Below, one piece after another: positions 1-64,000 of a DNA stretch of 64,000 nt (position 1 is the first letter of the stretch; every line of letters starts with the position of its first letter). A program made the translations under genes and the position numbers. The notes beneath the pieces are model-generated. The model saw only the letters and a program-made list of their open reading frames with translations, was not told where the DNA came from and did not search any database. The DNA is from Tribonema minus (taxonomy: Eukaryota > Sar > Xanthophyceae > Tribonematales > Tribonemataceae): positions 186,001 to 250,000 of the forward strand of contig JAFCMP010000028.1 in assembly GCA_017506865.1 (NCBI GenBank), written 5' to 3'.

Positions 1-800
1 TGCAGGTTGTGAGCAGCGCTCAGCATTATTTGCATCACAATGTATTGCCTTTGAGTCATTGCATTCTTCTGATGGACCTAAACGATTGCTTCACTTATTG
101 CTCATGTATACGTTGCTTGCAGTAGAGGACGATGTATACGTTGCTTGCAGTGTAGGGCGCGAGCATGTGTGGCACTCATGGCTACCGCTGGAGCACCAAT
201 GTGATGAACATGTCATGAGGTTACTGTGTTGTGAGTACAGGGATGCTGAGTACGTTTCGGGGATTGTATCAGAGCTGTCTATGTGTAGGATCAAGTTGTT
301 ATTGTGGGTATGGCGCTACAGTAGCAAGCGCCTCTTAGGTATGTGGCAGCTGGGGTCACGTTTATTGTTACAGTTGATGTCACTCTGTCTTGCACGTCTG
401 AGACAGCACACATTCACTGTGAGCGAGTAGGTTCAGTTACCGCTGCAACCTAACCCTAATGCTAACCCTAACTCTTGGCAGCAGGCACTGGAATAGTCGC
501 GTCTGCTGTAACAGCTGCAACTTTGTCAGCAGCAGCCTGTGCCATACGACACAAATGAAATGTGCAGGTCGCCAGGTGCAAGCAAGGCAATGGCCGTTCA
601 GACCCCTGGCACCCGTTGTTTGCACTTGGCTTTTGAGTTGTTCGAGAGACAACACCAAGGCTTGTAACACTCAGGAGAATGAATATACTTCTATTAATGT
701 TTTTCAAAATTGGCTATGTGGAGTAAGCCTGACCCCCCCCCCCCCCCCCGCCCGCACTCACTCCCCAGACTTGGCCTCTATTCTCTTTGCCTCGCCGCAG
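1..800. other. Left edge: no exon resolved, probably upstream intron/UTR
   Basis: No convincing coding exon is visible here, although the gene whose 3' end starts at 801 must extend to the left or lie partly inside this stretch. An 18-base string ending in TTGCTTGCAG occurs twice (about 105-122 and 132-150), which looks like a duplicated splice acceptor. Degenerate CCCTAA-type repeats lie at about 450-475. A run of about 17 C residues at 731-748 precedes the acceptor at 799-800. Confidence 0.4.
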
Positions 801-2264
801 GCTCTGAAAGAAGCACGTCGCTCCAACCGCAACCTGGACGAGATCTTCAGCTCGTATGAGCTAGACGCACAGGACCAAAGCGAGCTGGCAGCAGCTGATG
901 CCACGGCTCGACCGGCATATGCCTGGGATGATGACGCGCTTTCCCAGGCACAGTCCGTCGGCGCTGAACTCGTGGAAGTGGAACTGTCCGCGGAGGAACA
1001 CGCCGCCGTAGAAAGCGCAGGCACGGACACTTCCGCGCTAGTCAAATTGGCTTCCGTCGTGTGGCAGAGGCCCGAGGATGAGGGGGGCCCCTTGCGAGTA
1101 CCCTTCGGGACCAACGTTCTTGAGATGGCACAGGAAGGGCGCTTGGCGGAACTGGCGGCGGCAGGTTCCCAGGGAACGGGCGCTCAGGAGATTTCCGCAC
1201 CGAGCGCTGCACGCGGGGAGCAGGAACGTTCTCAGGAAGTGTCTGCGCTCTACGCCAAGATCCTGGAGAACAAGCGCGCTGCTGCCGCTGCTGCTGCCCC
1301 CGCAAAGGTGAGGCAATGAATGGCTGAATGGAGTTGAGGGCATCAGGCGTGGCCTCCTCATGCCACTTGCTTGAATGTTGCCGCACCCATGTCCTACTCA
1401 TGTAGCAGTTGTCGGTTGTAGCCGTTCGTCTAGCAAACGCGCACGTTGACACTATTTTAATTCAAGTACCCGAAGTACAAAAATTTTGTGGTCGTTAGTT
1501 TGGTCATGCTGAACACCGCCTGATGTATGAACATGACACTGCAGCGGTAGCGTTTCGTAGCGAAGGGTGGTGGTCTTCATCTTAGAAGTGGAAAGCTGTG
1601 CTGTGCACACAGCAGATGAGTTGATATCGCTTGCTTATCTGAAAGGATTTTGTCACTGGTCAGGGCACTTCATGTAGCAGACCACGAATGCTTGATTTTG
1701 TGCAGCAACTGGACTGCAATGCGGGCTAGTGATTGGCGGCACCATAACTGCTGCAGAAACGCTATGTTGCCACCTTCACCACCTATGTTAGCGCTCACTC
1801 CCCAGACTATCACGCCACTCACACCGAGCTTTGCCCTGTTGTGTGTGAGCCCGCAGATGATGAATGGCAGCTCCAATGGCAGCGCCGCAGCGGAGGCGAA
1901 CGGCTGGCTATCTCGCATCTTCAATGCGAATGCCAACAACAACAGCAATCACGCCGGAGTCAACGGCAGCGCACCAAGCGGGGGCCCTGTGCTGCAGAGC
2001 AGCCAGGTGAATGGTCACGCGGCAGCAGCAGCGGCGGGGGCGGCGGCAGCAGCTGCTGCAACGGCTGTCGTACATGATGACGATGATGCATTGGCGGACG
2101 CGAAGGAGGCGTCGTTTGACGCGTATGACGCTATCATGGTGCACAGGGGGGAGCAGGAGGGCGGGGCGGAGACGGCGACGGCGGCGCGCGCTAGCAATAG
2201 GCTCGATGCAGATGCGGAATGGGCGGCGTTTGAGGCGGCGTTTGAGGGCAGGAATGTTCCGTGA
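801..2264 (+). CDS. 3' end of an unrecognised acidic, Ala/Asn-rich protein (partial, last two exons)
   Basis: Two exons are supported. Exon A (801-1307) follows a clean ...CGCCGCAG acceptor and ends at AAAG|gtgagg. Exon B (1857-2264) follows ...CCCGCAG and ends in TGA. Both are in phase 0 and give 304 residues. Exon A is acidic and helical-looking, starts LKEARRSNRNLDEIF, and ends with a poly-Ala tract after KILENKRA. Exon B is low-complexity (Asn, Ser, Gly, long Ala run, DDDD) and ends in an acidic segment containing DADAEWAAFEAAFEG. I recognise no domain. The N-terminus lies upstream, probably outside the window. High GC and absence of stops across both exons support coding. Function unknown. 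Confidence 0.55.
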
Positions 2265-2640
2265 GTCGTGGAACGTTCTGAGTGTGTGATGTGGCCTCCG
2301 CTCTGTATCATGAGTGTGCAGGTGCGGTATACTAACTAGGCGGCCTGTGTACAGCCCGCATGCACAATAATAGTGATCACAGCCCTGTATTATTGAGGTT
2401 TGGCACTACGTCGTGTATGCGCATGTGTATGTATGTATGTGGCGATTGGCTTGACAAACGCGTGTCGATTGTCAAGGCTACTGCATTGTTGAATGGTGTG
2501 TGGCAGCTTGTACCCTGCTGTAATGACTGAGTTGAATGCCATGTGCTGCGCCTCTCAGAACATCTCACACAGCCAATGCTGGAGCAGGAGCGGTGCTGGA
2601 GTCCTTCAATGCAGATGCTCGTACTGCAATTGGTCAGATG

Positions 2641-2718
2641 TGACACAAGCTGCACAACCGACACTCATGGTCACCATAATGACACAAGCTGCACAACCGA
2701 CACTCATGGTCACCATAA
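2641..2718. repeat. Exact 39-bp tandem duplication
   Basis: Two identical 39-base copies lie head to tail (2641-2679 and 2680-2718). Each begins TGACACAAGCTGCAC and ends GGTCACCATAA. The sequence is non-coding as far as I can tell. Perfect identity implies a recent event or an assembly artefact. Confidence 0.9.
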
Positions 2719-3787
2719 TTGTTATGATGCGGACCAAGAGGTGCCATTTGCTGTATTTTGTTGCATTGCGGCAGATGTATGGGAAGCCAACAGGGATTTT
2801 GGACAAGTCTTGAGTCGCGTGACTCTTATACAGGTTTCACAGACGCTCCTGCGTTGAAGAGCAGCAATGACAATGGTACAGAGCGCATCATGTTGAGATG
2901 AAGACTGTGTTTTGCTTCAAGGTGTCATTCACGCACCTTGCAGAAAAGCATATACTTCGAAGTAGTATGATCTCTTGCATATACATGCATGGCGCGTGAT
3001 GGCTCGAGCTGGCTCTGCTGGCCAGTGCTCTTCGTCTTGCAGCGCTTTGTTGGTGTGCTGCTCGCCTTCACATCTCCCGATTGACAATCAGTTTCAATGC
3101 TTCAAAATTGCCACGGCAGTACTATGTACAGTCATAAGCACATCGTGTAATGATACAGCAGCATTTGTGCCCGTGGTGTCGATTATCTAATAGCATGGTG
3201 CTCACGTGTGCACCTACACATGCACGCGTGCACTTGGGGGGCGCATCGCTCAAGTCGCCCCCCTTTGCATTCACCCATTTTGAGTGCGTGTGTGAGAGCC
3301 ATAAAAACGCAGGCATCTGCTGTTGTCTGATGGCCACTACTGTTCATAGTTCAAGCTGGTGCTTCAGAGATCTTTGTGTAGACACACTTGCACCAGCTTT
3401 GCGTTGGTTCAAGTTGAGCACATACATGAGCTCCCCCGTGTGTGCATCCAAGGCAGGTATGGCAACCTGCACATGTGACAGTCAGGCCGACTGATGCCAC
3501 AAGACGGCCACTCGAATGACACTTGTGGCACTGACATGCAACAAATGCATCAGGCGTACATTTGCAGGTATGTTTGAAGCAATGTGCGATCAAAACATCA
3601 TCCATGAGCTGTGTCCAGTCCGCTTGCCGCCCTCATCACATGAGTGTGCAACCACTGCATACTGCACATGCCACTGAGGAGCTGCATGTTGACCCACCTT
3701 TGTGACTACCATCACAAGAAAGTGATGGATTCACCAAACATACCATCAGAGACGCACAGGCACCACTACCATGCAACACATTTCAAA

Positions 3788-3832
3788 CATCACAGCAAGC
3801 AGCAGCGGCAGCAGCAGTAGCAGCAGCATCCT
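3788..3832. repeat. CAG/GCA trinucleotide microsatellite
   Basis: Imperfect run of CAG/GCA triplets in intergenic DNA downstream of the ankyrin gene. Confidence 0.8.
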
Positions 3833-4188
3833 CACACCTTTCACAACAGATGTGCAAAGGCCATGTGCATACATGTGTCGCAAGCGCGGGGGGTGGGGAC
3901 TCAAATAGCGACGGCTGATGCGGCACTACTTGTATACGCTGTCACTCGCACACACGCCGCACCCACTCAGCAGTGGAACCTGACTTCTGACCCAGACTCA
4001 TCGGCTCCCGACTCGGAACCCGACCTGGCATTTGAGTCTCAAGAGTTCTGACCTAGACCCACCCGCACCTGACTCTATGGCCAACAGATTCTTGACATCA
4101 CACTCAACCCGCCATCTGAGCTTCCCTCATCCAGGTGCATCAGCACCTACCTCAAAAGCTGTACCTGCGGAATCGAAACCTATCCGCG

Positions 4189-5889
4189 TCAAAGGTCCGC
4201 AGCATTGTGTGCGACTGCGTCACCGACACTCTCATCCTCGGCTTCGCCGGGTGCGTAAGGGTCCCAGTCGGACTCCCGGGAGTCATTGGGGTCAGGACAC
4301 CCGTGAGCAAGAGCCCACTCTACCACGCGGCGGTGCCCTCTGGCGGCGTCTAAGGTCATTCCGTCCCAGGGGCACCCGTGCAAGCGCGCCCACTGCAGCA
4401 TACGCAAGTTTCCATTCCGCGCCGCAAGTTCGCATACCTGTTTGTCCCAGGGGCACCCGTTGGCGTGCGCCCACTTGAGATCCTCCAAGTTGCCCGTTCT
4501 AGCTAGCGCCGCGCACGTCTGCTCGTCCCAGGGGCACCCGTTGGCGTGCGCCCAGCGCAGCATCACAATGTGTCCTTCGTTTGCGGCGGCCTTGCATGTC
4601 CCTGCATTCCAGGGACAGCCGTTGGCGTGCGCCCACTGCAGCATGTGGAGGTCCCCCTGCTGCGCAAGGATGCTGCATGTCCGCTCGTCCCAGGGGCAAC
4701 CGTTTGCTTGGGCCCAGCGCAGCACATGATGGTGCCTCTTGGCTGCAGCATGGCTGCACATGGTCGCATCCCAGGGGCAGCCATTGGCGCGCGCCCACTG
4801 CAGCAACTCAAGGTGGCCGATTGCCGCAGCATTACTGCATGTACGCTCGTCCCAGGGGCATCCCTTTGTACGCGCCCACTGCAACATCTTGAGGTGACCG
4901 ATTGCCGCAGCGTTACTGCATGTGCGCTCGTCCCAGGGGCATCCGTTGGTGTGCGCCCACTGCAACATCTCGAGCTCCCCCCATGATGCAGCTGTGCTGC
5001 ACGTCTCCGCGTCCCACGAGAACTCGTTGGCGCGAGCCCACTGCAACAGCTGCAGATCTCTGCACGACGCAGCGTACTCACAAATGCTGCGAGAGTCCCA
5101 GGAGCAGCCGTTGGCGGATGCCCACTGCACCACGTGGAGGTGCCTCCGGCCAAAGGCATTACGGCACACACTGTAGTCCCATGGGCAGCCATTGGCGCGC
5201 GCCCATTGCAGCACGTCGAGGTGGCCCTCGGTTGCGGCGCGCCTGCAGGTGGCCTCGTCCCAGGGACAACCGTTGGCACGCGCCCACTGCAGCACCGCAA
5301 GATGGCCCGCTCTTGCCGCCTCTGTGCATACATCCATGTCCCAGGGGCACCCGTTGGCATGCGCCCACTGAAGGACACCGAGATGCCCGCCAGCTGCCGC
5401 ATACGAGCATACGGCTGCACCCCAGGGGCAGCCATGGGCGCGCGCCCACTGCAGCGCCGTGAGGTGGCCACCTCTAGCAGCAGCAACGCACACATCCGAA
5501 CTCCAGTGGTGGTCGCGGCCGTTCTGGTACAGCCACTGCAGCACCTCCAGGTGTCCGCCTGCCGCCGCAGATTCGCAGTCCTCTCCCCGCACTTGACATC
5601 CATTTTGTGTGAGCCACTGGAGCAGACGCAAATGTCCTCCCTTGGCGGCATTCTTGGTGTAGAATTGGAGCAGCGGCGGAGCGTGCAAGCTGCGCAGCAG
5701 AAGCAGACGTTCGAGGTTTCCGTGCCGTATGCACGAGTCCTGCGCCAGCTGTGCCTTCAAGCCGTTCTGCATCGCCCACTCTATGACATTGGTGCTGCCC
5801 ATGGTATCTGCCGCTACCGTCTGGTGCTTCCGTGGGGCTTCGAGCGTGTCGATCTCGGCATTGAAAGTGGTGCAGGTGCTTCTAATCAT
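4189..5889 (-). CDS. Ankyrin-repeat protein, stramenopile 'LQWARANGCPWDE' type
   Basis: Single uninterrupted frame of 566 residues starting at the ATG at 5889. After about 50 non-repetitive residues it is almost entirely tandem units of about 26-27 residues with the pattern LQWARANGCPWD-x2-TC-x2-AA-x-GHLE. I count about 18 units, from VIEWAMQNG near residue 40 to VVEWALAHGC near 530. The C-terminus is acidic (EAEDESVGDAVAHN). Ankyrin repeats mediate protein-protein contacts; no catalytic domain, signal peptide or membrane segment is visible. This repeat flavour is abundant in brown algae, xanthophytes and oomycetes (family knowledge), often as large recent families. Unlike its neighbours it has no intron, which is compatible with retroposition or recent amplification (inference). 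The opposite strand also shows long open frames because the 81-base repeat is open in several frames; those are shadows. Confidence 0.9.
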   Translation of the reverse strand: MIRSTCTTFNAEIDTLEAPRKHQTVAADTMGSTNVIEWAMQNGLKAQLAQDSCIRHGNLERLLLLRSLHAPPLLQFYTKNAAKGGHLRLLQWLTQNGCQVRGEDCESAAAGGHLEVLQWLYQNGRDHHWSSDVCVAAARGGHLTALQWARAHGCPWGAAVCSYAAAGGHLGVLQWAHANGCPWDMDVCTEAARAGHLAVLQWARANGCPWDEATCRRAATEGHLDVLQWARANGCPWDYSVCRNAFGRRHLHVVQWASANGCSWDSRSICEYAASCRDLQLLQWARANEFSWDAETCSTAASWGELEMLQWAHTNGCPWDERTCSNAAAIGHLKMLQWARTKGCPWDERTCSNAAAIGHLELLQWARANGCPWDATMCSHAAAKRHHHVLRWAQANGCPWDERTCSILAQQGDLHMLQWAHANGCPWNAGTCKAAANEGHIVMLRWAHANGCPWDEQTCAALARTGNLEDLKWAHANGCPWDKQVCELAARNGNLRMLQWARLHGCPWDGMTLDAARGHRRVVEWALAHGCPDPNDSRESDWDPYAPGEAEDESVGDAVAHNAADL

Positions 5890-6507
5890 GAGGGACGGAG
5901 AGAGGAAAGCCAGTGTGAACGCGCAGTCGCCAGCACTGGCTGGTCAGCTGCAGCCCTCGACCTGATGGATCTGTCGGGCTCCATCGCCACAGCCATGTTG
6001 GCTCGCTATGAAGATCGCAAAGTTCAAGTGTACAGTCCACACCGAGTCCACAGCGCAGGCCTGGAGAGTCGCCCTCTAAATTGTGGAACATCATCACTAC
6101 AGCCAGTTTGGTTAGACGGGACACTTACCGCGTCATGGCCCATGTTAACAAGTCTATGCTGCTGTTATTGGCGTCAGCTGCAGTCGCTGCAGCGTTCGTC
6201 CCCAGTAATGAGCCAGTATGCAAGGGCCTTCGGTGGCGACCCACTCTGCAGCAACCGCAGCAACAAAGATCCTCCAGTGCACTAAGGATGGGCAAACAGG
6301 AAAGTCTAGAGGGAGGGCTGGCTGAAATGACAGATTTTTTTGTACAGCGACAGCAAGGAACTCTCCTGGGAACTGGAATCCTTCCTGGGAAAGTGGAACT
6401 CTCTGATCTGTAACTGTAAGCGCGTCGGAGGTACCGAGGTGCTATGATGCAAAACGCAGACTGTGAGACGTGACGATGCTTGACCGGGCAGTGTGAGGTG
6501 GAGGAAA
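5890..6507. promoter_or_regulatory. Divergent intergenic region between ankyrin and anoctamin genes
   Basis: About 620 bp separate the two divergently transcribed starts, so both promoters and 5' UTRs should lie here. I see no unambiguous TATA or initiator motif. Confidence 0.4.
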
Positions 6508-9500
6508 ATGGCGGAGCGGCATCAGCAGCGACAGCGGCGGTGGTGGCGGAACGGCGGCTGGAGCATCAGCGGCAAGCCTCTGCTGCTACTGGTGGCTCTC
6601 TTGTGGCGTGCCGCTTACACTGAGGCAGCCAGCGCCAACAACCATGAGACTGCCACAATGGACAATCCGGTGAGTACCTCATGAAGTGCTGCTGCGCCTT
6701 ATCGCCTGCACTGCAACTGCTGTGCTGAAAGTGCGATTGGCGAAAACATACAAATTGGCGATGATGGAGCGGTCGGTTGGCCCAGTGCTGGGCTCCTCTA
6801 ATTGATATGTTCTTGAATAAGGGGCCGAGCACAGCGGCGATTGAAATACAGGCCAGCATTTGCTTTGTCTCGCGGCACAAGGTTTTGAAGTATGACAAAC
6901 CGAAAGGCTGACCCAACGAAGCACGATGCTAGATTACTTCATGGCGCCGTGTGTACCTTTCAACACTACTCCTTTCACCAATAATTCGACAGCAGCCATC
7001 AACATATCAGTTGGTCAGACTCACTTTCAATTACTGTTGTGAAACTGTTGTCCAGTGAGACTATGTCAGCGAACTGGACCCGTATGGAATGGCATGCAAC
7101 CAGCTTGGTTGATTCAATGATTGCTGATCCTTGTCTACTTAACGTTAGGCATAAGATGTTGCAGTTGAACTGCTTGACACACGCGTGTGAAGCCAACAGC
7201 ACCAGATCACTGTCACTGTCTCTGTTGGGAGGATGGCAGACTTGAAGTGTACCACATGCTCACATGTCACTGACAGCTGCATCATTTAAAGCTGGATCAG
7301 ACAGCACTACTGGGACCATTGCCAGATCTGCAACACAGCTAGCTGCCGAAAGCTGCAGATTCGCTCATACTGCCTCTGTAGAAACCTAACAATTCATACC
7401 TGCCAGCAAATGCAAGCTGTGACACTCATTAGTGGACATCAACCACAACGTAGTACATGGTACCTGGTGGCTTGCCAGGAACGTTTGACGCGGCAGGTGA
7501 CCTTGCAGAGCTCAATGCGTGCGAAAGACACCCAATAACATGGTAGGTCAGGACCCATGAGAGCAAGCTAATTCAACAGCCTTCGATTGTGAAGTTGGTA
7601 ACGGTTCTCAGTGCTCAGCACTCGGTAGTAGGAAGGGGTCATGTGCATACGTCAACACTACCCAGGCACCATCTGGTTATCTGACTAGTGCCGGCCGTAC
7701 AGCCATCCCTCATACCACCCTTAGCTGGCCACCATCATGAGAGTGTTCAATGCTCCACAGGATCATCATTTGGTCTCCCCACTTGCTCACACATGTCCCC
7801 CGTTCCCCCTATTCCCCCCTACTCCAGGCTATGCTGGACATCATTGTGATCATCTGTCTGGCCACGGGACTACTGTTCCTGCTATACCTGCTGGTCCATT
7901 ACGTTCGCTCTCTGGATGATGATGCTCAGGCGGAAATCAGTGAGCAGCGGCGGCGGCGCGCAGAGAAGGGCTGCCCCTTCAGAGCGTCGAACGGTTACTC
8001 GTGGGACTATGTGATGGTGTTTGGCATACGCTTGGAAGATGACGAGGTGTTCAATGCGTATCAGCGCAAGTTCACCATCAGAGAGATCCTCAACAGGTGC
8101 GTGGTGGGGGTATATGTGCCTTGCAGGGGCCCAACTCTAACCCTAACCCTAAGGGAAATGCAGTGGTTGTAGGCTGAGGGAAGTCAAATGACATGCGATG
8201 TCAGGTGCCTCATTTCCAACAACGGCTTGTGGCATTACAATGTTGGCATCTGCCATCTGCTTGCAGGTCGGCTGGTTCACCTGGACTCCCCTCTTTACCA
8301 ACTCCTGCACATAACAGATGCAGCCCAGGTCAACCCGACGTATCGGTTTGTGTACAGCAGCAGGCTGGCTACACCAACTGGCAACCTTGTGTGCAGTTTG
8401 GAACTGAAGTTGTGCAAGCTGTTGCTCAATACAATGTGCAGCATTGTACAGCTGCAGAATGCTCGCATGCAAGCACGAGGCAGTGCTGACAATATACTTC
8501 GAAGTATCTGCTTTTCATGCCTGAGGTGCCAAAGTACGCATAGCGATCACCCGCAAGACTCAGCCTGAGAATCAGACTCACACGCACTCCATCTAACATT
8601 GGGCCTCTAATTACTTGTTTGAACACAAACTGTCAAAGGTGATGCAGTGTTTACGGTCTTTTCAAGGACCTGGCAGCATACTTTCATGCAGCACGAGCGA
8701 AATAAGCCAGACAGCGCTGCCCTGAAATACAGGCTTGATGTGAGCGGCATGTCAAGCCTAGGGGAGCGGCCTTCTTGTGGTTCTGAGGTTCAAGTTTAGC
8801 TCGCACGTCAGCACGTCGTTCCCGAACCACTTGCAACAGTTGCGGCGATTAGCCACAGTTCCTGTTCTTGCCCCGGCAGCAGCTTGTCATACCTACTACA
8901 ATTACCAAAAGCCCAGATAATAGCCGCATTGCTGAACATGACACCTAATGCTAGCCCTAACCGCAGGCTAACCCTAATCCAGACCTCATTAAACCCTAGC
9001 CCCTGCAGACTTGCTGCTGGTGGCATGGAGACACACATGTACTACAAGAAAAACCTAGAGCTCTACGTACGATCTTGTGATTTGTTGCCACAAATACAGC
9101 TCCAGTTTCTGCCGTCTGGCAGTAGCTTTTCATACCTGCCACTTGCAAGGTCCAGGCTTTTAACCCTGACCTTAACCATAGCCCTATCGCTGACCAAGAA
9201 ACCTGACCAAGGCTCACCCTAGCCTACCCCTAATTTCTGCAGACTTGCTGCTGGTGGCATGGAGACGCGCATGTACTACAACGCTCAGCGCGATGAGATC
9301 TGCTGCAAGGTGCGCTGCCCGGTGGAGCGGCTGCAGAAGGAGGCAGGGCGCATTGGCTACAAGTGAGTCACGCGGCATTGCTTTAACCCTAATCCTTGGC
9401 TACAAGTGAGTCACGCAGCAGAACCCTAACCCTAATCCTTGGCTACAAGAGGGTCACGCGGCATTACCCTAACCCTAGCCCTTGGCTACAAGTGACTTCT

Positions 9501-12500
9501 GCAACCCCAATCCCTAAGAGCAAGCCTGACTTCAACACCACTTGCCGCATTGGCTACAATTGAGTCACACTCCCATGGCTTTGACCCTGCCCCAACCCTA
9601 CACCTACCTGTAAATCCATTCTGATCTCCAGACCTAGTCCAACCTTTAGCCTTGCTGTGTTGGAGGATCGGCAAGTGCTGCTGTGAGGAAGATGCACCAG
9701 GAGTGGCAAATGTCATACCTCAAGACGTACTTCAATGAGTGTTGCAAAGCGCAAACACAGCACAAACACTGTGTTAGCTACAGGTTGACGCAGAGGTGCA
9801 AGGTCTAAGCCTTTGGCACTCGCATGTGCTCAGAGTACAATCTCATGTTACTTTGCAACCCCTGGCACATTCCACTGGCAAGTCTGACTTACCACAGGGG
9901 CTTCAGGGATACGTGCTACAGCGTCAGGCGGTGCGTAACACAGCACACTCTACGCGAGCTGCACTGCCGTGAGTGCGAACTGACGAAGCACACCTCACAG
10001 CCCACAATATTCACAGCCCATAGCAGGGCTGGAGAACGTACTTGGGGTCACGATAGCAGCTTGAGAGCTTCATGGTGGCGCCCTGACTTTGCACGTCCAT
10101 CGTGAACCTGATGTTGCACAATGGCTCTTTCATGATTGATGAATCGGCATTCAGCGGAGGGGCCTTTGGTGACATGTTTTGTGGAACACACATTCATGCG
10201 CACGCAATGGACCTAATCCCTCAATTGCCCCAGTGCCACTGTGCCGGACTCCACTTGCCAACTGCTGTTGAAGCTCTCTGCACTGCAACACACATGATAG
10301 CATGGTCGCCTAATTACCTACTTCGAGGTATGCGCCATGCCAATGTAGCCATAATTGCAAGTCTCTGTTGCCACTTCATACCCTGACTCCCTGCTTGGAG
10401 TCCTGGTCTGTTGCCGGCAACACGCTCTGTTGCAGTCAGCCCAAATCAGGTGCCGCAGTCCTATGCGATCAGCTGATTGAGCTGCTGTGGGTCTGTGACG
10501 ACTGCTGAGTGTCGTGGGGTTTCACTGATCGAGCAGTGTATGTGTCCTAGAGGGGGGGGGGGCACGGTGCATGGCAGTGCTCACATTGCTGCACACACAA
10601 AGGCGCCAGAACCCGGATCCTAACCCTCATCGTACTTCTACACCCTAGCCCTAACGGTAGCCCTAACGTCGGCCCTATCCCCGACCCTAACCCCCAAGCC
10701 CCTTCGCAGACTGCTCCTAAACTTCCTCATCCTGACCCTAACGCTAACAATGATCCTTGATCCCAGCCCTAGCCCTACACCTAATCCCTGACCTCAACCT
10801 CAACCCAACCTTGACCCCCATCCTTCTGCACACTGATCCCAGCCCTAACACTACACCTCACTTCTAACCTCAACCTTAACCCTAACCCTGACCCCAACGC
10901 TTTTGCAGACTGCTCCCGGACTCTTCCGTGCTCAAGCCCTAACCCAAAAACCTTGCCCTGACTCAAATCTTATCCTAACTCTAGCCCTAACTTTAACCTT
11001 AACCCTAACCTTGTTCTCAACGCTTGCGCAGACTGCTCCTGGACTCTTCCGTGCTGCGCTCCACCTGCCAGCACGGCCGCCCCGGGCGCTGGTCAGGCCT
11101 GGTCATTCAAGACGAGCACAATCAGTGCCGCTACGAGCCCTACGAACACCTGCACGCACCCTACCTATCCGACAGACCTGACATGGAATCGCTGTACAAG
11201 CGCTACGGGGATGCAGCGGGGGCGGGCTCTGCCCCCAAGATTGTGTTCCGGGGGGTGGACCGGCTTAAACTGATGTACACGATTATGGTCGCGAAGAGCA
11301 GCGAGGGGGGGTGCAACCTGGACATTGTGAAGCTGCTCAAGTACAAGGCGATACTGGGGTTCTTTCCGCTTCACGACAAGGTGGAGCTGAGGCTGCTGCA
11401 GCGGGCGTGGTTTAGATACGTGCAGGCCCCGTGGGCACAGCCGATCCAGGTGAGTCCCGTTGCAGCGTTGCGCGCCAATTGCCCCTTTCAACACACCCAT
11501 TGGAGGCAAGTTAGTCAAAGGCAATGTCAGTAAATCTCTCTCTGTCACTGGTGCCTTTGCAACCGGAGTCGTGACTTGCGGGGAGCCTGTGCCATGATGA
11601 GTCATGAGTCATTCAAATATTCTGCAGGCTTCCCCTCATCCGCACATCCTTCTGCTCTCTCCCCAACTGTGCACTTTGCTTCTGGCTACAGGATGTGAAG
11701 GACTACTATGGCGAGAAAATCGGCCTGTACTTCCTATGGCTCGGCCACTACACCACCTGGCTACTGCCTGCAAGCATATGCGGCATACTAGCCTGGATCA
11801 ACGTGGCAGCCGCAGGCAACGACCCTAACGTACCCGGGACAGCAGCATTCAGCGTGTTTGTGGCGCTGTGGTGCACCATGTTCACTGAGTTCTGGCGGCG
11901 GCGGCAGGCCACGTACACCATGAGGTACCTTTGTTTAAGAGATTTAGGTCGATGATTATGACAACGTGCAGTTAGTAGCGCCAGCGGACTTCCTCACAAC
12001 CTACAGGCAGAAATGACCGATCGTGCAGTGCAATAAGCTTTGGCGCCAAGAATTGGGGTTAGGGTTGGGTAGGGTTGGCATCCTAGGGTACAGGTTAGGG
12101 TTGAAGATAGGCGTGCTTCTGCAACCCCCTCCTCTTGAGCTCCTGATGCAATCTACCATGCGTGACAGACAAGCCATGTGCACATGTCTTTAAAGTTCAT
12201 TCCAGCACGAGTTCGCCATGGCCATGAACAGGCCGGCAACAGTTAGAAATGCACCTTGATTGCGTAGGCAATGAAGATAATGGTTTATCACAGGTCATCA
12301 TCAAGGTGGCCCGCCATGTAAGGGCATGTGACTCACCGCTGCCTAGTGCCCTAGGGATAGGGCTAGAGTCGCGCTCAGCCCCCTTCCTCTGCACCAGCAA
12401 GGCCTGGCTGCCTGAAGCGATTCATTGCAATCGTCACAGGTTGAGTTGCCAGTTTGTGCTGAGAGAGGCGCTGGTAGTGTTCAAAAACAACTCTCAAATG

Positions 12501-15500
12501 CATGTGCAGCACCACTGGAGTATGTCAGGCATCACCTGAGCAATGCTACAGCACACAATCGTGGCATCATACAATGCAATGCCTGTAGCCCTACGCTCCC
12601 AACACCCACTCACAGTGGACATGCAATGCAACGCACATGACTCATTATCAGGTACCTGAAGTGTTTTATAATGGTCCAACACAAATTTTCTGTTCTGTTT
12701 GCATGCACTCGCTCGCTTGCTGCACGCGCACAGGTGGGGCATGACCGGCTTTGAGCAAGAAGAGCAGACCCGGCCGCAGTTCAAGGGCACACGCAGCACC
12801 AATCCCGTTGACGGACGGCCCATAGACTACTTCCCGAGGTCCGAGGCCACCAAGCGTTTTGTGTTCAGCGCAACGGTGATCACGGCACTGGTGTGCGTGG
12901 TGATAGCCGCCGTTGCGTCTATCTTTCTGCTCAAGGAGTTCCTGGTGGCGGAGCCGCAGCACGACAGGATGCAGGTGCGTCACTTGCGCAGTTTGCAGTT
13001 CAAGTTGAAGTTTTGTTGCTGCAATCATACTTGAATGTGCCGTATCCCTCTGGCAGACTCTGCGTGACGATATTGGTGCGTTTGGTTGTCAATACTTTAA
13101 GAAGTCTGACCAACTCAACAAAAGTCAAAAGACTTGATCGTGGTTTCAGCGGCATCAGTGTTGGAATTGATCAGTCATTGCCTTGTGTGGCCACATGAGT
13201 CACAGAGGCGCAAAGCTGAGCAGCTCATAGTGCTTGCATACCCTACCTCAAAGCATCTTCAACATGCAGTCACTGAGCACTATATGATGCACCGTGAAAA
13301 GCAGCTCTGGGGCTGCTCTGAATGTTGGAAGTGTTGAGGTTGAGACTCGGTTTGGGCTACGTGCCCTAGATTAGGGCGCCACACTACATGCATGCATGAC
13401 TGCATACATGTGCTGAACCAACTGATCACTTGCAAGTCTGCTACAGCTACGGAGCAGGGTATCTGACAGGTCAGCACCCAACATATGTACATGCATACCT
13501 GCCTGCCGTTTTCTACACAGGTGGCGGGTGTGGACTTGACTACCATCATACCATCCCTCTGCAACGCGGTACAAATCCAGATCATGAACGCAATCTATGG
13601 CAGCGTGGCCATATGGCTCAACGACCTGGAAAACCACCGCACAGACACAGCATACGAGGACAATCTGATTGCCAAGACGTTCATGTTCCAGTTCGTCAAC
13701 AGCTACGCGTCACTGGTGTGGATCGCGTTCATCAAGGTACGCCCCATGTTCAACTTCAAAACTGAAGTGAGTCGGGACTTGCACCTTGCATGTAGCCATG
13801 AACAGGTGGGCATTTTGAGCTTACAAGACAGTGCTATGCCTCACATGCTCTGCAGAGCAACACATTGCTCTGTTGAATTTGCTGCCATGTCTCTGTGTGT
13901 GTACGCGCGTGACACAGCGCTCGCAGCTCAAAGTCAGTATTGCTCAACATGTGATCATGTATGGTGTTGCCGTGCTTCTCTTTGTGCGTTTGTGTTGCTC
14001 ACCCCAACCAAATCTTGATCCAAACCCTCACCCTTGTTCTAATTCTGATTCTCGTCCTGGTCGATATGCGTACGCAGCCACGTGACAAGTGTGTGGACAC
14101 CTGCATGAATGAGCTGGCCACCAACCTGGGAGCCATATTCCTCACGCGCCTGGCGGTGGGCAACCTGACACAGGTGAGCACTGCTGTTGGCTCACAACCC
14201 TAGCACTAGGGCAACATAGCACAGCTGTGCATCGCTGCTGGTAGCACTAGGGCAGTGTGTGTTCTGCTGCTGGTACACACCTGGTCTGCATTGCCAGCAT
14301 GTGTTGAACGTCCAAAGCATGAGCCTGCCTACATCAACGCAGCGACTGTTGTGTTTGAAGCTGTTGGTGGTCTTTGCTATCAGCCTGTGCTAACATTGAT
14401 GCTCGACAAGTGATTGATTCATCCGGGTGTGATCATTTCTTCCCCAATGTTGTCACCATTTCAATGAGTGCATTGCTGTTGCCTGTCACTGCACCTCCCG
14501 CAAGGGGCAGTGGCCAAGTACGCGAACTGAACGCTGGATGTTCACGTGAAATTGAGACATCAAGACTAGTGTCCCTCATCTGCATACATTTGCTAGCATC
14601 AGTGGCAGCCTTGTAGCACTCTGACCCACCTGATGGTTTGGTTGCTCACCATGCAACCGGTGTCCAGTGGCAACGACGTGAGCAACCACAAGATGCCAAC
14701 ACCACATCGTCGACACGTCACATCACACCGTGCTGACTTCTGACAGTGACAAGCGTGCTATTAAGCAGCTTGCCATCTCTCCGCTGCGGCAGGTTCTGCT
14801 CCCATTGCTCAAGGCCCGCGCCCTTCAGCGCCGCTCCGCAGCAGCGCTCGACCCCGAGCGAATGCCCAGCATCGCTGAAAAAGAATACGTGCTCGAGATC
14901 TACGACGTCATGCTGGGCCCCTTCAACGACTACGCAGAGATGGCCATTCAGTTTGGCTATGCTACGCTTTTTGTGGCGGCTTACCCCCTGTCGTGCCTCA
15001 TGGCGTTCATCAACAACTACATTGCGATCCGTGTGGACGCCTGGAAGCTGCTGCAGGTAAGCCTTGTGGTTGTGTAAGGTAGATATGTAGGCTGTTGCGA
15101 GGGCCTGACAAGCCTTCTTACTGCGAGCTGCTGTTTGCGTTGCATGTCATTCATCAGTTGCATGGCCCTGTGTGTAGATGCAACGGCCAATAAGCAGCCC
15201 TTCACTTGAGCACTCGCTACTTAACGGTTGGCGGTGCTTTTGTCATTGTCATGACGGTTATCAGTTACCGTTGTTCACCAGCAGCTACATTGGGTGCTAT
15301 GTACACACGCAAGCGCTGCAGCTCCTGTGGTAGCAATTGTAGCACCCCTTGAAGCGGTCAGTGCAGGCACAAACGCATCACCAACAACACACTCTAACAC
15401 GCGCGTACTACGCACGTACCATGTGTGCACTACTAATCTCAAAAGAATGTGATGAATTTTCTTAGCATGTATGCTAACATGCACCTATATATACATGCCC

Positions 15501-15892
15501 TGTGCTTTATGTAGGTATGCCGCCGCCCGGAGCCCCGCGGCGCCGAGGACATAGGCACCTGGCACACCATCCTAGAGATCATGGGCGTCATATCTGTGGT
15601 CAGCAACAGCGCTCTCATAGCGTTCACTAGCGACCTCTTTGCAGGGCACTCCACCGCGCAGCGCATCTGGATCTTCATGCTCTTTGAACACGGCGTGATG
15701 CTGTTCAAGTACGCGCTGGCAGTGCTCATACCGGACGTCCCGCAGGACGTGACGATACAGCTCGAGCGTGAGGAGTTTGTCCTGGCCAAGGTGCTGCACA
15801 ACGAGCCCGATGACGATGACGATCCGCCTGTTAAGGAGGATGGGGCGCTGCTGTCGGACCGCACCATACGCCAGGAGGATGACGACTGGTAG
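6508..15892 (+). CDS. Anoctamin/TMEM16 family membrane protein (10 exons)
   Basis: Exons: 6508-6669, 7828-8096, 9243-9362, 11032-11449, 11692-11924, 12734-12974, 13521-13736, 14078-14173, 14793-15056, 15515-15892. All introns are GT-AG, phases agree, and the product is about 798 residues. TMEM16 proteins are dimeric Ca2+-activated ion channels and/or lipid scramblases of plasma or internal membranes. Hallmarks: an N-terminal cytosolic-type domain, then DYYGEKIGLYFLWLGHYTTW at the first TMEM16 helix, FWRRRQATYTMRWG, FVNSYASLVWIAF, an ELATNLGAIFLTR segment, and the C-terminal FEHGVMLFKYAL with an acidic tail. Exon 1 encodes a basic, signal-anchor-like hydrophobic stretch and exon 2 adds a strong extra helix (AMLDIIVIICLATGLLFLLY), which is unusual for the family; the exon 1-2 join is the least certain. 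A second in-frame donor at 13767 (GTGAGT) would lengthen exon 7 by 10 codons. A GTG in frame upstream is ignored in favour of the ATG at 6508. Confidence 0.92.
8805..9053 (+). repeat. Echo of anoctamin exon-3 acceptor and exon head
   Basis: The acceptor TGCAG plus about 45 bases of exon 3 recur at 9004-9053, 234 bp before the real exon (9243). Agreement is nearly exact over the first 24 exon bases (ACTTGCTGCTGGTGGCATGG). Upstream flank is also duplicated: CAGCAGCTTGTCATACCT near 8876 pairs with CAGTAGCTTTTCATACCT near 9119. The echo carries a full AG acceptor. Confidence 0.85.
9354..9570 (+). repeat. Five-copy echo of anoctamin exon-3 donor with CCCTAA-type spacers
   Basis: The exon end and donor TTGGCTACAA|GTGAGTCACG is followed by near copies at about 9398, 9440, 9482 and 9551, spaced about 42 bp in the first four. 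Spacers are rich in AACCCTAA. Copies 2 and 4 keep GT after TACAA. Confidence 0.85.
10610..11031 (+). repeat. Degenerate CCCTAA-type repeats with echoes of the exon-4 acceptor
   Basis: This intron tail is largely degenerate AACCCTAA units. Within it, GCAG|ACTGCTCC plus following exon-4 bases recur at 10710 (short) and 10909 (longer, reading ACTGCTCCCGGACTCTTCCG), before the real exon at 11032. Confidence 0.8.
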
Positions 15893-17471
15893 TCACCGTC
15901 ACGCCGTCTCTGTAACTGACTGTAACTGCCGCCCGAAACTGCCGCGCTCATGGCGCTGAGCATCACCGCTGTTGCCAGCGCGGGGAGCGTACAGTAACCG
16001 CCTCTGCCATCCCACGTGCTGCAGCCGTTGCCCGGCCGCTGCTGGCACCACTGCAAGTAGTGGTATCAGCACTGCCAGTGTTACAGCTGCTGCGGCCGCA
16101 GAAGCACACCGCAGCTGTGCTTGATGATGGGGTGATGCCGGCTCTCTGCTGCGGCAACTGGTCAGGCAAAGTGAACCTGTCATCAGCCCCTCTCACGGCA
16201 TAGAGAAGCTTCTTCAAGTTCTCTGCCACTACAACTGCCAAGTAGTGTGCCTTGCTGCTGCCACGGCCCGCACTGTGCGCGTCGACTGCAGTGGCATTTA
16301 CGGCCACACATGAGGTGCCAGTGCCACTGCTGCCCGTTTCTGCAGCCGGGCCTGAGCTACTGCCAGCCACGGGTGCGTTTACATGCAAGCAGGCACCAGC
16401 TGAGCCATGATAAGGGTGCCCCAGCGCTCAGCTTCAGTCAATTAAAACACGCTTATTTAACGGATATACATACCATCCGACGGGGCAAATGGAGGCATCA
16501 AGGTCGGAGACAGCGGTTTGCAAAGAGCAGGTGCCGTGTGCACACACACAGACTGGCAATGTAGATATCCCCCCATGTGCTGGGAGACGAGAACTGCGAG
16601 ATTGAAGGAATCAACATGTGCGCCTGCTTTAGGTAGGCCAACACAGTGTGGGATGATGGCCCCTTTTCACCATCCTGTGATCTAATCACACTGTTGATCA
16701 CGATGATAAATGGCGCAGTGCTCTCACTTGTTTGCTTCTCACTGTGAGTGGAGGGAGGCTCTGCCTTGGTTGCGGTCAGCTTCCTCTCACAAACTTCAAC
16801 TCGCCGTTCTGGCTGACCTCGCCTTTGTCCTTGTCCCCTGCCAGTGATCGCCAACATTGTGTCTGGCCCCATTTTGATGCATGCTCCATGACAAGAATTG
16901 CATACTTCAAAGTACACACATACCGGTAGCAGCACAGATATCGTGCGTATTGCATCGCATGATGCCTTTCGCGGACCTTGACGCCAAGCCAGGCAAAGGT
17001 GCTCGAGTTCATAGTAAAGTCATTGCACAAGCACATGCAAAAGCAGACAACACTGACTCTGAGCTCGCCTGCAACACCCTTGGCGGCACTGTATTTATTG
17101 TCTGAACGAGCAAGAAGCCAAGATCACCACATGTGTGAGACAAAAACGCATCAAGCGTGTGGCAAACTCTCTACAGGTGAAGTGAAGTATGTACTCGAAG
17201 TACGCGCTACAGGCATGTGCCACTGGTAGGAACACCGGCACAATGGCAGCAGGGAAGCGGCGGTAGCAGCAGTGCTGCGCTGCCGCGCCGCCACAGGATA
17301 GGTAATATACCACGTCTTGCTCCAATAGAGAACACTCTCACACCCCGTGAGGTTCATGCTTCATCCTACACTATACTGGGATTGACTTGACCAACCCCCC
17401 CCCCCCTTTTCCTCCCCCGCCTGAGTGACAACAGCATGCTCGTGAACTCAGCCGCTGAAACTTATTCGCAC
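15893..17471. other. Convergent intergenic region, no gene seen
   Basis: Separates the 3' ends of anoctamin (+) and the chelatase gene (-). I see no exon-like frames with splice sites. It contains palindromes of the TACTTCAAAGTAC type at 16903-16915 and 17191-17203, and an 11-C run near 17396. UTRs and polyadenylation sites of both genes should be here, but none is clear enough to call. Confidence 0.5.
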
Positions 17472-20400
17472 TCAGCGTCGCTCCGGAATTTTCTCCAAGA
17501 ACTTTCCAGAGCCCAGCTCGATCTGGTCCTCAATATCGGCGTACTGCTCCCGAATGGCCTCCAGCACTCTGTCATCAGGGCTCCAGAAGCCGCGGCCCGC
17601 CGCTTCAAGCATGCGCTTGAGAATGTTCTGGAACGCCTCCGGATTGTTCTTGCGCAATTTCTGGGCCATTTCCGGGTCAAGAGCATAACGCTCCGCCACT
17701 CCATCGTAGACCCACTGGAGATCGTGCGCAGAGTCGAGCAAGAGCGGTGATCAGTGCCAGTATAGGAGAGGAGTAGGGCGAGCACAGCATAAGGAGCAGC
17801 AGTCAACAAGTGACAGTGCATATCGCAGCGCATGTTGATGTTGGGTCCTGTTGGGCACTGACGTGGCTGTTCATGTTTTGCTTCCTGAGTTCTCAATGAT
17901 TAATCCATGCACTAGTCGCGAGTCAAGTCTCTGCTTGGTTTAAGGGTAGGGTTAGGGTATGTCCCTAACCCTAACCCTAGCCCATAGTAGACCACTGCCA
18001 CTGCAGTAAGTGAAGGTTGCCGGCAAAACAGAAGCAAGGGGGAACTGCTTCACCATGTGCAGTGCCGCCAAGAGCAAGCTGGTGTGAGGGTTACGAGGAC
18101 ATGCGTGGTACTAGAGAGCTTGGGGCACGTGAATTAGCTCGACACACCAGCCCTTTTTGCCATGCGAAATATCATTAGGTAACTTCTCTAAATTGCCAGC
18201 GTACTTGGATTTCTCAGCCCGTGAACACTCGTGTTGCACTTGACGTGCACCACAGTTTCAAGCTGCTCCTTCAGCACCTTTGAAGCAGAGGGCATCAGGT
18301 TACCAGGGCACTGGTACAGGAATTTGCGCAACAGTACTCATGTGTGAGAGACTGGACTGATAAGGTCTTCACAAAGGTCAACGCTCTGCGCATCAACAAG
18401 CGCAGACTTATTTTATCATTAACGTCCATGTCTGTTGGAGATGGTCCAGCCATGTTGACGAGTTGGTCAAGCCGCGATTCCTTGAATTGAAATGGCGTCC
18501 CAGCACGAGTGCTGCATCGATGAGCTATCATAACATCATGCTGTTATGAACCCACATTGGCCACCTGCCTCATTGCCTCGGCGATTCAGCTACAGAGGCA
18601 CATATATGGTATGACCCTTGAATTTGAACATGAGAATCAGGATTAGAGTTAAGGCTCAATAAAGGTTTGGGGTAGGTAGGTAGGTATGTGTGTACCCTGT
18701 ACCTGGTCTTGGAAGTCTGCAGTGCCGCTCCATCCAATCAGCGCCGTCATGCGCTGCGAGATCTCATAGGCGCCGCCTGAGCCCTGCGCTGCCATCGCTT
18801 CTGCCCACTGTCGACAATGAGAGGCAACATCATTGAATGATGGAGGTGAAAGGAGTGCAGCTGACCATAGCCAAAAAGGCCACGGTGGCAACATATCATC
18901 ATACACAGCCCGGTGATTGCGATTCCCTTCATGCCAGAGCATGAGGGTTAGGGTTAGCCATTGCTTCTGCGGCAATGTCGGCAGTGAGGGGCATACTTAT
19001 TTGATGGTGAAGACAGATGAAGGTGAAACGGGGCAGCTGATCAACGCCATGAAACCGCATTGAAATGCGCGACATGCCCCCATTGTGGGTGAAATCATAC
19101 ATATACTTTTACATAATGTTGACGTTGTGGGCTGCCACTGCCTGTGTTCACGGCCACAGCTGATTTATCTTATGAGGTGCATGATGTACAAGCGCATTGA
19201 TGAAGAGCGCTTGCCACTGCTTGCAGCGCACGCAGTGTCATAGCACTTATCTAATGGCAGCGTGTCATGAAGGGGCTGGTTGGGCAGCATGAGGGTTGAG
19301 GTTAGCAGGAGGAGGCGCTCCATAAATGGGCATGACAGCACCAAAGTTCTACAGCAGCACTCGCATCACCGCAGGTCTCGTTGCAGTGCAAAACCTGGTG
19401 ATTCAAAGCATGTCGTGATGCAATGCCAGCACATACACGTAACGTCCCAGTTGCAAGCGATCGACCCAGTCATATAGCACATGTCACTTCCGTTTTCATG
19501 CATTGATTACCTTAAGGTTGAACATCACACCCAAATTGGAGTGTGTGTTTCAGGTAGTGCAACCAAGGGCTTACATGCTCTGGGTAATGTATGCCGCCGA
19601 TGCCCTGGCTTTCTCCTGGTCTGAAGTAGAAGTATCAAACAGTCTACATACATGCAGGAAAATGTATAAAGTGTATGCAAAACCCTATGGTGACATGCTT
19701 CAGCAAACAGTGGAGCTCGGAGCTCACCTGGGTAGTGATCATGTAGGGTGTGATAAACACAATTGTGACATGCTTCAGCAAGCAGTGCTACCCTCCGCAT
19801 TGAGGATGTAGGGTATGAAAAACACTATTGTGACCTGCTTCGGCAAACAGTGCGCACCTTGGGATTGAGCATCTTAGAGCGGTACTCCAGCCGCAGTGTG
19901 GCCTCCAGCTCTTGCGGCTCGACTTTCTTGCTGAATGCCTCTATGATGCTCACACCCACTTTCTTGCGGTTTTCAGGGCCCTTGGCCACCTCCGCTGCCC
20001 GCTTCAGAGCCTGCATGAGGGGGTAGGTAGGTACAAGGGGTGATTAATCACTGATTATTAACCCTAACCCTAACCCTCACCCTAATTCTGACCCTATACG
20101 CTGCCCGCTTCAGAGCCTGCAAAGGGGATAGGCAGGTACAAATAAGCAATCATTAACCCTATCTAACCGCAATCCTCACCATAACCCTAACCCCAACCCT
20201 AAACCTAACCCTAACCCTAACCCCAAGCGAACCCTTACAGGGTAAGGAAAGTCACATCAGTAGTTCTGGGTAAAAGCAGCACAGGTGTTGAGGGCACACA
20301 GGCTGCAGCGCACAATCCGCTTATGATCATGATAATGAACTTCATCAGCTGTGCGGTTCTGTTCTGCACCCCCCTAAATCAAGATCGGCGTGTTGCCTAT

Positions 20401-23400
20401 CGAGATTGGTACTGCATCATTATGCAAACACATCCACCATCGCACTGGTGCAGTGGGCATGCTTTTGCTTGGCACCAACAAGCAGGTATACCGTATCACG
20501 GGGTATAAAACCCCCCTCCCGTATAAGACCCCCCATCTTATGCCGTGGTATAAGACCCCCCGTGCCCTCTGTGAGGTCTAGACGTGCATGCAAGACCAGG
20601 AGTACGCTGTATAAGACCGGGGTGGGCACATGTCGTAAAAGACCGGGGTTGTAAACCACGGAACGCCGGCAGTTACGCGAACTTCAAGTCGTTTCGGCAT
20701 AATTCAGTGCGAGGGACAAGTGTGGTGCAGCGCGAAAGCAGGTCGTGCGAGCTGCGTTGCTGTGCAATGCCTCTGCAGCCGTGTGTTTGCAGTGCCAAGG
20801 GCGAGTTTGAACCAGGCATGCTAGGGTAGGAGCTGCAGAACGTTCATTTGCGGCCTGCTGCTTGCTCGCTGTGTGCTGCAGTGTATATCATGCGATATAT
20901 GCTACCGCAGCCACTCACGCGCGTGCAAGACGGGGGGTACGTTGTAGACCCCCCCCTCGAATAAGACCCCCCGCTGGCTCTGCATGGGCCTCGCAGCGCG
21001 ACTAGACGGGGGGGTTTTATACCCCGTGATCTACGGTACACATATACTTATAAACACTATGCAGATTATATACTTCCAGCATTTGCATCATAGAACGCAT
21101 ATCAGAGAGAAGTATATGCATACTGCACGTGCGCCAGCTCACCAATCGGCGGCAGCAAGGCATCAAAGCAACAGCCACAACAAGGGCGAAGGGTTGGGGG
21201 CGCAGCGGCATTGGAACTGAACTTGGGGGAAGGTTTGAAAAGTTACCAGAGTTATATAGTACAAGTTGGAGTCATAATTGAAGTTTAGGTGTCTCACACT
21301 ATGGGCACAGCACAGTACTCCTGCAATGAAAAATTTGCGATTATGCAGAAGTTGAAGTCAGGGTTGAAGTTGTAGGTGACTCACCCCCGTGTTCGCAAAG
21401 TACTCCTGTATGTCCGTCAGGCCATACTCCACGCTGTCAATCTCCTGCACGATCCTGTCGGTGGTCTTGAGCAGACCCTCAAGGAGCTCAGGCCGCGCTG
21501 TGCCCCTCTCGCCACCGCGCCCGAAGCTGAAAGAGTTCCTGCCCTGCCACGTTTCAGCTAGCGAGTCGCCGTTGTCCCAGTCGCCTGAGGTGGAGCAAGC
21601 AGGCATGAAGTGCACGAGTTGAAACTTGAGAATCAAAGCTGCAAGAAGTGCACCTCTAGCTAGCGAGTCGCCGTTGTCCCAGTCGCCTGAGGCGGAGCAA
21701 GGAGGCACGAAGTGACGAGTTGAAACTTGAAGAACTGAAACTTCAAGATTTGAAGGGATGGAGCAAGGAGGCACGCAGCCACTTGTTGAGAGCAAACTTG
21801 ATGATACAGTGCTGTTTGATGGAGCGCATGAATTGAAACTTTAAGGACTGAAATTCCAGGCACTGAAACTCTTCAAAGATTGTGTTCAGTATGAATGTAG
21901 CTTTGCTGTTGCACGGCGTTGTGGCTTTCACGAACGGAAGGTGTGCCTTAATCTATTGCTGCAGGCGAGTGCCAGTGCCCAGAGCCCGTTGAATTGCATT
22001 TGTTACCTCCCTTGCATACTGCAGAATGCCACAGTTTGGAGTGCATGTGTCATGTCTTGAAGTTTGACCACTCAGCCTTCGCCTCATTCATGCATGCCTC
22101 ACATTACTTCACACCCGACGTGTGACAGAGCATACATGGTGACGTTGGGTGCTACTGACCAGTGAGTGTGTCAGGCAAAGAACGAGAACAATGTACTTTG
22201 AAGTATGGTGACTAATGATAAAACTTGCAAGTCTGCTAAATGCATATCAACACATGGAACACATTGCTTTCTTCAGAGTCAAACGTGTAAACACACCTGT
22301 GCCCACCCTCTCGTTGACCATGGAGCCAAAATCGCCCGGTGGGTTGCTGAACAGCCGCGAAGAGGAACGCTCAATGCCCTGCTCTGTCAGGTCCAACGCA
22401 TGCTTCCTGCGTGTTCACAACAGAATCACAGCTTAACAAGCATCGCCCCTCGCCTGTTTGTGATAACACTCAAAGCCTGCTCTGTCAGGTCCAACGCATG
22501 CTTCCTGCATGTCAACATCACATTTCCGCTTGATACTTATGGGAGGAACAGTGCTCACTGTCCTGCTCTGTGAGGTCCAACGCATGCTTCCTGCAGGTGA
22601 TCACAGCTAAAATAAGCATTGGTCCTCTCCTGTTGGGAATAATTAGTGATGGTCAAAGTCCTGCTTTGTGAGATCCAATGCACGCTTCCTGCTTTTCAAC
22701 AACGCAGCTCAACAAAAGGACAGGTGTGGAACCTAACCCTAACCCTAACCCTAAATAGGCACCGCGCAGGAACAATTCTCAATGTCAAGTCCAACGCATG
22801 CTTCCTGCAGACGTCGGTTTCGGTTTGACAACTCAGAGAAACTGCAAGTGGGTGCGGAGCAGTGATCTCCGTTGTTGCAGTGCTCCGTCAGGTCCAAGGT
22901 ATGCATGTACAGGCCAATGATGACTGCGCACAGGCTCGAATTCGAGAAGTCGGTTTCCCAGAAGAAAGAAGCAGGCCTCTTCACTGTATGACGAAAGCGT
23001 GTGTTGACAACGTCCGAGTTAGGGTGCATGCTTTGAAGTGCAATTATTCAGCTCTCGTTGTGTATAGTTCAAGTTGACGGGCTTGCCCGTTGTGGCTGAA
23101 GTTAGAGTGACAATTGATCCTAGACACTTGCCCATGATAAAGTTAGGGTTGGTGGTGCATGCTTTGAAGAGCGCTCACCGCATACAGTCAAGTTGACGGC
23201 CGAAGCAGAAGTTAGGGATAAGTTTGGTTATACAAGGTCGCCAAGAATGAAGGACAGCTTTCGCGGCACATAACATACATGCATACAGAAATGAGATACT
23301 CCAGCAGCAGTGCTCACCGGATGTAGTTCAAGTTGGTGGGCTCGTCTGCCGTCGCCGCTGCCTCAAACAGGTCATCCAGGAGATCCACCACGTTGGCAAA

Positions 23401-26400
23401 CGAGTCCCTGAAGATGCCGCTTAGAGACGCCAGGACGTCTATGCGGGGTCTTTTCAGCTCATCTAGAGGCACCAGCTCATACTTGACGATGCGCCCCGTT
23501 GCCTCTTTCACGGGCCGAGCACCAATGAGTGCGAGTGCGATGGCGACGCTTTCGCCGCGCGTTTTGATGGAGTCAAGGCCCCACATGGTCACGGCGATGG
23601 TCTCAGGGTATGAGCCTGTGATTGAGCAGCAACAGAAAGAACGAATTGAACAAATGGATGAATGAAAGAATAATGAATGAATGATTTGACAAGTGTGTGT
23701 GTGTGTCTTGTTGGGGTCCAGGCCCCACATTGTCACGGCAATGGTCTCGGGGTAAGAGCCTGCGGCGGCCATGAGCAGCGAGAGAATGAATGCATGAATC
23801 AATGGATCATAAATGAATAATTGAAGAGAGTGTGTGTGGTTTGATGGAGTCCAGGCCCCACATGGTCACGGCAACGGCCTCGGGATACGAGCTTGTGGCA
23901 GCCATGAACAGCAAAAGAAAGAAAGAAAGAAAGATGGATGAATGAATGAATGAACGGATGGATGAATAGTTCAATGTGAGGGGGGATGTTGTGATGGAGT
24001 CCAGTCCCCACATAGTCACGGCGATGGTCTCGGGATACGAGCCTGTGATTGAGCAGTGTCAATGAATAAATGAATGAAAGGACGAATGCATGAATGGATA
24101 ATGAATGAATGATTTGATGAGGGTGTGTTTGTATTTTGATGGAGTCCAGGCCCCACATGGTCAGTGGCCTCGGGGTCAGTGATGGCCTCGAGGTACGAGC
24201 CTGTGGTGGCGGCCATGAGCACCGCAAGAATGAATGAATGAATGCATTACCATGATTGAGAGTTTTTGTATCTTGATGGAGTCAAAACCCCACATAGCCA
24301 CGGTGATGGTCTCGAGATACGAGCCACCACCGGCCACGAGCAGCAAAATAATGAATACTTCGAAGTACATGAATGAATGAATATTCCATGAATGATTTGA
24401 TGAGAGTGTGTTTGTGTCTTGATGAAATCGAGGCCCCACATGGTCACGACATTGGACTCGGGGTACGAGCCTGTGATTCAAGCAGCAAAAGAAAGAAAGA
24501 ATGGATGCATGATCATATGTGACAGTGCTCAACGGTAGGTCACCTCAATAGAGTGCTCTCGTTGCGCATGTTTTGATGGACTCCAGTTTGATGGACTCCA
24601 GTTTTGATGAACTCCAGAGGTGATGGTGTCTCTCAGTGTGACTGAGTAGCAATGGTGTAGCACTCAGCTTTGGAGCAGCGCGAAATGGCAAAAAAAAAAG
24701 GTGCTCTCTGGATTGAGCCAGTCAACCAGATGTCAAATACCACATGCCCATCAGACCAGATCTGTTCGATTTAATAGCCGAGCACTTTTTTTCAACTTCA
24801 AAATTTGAAGCCAACTAGCGCCTTGCAACTGGACGAGCACATATGCTCACAAGATCCACGGGCGCCAGCTGAGCCGTTTCGCAATGTCGCTGTGATATCC
24901 CCCATAAGTGGACCTGCTGCATTCGTCGCTTTTGTCCACGTACCTGTCAAATGCGCCATCGTTTTGCATACGTAGCACTGCTTGAAGCCAAATGGGTGTG
25001 CACAAAGCATGAGCACCAGCAGACGTTTCCACACCTCAGCATTCACTGGCTATTACAAGATGGACGTCAGTGCTCATGTGTATACACATCTAACGCACAT
25101 GTGCTCACCTGTTTTCTCCAGGTGCTGCTCAACAATCTTGGCAGCCGCTATCTGTCCCCTTGCCCACGCAGCGGGGGACGGCATGCGGTAGGGGTCCTGT
25201 GACAACAACCAGGTTGAAGTTAATTGTGAGGTTAGTAATTGTGAAGTTGAAGTTATGGGTGAAGTTGATGGGGGGGGGGGGGGGCTGCTATACATAGGAC
25301 GGAATGTAGCGTCTGGGGGTTCATGCAACCAGGTTAAAAGAGTATGGTATTATGTTGCGAGTAGCATACGTCACCATATCGTCAATACTAAAATCAGAGC
25401 TACACGACGCGCCTGTGCCGAGTTGATTGCTGCCGATTGACATTCAAGTGGGATCATTTTGAGCAGCAGCAGCGCTCCAACTACATTGCCCCCCCCGAGC
25501 TAACAACAACACTGCCTGTGGCAGCAGTGCTCACCGCAGTGTGAATACATAAAAAGAAATGATCCCTCAGCAGTATTGAAACAAGCTGTGCCTGTGGCAG
25601 TGCTCACCAGTGCGTGCATGTTCCTGCCAGTCGGTAGAACTCCTGGGCCATCCCTCAGAATGTCTCCACCGACACCGGGTGGCACGTATTCGCCGTTCAG
25701 AGCGCGCAAGACTCCTGATAGCTCCTCAGTGTTCAGCTCCAACAGCCGCTTGATCTCTGCGCAGTGGCAATACAGATGCAGAGGTTTCAAACAGCATGCC
25801 CGATTTGAGTGGTGTGCAGCGCACTACTCAATCAGTCAATGAATGAGTCATCGCATGAGTCAGTCTTTGAATCAACACATGAGTCGCTTGAGAACGATGA
25901 GACCTTGTGCTCACTACTGAGATCAGCAATTGCGACATCCACACATGGTGCATGAGAGACACCCACACGCAAGCAGACAAGTATTGTCGACCAATCTCAA
26001 GATTCTCAACACTTCAAGTCTTTAAAAAAAATTTGTGGGAGCGAAATCAGCAGAAAAACGGTTTGCATTGGGTTCGGCGTCCTAACCTTAATCTCGCTGC
26101 GCTGGCGCTAGCCGTACCCACAGCTATGCGCTGCTGCCGCTGCCGCAGCACACTGGTGAGATGTGGTGCGTTCACGCCAGACATATGCCTTGTTTTCTCA
26201 ACAATGCAGCAGTCTTGCTGAGCACTGCTGCAGGACGCGACCGCACGCCTGTGACACTGCCCCCCTCTGGGCATGTCGCCACCATATGCGGCATACGACT
26301 GTTACAGGCACAACTTGCTCATCGCAGTGGCGCAGGTAGTGATGAGATAACCCTGCTGATACACAACCCAACTGCTCCGCCTTGCCCCCAATGACCCCCC

Positions 26401-29400
26401 CCACACACATACACACAAACACGCAACCTTTTCAGCGCAGTAGCGACTAACATCACAGCGCCACGCTGGAAGACTTGATTGACGAGAGCAGGACAACAAC
26501 AATGCACGACACATAACAGATACCCACATACCTAGTACTTACCAAACGCTTCGGCGACCTTCTTGCTCAGCGCATACCCCGGCAGATCCTGCTGAGCACT
26601 GTCCCCCTGCCTTCCCCCCCAATCATCCCCCCCACAACCCCCAGCTCCTCCTCCATGGCAGCCCGCGCACCCTCAATCCCCACTGCCGACAGCAGCTTCA
26701 GGACGAGAGCGCAGAGCGTTGCACAGCAGCAGAGGCGGAGGCAGCGGCGACGCGGGCAGCGTGGTGTCACGGGGCGGTGGGCGTCAGTTACGGCGGTTAC
26801 AACTGAGCATGTGACGTGCGACGGACGACCAAGCGCAACTACGTAGACGGCACTGCTGCAGTAACGGGTGCCAGCAGCACACGCCCGATGCGACAGTTTT
26901 TGCAGATGACGACACACAACAAAGCGCAACTAGGCCCAGTACTGCAGCACGTGCATCCAGCACACACATCCAACACCACGACGGTTTTTGCAGAAGAACA
27001 GCAGCGCACTGCGGGCCCAACTGCCTAGACTCACCTTCAGCAGCTGCCACCGGAACCATTCCCCAAAGAACAGGCTGTCCTCGTACTGTTCCAAGAGCGT
27101 TCTGGGCTTCTGCGCCTTCTCCGGCGTGATCTCCGCGGTGAGGAGGCTGACGGCGTCGGTTACGGCGGTTACGTCTGAGCACTGCCCGCCGAAAGCGCGC
27201 ACTGCTGCCACGGCGTGCGAGAGCGTTGAGCCGCGCGGCAGGTTTGATATCGCCTGTAAGCGATACGCAGGAAGCATCATGGCAGCAGCAAACACTTTGA
27301 AGAGTGTACTGTACGCGAAGTACAACTAGGGGAGAGGTGCACGCATACTGATGCGCGTACTGTGTACTTCACGTATAACTAGGGGGAAGGTGCCATGTGA
27401 CAATATAGCCTGTAAGCAATAGATGCGCAGGGATAAAAAGACATCACAACAGCAGAAAAACCATGATTCGCGTACTGTACTTCAAGTGGAAGTAGATATC
27501 GCCTGTGTGCAAAACGCAGATTATCATAGGCAATACAGCAGCACACATGTTGATGAGTGTACTGTACTTCAAGCACAACTATGGGGGAGGTGCCAGTTGA
27601 TCACCGCAGCAGACACGTTGATTAGAGTACTATGTACTTCAGGTACAACTAGGGGGAAGGTGCTGTGTGACAATGTGGCAACGTCATTCAGGAGTGATAG
27701 ACAACGCGCCATGAAAGACGCTTTCGCACAGGGTATATGAAATCTCAGATAGCAACCTTGACATCAACCATCTAAATCTAAATGTAATCACACCTCAAAA
27801 GCAAATCACAAGGTAACACTCCAGCGGTGTGTGTCTGTGCATCGCAAGACTTCGCTCCGCTTTGGTGAGATGGTTGTTGCTTCTGCAAAGGATACATTCA
27901 GACCTTGTGAGTTCTGCATCGCTACGTGTGTCCACAACCACTGCTGCCAGTCGTGATATATACATATTGATTGCGCCTCTATGTACTTCTACTAAGTTTC
28001 CGGTCCGCAAGCCTGCACACTAACCCCCCTCTTAGATCCTGACAACATTGTTGCGTCACAGGCAGTCATGGAGCGATGATGGCTGTGTTGTCTAATACTG
28101 TCTGACCAATGTCTAATTCTAACCCTGACGCCATCCTATTTGTAACCCTAGTAAAGCACGTGCACCGCCCCGCCATAGCACTCGTGGCACATTGATGTTG
28201 CAGCACGATTGCTAACAGCGACTCGTGTATCAACACTTCGTTTGTTGTTCCATTGGCTTCGCTATCTACTCCTCATATCAACAGATGCGGTGCTGCCTAC
28301 AATCACACTTAATGCTATCACTGAGCTTCAGTCTGATCTAAGGTGTCAGTCACGATGCACATAATTCGAACCGTACATCAAAGGCATGCGATGAATCGGG
28401 GAGCACACAGGGCACTAAGATTGCAATAGGAGCTAGGTGTAAGTCATTGCACAGTGCGTGCCGTGCACTGGCATGCTCGAGAAGCTTGCCGTTGCATAAA
28501 CACTTCAAACACCACTATGAAGTGTGAACACACCTCAACATAACACTTTATTGTTGAAGTATGACTAACCTCAAGTGCCTCAGCGGGCACGTCACCTCCC
28601 TCGTAGAACGCGCTCAGGTACTGCAGGGTCTGCGGCGGGCTGGGGGGGGCCCCCAACACATGCAACCCCTCACTGAACAGCCTCTGCTCCAACACCAGCA
28701 AATAGTCACCAAGATCTGCCACATAGGCATCAAATTCGGATACAGCGTCATCGGTGGCGATGGCCTCTGCTGCCTCTGGGGAGAGTTCGCCATTGGCGGC
28801 GTTGGGGTAGGGGCGGTCGTCGAAGAGCCTGCAGTGCCAGCGCAATATTTGCAAAAGAGGGGGCAAGGGGGGGGGAATATCGCAAGCGGGGGGGGGGGGG
28901 GGGGGGGGTCAGCGAACTTTGCAACTAGTGGAAAGAATTTGGCTCTCAGGTGCTGGCACGGTATCACCGCTGTGCGCAGGTGTACTTGAGGTGTACTTGG
29001 GTTCCGAAGCTGTACTCACTCAAAGTGTACTTGCACGTGTGAACTTCATGTTGACGTTTCCTAGCCACAAGCAACACGCAGCATGCAGCGTTCGGCTCGA
29101 TCTGCAGTGCCCAAACATGCCGCATGTATATGAGCGCAGAGCTTCAAAGAGACGCCGCCGCAGTGGCGTGAACAATTCCCTGGACCAAGAACAAACATGG
29201 AAGGCACTTGCGGCTAACCATCCCTTGTTACCTAGAGCTCTACGATCTTTTGATTCGTTTTCATACAAGCACTCAGCATCACACTAATACAACCAGATGG
29301 AAGACATTAAACTGCGGCGATTCTCTTGTCTTGGCTGCGAGCTCCAAACATACAATCTGAATACGAGCGGAAAAGACACTGCCGCAGTGGCATGGACAAT

Positions 29401-32400
29401 GCTTCGGTCGAAGAAGAACCTCAAAGGAATGCTCCGCATCACACGGACATGAGACCAGAAACACCATACTGCGGAAGTTGTCTTGCTAAGGTAGGGCAAG
29501 TGTCATGTGCACGTACCCTGCTCTGGCGATCTGCGCCGCAATGGTGGGCCGCAGCGGCGCATTGCTGGCAGGACTCTCCCTGTACTCGAAGATGAGCTCC
29601 TTCAGGGACAGCAGCTCCTTGTACAGGCCCGCACGCGAGTACGGCGGCACCTGATGAAAAAGAAGTTGAAGTTGAAGTTTGATAAACAGTTGAAGTTGAG
29701 GGTTGCTATTTAGCAATGCCATGTGACATCATTCCACCAGCGAGAAAGCCGCGAATGGCCATTGCTGATAAAACTAGTTGATGGAATGAAAAAATGCAGT
29801 GTTATGGGTGCATGATGGGCAATTACCACTGCCGCTATCGACAGCGTCATTCAGTACACTCATCCATTCACTCAGTGGTGTTGCAGTTTCATTCAACAGT
29901 AACCCAGACCCAAACAGCCACCAGCGCTGCTTCGTGACACTGGCATTAAACCATGGGCTCATGCAATCACATTGTGGCTGACAATGGTGCAGCCTCTCAC
30001 TTGATGTTATAAGTTGCGTACAGTTGTGTGCGCAGAGGCTGCGCCATCCCAACCTCAAACAACTGCTTCAAACTCAAAACAACTCTCACAAAACACCTGC
30101 ACCACAGTGGTTGTCCAATCCTTGCCTACTGCACTCACATCGCAGCAAACGATTGCGGTGTAACACATGTACCCCCTGCACTACACCACTGCCTACTGCA
30201 CTCATCGTGCCTGAAACCTGTACTCACGTTGTGGCTGACAATGGTGCCTACGTTTTTAGGGCTTACACTTGCGGCAGTTACGCTCATGGCAGTTGCGCCA
30301 TCCTATCCTCTCAACCCAAATTCACCACTCCAAACACATTGTCTCACATCGAACAATTCACCTCCGCACTCACGTTGTGGCTGACAATGGTGCCGTAGCC
30401 CCTGCGCTTGGCCAGGATGCTCTCGCTGGGGTTGTTTGCGGCATATACATACACATTGGGCATGCCCCCTAGCAGTTGATCAGGCCATGTCTCAAACGTG
30501 TTGCCCAGGGGGCTCCCTGGTAGCCACTCCACCGTGCCATGCTGTAAGAAGGAGGGGGTGTGGGGGGGGCAACAACAGCTATAAGTTGTACTTTATGTTG
30601 CGTTGTATGAATTGGACCATGGTGTCATCCATGCATAGCGCCCCACACATGTGTATGTGGCACTGCATCATGACCATACCACACGCCCAATGCTATGCAG
30701 CAACGCAGGCCATAACTTTCGCGACAGCAGGCAAGTAATTTCTCCTTGTATTTCATAGCATGTAGAGTAACTACACGTTTGTGCTGCAATATATTGGCCT
30801 GAGGTGTGCATCCTTGGGGTAATCGTCAGCTGTGCAACTCATATGTACCATTCCACCAACAACTTCACTTGCACCAACAACTTCCACACAAACTGCAACA
30901 GCGGCGTATCCCACCAGAGCACACACAAATCCACAATGATAAGTGCACCCTGTAACTTCACTTCAAGTTGACAGCACGCTCACCATGCCAAAGTGCACAA
31001 TCGCCTGTGCCCCAAAGCCCCCTCTCTCCCCCCTGCCCGCCCCCTGCAGCCACTTGTAGAACGCCGCGTACTGCGGGTGGGGGGTCAGATCCCTCTCAAA
31101 CATGAGCCTCATAGGGTCCCCCTCAACCCCCAACAAGGGCTGTACACCCAGAAACACATTGCCCAGCTGCAGCCCCGCAACCACCATCTCCCCGTTGGCG
31201 GAGGTGGTTACGCCTTTGTAACTGCCGAGATCGCCGCCCCAGCCGCGCTCCACTTTGGCCGTCATGCGCTTGGAGAGGTAGAGGTCGAGATCCATGGGGG
31301 GGATACCCTGGCCCACCACTCTGGCACCTGAGCGTCATCACGTGGAGATGACAAAAGTGTCATGGGTTGGTATCATACAGAGCAGTGGGTATGTATATCT
31401 GGCGCCTGAGCATCACCATGTGAAAACATCCGCCATGCGAAGGAGACAAAAGTGTACAGGGTTGCTGTCATACAGAGCAGTGGGTATGATGACAAAAGTG
31501 GCATGGGTTGGTATATACAGAGCAGTGGGTACTTCTATGTATTCAAAGGGGCCATAGATGTGCTGCATCAGTAGGTGACAAGGCCCTTTGGTCCCAGATC
31601 CGATTGAAAAAATAGCTGGGACCTGTAGGAGGTGCTGGCGAGGGCATTCTCCGCAAGTGGGCATGCAGAATCAGCTGCTGAGTGAAAGCAGCGAATAACA
31701 ATTCGAGGACCACAACAATAGCACAATGTAGGTCGCATGGTAACACGACATGGGAGTAAAGGCTACAATGGTACGTGCGCGATTGACATGTACACAATAA
31801 CTACAGTAAGTGGATGAGCCTCCTTGATAGTGACAAAGTTACAGCAATCCTCCTGAAGCAATGCCTTCGGACTACTTGACGAACTTGAAGTATGATTATG
31901 TGCTTCAAGCGACCAGAAACATGCTTCGCCTGCTCGAGTGAGCGTATACAATGCTTGCACAAACGCTATGCTTACGATCAGACCGTTTTGGTTGATGAAG
32001 CAATAGGTAGCCAACACTTGCCCACTGCAGACAGGGCCAACTGCTGCCGTAAGAACACTGCCCTGTGTCTCTAAAAGCTGATGATGATCACTACTTTTTC
32101 ATTCACAAAATACATGTATGCAGCCAATTTTTTGCTACCTGCAAGCCCCTCCTTGTTGGCAACGCGGTAGGAGCATTCCTCGCCAAGCGAACACGCGTGG
32201 TCGACCGCTGCCTGCAGCCTGCTAACGCCGCGCGCCACGACAGCATCCTGATTCATGACCTGTCATGTGATGAGACGGGACATGAAGCGAATGACTGAAT
32301 GAATGAATGCCGCTTATGCGCACAGCACGCGAGGGGCAGGGACCAGTGAAGGGAAGCGCATGAATGAATGCATAATGCATTCCCGCACGCCACAACAGTT

Positions 32401-35400
32401 TCCTGCATTATGAACTGCCAACGCGATCACACAAAACGCATATGGATGGGAGAGTGAGTTTCAATGAACAGATGCGCTGACTAGCGTGTGCCAGCGCAGC
32501 ATCCTGATACATGACCTGCCTCTGCAGTCGAGCACAAAGCGTGAGGTTGAGCAGACCAATGGACCACAGAATTTAAAGTCAGAATCATGCAAAACCATGC
32601 AATGAATTAGCGATAGCAAATGAGTGTATGGATGAGTAGGTGAATGCAATGGATGCATACGTGGCCTTATGCCACAACAAGTCGAAAGCGGCAAAGCAGC
32701 GCCTCCCATTGATGAATGAATTAGTGCATGCATGAACGAACAGTACAATTAAGTGAAGTGGATGACATATAGGTTATATGGTTGCATCTACAACTGCATG
32801 CCTTTAAAGCGGTAATCAGCGCCTCCCTCTCAATGAATGAATGAACGCGTGAATGAACAGTTGCAATGATTACATGGATTTAATGAATCAACGGTAGCTG
32901 TTTCACATGCATATATACCTTCAGAGCAGCAACCAGCGCCTCCCCGTCAATCTTATCGCCAAATGGCCCCAGGTCATAGCCCTGCTCTGCCATCGACCGC
33001 AGCAAGGCCTCCAGGCTCTGCGGCACGTTGAGCAACGCTGCAGTACCCACTGCGCCCACATTGGGGGGAAAGCCGTACAGCAGCACCGCTATCTTGCGCT
33101 CGGAGGGGGGCGTTCGCCTGTTCGTGATGATGATCAGCACGGGGTAAACATGAACTTGTGTCACAGGAGCTTCAGTTTGAAGCACGAGAGAGGGCTGCAG
33201 AAATGGGTATTAGCAGCTGCGGTGGGGGCAGTTGAAGTATCAGTCGGCATGTGAGGGAAGTGGTGAGCAGTGAGCATACACAAATTAAGCCATGTTTTAG
33301 TCAAGACATCCAACTGCAGTACACATGCATGGTGCAGTCCAACGACAGTACCCTTCCAGCACAGCACTGGTCACTTCATTCCACCTTCAGAACCAAAGCA
33401 GTGCGGACGCCACCATATCATTGGTTTCTTGCATGCTAGTCGCACTTGCTTGAGAGACGAAATGGTGTGCGGCATCTCACCCCACGTTTGCATGATTGTT
33501 CTTTCAAAACGAAAGTGGCAGAGACCATAATGAGTACAATACCAGTACACGACTGACCTGAGCCCAGTCCACCCGTGAACTCTGCCCGCGAGCTTACGCA
33601 CCCTCTCCGGCACCAGCGCAATGCGATCGCCCACCAGACCACCCAGCACTACGGCATCAACTGCTCCATCGAGTTCTGGAAGGGAGAAGAGCACTACTTG
33701 CTGAAGGCCCTGGACGCCCACCTTCCTCCAACTGCAGCAGGGGCAGGGTCAGGGTAGGAGTTAAGTGTTGTAAGGCAGGGTTAAGGGTAAGGAGTTGAGG
33801 GTTGTGGCTAGAATTTGGATAGGGGTCAGGGTTACAAGGATGGTGTTGAGGCGCCGTGCTGGAAAACGCAAGAACAAATACTTCGACCAAGTCGGTGCCT
33901 CAACATGCGTCTTGACGCATAGCTCAACAACAAGATGTATTTCCTGGAGCATGTCAAGTAGAACTCGTACACAAATGAAAACCTTCAACAGCAGCAGCAG
34001 TGCTCAGGCATACTCAAGTCACACAGGACAGCAGACCTCGGGAGGAAAAGAGAAACCTCATGTGTTGGGCTACCAGCTGGAGCTGGCCTACTGACGTGAA
34101 AGCTTTCCATACTTAATACCCATGCCTCAGACGCTAAAATGCTTGCACACAGAAGTTTTTAGCTCCTGTGGATATGGTAGCACTGTTGACTCGTGGCCAA
34201 TCGCCGCAGCAGTGGCGACCACGGTCATTGGTGGAAGGCTTTTGCGGCTAACCACACCTTGTCACCTTGAGCTCTCCTGTTAGATGCGGTTTTTTTATTC
34301 ATGTCCGTAAAAGCGATGGCATACTTGATGCGGCCATTAGCTACAGGAGATCTCCCGTGATTGAGCCCTGTTAAACATCAAGCCATGGCCAACCACAATA
34401 CACTGAAGTATATGTACTTTAACAAGAAAGCACCCCCCTCCTGAAGGAATGTGGGGCGAGTGACCCGGAAATAGACAGCCTCTTGTGTAAGTTGCGCTTA
34501 AAGCAGGCCATCACCTCAACATTTGCTTGAATGTGAAACATGTGCACCACCTCATGTTTTCTGTTGCATTGAGATCATGTTATGCGGCATGATGCGGAAC
34601 CACATCTGCATTTAAGCCGTCCTGCCACGTTTAGCACATCAACACCACCTCCGGGGTTTTCTGACCGTAACCCTAAGTAGCCCCCAGCCCTAGTTGTTAA
34701 GTGCCTCAGGAAGTGAAATTGTGCGTAACGGCTTTGAAGTAGACGATAGAACTTGAAACCGTGAGCCCTCGAGAGCTCTGCAGGCCGCTAAGCGTGGCCG
34801 CAGGCTTGAGGCTACAGTGGGATACGTGCTAAGCGCCGCACCGCTGCATGCAGTCAGCGCCGCCTTTGCGGCAACACATCACGAGCTGGAGAGCCTGTGC
34901 AAGAATCAGCTGGCAGCTTCCTGGATGTTGCCGGAGGGTGTTGCCGCTGGGAGCGGCAACAGAACCCCTGCGCGCTGATTGGTGAACGGTTGTAGCGGTA
35001 CGCACATACGCATACCCGGCTCGCAAAAATCAGCATGCCCAGATGCATCAGTAGTGCGGAGGCTTGCGCGTGCCATGACTTAAGGAGGCTCGCGCCGTGA
35101 AGGGTCCCTCGCTACAATGACATGCTGCGCAGGCCAGTGTAATTACCATGTTATGCTACACATGGCAAGGACTGCTTGATAGCGTACATCAAAACTGGCC
35201 AATATGCTTACAATTGGTCAAAAGATGATGCTGATGTGCGCAAGAGTGTAATTGCACACCTGATTACATGTGTAAGCTTGAGGTACCTCAAGAATTGCAC
35301 ATCACAACGGGATGATCACATCAAAAAGTGCATTGGAAGTTCAAGGTGACGTGCCAGCAGCCTCACCTCTTCAAGTCCTGTATCAGCAGCGGAGCCGCCA

Positions 35401-38400
35401 CCATGTAAGGCACGTTCTTGGTCATCAATATTGAAGTTGCAACATCAACACGACGGCCAGCCTCCATACTGCCTGCAGGGCCACCAACCAGAGGGAAGCC
35501 TGCACAAAAAGCAATGAAAAAAACGCATTGTAGTTTAGCAACAGTGAGGCCTGCGCAGAGAACAGAGAACCAAGCCAAAAGAGGTGCCACTTTCAGGTAT
35601 CGAGTGCTTGATGGAAATGCTCCTTACCAGGGGAGGTCTGTGCAGAGGCCCGACGGAGGCGTGAAAAGGTGTCCAAGCGGAAAGAAGGTGTTGAAGTCCA
35701 AGTTGAAGCCCAGTGACATTTATCAACCAGTAAAAAACCTTGCGCACAGACGTTTTGCCCATCTCAAGATGCTGACTTGTTGTTGATGCACGTAGTATGC
35801 ATGTAGTATGTCCATAGGAGCACCTCATCTGTTGAGTCAGGTGTCATTACAGTATTACAAGATCTAAAACGTCTAAGAAAGTGTTTACATGCAATGTGCA
35901 CAGAGTGCGCATGCTGATAGGCGTGCTTACCGGTGGTGTTGACGATGTCATCAACTTCATGAAGCATTACAAAGTACTTAGCATCCAATAGACACAGAGT
36001 GCGCATGTCTACAACATGTCTACAAGATACTTGCATGCAATATACACAGAGTGCACATGTTGATTATTGGCATGCTCACCAATGGTGTTGACGATGGCAT
36101 CAACTTCAACGCAGTCAGCGGACCTCAGCGTCTCGCACCCCTTGATGCCCCTGGCGCGCTGCTGCTGTTCAAACGGCGACGACAAGAGGTCTCTCACTAT
36201 GGTGTGAGCCTCCACTCCGTTGATGAAAATCGGCACTGGCAACAGCCCCTGCAACGAAATCAGGGGGGCCGGGGGGGGGGGTTGGTCAGCATTATGGTGT
36301 GAGGCTCAATGCACGTTGCCAGAGCAGCCAAGGCTTGCTTCAAGTGAAAGTGGCGATCTCAATGAGCACAGGGTGGTGTTCCCAACAGGAAAGCGACAGC
36401 AGGCAAGGCCGCAGTCGCAGGTGAAAAAAAATGGGCGTTGCGCAGGACTCGAGGAGCGATACCCCATGTGGAACGGCCAGTGTGCTGGGCCAGGTCAGGT
36501 TTACCATACAAACAGGCACCAGATTGCAGGACAGAAAAGCTACAGAAGTTTACAACCAATTGAGTCACCACCAGCGACTTGAGCGCATGCTTGGCACCAG
36601 CACCAGCAACACAGGACAGCTCAAGCAGGAAGCAGCTGACCCTAACTCTAACCCTGACCGAAACCTCCCCTCTAACATTCAGCCCTACTTGCTTCTTTGC
36701 CCGTGATACAAGACACCTCAAGTCGCGAACCGCAACTCTTGACCCTGAGAGTAATTCCAGCCCAACCCTACTTGCCACATCACCCAACAGCTGCAGCATA
36801 TCCTCGGCAACACAGAACGTTTCAACAACGCCTCACCTGCTCTTCAAAGGACTTGATCAGGGTGGCAATGTACCCCTGCCCCGTGATGACGTGCTTGCGA
36901 TACAGCAGCACCGCCACCACTGGCGCGCCCACCGGCGCCACGGGCGCACCGTCCAACATCAAACTTGAAGATGACCCATTTGAAGTTGAACTTGAAGTTG
37001 CCCTCGCCTGGCGCCCCTTGTACCAGTCCATGTACTGGCGCGGAGTCTCAAAGATGGTGCTCGTATCGGGATGGATGACCCCCTGAGGGGGGGTTTCGAC
37101 CAGTGTAGAGGGGTCTGGGGCGGTGTCCTTTGGGAGCAGGTAACGGTCCCCCAGGACCAGGAACATGCTGAGAACGTTCCCCAGCCCGCCCTGGTTCCTG
37201 CGACGGAGGCAGGTGCGGGGGTCAAGGCAAGCAAGTGCGTTAGCAAGTGCTTCTCACGGGTCAGCAATCATTCGTGGAAAGGAAGAAGAAAAGTATGCTG
37301 CTGCGGCCCATTTTTCCCAAAAAGAATTGCACTCTACGGCGTGGCGTGCGCGTTGTCAGAAAAAGGAGTCAAATATTGGTGCCTTCAGGTGCAACGTCCC
37401 TCAATAATGCCGTCTCAAGATTACAGGCTCCTGCCACGTTGATCATACGCTGCAGCACAGTGAGCTGAATCGAGCGAAGAATTGCAGGACACAAGCGCCA
37501 CGTTGACATTGCAGCAACAAGTGATTGTCATATGCAGTTCAGCATCCCCACCAGGATCCCCATGTTGCCAACAACACAAGATTTTTTCTCGCTCAAATTA
37601 TTCGCTATGTGTCGTGCACTTTCATCATCTTCAAGACGGGTGCGTGCGTGCATGCAATACTACTTCTCAAGTACTGTATGCGGGCAGCTCAAGGTATGTG
37701 CATGTTCATCTTCAAGACTATAGACGTTAACATGACATATGACATACCTACTGCTATAGGCAGTGAGAGCAAATCAGCAGCGCTCACCAGTAGGCGTAGA
37801 TCTCCAGCCACGAGCGCAGGTCTGCAACCTTCTTGCCCGGCACGTACTTCAACAGTGACGGGCCCACCTTCAAAAAGTTCAAGTACCCAGCCAGCCTATC
37901 CTCCTCCTTCCCCGACCCGAACTTCGACAACAGCGCTTTCACAGGGGCAGGGGGGCCACCTCCCCCTCCCCCCCCCGCCATCGTGAACTCCCCTATTTTG
38001 GTCGACGACATGAGTTCGAGCGCTGACTCAAAGATGAGCCTCACGGGTATGCGCTGAATGCGCTCCGCGAGGAAGCGCACTTGGTCGTAGTCGAAGATGA
38101 GGGAGCCAAAGAAGGCGTCGGCGCGCGCGAGAACGGTCTCGACGCGTGCGCGGTCTTCCGATATGTCGCGGTCTGTGAGGACTGTGAGCTCAAGCTCGGG
38201 GCACACTTCCTGCAGCAGTAGAAAGAAGTGGAGTGGAGAGCGTCACTTGTTGAAGTTGGAGGTAAGCAACATGAAGGTGAAGTTTGTCTACATGGCGTTC
38301 ACACGCTGTGCGCTGCGACGAGTACCCAGTGGTGAGCACTGGTTTTGCCAGTCAAAGAAAGCAACTACAGCAGTTGTTAATCATCATACAACCGCAATAG

Positions 38401-40452
38401 ATGCGGGACCACCGAAGTGGCACACACAAGTCATGTCGATGTTCGTTGTGAAAACCACTACAGTCAGCCAACCATCTGAACACCAGTCTGGCATCCAGCC
38501 ACCCAACCCCCCTGAGAACAAAAAAACGCCCCTAAACATTTCAAAAACAGAGTAGTAGAGTACACGCCATGAGCAGCTGTACTGTACTGTTGTACTGTAC
38601 CCAAGACAGGCATTGCAAAGAACGAGGCGCAATACCAGACGTGGCCTGTTAGCACACTATATTACTTCAACTCTGGTGCGCATGCTGTGTGCACATGAGG
38701 TTTTGCAGCAGCGATGCTCACCCGTAATCGCTCCGCCACCTATGCGCCGAGTCGTGAGCAGCAGCGCCCAGCATCAGTCAACAATGCACACAGAAAAGGC
38801 AAGGCGAAAAAAGGAGATACCATGTTAGTCTACACGATTGGCAACAAGAGGGCTACAGTTATTTGCACAACACATAAAGTGAAGGGATACTGCCATGTAC
38901 AGCACAGCACATGCTTCCAGTTACCGATACGATGGCAGTAGGATCGAACTAGGCGAAGGCTGGGGCAAGAAACTATTGGAGAGCATCCAACATTGAACTG
39001 CAAGGGGCGCCTGCACAGACGGCTGCAGACACAAACAGCGCTACGGAGAACGATCTTTGATTCTGACCAATGATCACCAGACGAGGGTTTGAGTTAGGGT
39101 TATGGCAGCACAGCAGTGATAACGCATGCCACATCGACTGCAAGCTCTGCACGCTTTGAACTTGAGAATCTGAGCATAAGGGTCCCAGTGACCCTCCGAG
39201 GTGACAGACGCACCAGTATGCCAACATGAGGCATAGTGACAGTCTGCAGCAATGGTTGATGCTAATGCATCATAGACATTGGCAAATGTACTTGAAGCGG
39301 AGCTTTTGTGACCGCACACCGCACTTCCCCCTACGAATATACAACCAGCCCTTGGCAATACTCTCACTCACTTGTGTGCGCACAAATTGTGGTAATGGTC
39401 TGTTTTCTGATGAGAAGATCTGCTGATCATGACAAATGCACCGCAGTTGGCTTTATAGGTAACATGGCCGCAGACACTGCTCTGCAGTACTACGAGTATA
39501 CTTCGCGGCAGGGCTGGCCACACCACGCTGAAGGTGTGCATGACAGTGGCAGCCGCTTTGCGCCTATGACGGTCATGCCGGGGACGCGCTACTCAGCTGC
39601 TTTGCGCTTATGACTGGCCTAGGACTGTTATAGTTGTGCGGGAGCCGCTCTACTTCAGGCCCACACGCGAGCCGCTCTACTCGCAAACTCACACGCAGTG
39701 TCTGAGTTGTCGATCTGGTGCCTTGTTACACAACAGCAGCAGGTCGCACAGGTGATTCACTGCCAGACATGTGATGCAACAGTGTCAACACAATGTTGTA
39801 CGGCACCATGCGGAAAGCAAGCTCTGAAGCATGCCACCACTGCAGCAACCAGGCCCCTTCGTGCGACCTTCGATGGACGTCATGTTTGTTGCTATACGTG
39901 GATCTGTCTTCGAGGCAATACAGAACCGCAAATCAACAACAGGTGCTCTGTGATAATACAGCTGGTGATACAGCTGGTAACAGCTCCGAAGAACCTCCTG
40001 ACCCAACCGGACGCTATATATCGGCATTTTGCTCGTCCTGCGGTCATGTACTTTACTTCAACAAGGACTTGCATAGGACCGCGCAGCGAGCGGCTACGTA
40101 CCTGATTGTAGAGCTGTAGATTGAAACTCTCGAATCCCGCCACCAGTACAATTCTCGCCAGCGGCTCCTGCTGCTTTCCATCGCTCCCACGCTGTTGCTC
40201 CGCGTTTCTTTTTGCGGCCCCGCCAACAAGGTCTCTCGCCAACGCCTGCAGCGGCTGTACTGAAGACTTTCTGGGCTCCTGCTGCCGGTTCATGTGCAGC
40301 AATCGCCGGCCGTCGTCCATGCTGCGTGCCCTTGCGTGGCAGACAACATTTTTGTGAAAACATGCTTTTGAAGTCGACACAGGAGCCGTGGTGAACGAGG
40401 CTGCCGGCGCTACAGAGGCGCACAGGCAGAACGTAAAAGCTAATCTCCTCAT
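17472..40452 (-). CDS. chlH: Magnesium chelatase large subunit H (protoporphyrin IX-binding), plastid-targeted, 22 exons
   Basis: Exons in transcript order: 40452-40102, 38209-37788, 37197-36837, 36248-36080, 35499-35367, 33731-33558, 33117-32919, 32259-32139, 31327-30984, 30541-30374, 29650-29517, 28828-28570, 27253-27035, 26591-26543, 25756-25608, 25196-25109, 23615-23318, 22406-22297, 21584-21385, 20010-19858, 18807-18703, 17714-17472. Every junction is GT-AG and all phases close, giving about 1482 residues (family about 1300-1400). ChlH binds protoporphyrin IX and, with ChlI and ChlD, inserts Mg2+, the first committed step of chlorophyll synthesis. Seen: [73 protein letters not shown], and the C-terminal [11 protein letters not shown]. 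The start at 40452 gives [20 protein letters not shown], a signal peptide ending at an ASAF-like Phe, as expected for a complex plastid; an in-frame ATG at 40488 is possible. A short exon between exons 1 and 2 may be missing. Exon 14 has a CAGCAG double acceptor. Confidence 0.93.
17938..17985. repeat. Head-to-head telomere-type repeats
   Basis: Inside a chelatase intron, TTAGGG-type units (17941-17960) meet CCCTAA-type units (17962-17981) across a 3-5 base spacer, giving an inverted arrangement that could fold as a hairpin. Confidence 0.85.
18955..19270 (-). repeat. Echoes of chelatase exon-21 head
   Basis: The exon-21 acceptor region (plus-strand GCTTCTGCCCACTGTCGACA at 18795-18815, followed by GATGGAGGTGAAAGGAG) recurs degenerately at 18957-19045 (GCTTCTGCGGCAATGTCGGC, then GATGAAGGTGAAACGGG) and more faintly near 19205. 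Confidence 0.6.
19680..19857 (-). repeat. Echoes of chelatase exon-20 donor
   Basis: The sequence around the exon-20 end (plus strand TGACCTGCTTCGGCAAACAG at 19831-19850) recurs at about 19692-19713 and 19767-19788, about 70 bp apart, with GTGATAAACAC/ATGAAAAACAC flanks also repeated. Confidence 0.75.
20058..20235 (-). repeat. Exon-20 head echo plus CCCTAA-type tracts
   Basis: CTGCCCGCTTCAGAGCCTGC at the exon-20 acceptor (19995-20014) is repeated exactly at 20101-20120. Each copy is followed by a GGTAGGTA/GGCAGGTA string and a run of CCCTAA units (20058-20080, 20155-20225). Confidence 0.9.
20486..21041. mobile_element. Putative non-autonomous element with terminal inverted repeats (MITE-like)
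   Basis: The left end reads TACCGTA-TCACGGGGTATAAAACC (from 20489). The reverse complement of the right end reads TACCGTAGATCACGGGGTATAAAACC (from 21038), so about 28-30 bp form a terminal inverted repeat around about 550 bp. Subterminal TATAAGACCCCCC motifs occur near both ends, with related blocks around GTGCATGCAAGAC (20584) and GCGTGCAAGACGG (20924). No transposase frame is present and no clear target-site duplication is visible. It sits in the intron between chelatase exons 19 and 20. Confidence 0.7.
21556..21790 (-). repeat. Echo of chelatase exon-19 head (101-bp unit)
   Basis: Plus-strand AGCTAGCGAGTCGCCGTTGT and the following acceptor region (21556-21600) are repeated almost exactly at 21657-21700, including the CCTGAGG acceptor complement. 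A weaker third remnant (GGAGCAAGGAGGCACG) is at 21759-21775. The copy still encodes DWDNGDSLA. Confidence 0.9.
22473..22910 (-). repeat. Five echoes of chelatase exon-18 head
   Basis: The exon-18 acceptor and start (plus strand GTCCAACGCATGCTTCCTGC, 22391-22410) recur at about 22489, 22575, 22674, 22790 and, weakly, 22888, spaced about 86-116 bp. The first four keep the acceptor dinucleotide. A CCCTAA tract (22734-22755) lies in the array. Confidence 0.9.
23050..23215 (-). repeat. Two echoes of chelatase exon-17 tail
   Basis: The exon-17 end (plus strand CTCACCGGATGTAGTTCAAG then TTGGTGGGCTCG, from 23313) is echoed at 23054-23085 (TATAGTTCAAGTTGACGGGC) and 23175-23205 (CTCACCGCATACAGTCAAGT). 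The second keeps the donor. Confidence 0.75.
23640..24640 (-). repeat. Six-to-seven-copy tandem array of chelatase exon-17 head with TGAA microsatellites
   Basis: Six recognisable copies of the exon-17 start, each with acceptor, lie at about 23718-23775, 23849-23910, 23998-24058, 24142-24221, 24282-24344 and 24426-24485, period about 130-160 bp. A degenerate remnant lies at about 24570-24650. Between copies are TGAATGAATG microsatellites. Copy 1 encodes [15 protein letters not shown] and copy 3 [17 protein letters not shown], like the real exon. Others are decayed ([34 protein letters not shown]). Confidence 0.93.
25504..25545 (-). repeat. Echo of chelatase exon-15 tail
   Basis: TGCCTGTGGCAGTGCTCACC at the exon-15 donor (25590-25608) is mirrored at 25513-25535 as TGCCTGTGGCAGCAGTGCTC followed by ACCG, a copy with an intact donor complement, 76-77 bp into the intron. 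Confidence 0.8.
26640..26900 (-). repeat. Decayed copy of chelatase exon-13 interior
   Basis: On the minus strand the translation [17 protein letters not shown] parallels exon 13's [17 protein letters not shown]. The nucleotide core GTAACCGCCGTAAC is shared, and resemblance extends on both sides. It lies in the intron between exons 13 and 14 and would be out of frame as an exon. Confidence 0.65.
27290..27680 (-). repeat. Tandem array of exon-13 acceptor region
   Basis: GATATCGCCTGTAAGC at the exon-13 start (27246-27261) recurs as ATATAGCCTGTAAGC (27401-27415) and GATATCGCCTGTGTGC (27494-27509). The unit tail, a GTACTTCAAGTACAACTAGG-like string plus GGGAAGGTGC, occurs about five times (27307, 27363, 27477, 27560, 27631). 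Confidence 0.8.
29964..30248 (-). repeat. Two echoes of chelatase exon-10 tail
   Basis: CTCACGTTGTGGCTGACAAT at the exon-10 donor (30370) recurs exactly at about 30224, with the donor kept, and as ATCACATTGTGGCTGACAAT at about 29966, with donor GTGAT. All are followed by GGTGC. Confidence 0.9.
31328..31545 (-). repeat. Echo of chelatase exon-9 head and a three-copy intronic unit
   Basis: TCTGGCACCTGAGCGTCATC at the exon-9 acceptor (31320) recurs as TCTGGCGCCTGAGCATCACC at 31398. Downstream units GACAAAAGTG...GGGTTG...CAGAGCAGTGGGTA occur three times (to 31391, 31486 and 31531). Confidence 0.85.
32290..32870 (-). repeat. Echoes of exon-8 head and exon-7 tail with TGAA microsatellites
   Basis: The exon-8 head (plus strand CAGCATCCTGATTCATGACC at 32241) is echoed near 32497 (CAGCATCCTGATACATGACC). 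Weaker copies of exon-7's end (AACCAGCGCCTCCCCGTCAA at 32930) appear as AATCAGCGCCTCCCTCTCAA (32814) and AAGCAGCGCCTCCCATTGA (32694). TGAATGAATG tracts separate them. Confidence 0.85.
35900..36060 (-). repeat. Echo of chelatase exon-4 tail (about 147-bp unit)
   Basis: GCATGCTCACCAATGGTGTT at 36070 (donor of exon 4) is paralleled by GCGTGCTTACCGGTGGTGTT at 35921-35940 followed by GACGATG(T/G)CATCAACTTC in both. The flank ACACAGAGTGC(G/A)CATG is also shared. Confidence 0.85.
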
Positions 40453-40593
40453 CGTTATGCGCGAAATTGCTGCGCTACTCTTACTCATCTCTGGTTCAAG
40501 ATTTGCATCAGCCGATCCACGTCACCTGTTGAGTGTTGAACTTCTTGTCAGTAGAGAACTCATCAACGGGGCCTCGCGTGCGCTAGAGCTGCA
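40453..40593. promoter_or_regulatory. Compact bidirectional promoter between chlH and the ABC transporter
   Basis: Only 141 bp (105 if the chelatase starts at 40488) separate the two divergent start codons, so both genes should be driven from this stretch or from within each other's 5' UTR. An ACGT core (CCACGTCA, 40518-40525), the class of site used by bZIP factors, is present. No clear TATA box is seen. Confidence 0.6.
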
Positions 40594-43500
40594 ATGCAGC
40601 GCAGCAACAGGATGCGGCGGCTGCCACTGCGGCCAGCAACATTGCTGCTCCTGCTGCAGCCGCTGCCGGATGCCTGTCTAGGCTTTCACCAACATGTGCA
40701 TTCGCCGATGCTGCGCTCCGGTCTCTTACCAGGGCGCACATCGTCGGGTCCGCAGATGGGACTACGGTCGACACTCTCTGTGATTGCTAAAAAAGCGTCC
40801 CGCAGCAGAATTTTGACGGCGCTGCGCTCCACAGCAGCTCCTGCAGCCCTCAAAGCGCCTCCGACGTCGGCGATCAACCCCAACCATGTCCTGACACTGG
40901 CCTCAATTCAGGAGGCAGATGAAGCTCGATTCGCTCGGCAGCAGCTGATGGCGAGGGTATTGAAGGACGGCGGAGCCTGGCAACTTGCCAAAGGATTGTT
41001 GTTGGCATTCGGGAGTACAGCAGCAGCGCTTGGCATGCCTCTCGCATTCGCCAGCGTTGTCACGGCCCTGCTCGACCCTGTTCGTTGCGCAACGCGCTTA
41101 GGCAGGGGAGTGGCGGTGGTTGGCGTGCTGTACATAATCGAGCCTGCTCTGACGTATATGTACGTCGCACATATGACGCGCATCAGCGAGAAATTCACCA
41201 CGAGGCTCAGGGTGGACACCTTCAAGTCCATCCTGACCAGAGACATGGGGTTCTTCGATGCACAGCAGGTGAGTTGATGCAATCGTCTGTTCCTCAAGAT
41301 GCATGGCATTACGCATCGTGCATCATCGTTACGTGTGTGCTTGTTGCCATGCAGGTGAAGTTGCAAGTCGTCGAAAGCACCAGTAGTGTCACATGGTGCA
41401 GTACACTTCTGAAGTATATGATCGCAAGAGGCCTCGATACTTGAGGATTCGATTTTTTAACTCTGGGCACGCCATTGACAAATATCCCATGTGCTCTGCA
41501 CTGCCTGCATACGCGGTCGCATTTGCCTGAAGAGTTTAGAAATGCATACAGACAGCAAGGCCTGATACTGGGAAGGTTGTGGCTTCAGGACCTCATACCA
41601 CTGGGATGACTAACGTCCAGTGCAGCACAGCTGTGTTGAGGCAACTGATGCATATAAGCGCTGCTGAATTCCACACAGAAAATACTGACGTTACTGCTGC
41701 TGTGGAAGTTGGTGACGCACCTCGCCCGCACCCCCCCTCCCCCTCTCCCCTCAGGTCGCCCAGGTCACCGCGCCCGTAACGGCAGATATTGCAGCGGTGC
41801 GCAGCGCGGTACAAACGAACCTACAAAAGGACAGGGGCGTGCGAGCGCTGCTGGAGTCAGTGCTGGGTCTGGTGCTGCTGACAATAATGCAGCCGCAGCT
41901 GGCGTGGATATTTGGCGTGGTGATACCGGTGGTGGCGCTGTCGCTGGCGGAGGCGCGCAAGTCGCTGCTCGCTGTGGCAGGCACAGAAGCGGCAAGCCTG
42001 GCCAAAGAGGTACATCCACCACCTGGGCGTTTCTCGCCCTGAGCGAGAATTCATAATAAGTACATACTGCAACTTTGAAAACTTCAAGTCGTGATATGTT
42101 GCTTCAAGGCGAGATATCATGTACTTCAAAGTATAGAGATCTCTGAGTCGTGTTCATGTACCAGCGGTCGCGCAAAGTCGCTGCTTGCTGGCGGGCACGG
42201 AAGCGGCAAGCCTGGCTAAAGAGGTGAGGTACCGGATGCATCCTTCAAGACTCAAAGTTGTGGCATGTTACTCTAAGACACAGACAAGTACGTCAAGGAG
42301 GCGCGCAAGTTGCTGCGTGCTGTGGCGGGCACAGAAGCGGCGAGCCTGGCGCAAGAGGTGTTGTCGCCAACTTCTTCTGTATTCTTCAGGTTTCACAGAT
42401 GTGGTTTGGTGATGGTCAAGTAGAAAAGGGAGCTGCAGAGGGCGTACGACTCCAGGTACGAGTCATCAGTCTCGGGTCGTACCCACTAGAAGTATCATCT
42501 CATTGGCTTCTAAGTCAACTACCCCTGGATCGAAGACTTGCGATTGTGAAGTACTCATGCTGCAACTTCGACAGTCTGCGAAAGTGTGAGCGAGCCTGAT
42601 AAGAGCGGTGCGAGTTTGCAGATTTGAGTAGTCTTCTGACGAAAGCTCAATCACGTACCAGGCTCTTTAACCGAAAGCAGATCACGCGTGCAGGCTAGCA
42701 CGCCACACCGCACCAGTGCATAGTGCAGAGGCAAACGGAGGCAGCCACAAGGTGACACACACACTCGTGGTGTTACCGGAAAGGAAGCTGGTGAAGGAAG
42801 TGATATTACTATCAACAGCAAACCTGCGCGTGCCAGCTCAGGATTGCTGAGTCACCTACATCAATGATCTGGAGCTGATCTCGAACAGCTCACGAACAAA
42901 ACTGCACTTCAACTACAACCTTAAGTGCAAACCCCACCTAGGGCATCTAACCGCAATTGTGCAAAAGCGCCATACTGTAACAAATCACAGATGAGGTTGA
43001 TGGGCTTTTGCTTCACTTGCAACCTTATGTTGAGTGTATCTCTTACTGCCTCAGAATGTTCTTGCAACGCCCGTGCATACGTAAACCGCTTGAGCCACTC
43101 ACTCACGGTGCGCAACACACCCCAACCCTGACCCTAACCCTTATTGTGACGCCTCACACCGCTTGCGGCACTCACGGTGTTCAACACGCCCTAACCCTAA
43201 CCCTAAATGCGACACCTCACGTTGCACAAACTGCGTGTCACAGGCGGGAGTGGCAGCTGAAGTTGTGCGAAATGTGCGCGAGGTGCGGAGCTTTGGAACA
43301 GAGAACCGTGAGCTTGCGCGATTTGAGAGAGAGACAGTGGCAACAACACAAGCTGCAAGGGCACTGGGCACTGCCGCTGCGAAACTGGAGGCGTGCAATA
43401 GGGCGGCCATATATATGACCATTCTTTCAGGTATGTGGAAATGTATGCACATTCGTTACATATGACTACACATCATATCCATAGTAATGTGTGCTTTGAT

Positions 43501-46500
43501 AACTCATATACTGTGTAAGTAATGACATTATACTAGAAGTCAGTACTGCTGCTATACTGGAGGTGTGCAACAGAGCTGCGATGAATATGACAATTCTCTC
43601 AGGTACATGTACATGTATGCACGCACACCATGACAGGTGCCCTGTGAACTACGCATGTACTTTATAAACTGTGATGGGCATGCACATACATCATTTCAGA
43701 AGCACTGCTGCAAAGCCAATTGCCGTGTGCGTGAAATAGGGACGTCATCTACACAACCATTTTTTCAAGTGTGCGCATATGTCATCGGCACGTGCACATG
43801 TATGTGCGTGCATCTTTTTTTCACCATACTGAGTGATTGTTGCCATACCTATGCAGTGCGTACACAGTAGATCCCTGCAAAGTGACGCTGTTCAGCCTGG
43901 CAGTGGCACTCCATACCACACACGGCCCCCCGCTCGATTGAGCAAGTACTGCGCAATTACATGGAAGAATTATATTCAGCAGCCACAGGACTGCGTTTTG
44001 TTGACCAAGAACATTGCGTGGCATGGCCTACAACACACTGGTTAACTTCGTCCGTACAATTCTGAGATCTCTCTCATCTTGCACATCGTTGCCTGCTGTC
44101 GCAGTGTTCACATCATCTTGAAAGTTGAAGCATCGCGCAGCACGTCATATACCACATTGGACAACTCGCAGCTGCAAGATGAATCCTCTCAACTATTGGC
44201 TCGCATTTGCTGCAGTGGTGTGGTGGGGCGGAAAACTGGTGGACAAAGGCAAGATGCCTGCTGCCCTATTGGTCAGCTTCATTGGCTACTGCTTCAGCCT
44301 CAACTTTGCCATTCAGGTGACCCGCAAAGCTTGGCTACAGTACTGACTTCACAACTTGTCAAAAACTGGTTCTGAAATATACCGTCAAGTGTTGCTATCA
44401 CCTGAAATACTCAAATATGGCTATGACTTTGCTGTTCAGGTGACCCGCTACACATCTGTTTGATCCAGGTGATTTGAATTTTACATTGAATATTGACATC
44501 AGCTTATGTAATCGGCTCTTGCCTCCGCTTCACCCTTGCACTTCAAGCGAACCTGACATGTACTGCTCTCACTTTGTGATTTGGCTACCTCTACCTGCTA
44601 CACCACCGACCATGGCCAACAAGCTCATGCTGCGAAGAATCAATATAAATAAGTAGTCCACAGGTCACATTGAGGTTTGAACTGCGTCTTCTTTGCTTGC
44701 CCGCCAGTCACCACCTAGGGTGCAATGCAGCCATGCTGACGTCAAAAAAAGTTTACAAACCCAGCGAGAGGCATGCTTCATCACATCAAATCTCAGGACT
44801 CATTGCACAGTTGTGCAGTGCTCTCGCACTGTTCACATGTCTCGCTGTCACAATACATTCAGCACGCCCTTGCGCGCTTTGCAATACCATCTCTGTCATA
44901 ACTTCAACTTGATTTGCAGTACGCAATCGCAATGCCAATAAAGAGACTTCGAACTTGGTTCAAGTGCTCAGGCGGATTCAATGGCTCTTAGCGCATACCG
45001 TCATTGCACTGCGCACGCTGCGCAGGGCTTCAACTACTCTCTTGCGCCCTTAGCGGTGGTACAGCACAAGAACTACAACTTGAAGTTTATCGCGCCATCA
45101 CCCGCCTCCCTCAATCTTCAGTACACTCACCGCATTGTCATTGCACACTGCGCAGGTCGTGAACTGCAGCCTTGCGCCCTGAACGCCGCGCGGTCTGCAG
45201 ACTTCAACATGAAGTTTATGGCGCCATCACTCGCCATCACTCCACCTTCACAACAGGCACCGCATCATTTGTGCACGCTGCGCCAGGGCTTGAACTACAG
45301 CCTGGCAGACGCCAAGAAGGCCTGGGGAGCACTGCTGCGCATGTTCGCAGCGCAGCATGACACTTCAACTCAGAAGGAATTGTGACGATTGAACACTCTC
45401 GCGCCACTGCATCACACTCACCGCACCCGTCATCTCTGCGCGCTACGCAGGGCGTGAACTACAGCCTGGCAGACGCCAAGAAGGCCTGGGGAGCACTGCT
45501 GCGCGTGTTCCGCGTTACCTACCCCAGCGCCCCCCCCGCCCCCCCTCCCCCCGCCCTGTTGGCCTGGAGATCATCCCCCCAGAGCAGTTCAGGGGGCGCG
45601 TTGTGTTTAGCAAGGTGTCGTTTCACTATCCCACACGAACGGATGCGCCAGTGCTCAAAGGCGTGGATTTGGAGCTGCCAGCGGGGAAGGTGACGGCGCT
45701 GGTGGGGGCCTCGGGGGCGGGCAAAAGCACCATCGCGGCGCTGCTCAGCAGGTGAAGTAGAGTGGCATGTCAACTTCAACGATTAGTCTTTGACTGAAGT
45801 TCACAAGCGTAGCTGCTCAGCAAGTGAAGTGGCATGTCAACCTCAACGAGTGGTATGGGCCCAAATTGCATCATGGCAACGCTGCTGAACGCTGAACTGG
45901 TATGTCGACTTTATCAATGGGTGGTGGCATGCGAACTGCCAAGTAGCTCTACTGGCTCGTGTGATGCTGTGCTCTAGCCAAACTTCAGCTCAGTGTCTGG
46001 CGCTGCATCAGTTCCTCAGCAGGTAGGTAGGTAGACTAGGACATGCTCAACCTCAACTGTTACAGCAGACTGCAACAACTTCACTATCGGCACCGCCGCC
46101 CCTTGACCCCTCAGTAAGCAGTTTCTTTCTCATTCCTCTGATTACCTTCCCATTTGTACTTAGTGGGTTCCTCATCAGCTTTCGCGCTCTGTTTTTAGCG
46201 ATGCGCAACGGCGCTGACATGGTGTCAGATCATGCATGGCTCACATAGCAGGTAGCGCACCGGTACAGCGCCCTAGTTATATATGTGGCTAACGCGACGT
46301 CACTTGCAGCGCTCGCGACCAGCGCAGGTACAGCCCTTCAGCACTCCGCTCGTGGTGCAGGCAGCAGCGGCTCGGCATCTAGTGGTCATGGCGCAGCATA
46401 GCCACTCTCGCCATGCCTGGGCGTGCTGACTGACGCATGGTCGCGACCCTCATCACGAGCTGCGCGCGATCTGATTGGCTGGTTTCCGATTCATTCACTT

Positions 46501-49500
46501 AATTGTTCTTCACGGCCCTCCAAATGGCGCTGTGAATCCATCTGCAATATGCCACAACATTCATGTGTTTTTCTTTTCATCCATATTCACGCAAAAAACG
46601 GCTGCGCAGAACGGCCGTAATACCTGAACCATCTGCGCTGAATCATTTCTGAATCACACGATATGCCTACATCTATACTTTGATTCTCACCCACAGGTAT
46701 GCTCCGCTCACGCCATGACAAATCGACGGGATGTGCAAGTGTGCACCTTGACTCTACAGTAGCCCTTCCCCACTTCATATCCTCAATTTCAAGGTCTTCA
46801 TTCAGAATGCAATGTTACATTGACACACAGCTTTTTGTTCCTCAAACTGCGCCCGCAGATTCTATGCTCCAACCGCTGGCACGATAAAGATTGCTGGCAT
46901 CGACAACTGTGCACCTTGACTCTACTGTGATAACTGCTAATAACTGGCGTCTGCGCGCATCCCCATATCCTCTACTTCAAGGTCTTCATTGCATGCAACT
47001 TTACGTTGAAACAAGCTCTATGTTCCTCAACCTGCTCCCGCAGGTTCTATGTCCCGATCGCCGGCACTATAAAGATTGCCAGCATCAACAACTGTGCACC
47101 TTAAACTACAGTTGTAACTGCCTAGCACCTCTTCTCTTAAAATATCATCTATTTCTTAAGAGTCTTCATTCAACATTGAGTTATACATTGACACATGCTT
47201 CTTGTTCCTCAACCTGCTCCCGCAGGTTCTATGTCCCGATTGCTGGCACTATAAAGATTGACGGCATCGACATGCGCGACATCGACCGCACGTGGCTCGT
47301 GCAGCAAGTGGCACTGGTGGGACAAAATCCAGCCCTGTTTAGCGGCACCATAGCCTCAAATATCGCCTACGGAGCGGTGCCACGGGGCGGCAGTGCTCGG
47401 GCACTTCAAGGAGGTGACGTGCCGCTGAATGGGGCCACCATGGAGGAGGTGATTGCGGCGGCGAAGCAGGCCAACGCCCACGACTTCATCATGCAGGTGC
47501 GTCACTGCTCTGTTGAAAATGAGATCATCAGTGGGGAGAGTCACGTCCATTCCCGGCGGCAGGGCCAGCAGAACTATGTCGAGTGGACTCAGCAGCGTAG
47601 GGCTTGAAGTAGGCAATGACATACATGCCACATGGGGTATGCTAGGGGATATTTAAGCGGGGATAGCAGGACACCGAGAGAGCGCCACACACACTGCGGT
47701 GCGCCAGTCACTTTTGATGCATGCATCTTCATCTTGCCCACACAGGCGTGAAAAGCTTGCCTCAGAGATTGGTATTGATTGTTGGTGGCCATGTATGCTA
47801 CTTCAAGTCGTTCGAAGTGCCAAGCTATGTGGCACAATCACGTGAACTTGAGTGTGCAGCCTGCTGCCATGTTCAGGCCTTGTGAGGTGACTGACGCCTT
47901 AAGGTTAGAGCTCTACGCCTGCAAGCAAACTCTATTGCTGGATCTGCGGATCAGGCAGGACCAAAAAGCAATTCCTTACAACCCATTGCGTCGTCTTCAC
48001 TCCGAGGCGACTAGACCATGATGCTCCTGCGCTGCCAACGTGCTGCACACTGCAATTCCTCCCTGTGAATTCGCGGACTCCGCTTGGTGTGGATGTTGCA
48101 AGCGGTAAGGTCGAGGTTAGGGTTAGGGTTAGGGTCAGGGTTAGGTGCACATAGTCATGTGGAAGCGCGGTAGTGGCTTCCTAGGGTTACTTGCAACATG
48201 TGGGATTGGCCCCTTGCATCTGTTTCAGGACTGCACGCTCAGAGGGCACCAAAGAAACTTTGTAAACTTGTGAGAAGGTGTTGACGGCCTGTCCAACGGA
48301 GGTGTGAGCTTCAGCACACTGCTACGTGCAGTTGTTCAGCTCGTTTAGTGATGGGCAGCCAACATGTTTGCACGTGACGTCTCAACACTCGTTATGGTTC
48401 TGCATTCCCTTGTGGTAGCAGCTGATGGCAGGTTTTTCATCGGTCACTCCGCATGTATGTTCCTCTACTGTGAGTATCCCATTCTACAACACTGAACTTT
48501 CACAACTCTTCACACGACACTTCACATGTACCTGTATGCTGGTATGTATGCAGTTTCCTCAGGGGTATGACACCCCTGTAGGCGAGGGCGGTGCTCAGCT
48601 AAGTGGGGGGCAGCGCCAGCGGGTAGCCATCGCACGAGCTATCCTCAAGGATGCGCGCATACTAGTGCTCGACGAGGTACGCCAATGACAACTAGGGTTA
48701 GGGTCAGGATTCGGGCAGGGGTAGGGTTAGGATTAGGCCTCTGAGTCCTGATGAAAATCTCAGTGTGTTTGCCAAGTGTCGCATGTTAGCAAGTACACGG
48801 GCCATCGGAAAGGTGAAGGATTGGGTTAAGTCAGGCTTAGGGATGTATGTACGGATGTGCATTCTATGCTGTGTACATTAACCCTGGTGCCATCAGTCCC
48901 AGACATACCTGTGACCTTCTGTAAAAGTATTGGTTCGGCAGACCAGTGCACTGCTGCTGAGCACTTATACACCTGCATGCGTGAATGTGTGAAGGCATAT
49001 ATGTATTGCTGCTCGGCCTTGTCTATTCCGATCTATGCTGCGCCCGGCAATCAGCGCTACGGCAGAGGTCCTGATGATCAGGCCGTTATTGCATGAAACG
49101 GAGGCACCAAACAATCATTTGGGTTTCAGGACCACTACACACTCGCATGATCTGCACAGTACGTTTAATATGTCGTTGTGGTAACTGTAATCACCCCCCC
49201 CCCCCCCCCCCCCCCTCCCTCCCAATAACCTTGCAACCATGGAAAGAATTGCCACAGCGCTTAACCCCCCCCCCAAAAGTCTCATTCCTCTCTGGTACCT
49301 GTACCATTCCTACCCACCTACCTACCCCAGGCGACGAGCGCCCTTCACACGCAAAGCGAAGTACAAGGGGCACTAGATCACAACGCTGGCATGTTAGTTA
49401 CATTGTCACTGCAATGGATGCGTCGTTGACATCCGTGCCTTGGCACACTTGAAGTTCAACTGCCTTCTCCCCCCCCCCCCCTTCCCTAAGTAAATGTCTC

Positions 49501-49798
49501 CAACCTTTCTGGTACCTGCACCCCTTGCTACCTTACCTACCTACCCCAGGCAACGAGCGCCCTTGACGCGCAGAGCGAAGCCCTCGTCCAAGAGGCCCTG
49601 GAACGGCTCATGCAGGGAAGAACAGTCCTGGTGATCGCCCACAGACTGAGCACTGTGGTCAGCGCCGACAAGATCTGCGTCATCGGCTCAGGAATGGTCC
49701 TGGAAGAGGGTTCTCACAAGGAACTGGTCATGCGCGGCGGGGCGTACACAGAGCTCATGAAGACGCAAGTCAAGAGCTACAGCGTCATGGAGTCCTGA
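40594..49798 (+). CDS. ABCB-type half ABC transporter, probably plastid-targeted (8 exons)
   Basis: Exons: 40594-41268, 41755-42009, 43244-43430, 44141-44316 (5' edge uncertain), 45451-45751, 47226-47496, 48554-48676, 49550-49798, about 750 residues. One transmembrane domain precedes one ATPase domain, the layout of B-family exporters that work as dimers. Membrane stretches are visible around [56 protein letters not shown] and [14 protein letters not shown]. The ATPase is complete: Walker [11 protein letters not shown]-loop [13 protein letters not shown], signature LSGGQRQR, Walker B ILVLDEATSALD and H-loop [11 protein letters not shown]. The N-terminus ([20 protein letters not shown] then CLGF) resembles a signal peptide followed by a Ser/Arg/Ala-rich transit-like segment, suggesting a plastid membrane (inference). 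Substrate unknown. Exon 5 is 301 bases where 302 or 299 is needed; the shift lies in C-runs at about 45533-45556. Confidence 0.92.
42169..42358 (+). repeat. Two echoes of ABC transporter exon-2 tail
   Basis: The exon-2 end (41950-42009) is repeated at 42169-42223 and 42296-42358, each followed by a GT donor (GTGAGG and GTGTTG). The second copy keeps the frame and encodes [20 protein letters not shown] beside the original [20 protein letters not shown]. The first has a 1-base shift. Confidence 0.93.
43540..43795 (+). repeat. Echoes of ABC transporter exon-3 tail
   Basis: The exon-3 end (CTGGAGGCGTGCAATAGGGC ... TTCTTTCAG|GTATG) is echoed at about 43548-43606 (CTGGAGGTGTGCAACAGAGC ... TTCTCTCAG|GTACA), keeping the donor. 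A weaker third copy lies near 43728-43780 (GTGAAATAGGGACG ... TTTTTCAAGTG). Confidence 0.85.
44424..44460 (+). repeat. Echo of ABC transporter exon-4 tail
   Basis: TTTGCCATTCAG|GTGACCCGC at the exon-4 donor (44305-44325) recurs as TTTGCTGTTCAG|GTGACCCGC near 44428-44448, with the donor intact. Confidence 0.85.
44995..45365 (+). repeat. Three echoes of ABC transporter exon-5 head
   Basis: Acceptor plus exon-5 start recur at 45026 (GGCTTCAACTACTCTCTTGC), 45156 (weak) and 45287. The 45287 copy is long and in frame ([20 protein letters not shown] versus the real [20 protein letters not shown] at 45451). Upstream CACCGCA...TGCACGCTGCGCAG strings are repeated with each copy. Confidence 0.92.
45752..46040 (+). 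repeat. Echoes of ABC transporter exon-5 donor region
   Basis: CTGCTCAGCAGGTGAAGTAG at the exon-5 donor recurs as CTGCTCAGCAAGTGAAGTGG at about 45812. Both are followed by GGCATGTCAAC(T/C)TCAACGA. Weaker traces lie near 45880 and 46012 (TCCTCAGCAGGTAGGTAGG). Confidence 0.8.
46683..47225 (+). repeat. Three tandem echoes of ABC transporter exon-6 head (about 180-bp unit)
   Basis: Acceptor plus the first 45 or so bases of exon 6 recur at about 46687, 46863 and 47045, before the real exon at 47226 (spacings 176, 182 and 181 bp). The 47045 copy reads GTTCTATGTCCCGATCGCCG and encodes [14 protein letters not shown]. The shared intronic part of the unit includes CAACTGTGCACCTT and TTCCTCAACCTGCTCCCGCAG-like ends. 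Confidence 0.93.
49190..49375 (+). repeat. Echo of ABC transporter exon-8 head with poly-C tract
   Basis: ACCCCAG|GCGACGAGCGCCCTTC at 49323-49345 matches the real exon-8 start ACCCCAG|GCAACGAGCGCCCTTG (49550), 219 bp downstream. A preceding C-run, TCTGGTACCTG and CCTACCTACC strings are repeated too. The echo reads [15 protein letters not shown] sequence with substitutions and then breaks. Confidence 0.88.
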
Positions 49799-51853
49799 TG
49801 CGCGAGGTTCAAGTCTTCATGATCGTGATCAGGGATTCACGATCAGGGATTCATGATCGTGAGATGGGCCGGCGACCGGCATATGATTTTGGAGCGCGAA
49901 GTCGCAGGGCGACTGCCTGTTCTAGGCATTCGTAGCGCGGCTGCTCAAAAGTGCGATGGCGTAACATGTGCCCGTTTACTTGCACTATGTTGAAGGGATG
50001 TGACGATGGCCGTGAGCTGAGCCTGCTGAGCATCCACTCGCCATCATGTGTTTCAGCAAAGGCGCCTGGCAAAGGGTGAAACAAGCGGATTTTTGTCCTG
50101 AGCACTGCTGCAGCCTGCGCGCAGCCGTGTCCGAGGTTCCGAGGCTCTCACTGCATCAGTTCCCCTTGAAGTTTCCCCTTGTCGTCATGCGCAGCCAGAG
50201 AATAGATGTGCTCTTGCAGATGTTGTTGAAGTGCCTGTGAGCAGCTGTGGATTTTGCTACAGTGCCATAGCAGCAATCGCGTACGGGGGCTCTTCGTAGG
50301 CGGCTCTGGTGCTAATGCACTTTCCTCGCACATGCATGATGTGGCTTCTGCTTGTCCCCTACTGTTGCCGTGGGATCCAGGCTCAGGCATTTGTGCAGAC
50401 GTATGTTCTGCATGTGTTTTTCCGGTCGAGCTGTTGCTATGGTGGACACCACGTTATGTGCAAATCCTATACTTCTGTGTGTCAAAGCAGCCATTTGGTG
50501 CTTATCCTGGCATTTGATGTTAGCGTTGGTCTGCATGGATGGCGCGAGGCATTTATCCGCTGATGTAGACTCAAACCCTGCGCATCAGTGCTGAACCTAG
50601 CCCGAAGCCAAGCTAGTAGCTACATCTCCCAGCACGTCATGGGCATGGCGTTCATGTTGGCATGCATGTATGGCGCAGTAGCCGGGTTAGGGTTAGGGTA
50701 TCTGGCCTGTGCGCATTTGACTGGCTGTAAGCGCAGACCAGCCGTGAATAAGATTTGAGCAACTTCAAACTTACAAAACACGTGGAGCTCAGAAACATGT
50801 TGATAAACGTTTTTTTTCTTGACTGCAACAGCTGACACCAGGGCACAATTGAACAATCAATCGCAGTCTCGCGGTTGCAAAACTGTGTGTGATTCTGAAG
50901 CAAATGCAGCTTTGGTGAGTCGTGGAAGCCACATTTCTTCAAAAAGCAGCCAACATTACGCTTTGACTCATGCATTGATGATGCAGATATCATGTAGCAA
51001 AGTTTGAAGGCAGGACACACCTGTATGATAACGGTTTTGAAGTGCTCACATAACAGTCAGAGCACACGCACACGAACACAGACAGTTATGGTGAACCACA
51101 GCACATGCACACAGGGGGAAAATGCTGATTTCAGCCCAGGCACTGAGACAAACTACTGGGGAAGAGTTCGCAACAATGCGCAGCAAGGCTTGCCATTGTA
51201 GGTGGAGCTGGCCTCTCAGACATTACAAACATCACCAAACATCATCTTGATGGAAAGTGCCAAGGCCACCCACGCAGGAACTGCAGGCTCGACTGCCCAC
51301 ATCTGCAAGGCGATTGCTACACACCCGTGTGTGTGCCTTCAGCGAGGCTGCCAAGCTTCATCCATCGTCTATGGTTCAGGGCCTCCGTAGATCTTTAGAC
51401 GCAACTTCAACATCTGACTTCTGAAGGCACTTGTCAGAGGAAATGCTCGAGTGCAATCCTTAGTAGTGTACATCTTGGCAGGCGCCTCAGGCCAGGCAGC
51501 TTGGCCTGGCCGTTGCAGCTGAGCACTGTGCTACTACAGTGCTCAACCGCAACTCCGTGCGAGTTCAGCTGTCAGAATGACCATACATCACCAAGAAAGA
51601 CAGACGTGGCTACCCACAATTGTGGCTACAAGCGGAGCAAAGCCGACTGCTGCAGCTGTCGCCGCTCCCGGTGAGCTCAGCCTTTCCTGTGTCACTACTG
51701 TCTACCATCACTGCTGCTGCTGCTTACTGCTGCCGCAACACTCAAGACGTGCAGCATCATGCTGCTGCTGCTGATGCCAAGAAACTGCGACGAGCAGCAA
51801 GCCCAAATCAAACAAAAAATGCAGCGGCAGAGTGACTTCCGACCCCCCCCCCC
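49799..51853. other. Convergent intergenic region, no gene seen
   Basis: Between the ABC transporter and the secreted-protein gene, which converge. Just after the ABC stop is a small inverted/tandem block built on CACGATCAGGGATT and TCATGATCGTGA (49818-49866) that could form a hairpin in the 3' UTR. TTAGGG-type repeats lie at 50684-50700. No spliced or long coding signal was found. Confidence 0.5.
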
Positions 51854-54800
51854 TTACTCAACAAACGTGAGCTTGTATGTCACAGGTCCCGCTTCAAACC
51901 CCTCTATGATGCCGTGTATGCCGACTTCTATCGTCCCTGGCCCCTCAATTTCCACCATATAGGCAACCGCTGCGGAGCATCCGTAGAATGGCGGTTTGAT
52001 CTTGCCATGCGGCTCCCCAGGGGGATACACTGTTGGAGTCACGTGTGGCGCAATGTAGGAGACTTGGTACTCGTCGGTGGTCAGAGTGAACTTTGACTGA
52101 GCAATGCTGCGCTTGTTGAGCGTTGACTCAAGGGTGCTGGCGTCGAGCGCTGCTTGGAAGATGGCCACGGCGCCGCCGCTGTCGAGCTCGTCATTGAAGC
52201 ACGAGTCCTACAGCGGCAGGCAGAGGGCACAATCAATCAGTGCATACGTAAATGGTATTCGTGTAATTGAAGCATGGCATATATAGCCCTGATGTCTAGA
52301 TGGCAACACAAGTAAGTATGACTTGATTCTTGTACTTTGCCACAGGTCCTGCAGTGGCAGGCAGAGGGCACACTTTGAAGCACTTGCCAGACTGTGCATC
52401 GATGTCGATTAGTGTTGCTGTCAGCCACGTGGAAGGATGTCCGGGCCCTTGAACCTCCCCCTTCATATACCACCTAATGAAGTAAAAAGCAGAGGGCACA
52501 ACTCGTCAATGCATGCTTCAATGATGTACTTGAAGCATGGCACATGTGAACCTGATGTGCAGATGGCGATCGAAGTACTTCAAGTATGACTCGATTCTTG
52601 CACTCTGCCTCTACAGTGGCAGGCAGAGGGCACAACTCGTCAACGCATACTGCAATGGTGATGAATGGTATTCATGAATCTGAAGTATGGTACGTGTGGC
52701 CCCTGACGTCTAGATGGCAAACAAAGTACTTCGACGGGGGCACATGGAGGAGGACGTAGGGGAGGACCCCGAGATGCCATTTGGCGGCGGTGGCGTTTGA
52801 GTGGTTGTCGTTGCGACACTTTCAGACTGTCATACGACATGTATATTCCTTACAGCTAGGTGCCAATCATCTGGGCTTTTTCGCGCCCTGAGCGAGAATT
52901 AATAGAAAGTACTTCGACTTTGACCTGGTTCTTGCACTCTGCCTCTACAGTGGTATCACACATTTGTGAAGAACATTCTTGCATGATGCCTACATGACGT
53001 ACTAAGCAGCACACCTCTTCGCAGGACTTCAGCCCAAAGCACATACAATTACATGCTTGTACAAAGTGTGTCCGCTGTACATTGCATGCGTCAAAAAAAC
53101 ATTGCACTGCTTTAGTAACACAAAGCGGCAGGCAGAGGTCATACTTGTCAGACTGTGCACGATGCGGTGGCAATGGTATCAACCACTTGGGAAGTAGTCT
53201 GGGCCCTTCAACCTCCATCTCCATGCACAACTCGAGTGATCATCAATGCATACTGCAATGATGACGATGCCTATGCACTACAGTATAGCCTGATTGTAGG
53301 CTGGATTCATGTGCGGGGCGAACACGATGACTCTCTCTGCAGGCGCAACACCAGCTTCTATGAGCACTGCCTGATCTACTGATGTGATTGGCCAGCGGAA
53401 CATTGCATCTGCACAAACACTTGTTTGCTGCCACACGCACATGTATCGCCTGACCTACGGACCATCGCTGCAAAACTACCTGGGTCATATACGGTTTCTA
53501 CACTCCAATACCTGCCTGAGGCTGTGGCTTCGGTGCATGTATATATCAGTTGCGATTGGTCTCTACACCACAGCACTTGAAGTTCATTGCAGCACTTGAA
53601 CTACGACACTGCGTAGCACTGACCTTGATGAGTTTTTTGCACTCTTTCAGCGACAGTCCCTCGTCTTTGCAGCCGACCGCATCTGCTACGCCGGCATAGT
53701 TGATGATGGGGATGTAGAGATACTGCAGGGGCGGCAACACGTAGAGTGGCATGCAAGTCAACAAATGCTGTGCTTCATGCTAAAGCAGGGCTTCGTGTCA
53801 ACATAACGAATGCGCTATGGTAGTGCGCAAGATTTTTACGTCAGATGATGCCTGCGGCAGCGGCTTTCACGAGCAGCACACATACATCTCCAGTGTTGCA
53901 CGCTGCACATCGTTGCACCGTTTTGTATCATAGAAATTGTACTTGCGCATCGTTGTGTGCAAAGCTGACTCCAAGAGTGCAGTGCGTGGATGCACGGAGC
54001 AGAGGTACCCAGGGATCTTCCCTCTGATGATTATACGCAGGGGATACCATCCACCTTTGAACGTGAGACGGCTAATGATGACCTTACGTGCCGTGCAAAC
54101 TTTAAAGGAAGAGGTAATCTGCACATGCGTGAGCAGTACGAGGCACTAGGTTTGTATGTATATACTTCTTCAAGGTACCATCTACCTACTTGCACCGATC
54201 TTGAAGTTCAGCCTGCTGGTGGATATTGCGCACATCCTCTTGGACTGCATGTACTTGTGTAGGTGTTTGCGTATGCTCTCAGCGAGAAAAACGTGCACAA
54301 GCTCAATAGCAGCATACGTGTTGTATAAAACTCGGCGCAGAAAAGGGTGTCTGCCCCTCAAGTACAAGCAAAAACAGTACTTCTGTAAACCTGCCAAAGT
54401 ACCTTGAACTTCTTGAGGCTGATGGTAGCCTTGCGCACAATCGGCTTCTGCGGCTGCTTTTGTCCGGTGCAGACTAGAGGATGGTCTATGGCCTCCTGGC
54501 CTGTACAGACGGTAGCTCCCAGCAGCAGCAAAGGCTTGGGCTGACCCTCGTCGATGCGCTTTTGGGCGATCGCAGTGGTCAGCCGCAGCGAGAGTCTGCA
54601 GCCAGCACATGCACCCGAAAGAATGTTATGGCGCATCAGCTTCTTTATCTCGCATTGTGTGTAGCGCTGGCGAGCGCGAGCAAGTTGACCAGTTTGCTGA
54701 TGAAAGGAATGCTGCACGAGAACTTCAACTGTCAGTAATGTGCCTTGCGCTGAGCCATGTACACTGCATACCTACGTACATTGTATGAATGTGCAGCAGG

Positions 54801-56462
54801 GGCTAAGAGCAGTCGCGTAGCGTGGGACTGGCGTGCTAACACTTCACACGCTCCTGCAGAACGTTCAGCAAAGCAACTTCAAGCAGACGAGTACTTTGTT
54901 CCCCACAGTATGCACTTGAAGTGCAGCACAAGCGCATTACATTGCCAATGATTACATGGCCATTGCGCCTGCAAGGCAGTCTGCGGCCACAGTAGTGTGC
55001 ATGTCTAACACCGCTCATCAACCTGATCAAGCAAAACGCCTCTAGAGTGAAATTGTGAACTTCTTGCAGAACCCACCATGCTGCCATGTAACAACTCTAA
55101 GAAGATTGTGATTGACCTCACCATCCGTGACAATCGACAGTATGTTCATCATCTTTTTCAGTGTCATGTGTCACTATTTTTAACAGTGTCATGTGCAGCA
55201 GATAATTATAGATGCACACTCACTTGTTTTCATTTGTTCTTGCCACATATGACCAGAATTCACTTCCGTATTCACTCAGTGTCTTGCCATTGACAACTTC
55301 GGCTGGAGCCAAAATCCTGAAGCAAACATGATGGCAACAAACACAGACCGCATTAGAAGTGACAGTTACGGCAGTTGCAACATGCATATAGATTCTGACA
55401 AAAACCCAGCATGTAGGCCAATGTCAAGGTCACGGGGTCAACTTCAGGGCCTGCGACAGCACTATTGTCAAATGCGGATTGACGACATGATGCACCCGCA
55501 TGCGCAATTGATTTTATAGCTTGACCACTCCCAAAACTACAATCTTCTGATGTCAGAGCCTGATTGTCTCCTGCCTGTGACAGCTTCTGGACAACTGTTC
55601 ATGCAACACAACCTGCTTCAGATTCTGTAACAATGTTGAATCAGATTTCAACACTGGTGGTGTAGAAACAGGATGTGCTGCAAGCTTTCAAGCACTTGAA
55701 AGTGAAGATGAAACAAGAAGAAAAGTGGCAGGGCACCCAGTACAGTACTAGATGACTGCTCCATATGCTCAAGAGGACGCATGTAAGTATGTGGCAGGTG
55801 GTGCAGATCAGCTTTCAGATTTACATTACCATTACGACTCCGACTGTTCTCATGATGCCGGAATACTGTCCTGTCTTCTAAATGCTGTAAGCTTAGGAGC
55901 TTTGTGTGCAAGCGCAAGTCAGCTTGGTGGCGATGATGCATCAAGCAGCCACAATGACGGGAACCAGATGCTCGACTGTTTGATGTTGCAACGGCATGCA
56001 AGAGTCTCAGAGTGCAGTTAGGATCCACTCGGACTCTTGCGAGGCCACCGCAGTATCAAAGCAGCACACCTTGTGTAGAAGCAGTATGGCATGTGTCCAC
56101 GGAACCGATACTTCAAGTTGACGAACTAACTGCAATGTGTGATCATGCTGGCTCCATGCACACATAATTGTCCGTGCGCATATGGTGCGGCCGTCAGGGC
56201 GTTATTTCTGCTGCAGAATCCACTACTTCAAAGTAGATGTCTAAGCGCCTAGGAGCTGCATCGCAATGATTTCTCGAGACAGAACTGTCACATAATACGG
56301 CATCTCACACTACTCAAGCTGCTACTGATAAAGGTGAATTCTTAAGCCACGTGTTGCAAACCTGTGAGGGGCGCGCTTGGGCTGGTTGGCGCTCTCGCCC
56401 CGGGGGAGACTGGTGAGAACTGCTGAAAGCACTGTGATGACTTGCCACTGTGACAGCTTCAT
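51854..56462 (-). CDS. Secreted protein of unknown function (5 exons)
   Basis: Proposed exons: 56462-56362, 54595-54403, 53722-53624, 52460-52374 and 52207-51854 (stop TAA). Phases agree and give about 277 residues. Exon 1 starts MKLSQWQVITVLSAVLTSLP, a signal peptide with likely cleavage after GESA. Later blocks include IDEGQPKPLLLLGATVC, ATISLKKFK, YLYIPIINYAGVADAVGC, EGLSLKECKKLIK, and a C-terminal domain with PPGEPHGKIKPPFYGCSAA and VEIEGPGTIEVGIHG. Seven or so cysteines are consistent with disulfides in an extracellular or endomembrane protein. I do not recognise the family. Exon 4 is the least certain: a similar but broken sequence at about 53130-53230 is an echo of it. Large introns occupy 54596-56361. 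Confidence 0.6.
52330..53240 (-). repeat. Echo arrays around exons 4 and 5 of the secreted-protein gene
   Basis: The exon-5 acceptor region (plus strand CTACAGCGGCAGGCAGAGG, 52208) is repeated at 52351 (CTGCAGTGGCAGGCAGAGG) and 52612 (CTACAGTGGCAGGCAGAGG), with weaker traces at 52947 and 53124. Copies at 52316-52345 and 52590-52610 share GACT(T/C)GATTCTTG followed by (TA/CA)CT. The block GGGCCCTTGAACCTCC (52444) has a counterpart GGGCCCTTCAACCTCC (53205). Confidence 0.8.
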
Positions 56463-57607
56463 GGTGGTATGTGCCTGTGGCAGAACCAGGTCAAATTGCA
56501 ATGCATGAATGTGTGTGATGCCTCAGGCTGAACAAATACTGTTGGTGCATCGGCTCGCAGGCCTGAGGCCGGCAGCACACTTGTGTACTTGAAGTACTTG
56601 TATTGGGGAGTTATGTTCATAGATGGAATGTTAAACTTAATGTGCAGATTATATTGTAGATTTTAGCTATGACATGCTATGCAATGCTACTATGCAGGCA
56701 AGACTTGCGCGTCAAGACAAGGCTTTCAAAGTTGACATCGGCCTGTGATGTGCTATGGATAGCCCTCTTTGATGTACCGTGCGGCATCGAATCAATGATG
56801 AGCTCGAGCTGTAAGCTAGCAAGTACATTAAGGGACAGTGCGACGAGCCATGGCCCATTCGATACAACACAGTGGAACAGGTGTTTTCACGAGCTTCGAT
56901 GCGCGAGTCGCCCTACAGATCTAGAGGTATGATGCAGGATCCAGCGCGGAAAATGCGGCATACCGCGAAAGGCGATAGCACGCACCTACACAATCAGTAC
57001 ATAAGTTGATGCGAGAGTACTTCACTCATGAGCGAGGCATCGATGCGAGAGTTTCTTTGTCAAGAGCGAGGCGCGGCTCACCTCAACGATGCGACACGCG
57101 TGCAGAGCCTTCGCCCTCTGTTACCGCCCAGAGTTGAAGTGTGCCGGCACGTGAAAAAGGGCAGCACGCCTACGAGACGCAGGTGCACATCTTTCTCTCT
57201 GATGTTCCACATCGAAACTTGCAAGCCCCGAGAGCATTTTCGTCATGGTGACACGGAATTTATTCTGGCGAGATGAAGCTGACTTTCACGGTACCACGTA
57301 CCACTTGCGGTCCCACCACCACTTCGAATGTACGTGATGCACGCAATGTGCCAGTCCGGGGAGGCATGTACATGGTCAGGATTCACTCACGGTGTATGAC
57401 CACCGATGAGCATCACCACTACTGTAATCACATTGTTGCATATGATTACAAGCATATGCCTCGCATGTTAAGCACCACGTATCAATTCGAAGCAAATTGT
57501 TGGGTCATTAAATCAACAAAACAGCACAGGCAGACAGGCATGGGCGCGCACACATCATGTAAAGCCTAGATTGCATTACATACTTGAAGTATTAGGTTAC
57601 CATGCAC
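56463..57607. other. Intergenic region, no confident gene
   Basis: Promoter side of the secreted-protein gene and 3' side of the acetyltransferase gene. Two adjacent open frames on the plus strand (57028-57276, 57273-57569) show no recognisable motif or splice context and are not called. Palindromes GTACTTGAAGTAC (56585-56597) and ATACTTGAAGTAT (57580-57592) occur. Confidence 0.45.
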
Positions 57608-59492
57608 CTACTTCTTAGTTGCCTCAACCACCATCATGGGATGCTGCCCCGCAACAAGGTTCCCCCCAGCCTCCACATCGCATACCAACCATCCCGCCAG
57701 CTTCGAGGGCACCCCCTTATTCGCCGTATACGGCAAAATCTCTTTCACTACCACAGAACAAGACCCCACGTGCGCCCCCTCCCCCACTTTGATGTTGCCC
57801 AAAACGGATGCGCTCACACCTATTTGAACACCGTCCGCAACCTTGGGGTGTCTGTCTCCTCGTTCCTTCCCCGTGCCCCCGAGAGTGACCCCAGAGTGGA
57901 TGATCACGTTGTTGCCCACAACGGCAGTTTCGCCAATGACGACGTCGCAGCCGCTGGCCAAGAATATGCCGCGGCCGATGCGGGAGGCTGGGTGTATGTC
58001 GGCTGCGCATACCTGCAAGAATTTGCATTGCAACAACAACATAATGATGTGAAACAAGTGTTGTCGTGGCTGAATAATGACTGCAAGTGTTGCCAGCACA
58101 AGGGCGCAGTATCGCAGCTGATGCGGGATGCACAGTGCCTGCTGGCTGCGCGCACCTGCTTGAAAGCAGCAGCTGTTGACAGTTAGCTCAGGTTCCTAAC
58201 TAGTTGAGAGTTGCAGCGATTCAGCAGGCAAACAGTACATGCTGAGAAAGGATATGAACCACGAAACAATGTGGTGCATGAAAGACACGCACGCTCAATA
58301 ATAGGGGCAAACTATGCACTACACAACCATGTATGTATATATGTATGTATGGCAGTCACGTTTTGCAGGTGAAGTAACAGTGGCACATACATGAAGTAAG
58401 TGATCAGCGCAAGCTCAAGCAGTCCCATACACCAGCATCTCAAAATATTGCACGAGGGCAGTGCAGCATGATGCATTGCCTGCGCTACAGATTGCAGCGC
58501 ACAAGTACGATGGCCATGTTACAATATCGCAGCGGCAGTGTAAGACGCATTGATGTGATAGCGACCCCCCCACACGCACGCCATTGCCTATACTACATGG
58601 AAAGCGTGCCACCTTTTGCCACAGTACAATTGTTGTTGAGTTCAGCATGTTCCCATTGCCACTTACTCAATGCCTGGTACTGTCTGATACCCTACATACC
58701 CCAGTCGTCGTACGGGCAGCGATGCTCAGGCAGCAATGCTAACAGGCTCACCTCGCTGTTGACGCTCTGGAAAAAGCGCGCCAGCTGCCTGCGCCCCTGC
58801 TGCCACAGCCAGTGCGCCAGCCTGTAGGTCGCCAGCGCGTGAAAGCCCTTGTGAAACAGCAGCACTGACAGCAGATCCGTGCCATCGTCAGAGTCCCTGA
58901 GGGCATGCGCCAGAATGTCCGCCGCCATGATCTCTTCGACCTCTGGATCTGCTTCAAACATCTCCGTCATGATGGTCCCCACCTCCATGGCTCCTATGAA
59001 CGGCGTGGCTAGCTTGTTGGCGAGAAGCACTGTTACTGCATCAGCCAGGCGGTCGTGGCTCAGCACGTTCGAGTGCAGCATCGCTGATATGTCTTGGTCT
59101 TGGGCGCAGGCCACGCGTCCCTCCACGCAGATTACGGTCCACAGCGCCACCGCTGTGTTACCTCTCAAGTCCATGTCAACAGCAGATGCTGGCACGTTCT
59201 CAGTGCTACTTGCACTGAACAGCAGGGATCGTGAAGGTCGCTGGTTGCCGCTGGTGTTGCTGCTCGCGATTCCAAGCTTCCGCGCCCGGCTCTTGAACAT
59301 TAGCGGAAGGCCCAATGACATCGACGGAGCAAAAGCAACTATTGACGACCTCGTCTTTGTCTGCTTGGCTGCGCACGCTCCACAGCACAGCAGTGATAAG
59401 GACGCCGCAGCAAGGAGCGGGCGAAGGTTGGTGGGATGATCCCTGCATCGCGGAAGCCCTCGTCCTCCTGACTTCGATCCAGCGGCACCCAT
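57608..59492 (-). CDS. Serine O-acetyltransferase (cysteine biosynthesis), two exons
   Basis: Exon 1 59492-58752, exon 2 58012-57608 (stop TAG), joined in phase 0, 381 residues. It transfers acetyl from acetyl-CoA to L-serine, giving O-acetylserine, the carbon skeleton for cysteine. Exon 1 holds the N-terminal helical SAT domain (AVTVLLANKLATPFIGAMEV, ALATYRLAHWLW). Exon 2 carries the left-handed beta-helix hexapeptide repeats with the diagnostic DIHPASRIG, VVIGETAVVGNN, SGVTLGGTG and RHPKV, including the two histidines expected in the active site (HPAS and RHPK by family knowledge). About 110 residues precede the catalytic part: a basic start, a hydrophobic stretch (LLAAASLSLLCCGACA) and then VAFAP, which resembles the ASAFAP plastid signal, so plastid targeting is plausible though the spacing is unusual. 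The 739-bp intron is GT-AG. Confidence 0.94.
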
Positions 59493-60142
59493 CGGTACTC
59501 TTTCAGTTGGCGGTGGGTTTACACAAGCTATTCAACACAAACTTCAACACCTCCGGCCCCAACTTCAAAGCTTGGTGCTGTGAGTTTTAGATACCACTGT
59601 GTGAACGGAGCGGAGAGCGTGCAGCGAGTGGCCGGCTGTCATCATAGACTCAATTGCACAGCTGTACGATAGCTTGCAGTCCCGTTCCTGGTCCGCCGCG
59701 CACAGGTGAGCTCCAGCAAAGCCCCTTTCCGTTGCCTAACAGTTGCACGTGAGTAGGGCGGGAGCGTTGCAATCAGGTACAGCATGGGTGCGGATATTGC
59801 GGCTCAATTGAGATTTGCGTAACTGCATTAAGCCTTCTGCTGAGGTGCTTGCTCACCCTTCCGCGCCAGGCGAAGCAGGATTTGCGTCCGACACCCTGGG
59901 TGCAGGTGCAGATGCAAGAAGAAACTGCAAGATCGCCAGGCGCATACGCAATGCAAGCCTTCGCAACCACTGCACATGGTTCACCTGATCCTTTACTCGC
60001 ACGTTCGGATCACACACACTATGTTCATCTCTGTACCCGTTCCCGCACACCCCGCTTGAACGATCTTGCGTGCTTGTGTCATTCAGAGATCGCTGATGCA
60101 ATCGTGTGCGCTGGCATTCCTGTATTGGCCGCCAGACACATC
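59493..60142. promoter_or_regulatory. Divergent intergenic region between acetyltransferase and V-ATPase c
   Basis: About 650 bp between two divergent starts, so it should hold both promoters and 5' UTRs. No specific motif can be called from sequence alone. Confidence 0.4.
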
Positions 60143-62270
60143 ATGAGCTCATCATTGGAGACGTGCCCTTCATCAGCGGCGTTCTTTGGTTTCATGGGGA
60201 CAGCTGCGGCGCTGGTGTTCTCAAGTGAGTTGTTCCACCGGGCCATGTAGCTGATCGCAGTTTGTGTGCATCATGCTCGCTGCGCAATTTCAATCAGCTG
60301 GTTGCAAACACAACACTTCAGAGCGAGCCACTGTTACAGCACATCTGATGCTGCTGTGTGTGGCCAAGCTTATGCCCGCAACAGTCAGGTAATCAATGTT
60401 TTGGGATAGGCCCCCAAAGCACTTGAACTTCCTTCACAAACCCAGGCGTTCAGGAGATAGCAGCAACGCGGCCCCGGAACATATCGCATAGGAAAGGTAC
60501 AGGAAGCAAAGTGCTCAACACACCCGCTGCCACTGCAGCGCTGCTGATTTGAGGCGGTCAATGACGCAACTTCGAGCCTTACAATTGTTGCCATTGTGGT
60601 GCACAATGCAGGCTGCGGCGAGCGGCAACGTGGTTATTTGCGATTCACTGCCCGAGTCAGTGCAGACCGCAGTATGAAATTATGCCACTGCAGACATGCC
60701 GTGTACTACAATACCGACTCATACTTCACCTTCTGGAACTTCACTTTTTTACAATGCAGACATTGGCGCGGCTTATGGCACTGCCAAGTCAGGCGTGGGT
60801 ATCTCTTCCATGGGCGTGATGAACCCTGGTCTGGTGATGCGCAACATCATTCCCGTGGTCATGGCGGGAGTGCTGGGTATCTATGGCCTGATCGTTGCTG
60901 TGATCCTGCAGGTTAGTAGTGTGTTTAAATGGCTTTGTTATGGCAACAATAAACAATGTTGGTATACATGTACACCCTGGGCTTCACTTCATACCTTCAA
61001 GTATATAAAACCAACATTATTGTGGAGGGAGTGCTAGCAACGCGGATGTGCAGGCGAGCATCGCACAACAATAGCCATAATGATACACAGATTTGCAGCA
61101 CAGATGTATGACCAGCAATTTCTCATGCATATTCCAAAGTACACTGAGTTTCCACCCTACCATGGAAGCACTTTACGTAGTCTGTAATCGTTTGATGTAG
61201 TGTAGTACCAGAGCACGCGTAAAGATTTGGGTGGCAGCGGCGCAGCGCGACAGCAGCGCATCATGTTGGATTTCGGTGCAAGCTGGGATCCGGATGACCT
61301 CTGCTGATGCAGTACACAGTAACACTCTCATACAGTCCGCTGCAGATTTCAGTGAACTTACGGCCTCTAGGTACCTTGGCCAAAGCTGAGTGGGGGACTT
61401 TGGAAAATCGATGATGATGATATTTTTTGTAGTGAGGCAGAAATGCTTGAGGATTTGAAGAGGACGATAGAGCGTTTAGTTCTGCTTGGTTCTTGTAGTC
61501 AGGGCTGCAGATGTCACGTTGTATGATCTTTGTTTGGGTTGAGACCATTGTATGTTGGTACATATACTGCCCACACCTCACAACGCGGTGCAATAGCCAC
61601 AGCACACTTGCCAGGGCACAAGCTGCATTGTTTACTTACATGTGAATGTTTGAGCGTATCAGTTCTCTGCTGAGCAACGCACACAGCACTGATTATTGTC
61701 TCCATACGCGCGCAACTGTGATGGCTTGGCACTGCTCAACTCTCGCAACCCGACATGCCCCAGTACCAGCAAAGCAATCTTCGACCTTTTCATCACTGGC
61801 TGCGCACTTGTCGCACTCAACAGGGTTGCCTCACACTTGTCTTTCTCTATCAGAAGTAAGTCTTTCGTGGGTGTGTCTTCACCCTACGTATGTAACATAA
61901 CCCTAACCTTGACCCTAACCCTAACCCTGGATGTGTCCTCGACACACTCCTCATTGACCCGGTGCTGCCGCTCTTACATACCCCCACATCCCTCCAGGGC
62001 TCCATCACCCAGCCCGACACGGAGCAGAACACCAAGTTCTCCTCCTTCTCCGGCTACGCCTTCCTGGCAGCAGGCCTGTGCTGCGGCCTCAGCGGACTGG
62101 CGGCAGGCATGGCTATCGGCATCGTTGGCGACGCAGGCGTGCGCGCCGTTGGCCAACAGGAGCGCCTCTTTGTGGGCATGATCCTCATTCTCATCTTCGC
62201 AGAGGCTCTTGCGCTGTATGGTCTCATTGTAGCGCTCATCCTCAGCCAGCAGAGCTACTCGTGCGCGTAA
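60143..62270 (+). CDS. V-type H+-ATPase 16-kDa proteolipid subunit c (3 exons)
   Basis: Exons 60143-60224, 60760-60911 and 61998-62270 (stop TAA) join in phase and encode 168 residues, normal for the family. Subunit c forms the membrane ring of the vacuolar proton pump, carrying protons as the ring rotates against subunit a. Four membrane helices are evident: [14 protein letters not shown], the [20 protein letters not shown] block, [20 protein letters not shown], and [20 protein letters not shown]. The last contains the essential proton-binding glutamate in FAEALALYG. Diagnostic [12 protein letters not shown] and [11 protein letters not shown] are intact. The start [17 protein letters not shown] matches the usual short cytosolic N-terminus. 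CCCTAA-type repeats lie in intron 2 (61898-61930). Highly confident. Confidence 0.97.
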
Positions 62271-64000
62271 TCGCCGCGCGAAACCGCCGCGAAACCGCCG
62301 CCGCCTCGCTCGCGTGCGCCGCGCGGCGCTAGACCGGGAGCGATGCTAGGCCGATACTACCCGACCAATTGCTGCCCTACCCCCTAGCCCCCCTCGTTTC
62401 GCCCCCCTGTTTCCCCTTCCGCCGCCCCCTCACCCCCCCTGCTGCCGCTCAGTCAATGTGCGCCACGCCTCTGGTGTGGATTCACTCGTTGGTGGCAGCA
62501 GCAGGGGCGTTTGCTAGGTGGGATAGGAATCGGGGTGCACTTTTCAGAGTTGTGCGAGCCAGCGTACGGACATGCACGCCTGCTTTAGAGCCCCTCTATG
62601 CTCGGGGTTTTCATAGGGGGGCGCGTTTGGCTGTGGCGCTGCGCAGCTTGCTGCTAGACTGCAGCCCTCTCTCTGGTTTTGTCGGCACTCAACGGTGTCT
62701 GCGTGTGTGTTTGTGGGTGCCGGCTTTGCGTGTTTTGCGCTGAGGGCATGGGAGGGGGAAGGGGGTTGGCGTTGCAGTGCTCGTGGTGGGTGGGGGGGGA
62801 GCGGGGGTGTAGCCATGGAGAGACGGACACGAACAACAAAAAACCAATAGCTATCAGTCAAGTTTTCAATAGCCGCAGCGCTTGCTCCCTGCAGTGTGAC
62901 TGTTGCCCCCTTCTACCGCTTGCTATATGCCAGTGGTTGGGATCTTGCGGTGTGCAGTTGTTGGCAACCCCCATGTAGCTGTAGGTATTGCAGTTGTTGG
63001 CAACCTCATGTAGCTGTAGGTATTGTTTTCAAATGACTGCAGTACTTTGCACAGAGTTGAACCTTTGCTCGTACAGTGCCAGATTTGCGTGCAGACATTG
63101 CTTGTTTTACGCTATCTGCAGCATCTACATCATGATGATGCAATGGATGCTCAAACATCATTCATCACCTTGAAGCATTGGGATTCAGGCTCATGACACG
63201 ACAGTGTTTTCCTCGCCAGACCAGAAATTCGACCATGAAGAAGCACCACAGCTTATGCTAACATCAGATCCACTGCGTGCACAAGAGAGCAACTACTTGT
63301 AAGAAAAATGAATTCTTTCGTGATTTTTTTTTGTATGGGAGGCTGCTGTGTACTCAGTGCTCAGCGCGCTGAAGACTGTCTCCGCGGACACCACTCGATC
63401 AAGCTGCTCCACTGCAGTACGTGCATGCACTGCAGTAGGAGCAAACTTTAAAATTGCATAGAATACCCGGCGTCCCTGGGGGCCTTCATTGACAAACACA
63501 AGTATGCATCATCTCTGGGATGCAACGAGTGCTGCCGTCAAAGTGCAGCGCACATGAGGAGACTCAGATATTTAAACATTCAAAAACGATGCAAATCAAA
63601 CCGGAAATCGACATCCAATTTGTACATTGTGTGGTGTCCAGGCGGGGCGCAGTGGGCTTGCGTAAAAGAACTAACCGAGGTGCCAGCTACCTGACGCTAA
63701 TTTCAAGCGGCCTCTTCCTGTTTCAAAGCCCTGAATGTCGGCGTGCCTCTACCATGTTGACTTGCTACACAACGGTCTCAATGGCCAACGAGAGCCTAAA
63801 CAAGCTGCCAGGGTTGCCCACTGTATACGTTGTCCAGGGACCACGTATTCCTCAGTATTTCAAAGCCAGCCCATCACTTCACGCTGTGGGGATCTGGGGG
63901 AGTTGTCGAAACAACAAGCGCAGCGGTACTTCACAGCTCTCGTCCAAGAACAAAAACGAATTCTCTGCCAGTCATCATTTCGTGGATGAAATCAATTTTC
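62271..64000. other. Right edge: mostly no gene; one possible exon
   Basis: After the V-ATPase stop there is a CGCCGC-rich stretch (62272-62335), C-rich (62380-62450) and G-rich (62745-62815) tracts, and an exact repeat of TGCAGTTGTTGGCAACC (62952, 62990) with TGTAGCTGTAGGTATTG after both copies. A minus-strand frame at about 63340-63500 (FVNEGPQGRRVFYAILKF, then AVEQLDRVVSAETVFSALS) has protein-like composition and could be an exon of a gene entering from the right, but no clear splice pair supports it. Confidence 0.35.

What the first reader, a model, noticed from the sequence alone, without database searches (positions are those of the whole stretch)
8800..49600. Splice-junction echoes: exon edges with their splice sites are tandemly copied into flanking introns
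In at least 15 introns of three unrelated genes (anoctamin, chlH, ABC transporter), plus the secreted-protein gene, the end or start of an exon together with its GT or AG site is repeated 1-6 times in the neighbouring intron (units about 40-240 bp). Head echoes lie upstream of the real exon and tail echoes downstream, as expected if segments spanning the junction were tandemly duplicated and only one copy kept the full exon. Copies range from near identical to decayed, so the process looks recurrent. It offers a mechanism for intron growth and a large reservoir of decoy or alternative splice sites. I know of no described genome where this is the rule.
Basis: partly seen in the sequence, partly recalled or inferred. 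Interest (0 to 1): 0.9.

Follow-up and report, generated by a model that had tools for sequence, protein, structure and literature searches.

The report
Copied splice junctions inside algal introns
In this yellow-green alga nearly half of the introns examined contain one or more decaying copies of a neighbouring exon's edge together with its splice site, which suggests that introns here grow to a large part by repeated duplication of their own splice junctions.

Summary
In 35 homology-checked introns of anoctamin, chlH and the ABC gene, 16 introns (21 junctions) carry 39 echoes of an exon edge with its splice site. At score 34 or more, controls show none: exon interiors 0/64, reverse complements 0/70, far-side introns 0/104. 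By exon-edge score alone 14 of 35 window introns qualify and 21 of 37 introns of 10 other genes not chosen for echoes. By a repeat-family criterion 46 of 100 do, and 39 of 51 introns of 600 bp or more.

Echoes decay like neutral DNA: codon positions 1 and 2 differ at 0.09, position 3 and the intron part at about 0.2; 2 of 96 are coding-compatible. Repeat families sit at junctions far more often than random placement gives.

Best explanation: recurrent local duplication spanning splice junctions, tolerated because exon definition ignores the copies, then neutral decay. Why junctions are favoured is open. One boundary-crossing duplication is published for a potato gene; I found no report of a genome where this is common.

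The parts
7828..15892 (+). Anoctamin gene (PF04547), 9 exons: 7828-8096, 9243-9362, 11032-11449, 11692-11924, 12734-12974, 13521-13736, 14078-14173, 14793-15056, 15515-15892 (start of first exon uncertain)
   Evidence: Spliced alignments with P0241 (T. minus), P0242, P0243
9003..9047 (+). Head echo of anoctamin exon 9243 (CTGCAG|ACTTGCTG...), 96%
9439..9588 (+). Tail echoes of anoctamin exon 9243-9362 (9439-9495, 9546-9588); the first lies in a 43-bp tandem array 9353-9495 with exon tail, GT and CCCTAA units
10650..10932 (+). Head echoes of anoctamin exon 11032 (10650-10718, 10864-10932)
17472..40452 (-). chlH (magnesium chelatase subunit H), about 23 exons, minus strand
   Evidence: Spliced alignments with P0001 (T. 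minus), P0003, P0004
18957..19043 (-). chlH intron 21 head echo, 73%; the same intron has a tail repeat with 15 exonic nt at offset 65
20099..20161 (-). chlH intron 20 head echo, 78%
21263..21323 (-). chlH intron 20 tail echo, 76%
21658..21746 (-). chlH intron 19 head echo, 90%; 92-bp copy at offset 102, about 10 nt between copies
22469..22808 (-). chlH intron 18, four head echoes
23705..24505 (-). chlH intron 17, six head echoes, period about 145 bp, each with the splice-site region (AG lost in some) and 52-55 exonic nt
27403..27566 (-). chlH intron 13, two head echoes with 7-8 exonic nt
29963..30248 (-). chlH intron 11, two tail echoes (30222-30248 identical over 21 exonic nt + GTGAGT)
32383..32834 (-). 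chlH intron 8, two head echoes and one tail echo
35885..35959 (-). chlH intron 5 tail echo, 83%
40594..49798 (+). ABC transporter gene, 8 exons: 40594-41268, 41755-42009, 43244-43430, 44216-44316, 45451-45751, 47226-47496, 48554-48676, 49550-49798 (exon 45451 has an unresolved frame shift near 45516-45540)
   Evidence: Spliced alignments with P0121-P0124; gene start and end from the open frame
42169..42359 (+). ABC intron 2, two tail echoes (56 and 61 exonic nt + GT only; flanks not similar)
43548..43782 (+). ABC intron 3, two tail echoes
44426..44448 (+). ABC intron 4 tail echo
44998..45346 (+). ABC intron 4, three head echoes (45257-45346: 90% overall, 2 differences in 60 exonic nt)
45812..45849 (+). 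ABC intron 5 tail echo
46798..47090 (+). ABC intron 5, two head echoes
49275..49361 (+). ABC intron 7 head echo, 83%
52205..52372 (-). Secreted-protein gene: end of last intron with AG (52205-52231) repeated at 52346-52372, among further local repeats up to 53267; gene model not verified

Best explanation
In Tribonema minus, short stretches spanning a splice junction (7-80 nt of exon edge plus adjoining intron) are repeatedly duplicated in place, the nearest copy 70-260 bp from the real site, by a local DNA repair or replication event (INFERRED; microhomology or a few filler bases in the three best-preserved cases). Repeat families that touch splice junctions are much more frequent than random placement would give (SHOWN). 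Each new copy becomes intron sequence because splicing keeps using the site attached to the complete exon; [quoted passage not shown] The copies then drift neutrally while the real edge is held by selection (SHOWN as an average over echoes). Repeated rounds lengthen introns and leave ladders of decaying pseudo-sites (SHOWN as correlation and as a paralogue contrast). Why junctions are favoured is open: a breakage or template-switching hotspot tied to transcription or splicing is my first guess, with exon-anchored re-amplification as a contributor.
For: Echo tests and controls. Replication on 37 introns of 10 genes on 10 other contigs: 21 with an edge score of 34 or more, reverse complements 0 of 74 at that score. 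Far-side introns 0/104 against own-side 20/104. Junction bias: 49 junction families in 40 of 72 introns against 18 internal families (0.30/kb, like 4 families in 12.5 kb non-genic DNA, 0.32/kb); simulated random duplication gives 19% or 29% junction families against 21 of 26 in the window (7 internal instead of 5 with the wider scan); with exons removed, the best intron repeat reaches within 10 nt of a junction in 12 of 40 introns, null mean 1.6, maximum 7 in 5000. Start and stop edges 0 of 14. Neutral decay over 97 echoes: mismatch 0.093, 0.088, 0.202 at codon positions 1-3, 0.18-0.23 in the intron part, 37 of 45 exon-part indels not multiples of 3. Growth: introns with echoes 884 against 539 bp, p 2e-5, 72 introns; 20% of intron bases of 100 introns in junction-anchored repeats; HSP70 paralogue contrast. 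Breakpoints: C41 intron 4, 87-bp copy, 98%, 8-nt filler; chlH intron 19, about 10-nt filler; C41 intron 3, six-base near-match. Exon-proximal choice under exon definition is documented in humans (PMC9225289: abstract and passages read).
Against: Of 82 echoes with testable flanks, 18 are patches whose intron flank is not similar, four of them at 96-100% identity, e.g. exon tail + GT only. Plain tandem duplication with a uniform clock predicts similar flanks, so conversion, later indels or short templated copying is needed for these. The junction bias is helped by the frozen exon copy staying recognisable longer. Echoes are absent in 12 introns of the C522 HSP70 pair and few in C41 (2 of 9 introns). 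Exon definition is untested in this alga. Breakpoints: five contiguous cases were listed and I interpret three; the other two are multi-unit or overlap by about 10 nt.
Confidence: 0.68

Rival explanations
1. Tandem duplications fall at random in genes. Junction-spanning ones only look enriched because the exon copy is frozen by selection, so they stay recognisable longer and keep re-amplifying by unequal exchange with the conserved edge.
For: The frozen copy halves divergence. 26 of 47 echo-bearing junctions have two or more echoes, as re-amplification would give. Internal duplications exist at a baseline rate.
Against: With exons removed the bias remains, though re-amplification could still cause it. 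Simulation with a frozen exon gives 19-29% junction families against 21/26. 21 junctions carry a single echo, against 3.5-6 expected by my arithmetic at the baseline rate. Frozen coding ends at start and stop codons show 0 of 14.
Confidence: 0.2
2. Echoes are functional: alternative or decoy splice sites kept by selection to regulate splicing.
For: 37 of 49 tail echoes keep GT and 35 of 40 head echoes keep AG; the C before AG never differs (0 of 43).
Against: Mismatch at GT (13/106) and AG (5/86) brackets the neutral 0.09; coding positions show no constraint; frameshifting indels dominate; insertion length is a multiple of 3 in 33 of 96 and only 2 of 96 are coding-compatible with an intact site.
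Confidence: 0.06
3. Short exon-edge patches are copied into nearby intron breaks (templated insertion during polymerase-theta-type end joining, or RNA-templated repair) rather than duplicated in tandem.
For: 18 of 82 echoes lack similar intron flanks, four at 96-100% identity; extra bases between copies in two cases.
Against: 47 of 82 have clearly similar intron flanks, several arrays are contiguous tandems, and no reverse-complement edge reached 34 (0 of 70, 0 of 74; 3 of 37 head reverse complements did exceed the other introns at lower scores).
Confidence: 0.25
4. Assembly or gene-model artefact.
For: Only the assembly was available; no reads.
Against: Copies differ by 0-31% at codon positions 1+2 with a 1:1:2 codon-position pattern; the pattern recurs on 11 contigs besides the window's; exon models agree between independent homologues at most edges.
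Confidence: 0.02

Closest known systems
Tandem duplication crossing an intron-exon boundary in the potato RdRp gene (PMC4974935; abstract and passages read)
   Same: A tandem duplicated segment spans one intron-exon boundary and carries splicing signals along.
   Different: One event in one gene, and it created a new spliced intron. Here dozens of echoes lie in existing introns, nearly all without coding-compatible use.
[quoted passage not shown] review PMC3443670, passages read; Hellsten 2011 and Gao & Lynch 2009 seen only as references)
   Same: Tandem duplication inside genes yields new splice-site pairs.
   Different: The model duplicates an exonic AGGT segment and makes a new intron. Here existing junctions are copied into existing introns.
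Human introns from tandem arrays (Zhuo 2007; title seen only in the reference list of PMC3488318)
   Same: By its title, tandem arrays tied to intron structure.
   Different: Paper not held; not compared.
Introners (PMC9860276; start of abstract seen, four terms searched without a hit)
   Same: A recurrent process shaping introns across a genome.
   Different: Introners are dispersed copies that make introns. Echoes match their own intron, or a paralogue's.
Exon duplication / mutually exclusive exons (recalled)
   Same: Exon sequence repeated in an adjacent intron.
   Different: Here only 7-80 nt of one edge with one splice site, decaying neutrally.
Minisatellites in genes (PMC2812944; abstract line and outline only)
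   Same: Tandem arrays in genes.
   Different: Short arrays whose position is set by splice junctions.

Membership tests
[quoted passage not shown]
   Echoes span an existing exon-intron junction
[quoted passage not shown]
   HSP70 introns at the same protein positions occur with echoes (C190) and without (C522 pair); tested for this one family only
Boundary-crossing tandem duplication (potato RdRp type) | Duplicated unit crosses an intron-exon boundary | tested here: met
Boundary-crossing tandem duplication (potato RdRp type) | Copied site is spliced in RNA | not testable with these tools
   No RNA reads held
Introners | Similar copies in many unrelated introns | tested here: not met
   No edge reached 34 in any of the 34 other window introns (highest 33); cross-gene matches of 34 or more in the six ABC regions only among paralogues C1, C146, C335; one further cross-gene score of 36 (C544:4935 head) was not followed
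Introners | Terminal inverted repeats or target-site duplications | not tested
   No search made
Mutually exclusive or alternative exons | Whole exon with both splice sites | tested here: not met
   Exonic part 7-80 nt
Mutually exclusive or alternative exons | Coding constraint on the copy | tested here: not met
   Codon-position pattern and frameshifting indels; 2 of 96 coding-compatible
Minisatellite | Head-to-tail array of near-identical units | tested here: inconclusive
   Some arrays contiguous (chlH17, abc5, C335:6649); 21 of 47 junctions have one echo

The most novel reading that the evidence does not exclude
Splice junctions are a genuine mutational hotspot in this genome: a process linked to transcription or splicing breaks or re-copies DNA around exon edges, so that introns grow mainly by duplicating their own splice junctions, and exon definition is what makes such a genome viable.
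Probability: 0.35. Interest if true: 0.88.

Novelty: new variant of a known kind. Interest (0 to 1): 0.74.

Why it matters
How introns lengthen is usually put down to transposons and small insertions (recalled). Here is a genome in which about half of the introns examined carry duplicated splice junctions and a fifth of their sequence lies in such repeats. It offers a dated series, from identical to decayed, of splice sites that look intact yet are probably unused, a natural test of what besides the site itself defines an exon. Echoes can also record former synonymous states of exons (one case). If the junction bias is mutational, it links splicing or transcription directly to genome instability.

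Tried and rejected
Functional alternative exons: rejected by codon-position, indel and frame tests. Detection bias alone: tested by removing exons and by simulation; a contribution remains possible. Any coding/non-coding boundary: 0 of 14 start/stop edges reach 34, highest 22. This control is weak in places: ends of SAT, V-ATPase and the secreted gene come from open frames only, the HSP70 flanks are 309-510 bp, three of the 14 edges belong to the echo-free C522 genes, and two HSP70 stops were not testable. Low-complexity filtering as the cause of few internal families: 13, 14 and 15 internal against 48 junction families at three settings. The zero counts in non-genic DNA came from blastn missing short offsets and were redone with an ungapped scan (two of its four non-genic families overlap and may be one). 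For the 72 introns different criteria give 47 junctions, 48 or 49 families. Relatives in viral contigs: none for P0001 or P0242. No other eukaryote genome was available, so the ochrophyte comparison was not done. Replication introns were limited to those on which three or more homologues agree: 37, from 10 of the 16 places fetched; six ABC places gave none and all candidates with less support were dropped before counting. The C522 HSP70 genes are near-duplicates, not independent. The ten paper searches listed no report of this pattern as common in a genome; I read listings, not every paper, the library lacks most subscription papers, and the T. minus genome paper was not held under the identifier I recalled.
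Full report
IDENTITY. The anoctamin query built from the window is 100% identical over 92% of its length to a Tribonema minus protein on a 464,115-base contig (P0241). The T. minus chlH protein P0001, from a contig of the same length, aligns to the window with the score expected for full identity. The window is G000:C28:186001-250000 of a 158,181,000-base assembly in 554 contigs.

GENE MODELS. A splice-aware protein-to-DNA alignment was run with the T. minus proteins and with independent homologues (anoctamin P0242, P0243; chlH P0003 Chrysoparadoxa, P0004 Ascophyllum; ABC P0121-P0124). Edges agree except at: chlH exons 1-2 (P0003); a 51-bp split of exon 36837-37197 (P0003); the edge 32919, 12 nt longer with P0004; the stretch 25757-27034 (left out); an extra 69-nt exon of P0003 at 23691-23759, which falls on the first echo of intron 17; and ABC exon 45451, where P0121 aligns partly to the echo at 45287 and P0122-P0124 need a frame shift near 45516-45540. 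This leaves 35 introns, all GT-AG, median 785 bp.

IS IT THERE. See the observation check. By the plain edge score of 34, 14 of 35 introns qualify; with the splice site included in the alignment 16 of 35. Controls: exon interior 0/64 and reverse complement 0/70 at that score, far-side introns 0/104 against own-side 20/104 (window and HSP70 genes, exons of 100 nt or more).

DOES IT REPLICATE. From Pfam hits in the same assembly I fetched 20 stretches holding four other anoctamin-like and twelve ABC-type places. In 10 of these 16 places, on 10 contigs, 37 introns had the same donor and acceptor from three or more homologues. 21 of 37 have an edge score of 34 or more (15 tails, 8 heads), reverse complements 0 of 74. 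Edges beat every intron of the other genes in 14 tails and 10 heads; so did 3 of 37 head reverse complements, at scores below 34. Some edges lose only to paralogues, which have echoes of the same conserved exon. 28 HSP70 introns of four genes add 6 with an edge score of 34 or more. By a repeat-family criterion 46 of the 100 introns have a junction-anchored repeat: 31 with tails, 25 with heads.

WHERE DUPLICATIONS FALL. Among 72 introns, 49 repeat families touch a junction (40 introns) and 18 lie inside introns, 0.30 per kb, like the 4 families in 12.5 kb of non-genic window DNA, 0.32 per kb. At that rate a junction with 80-140 admissible start positions would be spanned 0.02-0.04 times; the observed value is 0.34, an excess of about 8-14 fold by my arithmetic, perhaps half that after allowing for longer recognition of frozen exon copies. 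Simulated random duplication with decay, in the 17 echo-free window introns, gives 19% (exon part up to 60) or 29% (up to 120) junction families. The window has 21 of 26; the binomial chance of that is 5e-11 at 0.20 and 1e-7 at 0.30. With the wider scan the window has 7 internal families instead of 5. With exons cut away, the best repeat of 40 introns has a median distance of 30 nt from a junction (null 141) and 12 lie within 10 nt (null mean 1.6, maximum 7 of 5000). Start and stop edges: 0 of 14, a weak control in places (see Tried and rejected).

HOW COPIES AGE. In 97 echoes of 72 introns the mismatch is 0.093, 0.088 and 0.202 at codon positions 1, 2 and 3 of the exon part and 0.18-0.23 in the intron part; GT 0.123, AG 0.058. 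Frozen exon sites against a drifting copy should give d, and sites free in both should give 2d: this is what is seen. Hence echoes carry no detectable coding or splice-site constraint on average. Echoes at one junction are not independent, so no test is attached. Per-echo divergence at positions 1+2 runs from 0 to 0.31, median 0.065, over 82 echoes with enough sites, which suggests a continuing process. 37 of 45 exon-part indels are not multiples of three. In the C146 ABC gene the echo shares some synonymous states with the C335 paralogue that its own exon lacks.

INTRON GROWTH. Introns with echoes have a median of 884 bp against 539 (p 2e-5, 72 introns); after removing junction-anchored repeats 579 against 488 (100 introns). 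Echo incidence by intron length: 0 of 13 below 350 bp, 7 of 36 at 350-600, 39 of 51 at 600 or more. HSP70: at protein positions 220, 279, 333, 382 and 441 the C522 pair has introns of 198-531 bp (none of its 12 introns has an echo), while C190 has 1726, 786, 793, 957 and 971 bp, four of these five with echo arrays.

BREAKPOINTS. C41 intron 4 holds the youngest case: 87 bp from A-83 to exon nt 4 copied at 98% with GTGAGCTT between the copies. chlH intron 19 has about 10 extra nt between copies. C41 intron 3 has a six-base near-match (TTGATG/TTGCTG) at its ends. This fits end joining or template switching better than plain slippage, on three of the five contiguous cases that one search listed. 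Of 91 exon-edge hits 9 do not reach the junction; of the other 82, 18 are patches whose intron flank is not recognisable, 47 clearly include it and 17 lie in between.

HOW SPLICING COPES. Real and echo sites are often identical or nearly so for tens of bases, so the site alone can hardly tell them apart. In human data, sites closest across the exon win when introns are long, and sites closest across the intron win when introns are short (PMC9225289, abstract and passages). Under the first rule the real site wins in both head and tail arrays; under the second the echo would win. The absence of echoes in introns below 350 bp agrees with this, but echoes themselves lengthen introns, and by residual length introns below 250 bp do carry them (5 of 8). 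This step is inferred.

COMPARISON. A boundary-crossing duplication that made a new intron is published for one potato gene (PMC4974935). A 2012 review calls tandem genomic duplication the one intron-gain mechanism demonstrated in vivo (PMC3443670, passages). I found no description of a genome where junction duplication is common; the ten searches are listed under Tried and rejected, and the library is partial.

LIMITS. No RNA, no reads, no other eukaryote genome. Homologue-based models favour conserved genes. HSP70 models rest on a recalled guide protein. Echo counts depend on score thresholds (34 or 36).

Noticed in passing
Introns of the window and of G000 loci L009-L028: Telomere-type hexamers are frequent in introns in both orientations: CCCTAA 0.68 and TTAGGG 0.64 per kb against 0.24 for equal base use; 12 of 72 introns hold at least two tandem units. 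Sometimes part of an echo unit (9353-9495). Present in 16 of 39 introns with echoes and 11 of 33 without.
   Followed up: partly
25608-28828: The public T. minus chlH model (P0001) skips the exon 27035-27253 found with homologues and reads 67 bp (25757-25823) as coding that the homologues place in an intron.
   Followed up: partly
45257-45346: Very similar echo in ABC intron 4 (60 exonic nt, two differences); one homologue alignment (P0121) is drawn to it. The real exon shows a frame shift near 45516-45540 against three homologues.
   Followed up: partly
L029, L030 (G000:C522): Two HSP70 genes in opposite orientation about 24 kb apart, 77-89% identical in aligned pieces including introns, with short echo-free introns.
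   Followed up: partly
G000:C179:221650-223642 and C90:846742-848762: Two HSP70 places whose first matches have the same length, score and E-value; perhaps a recent duplication or two haplotypes of one locus.
   Followed up: no
L015-L016 (G000:C468), intron D+243..D+647: A 405-bp intron-internal duplication, 96% identical, not touching a junction.
   Followed up: no
4189-5943: Long open frame on the minus strand with 81-bp coding repeats, looking like an ankyrin-type repeat protein (name from memory).
   Followed up: no
G000 ABC genes C1, C146, C335: All three paralogues carry a tail echo of a similar exon of the ATP-binding domain; shared ancestry or repeated origin not settled.
   Followed up: partly
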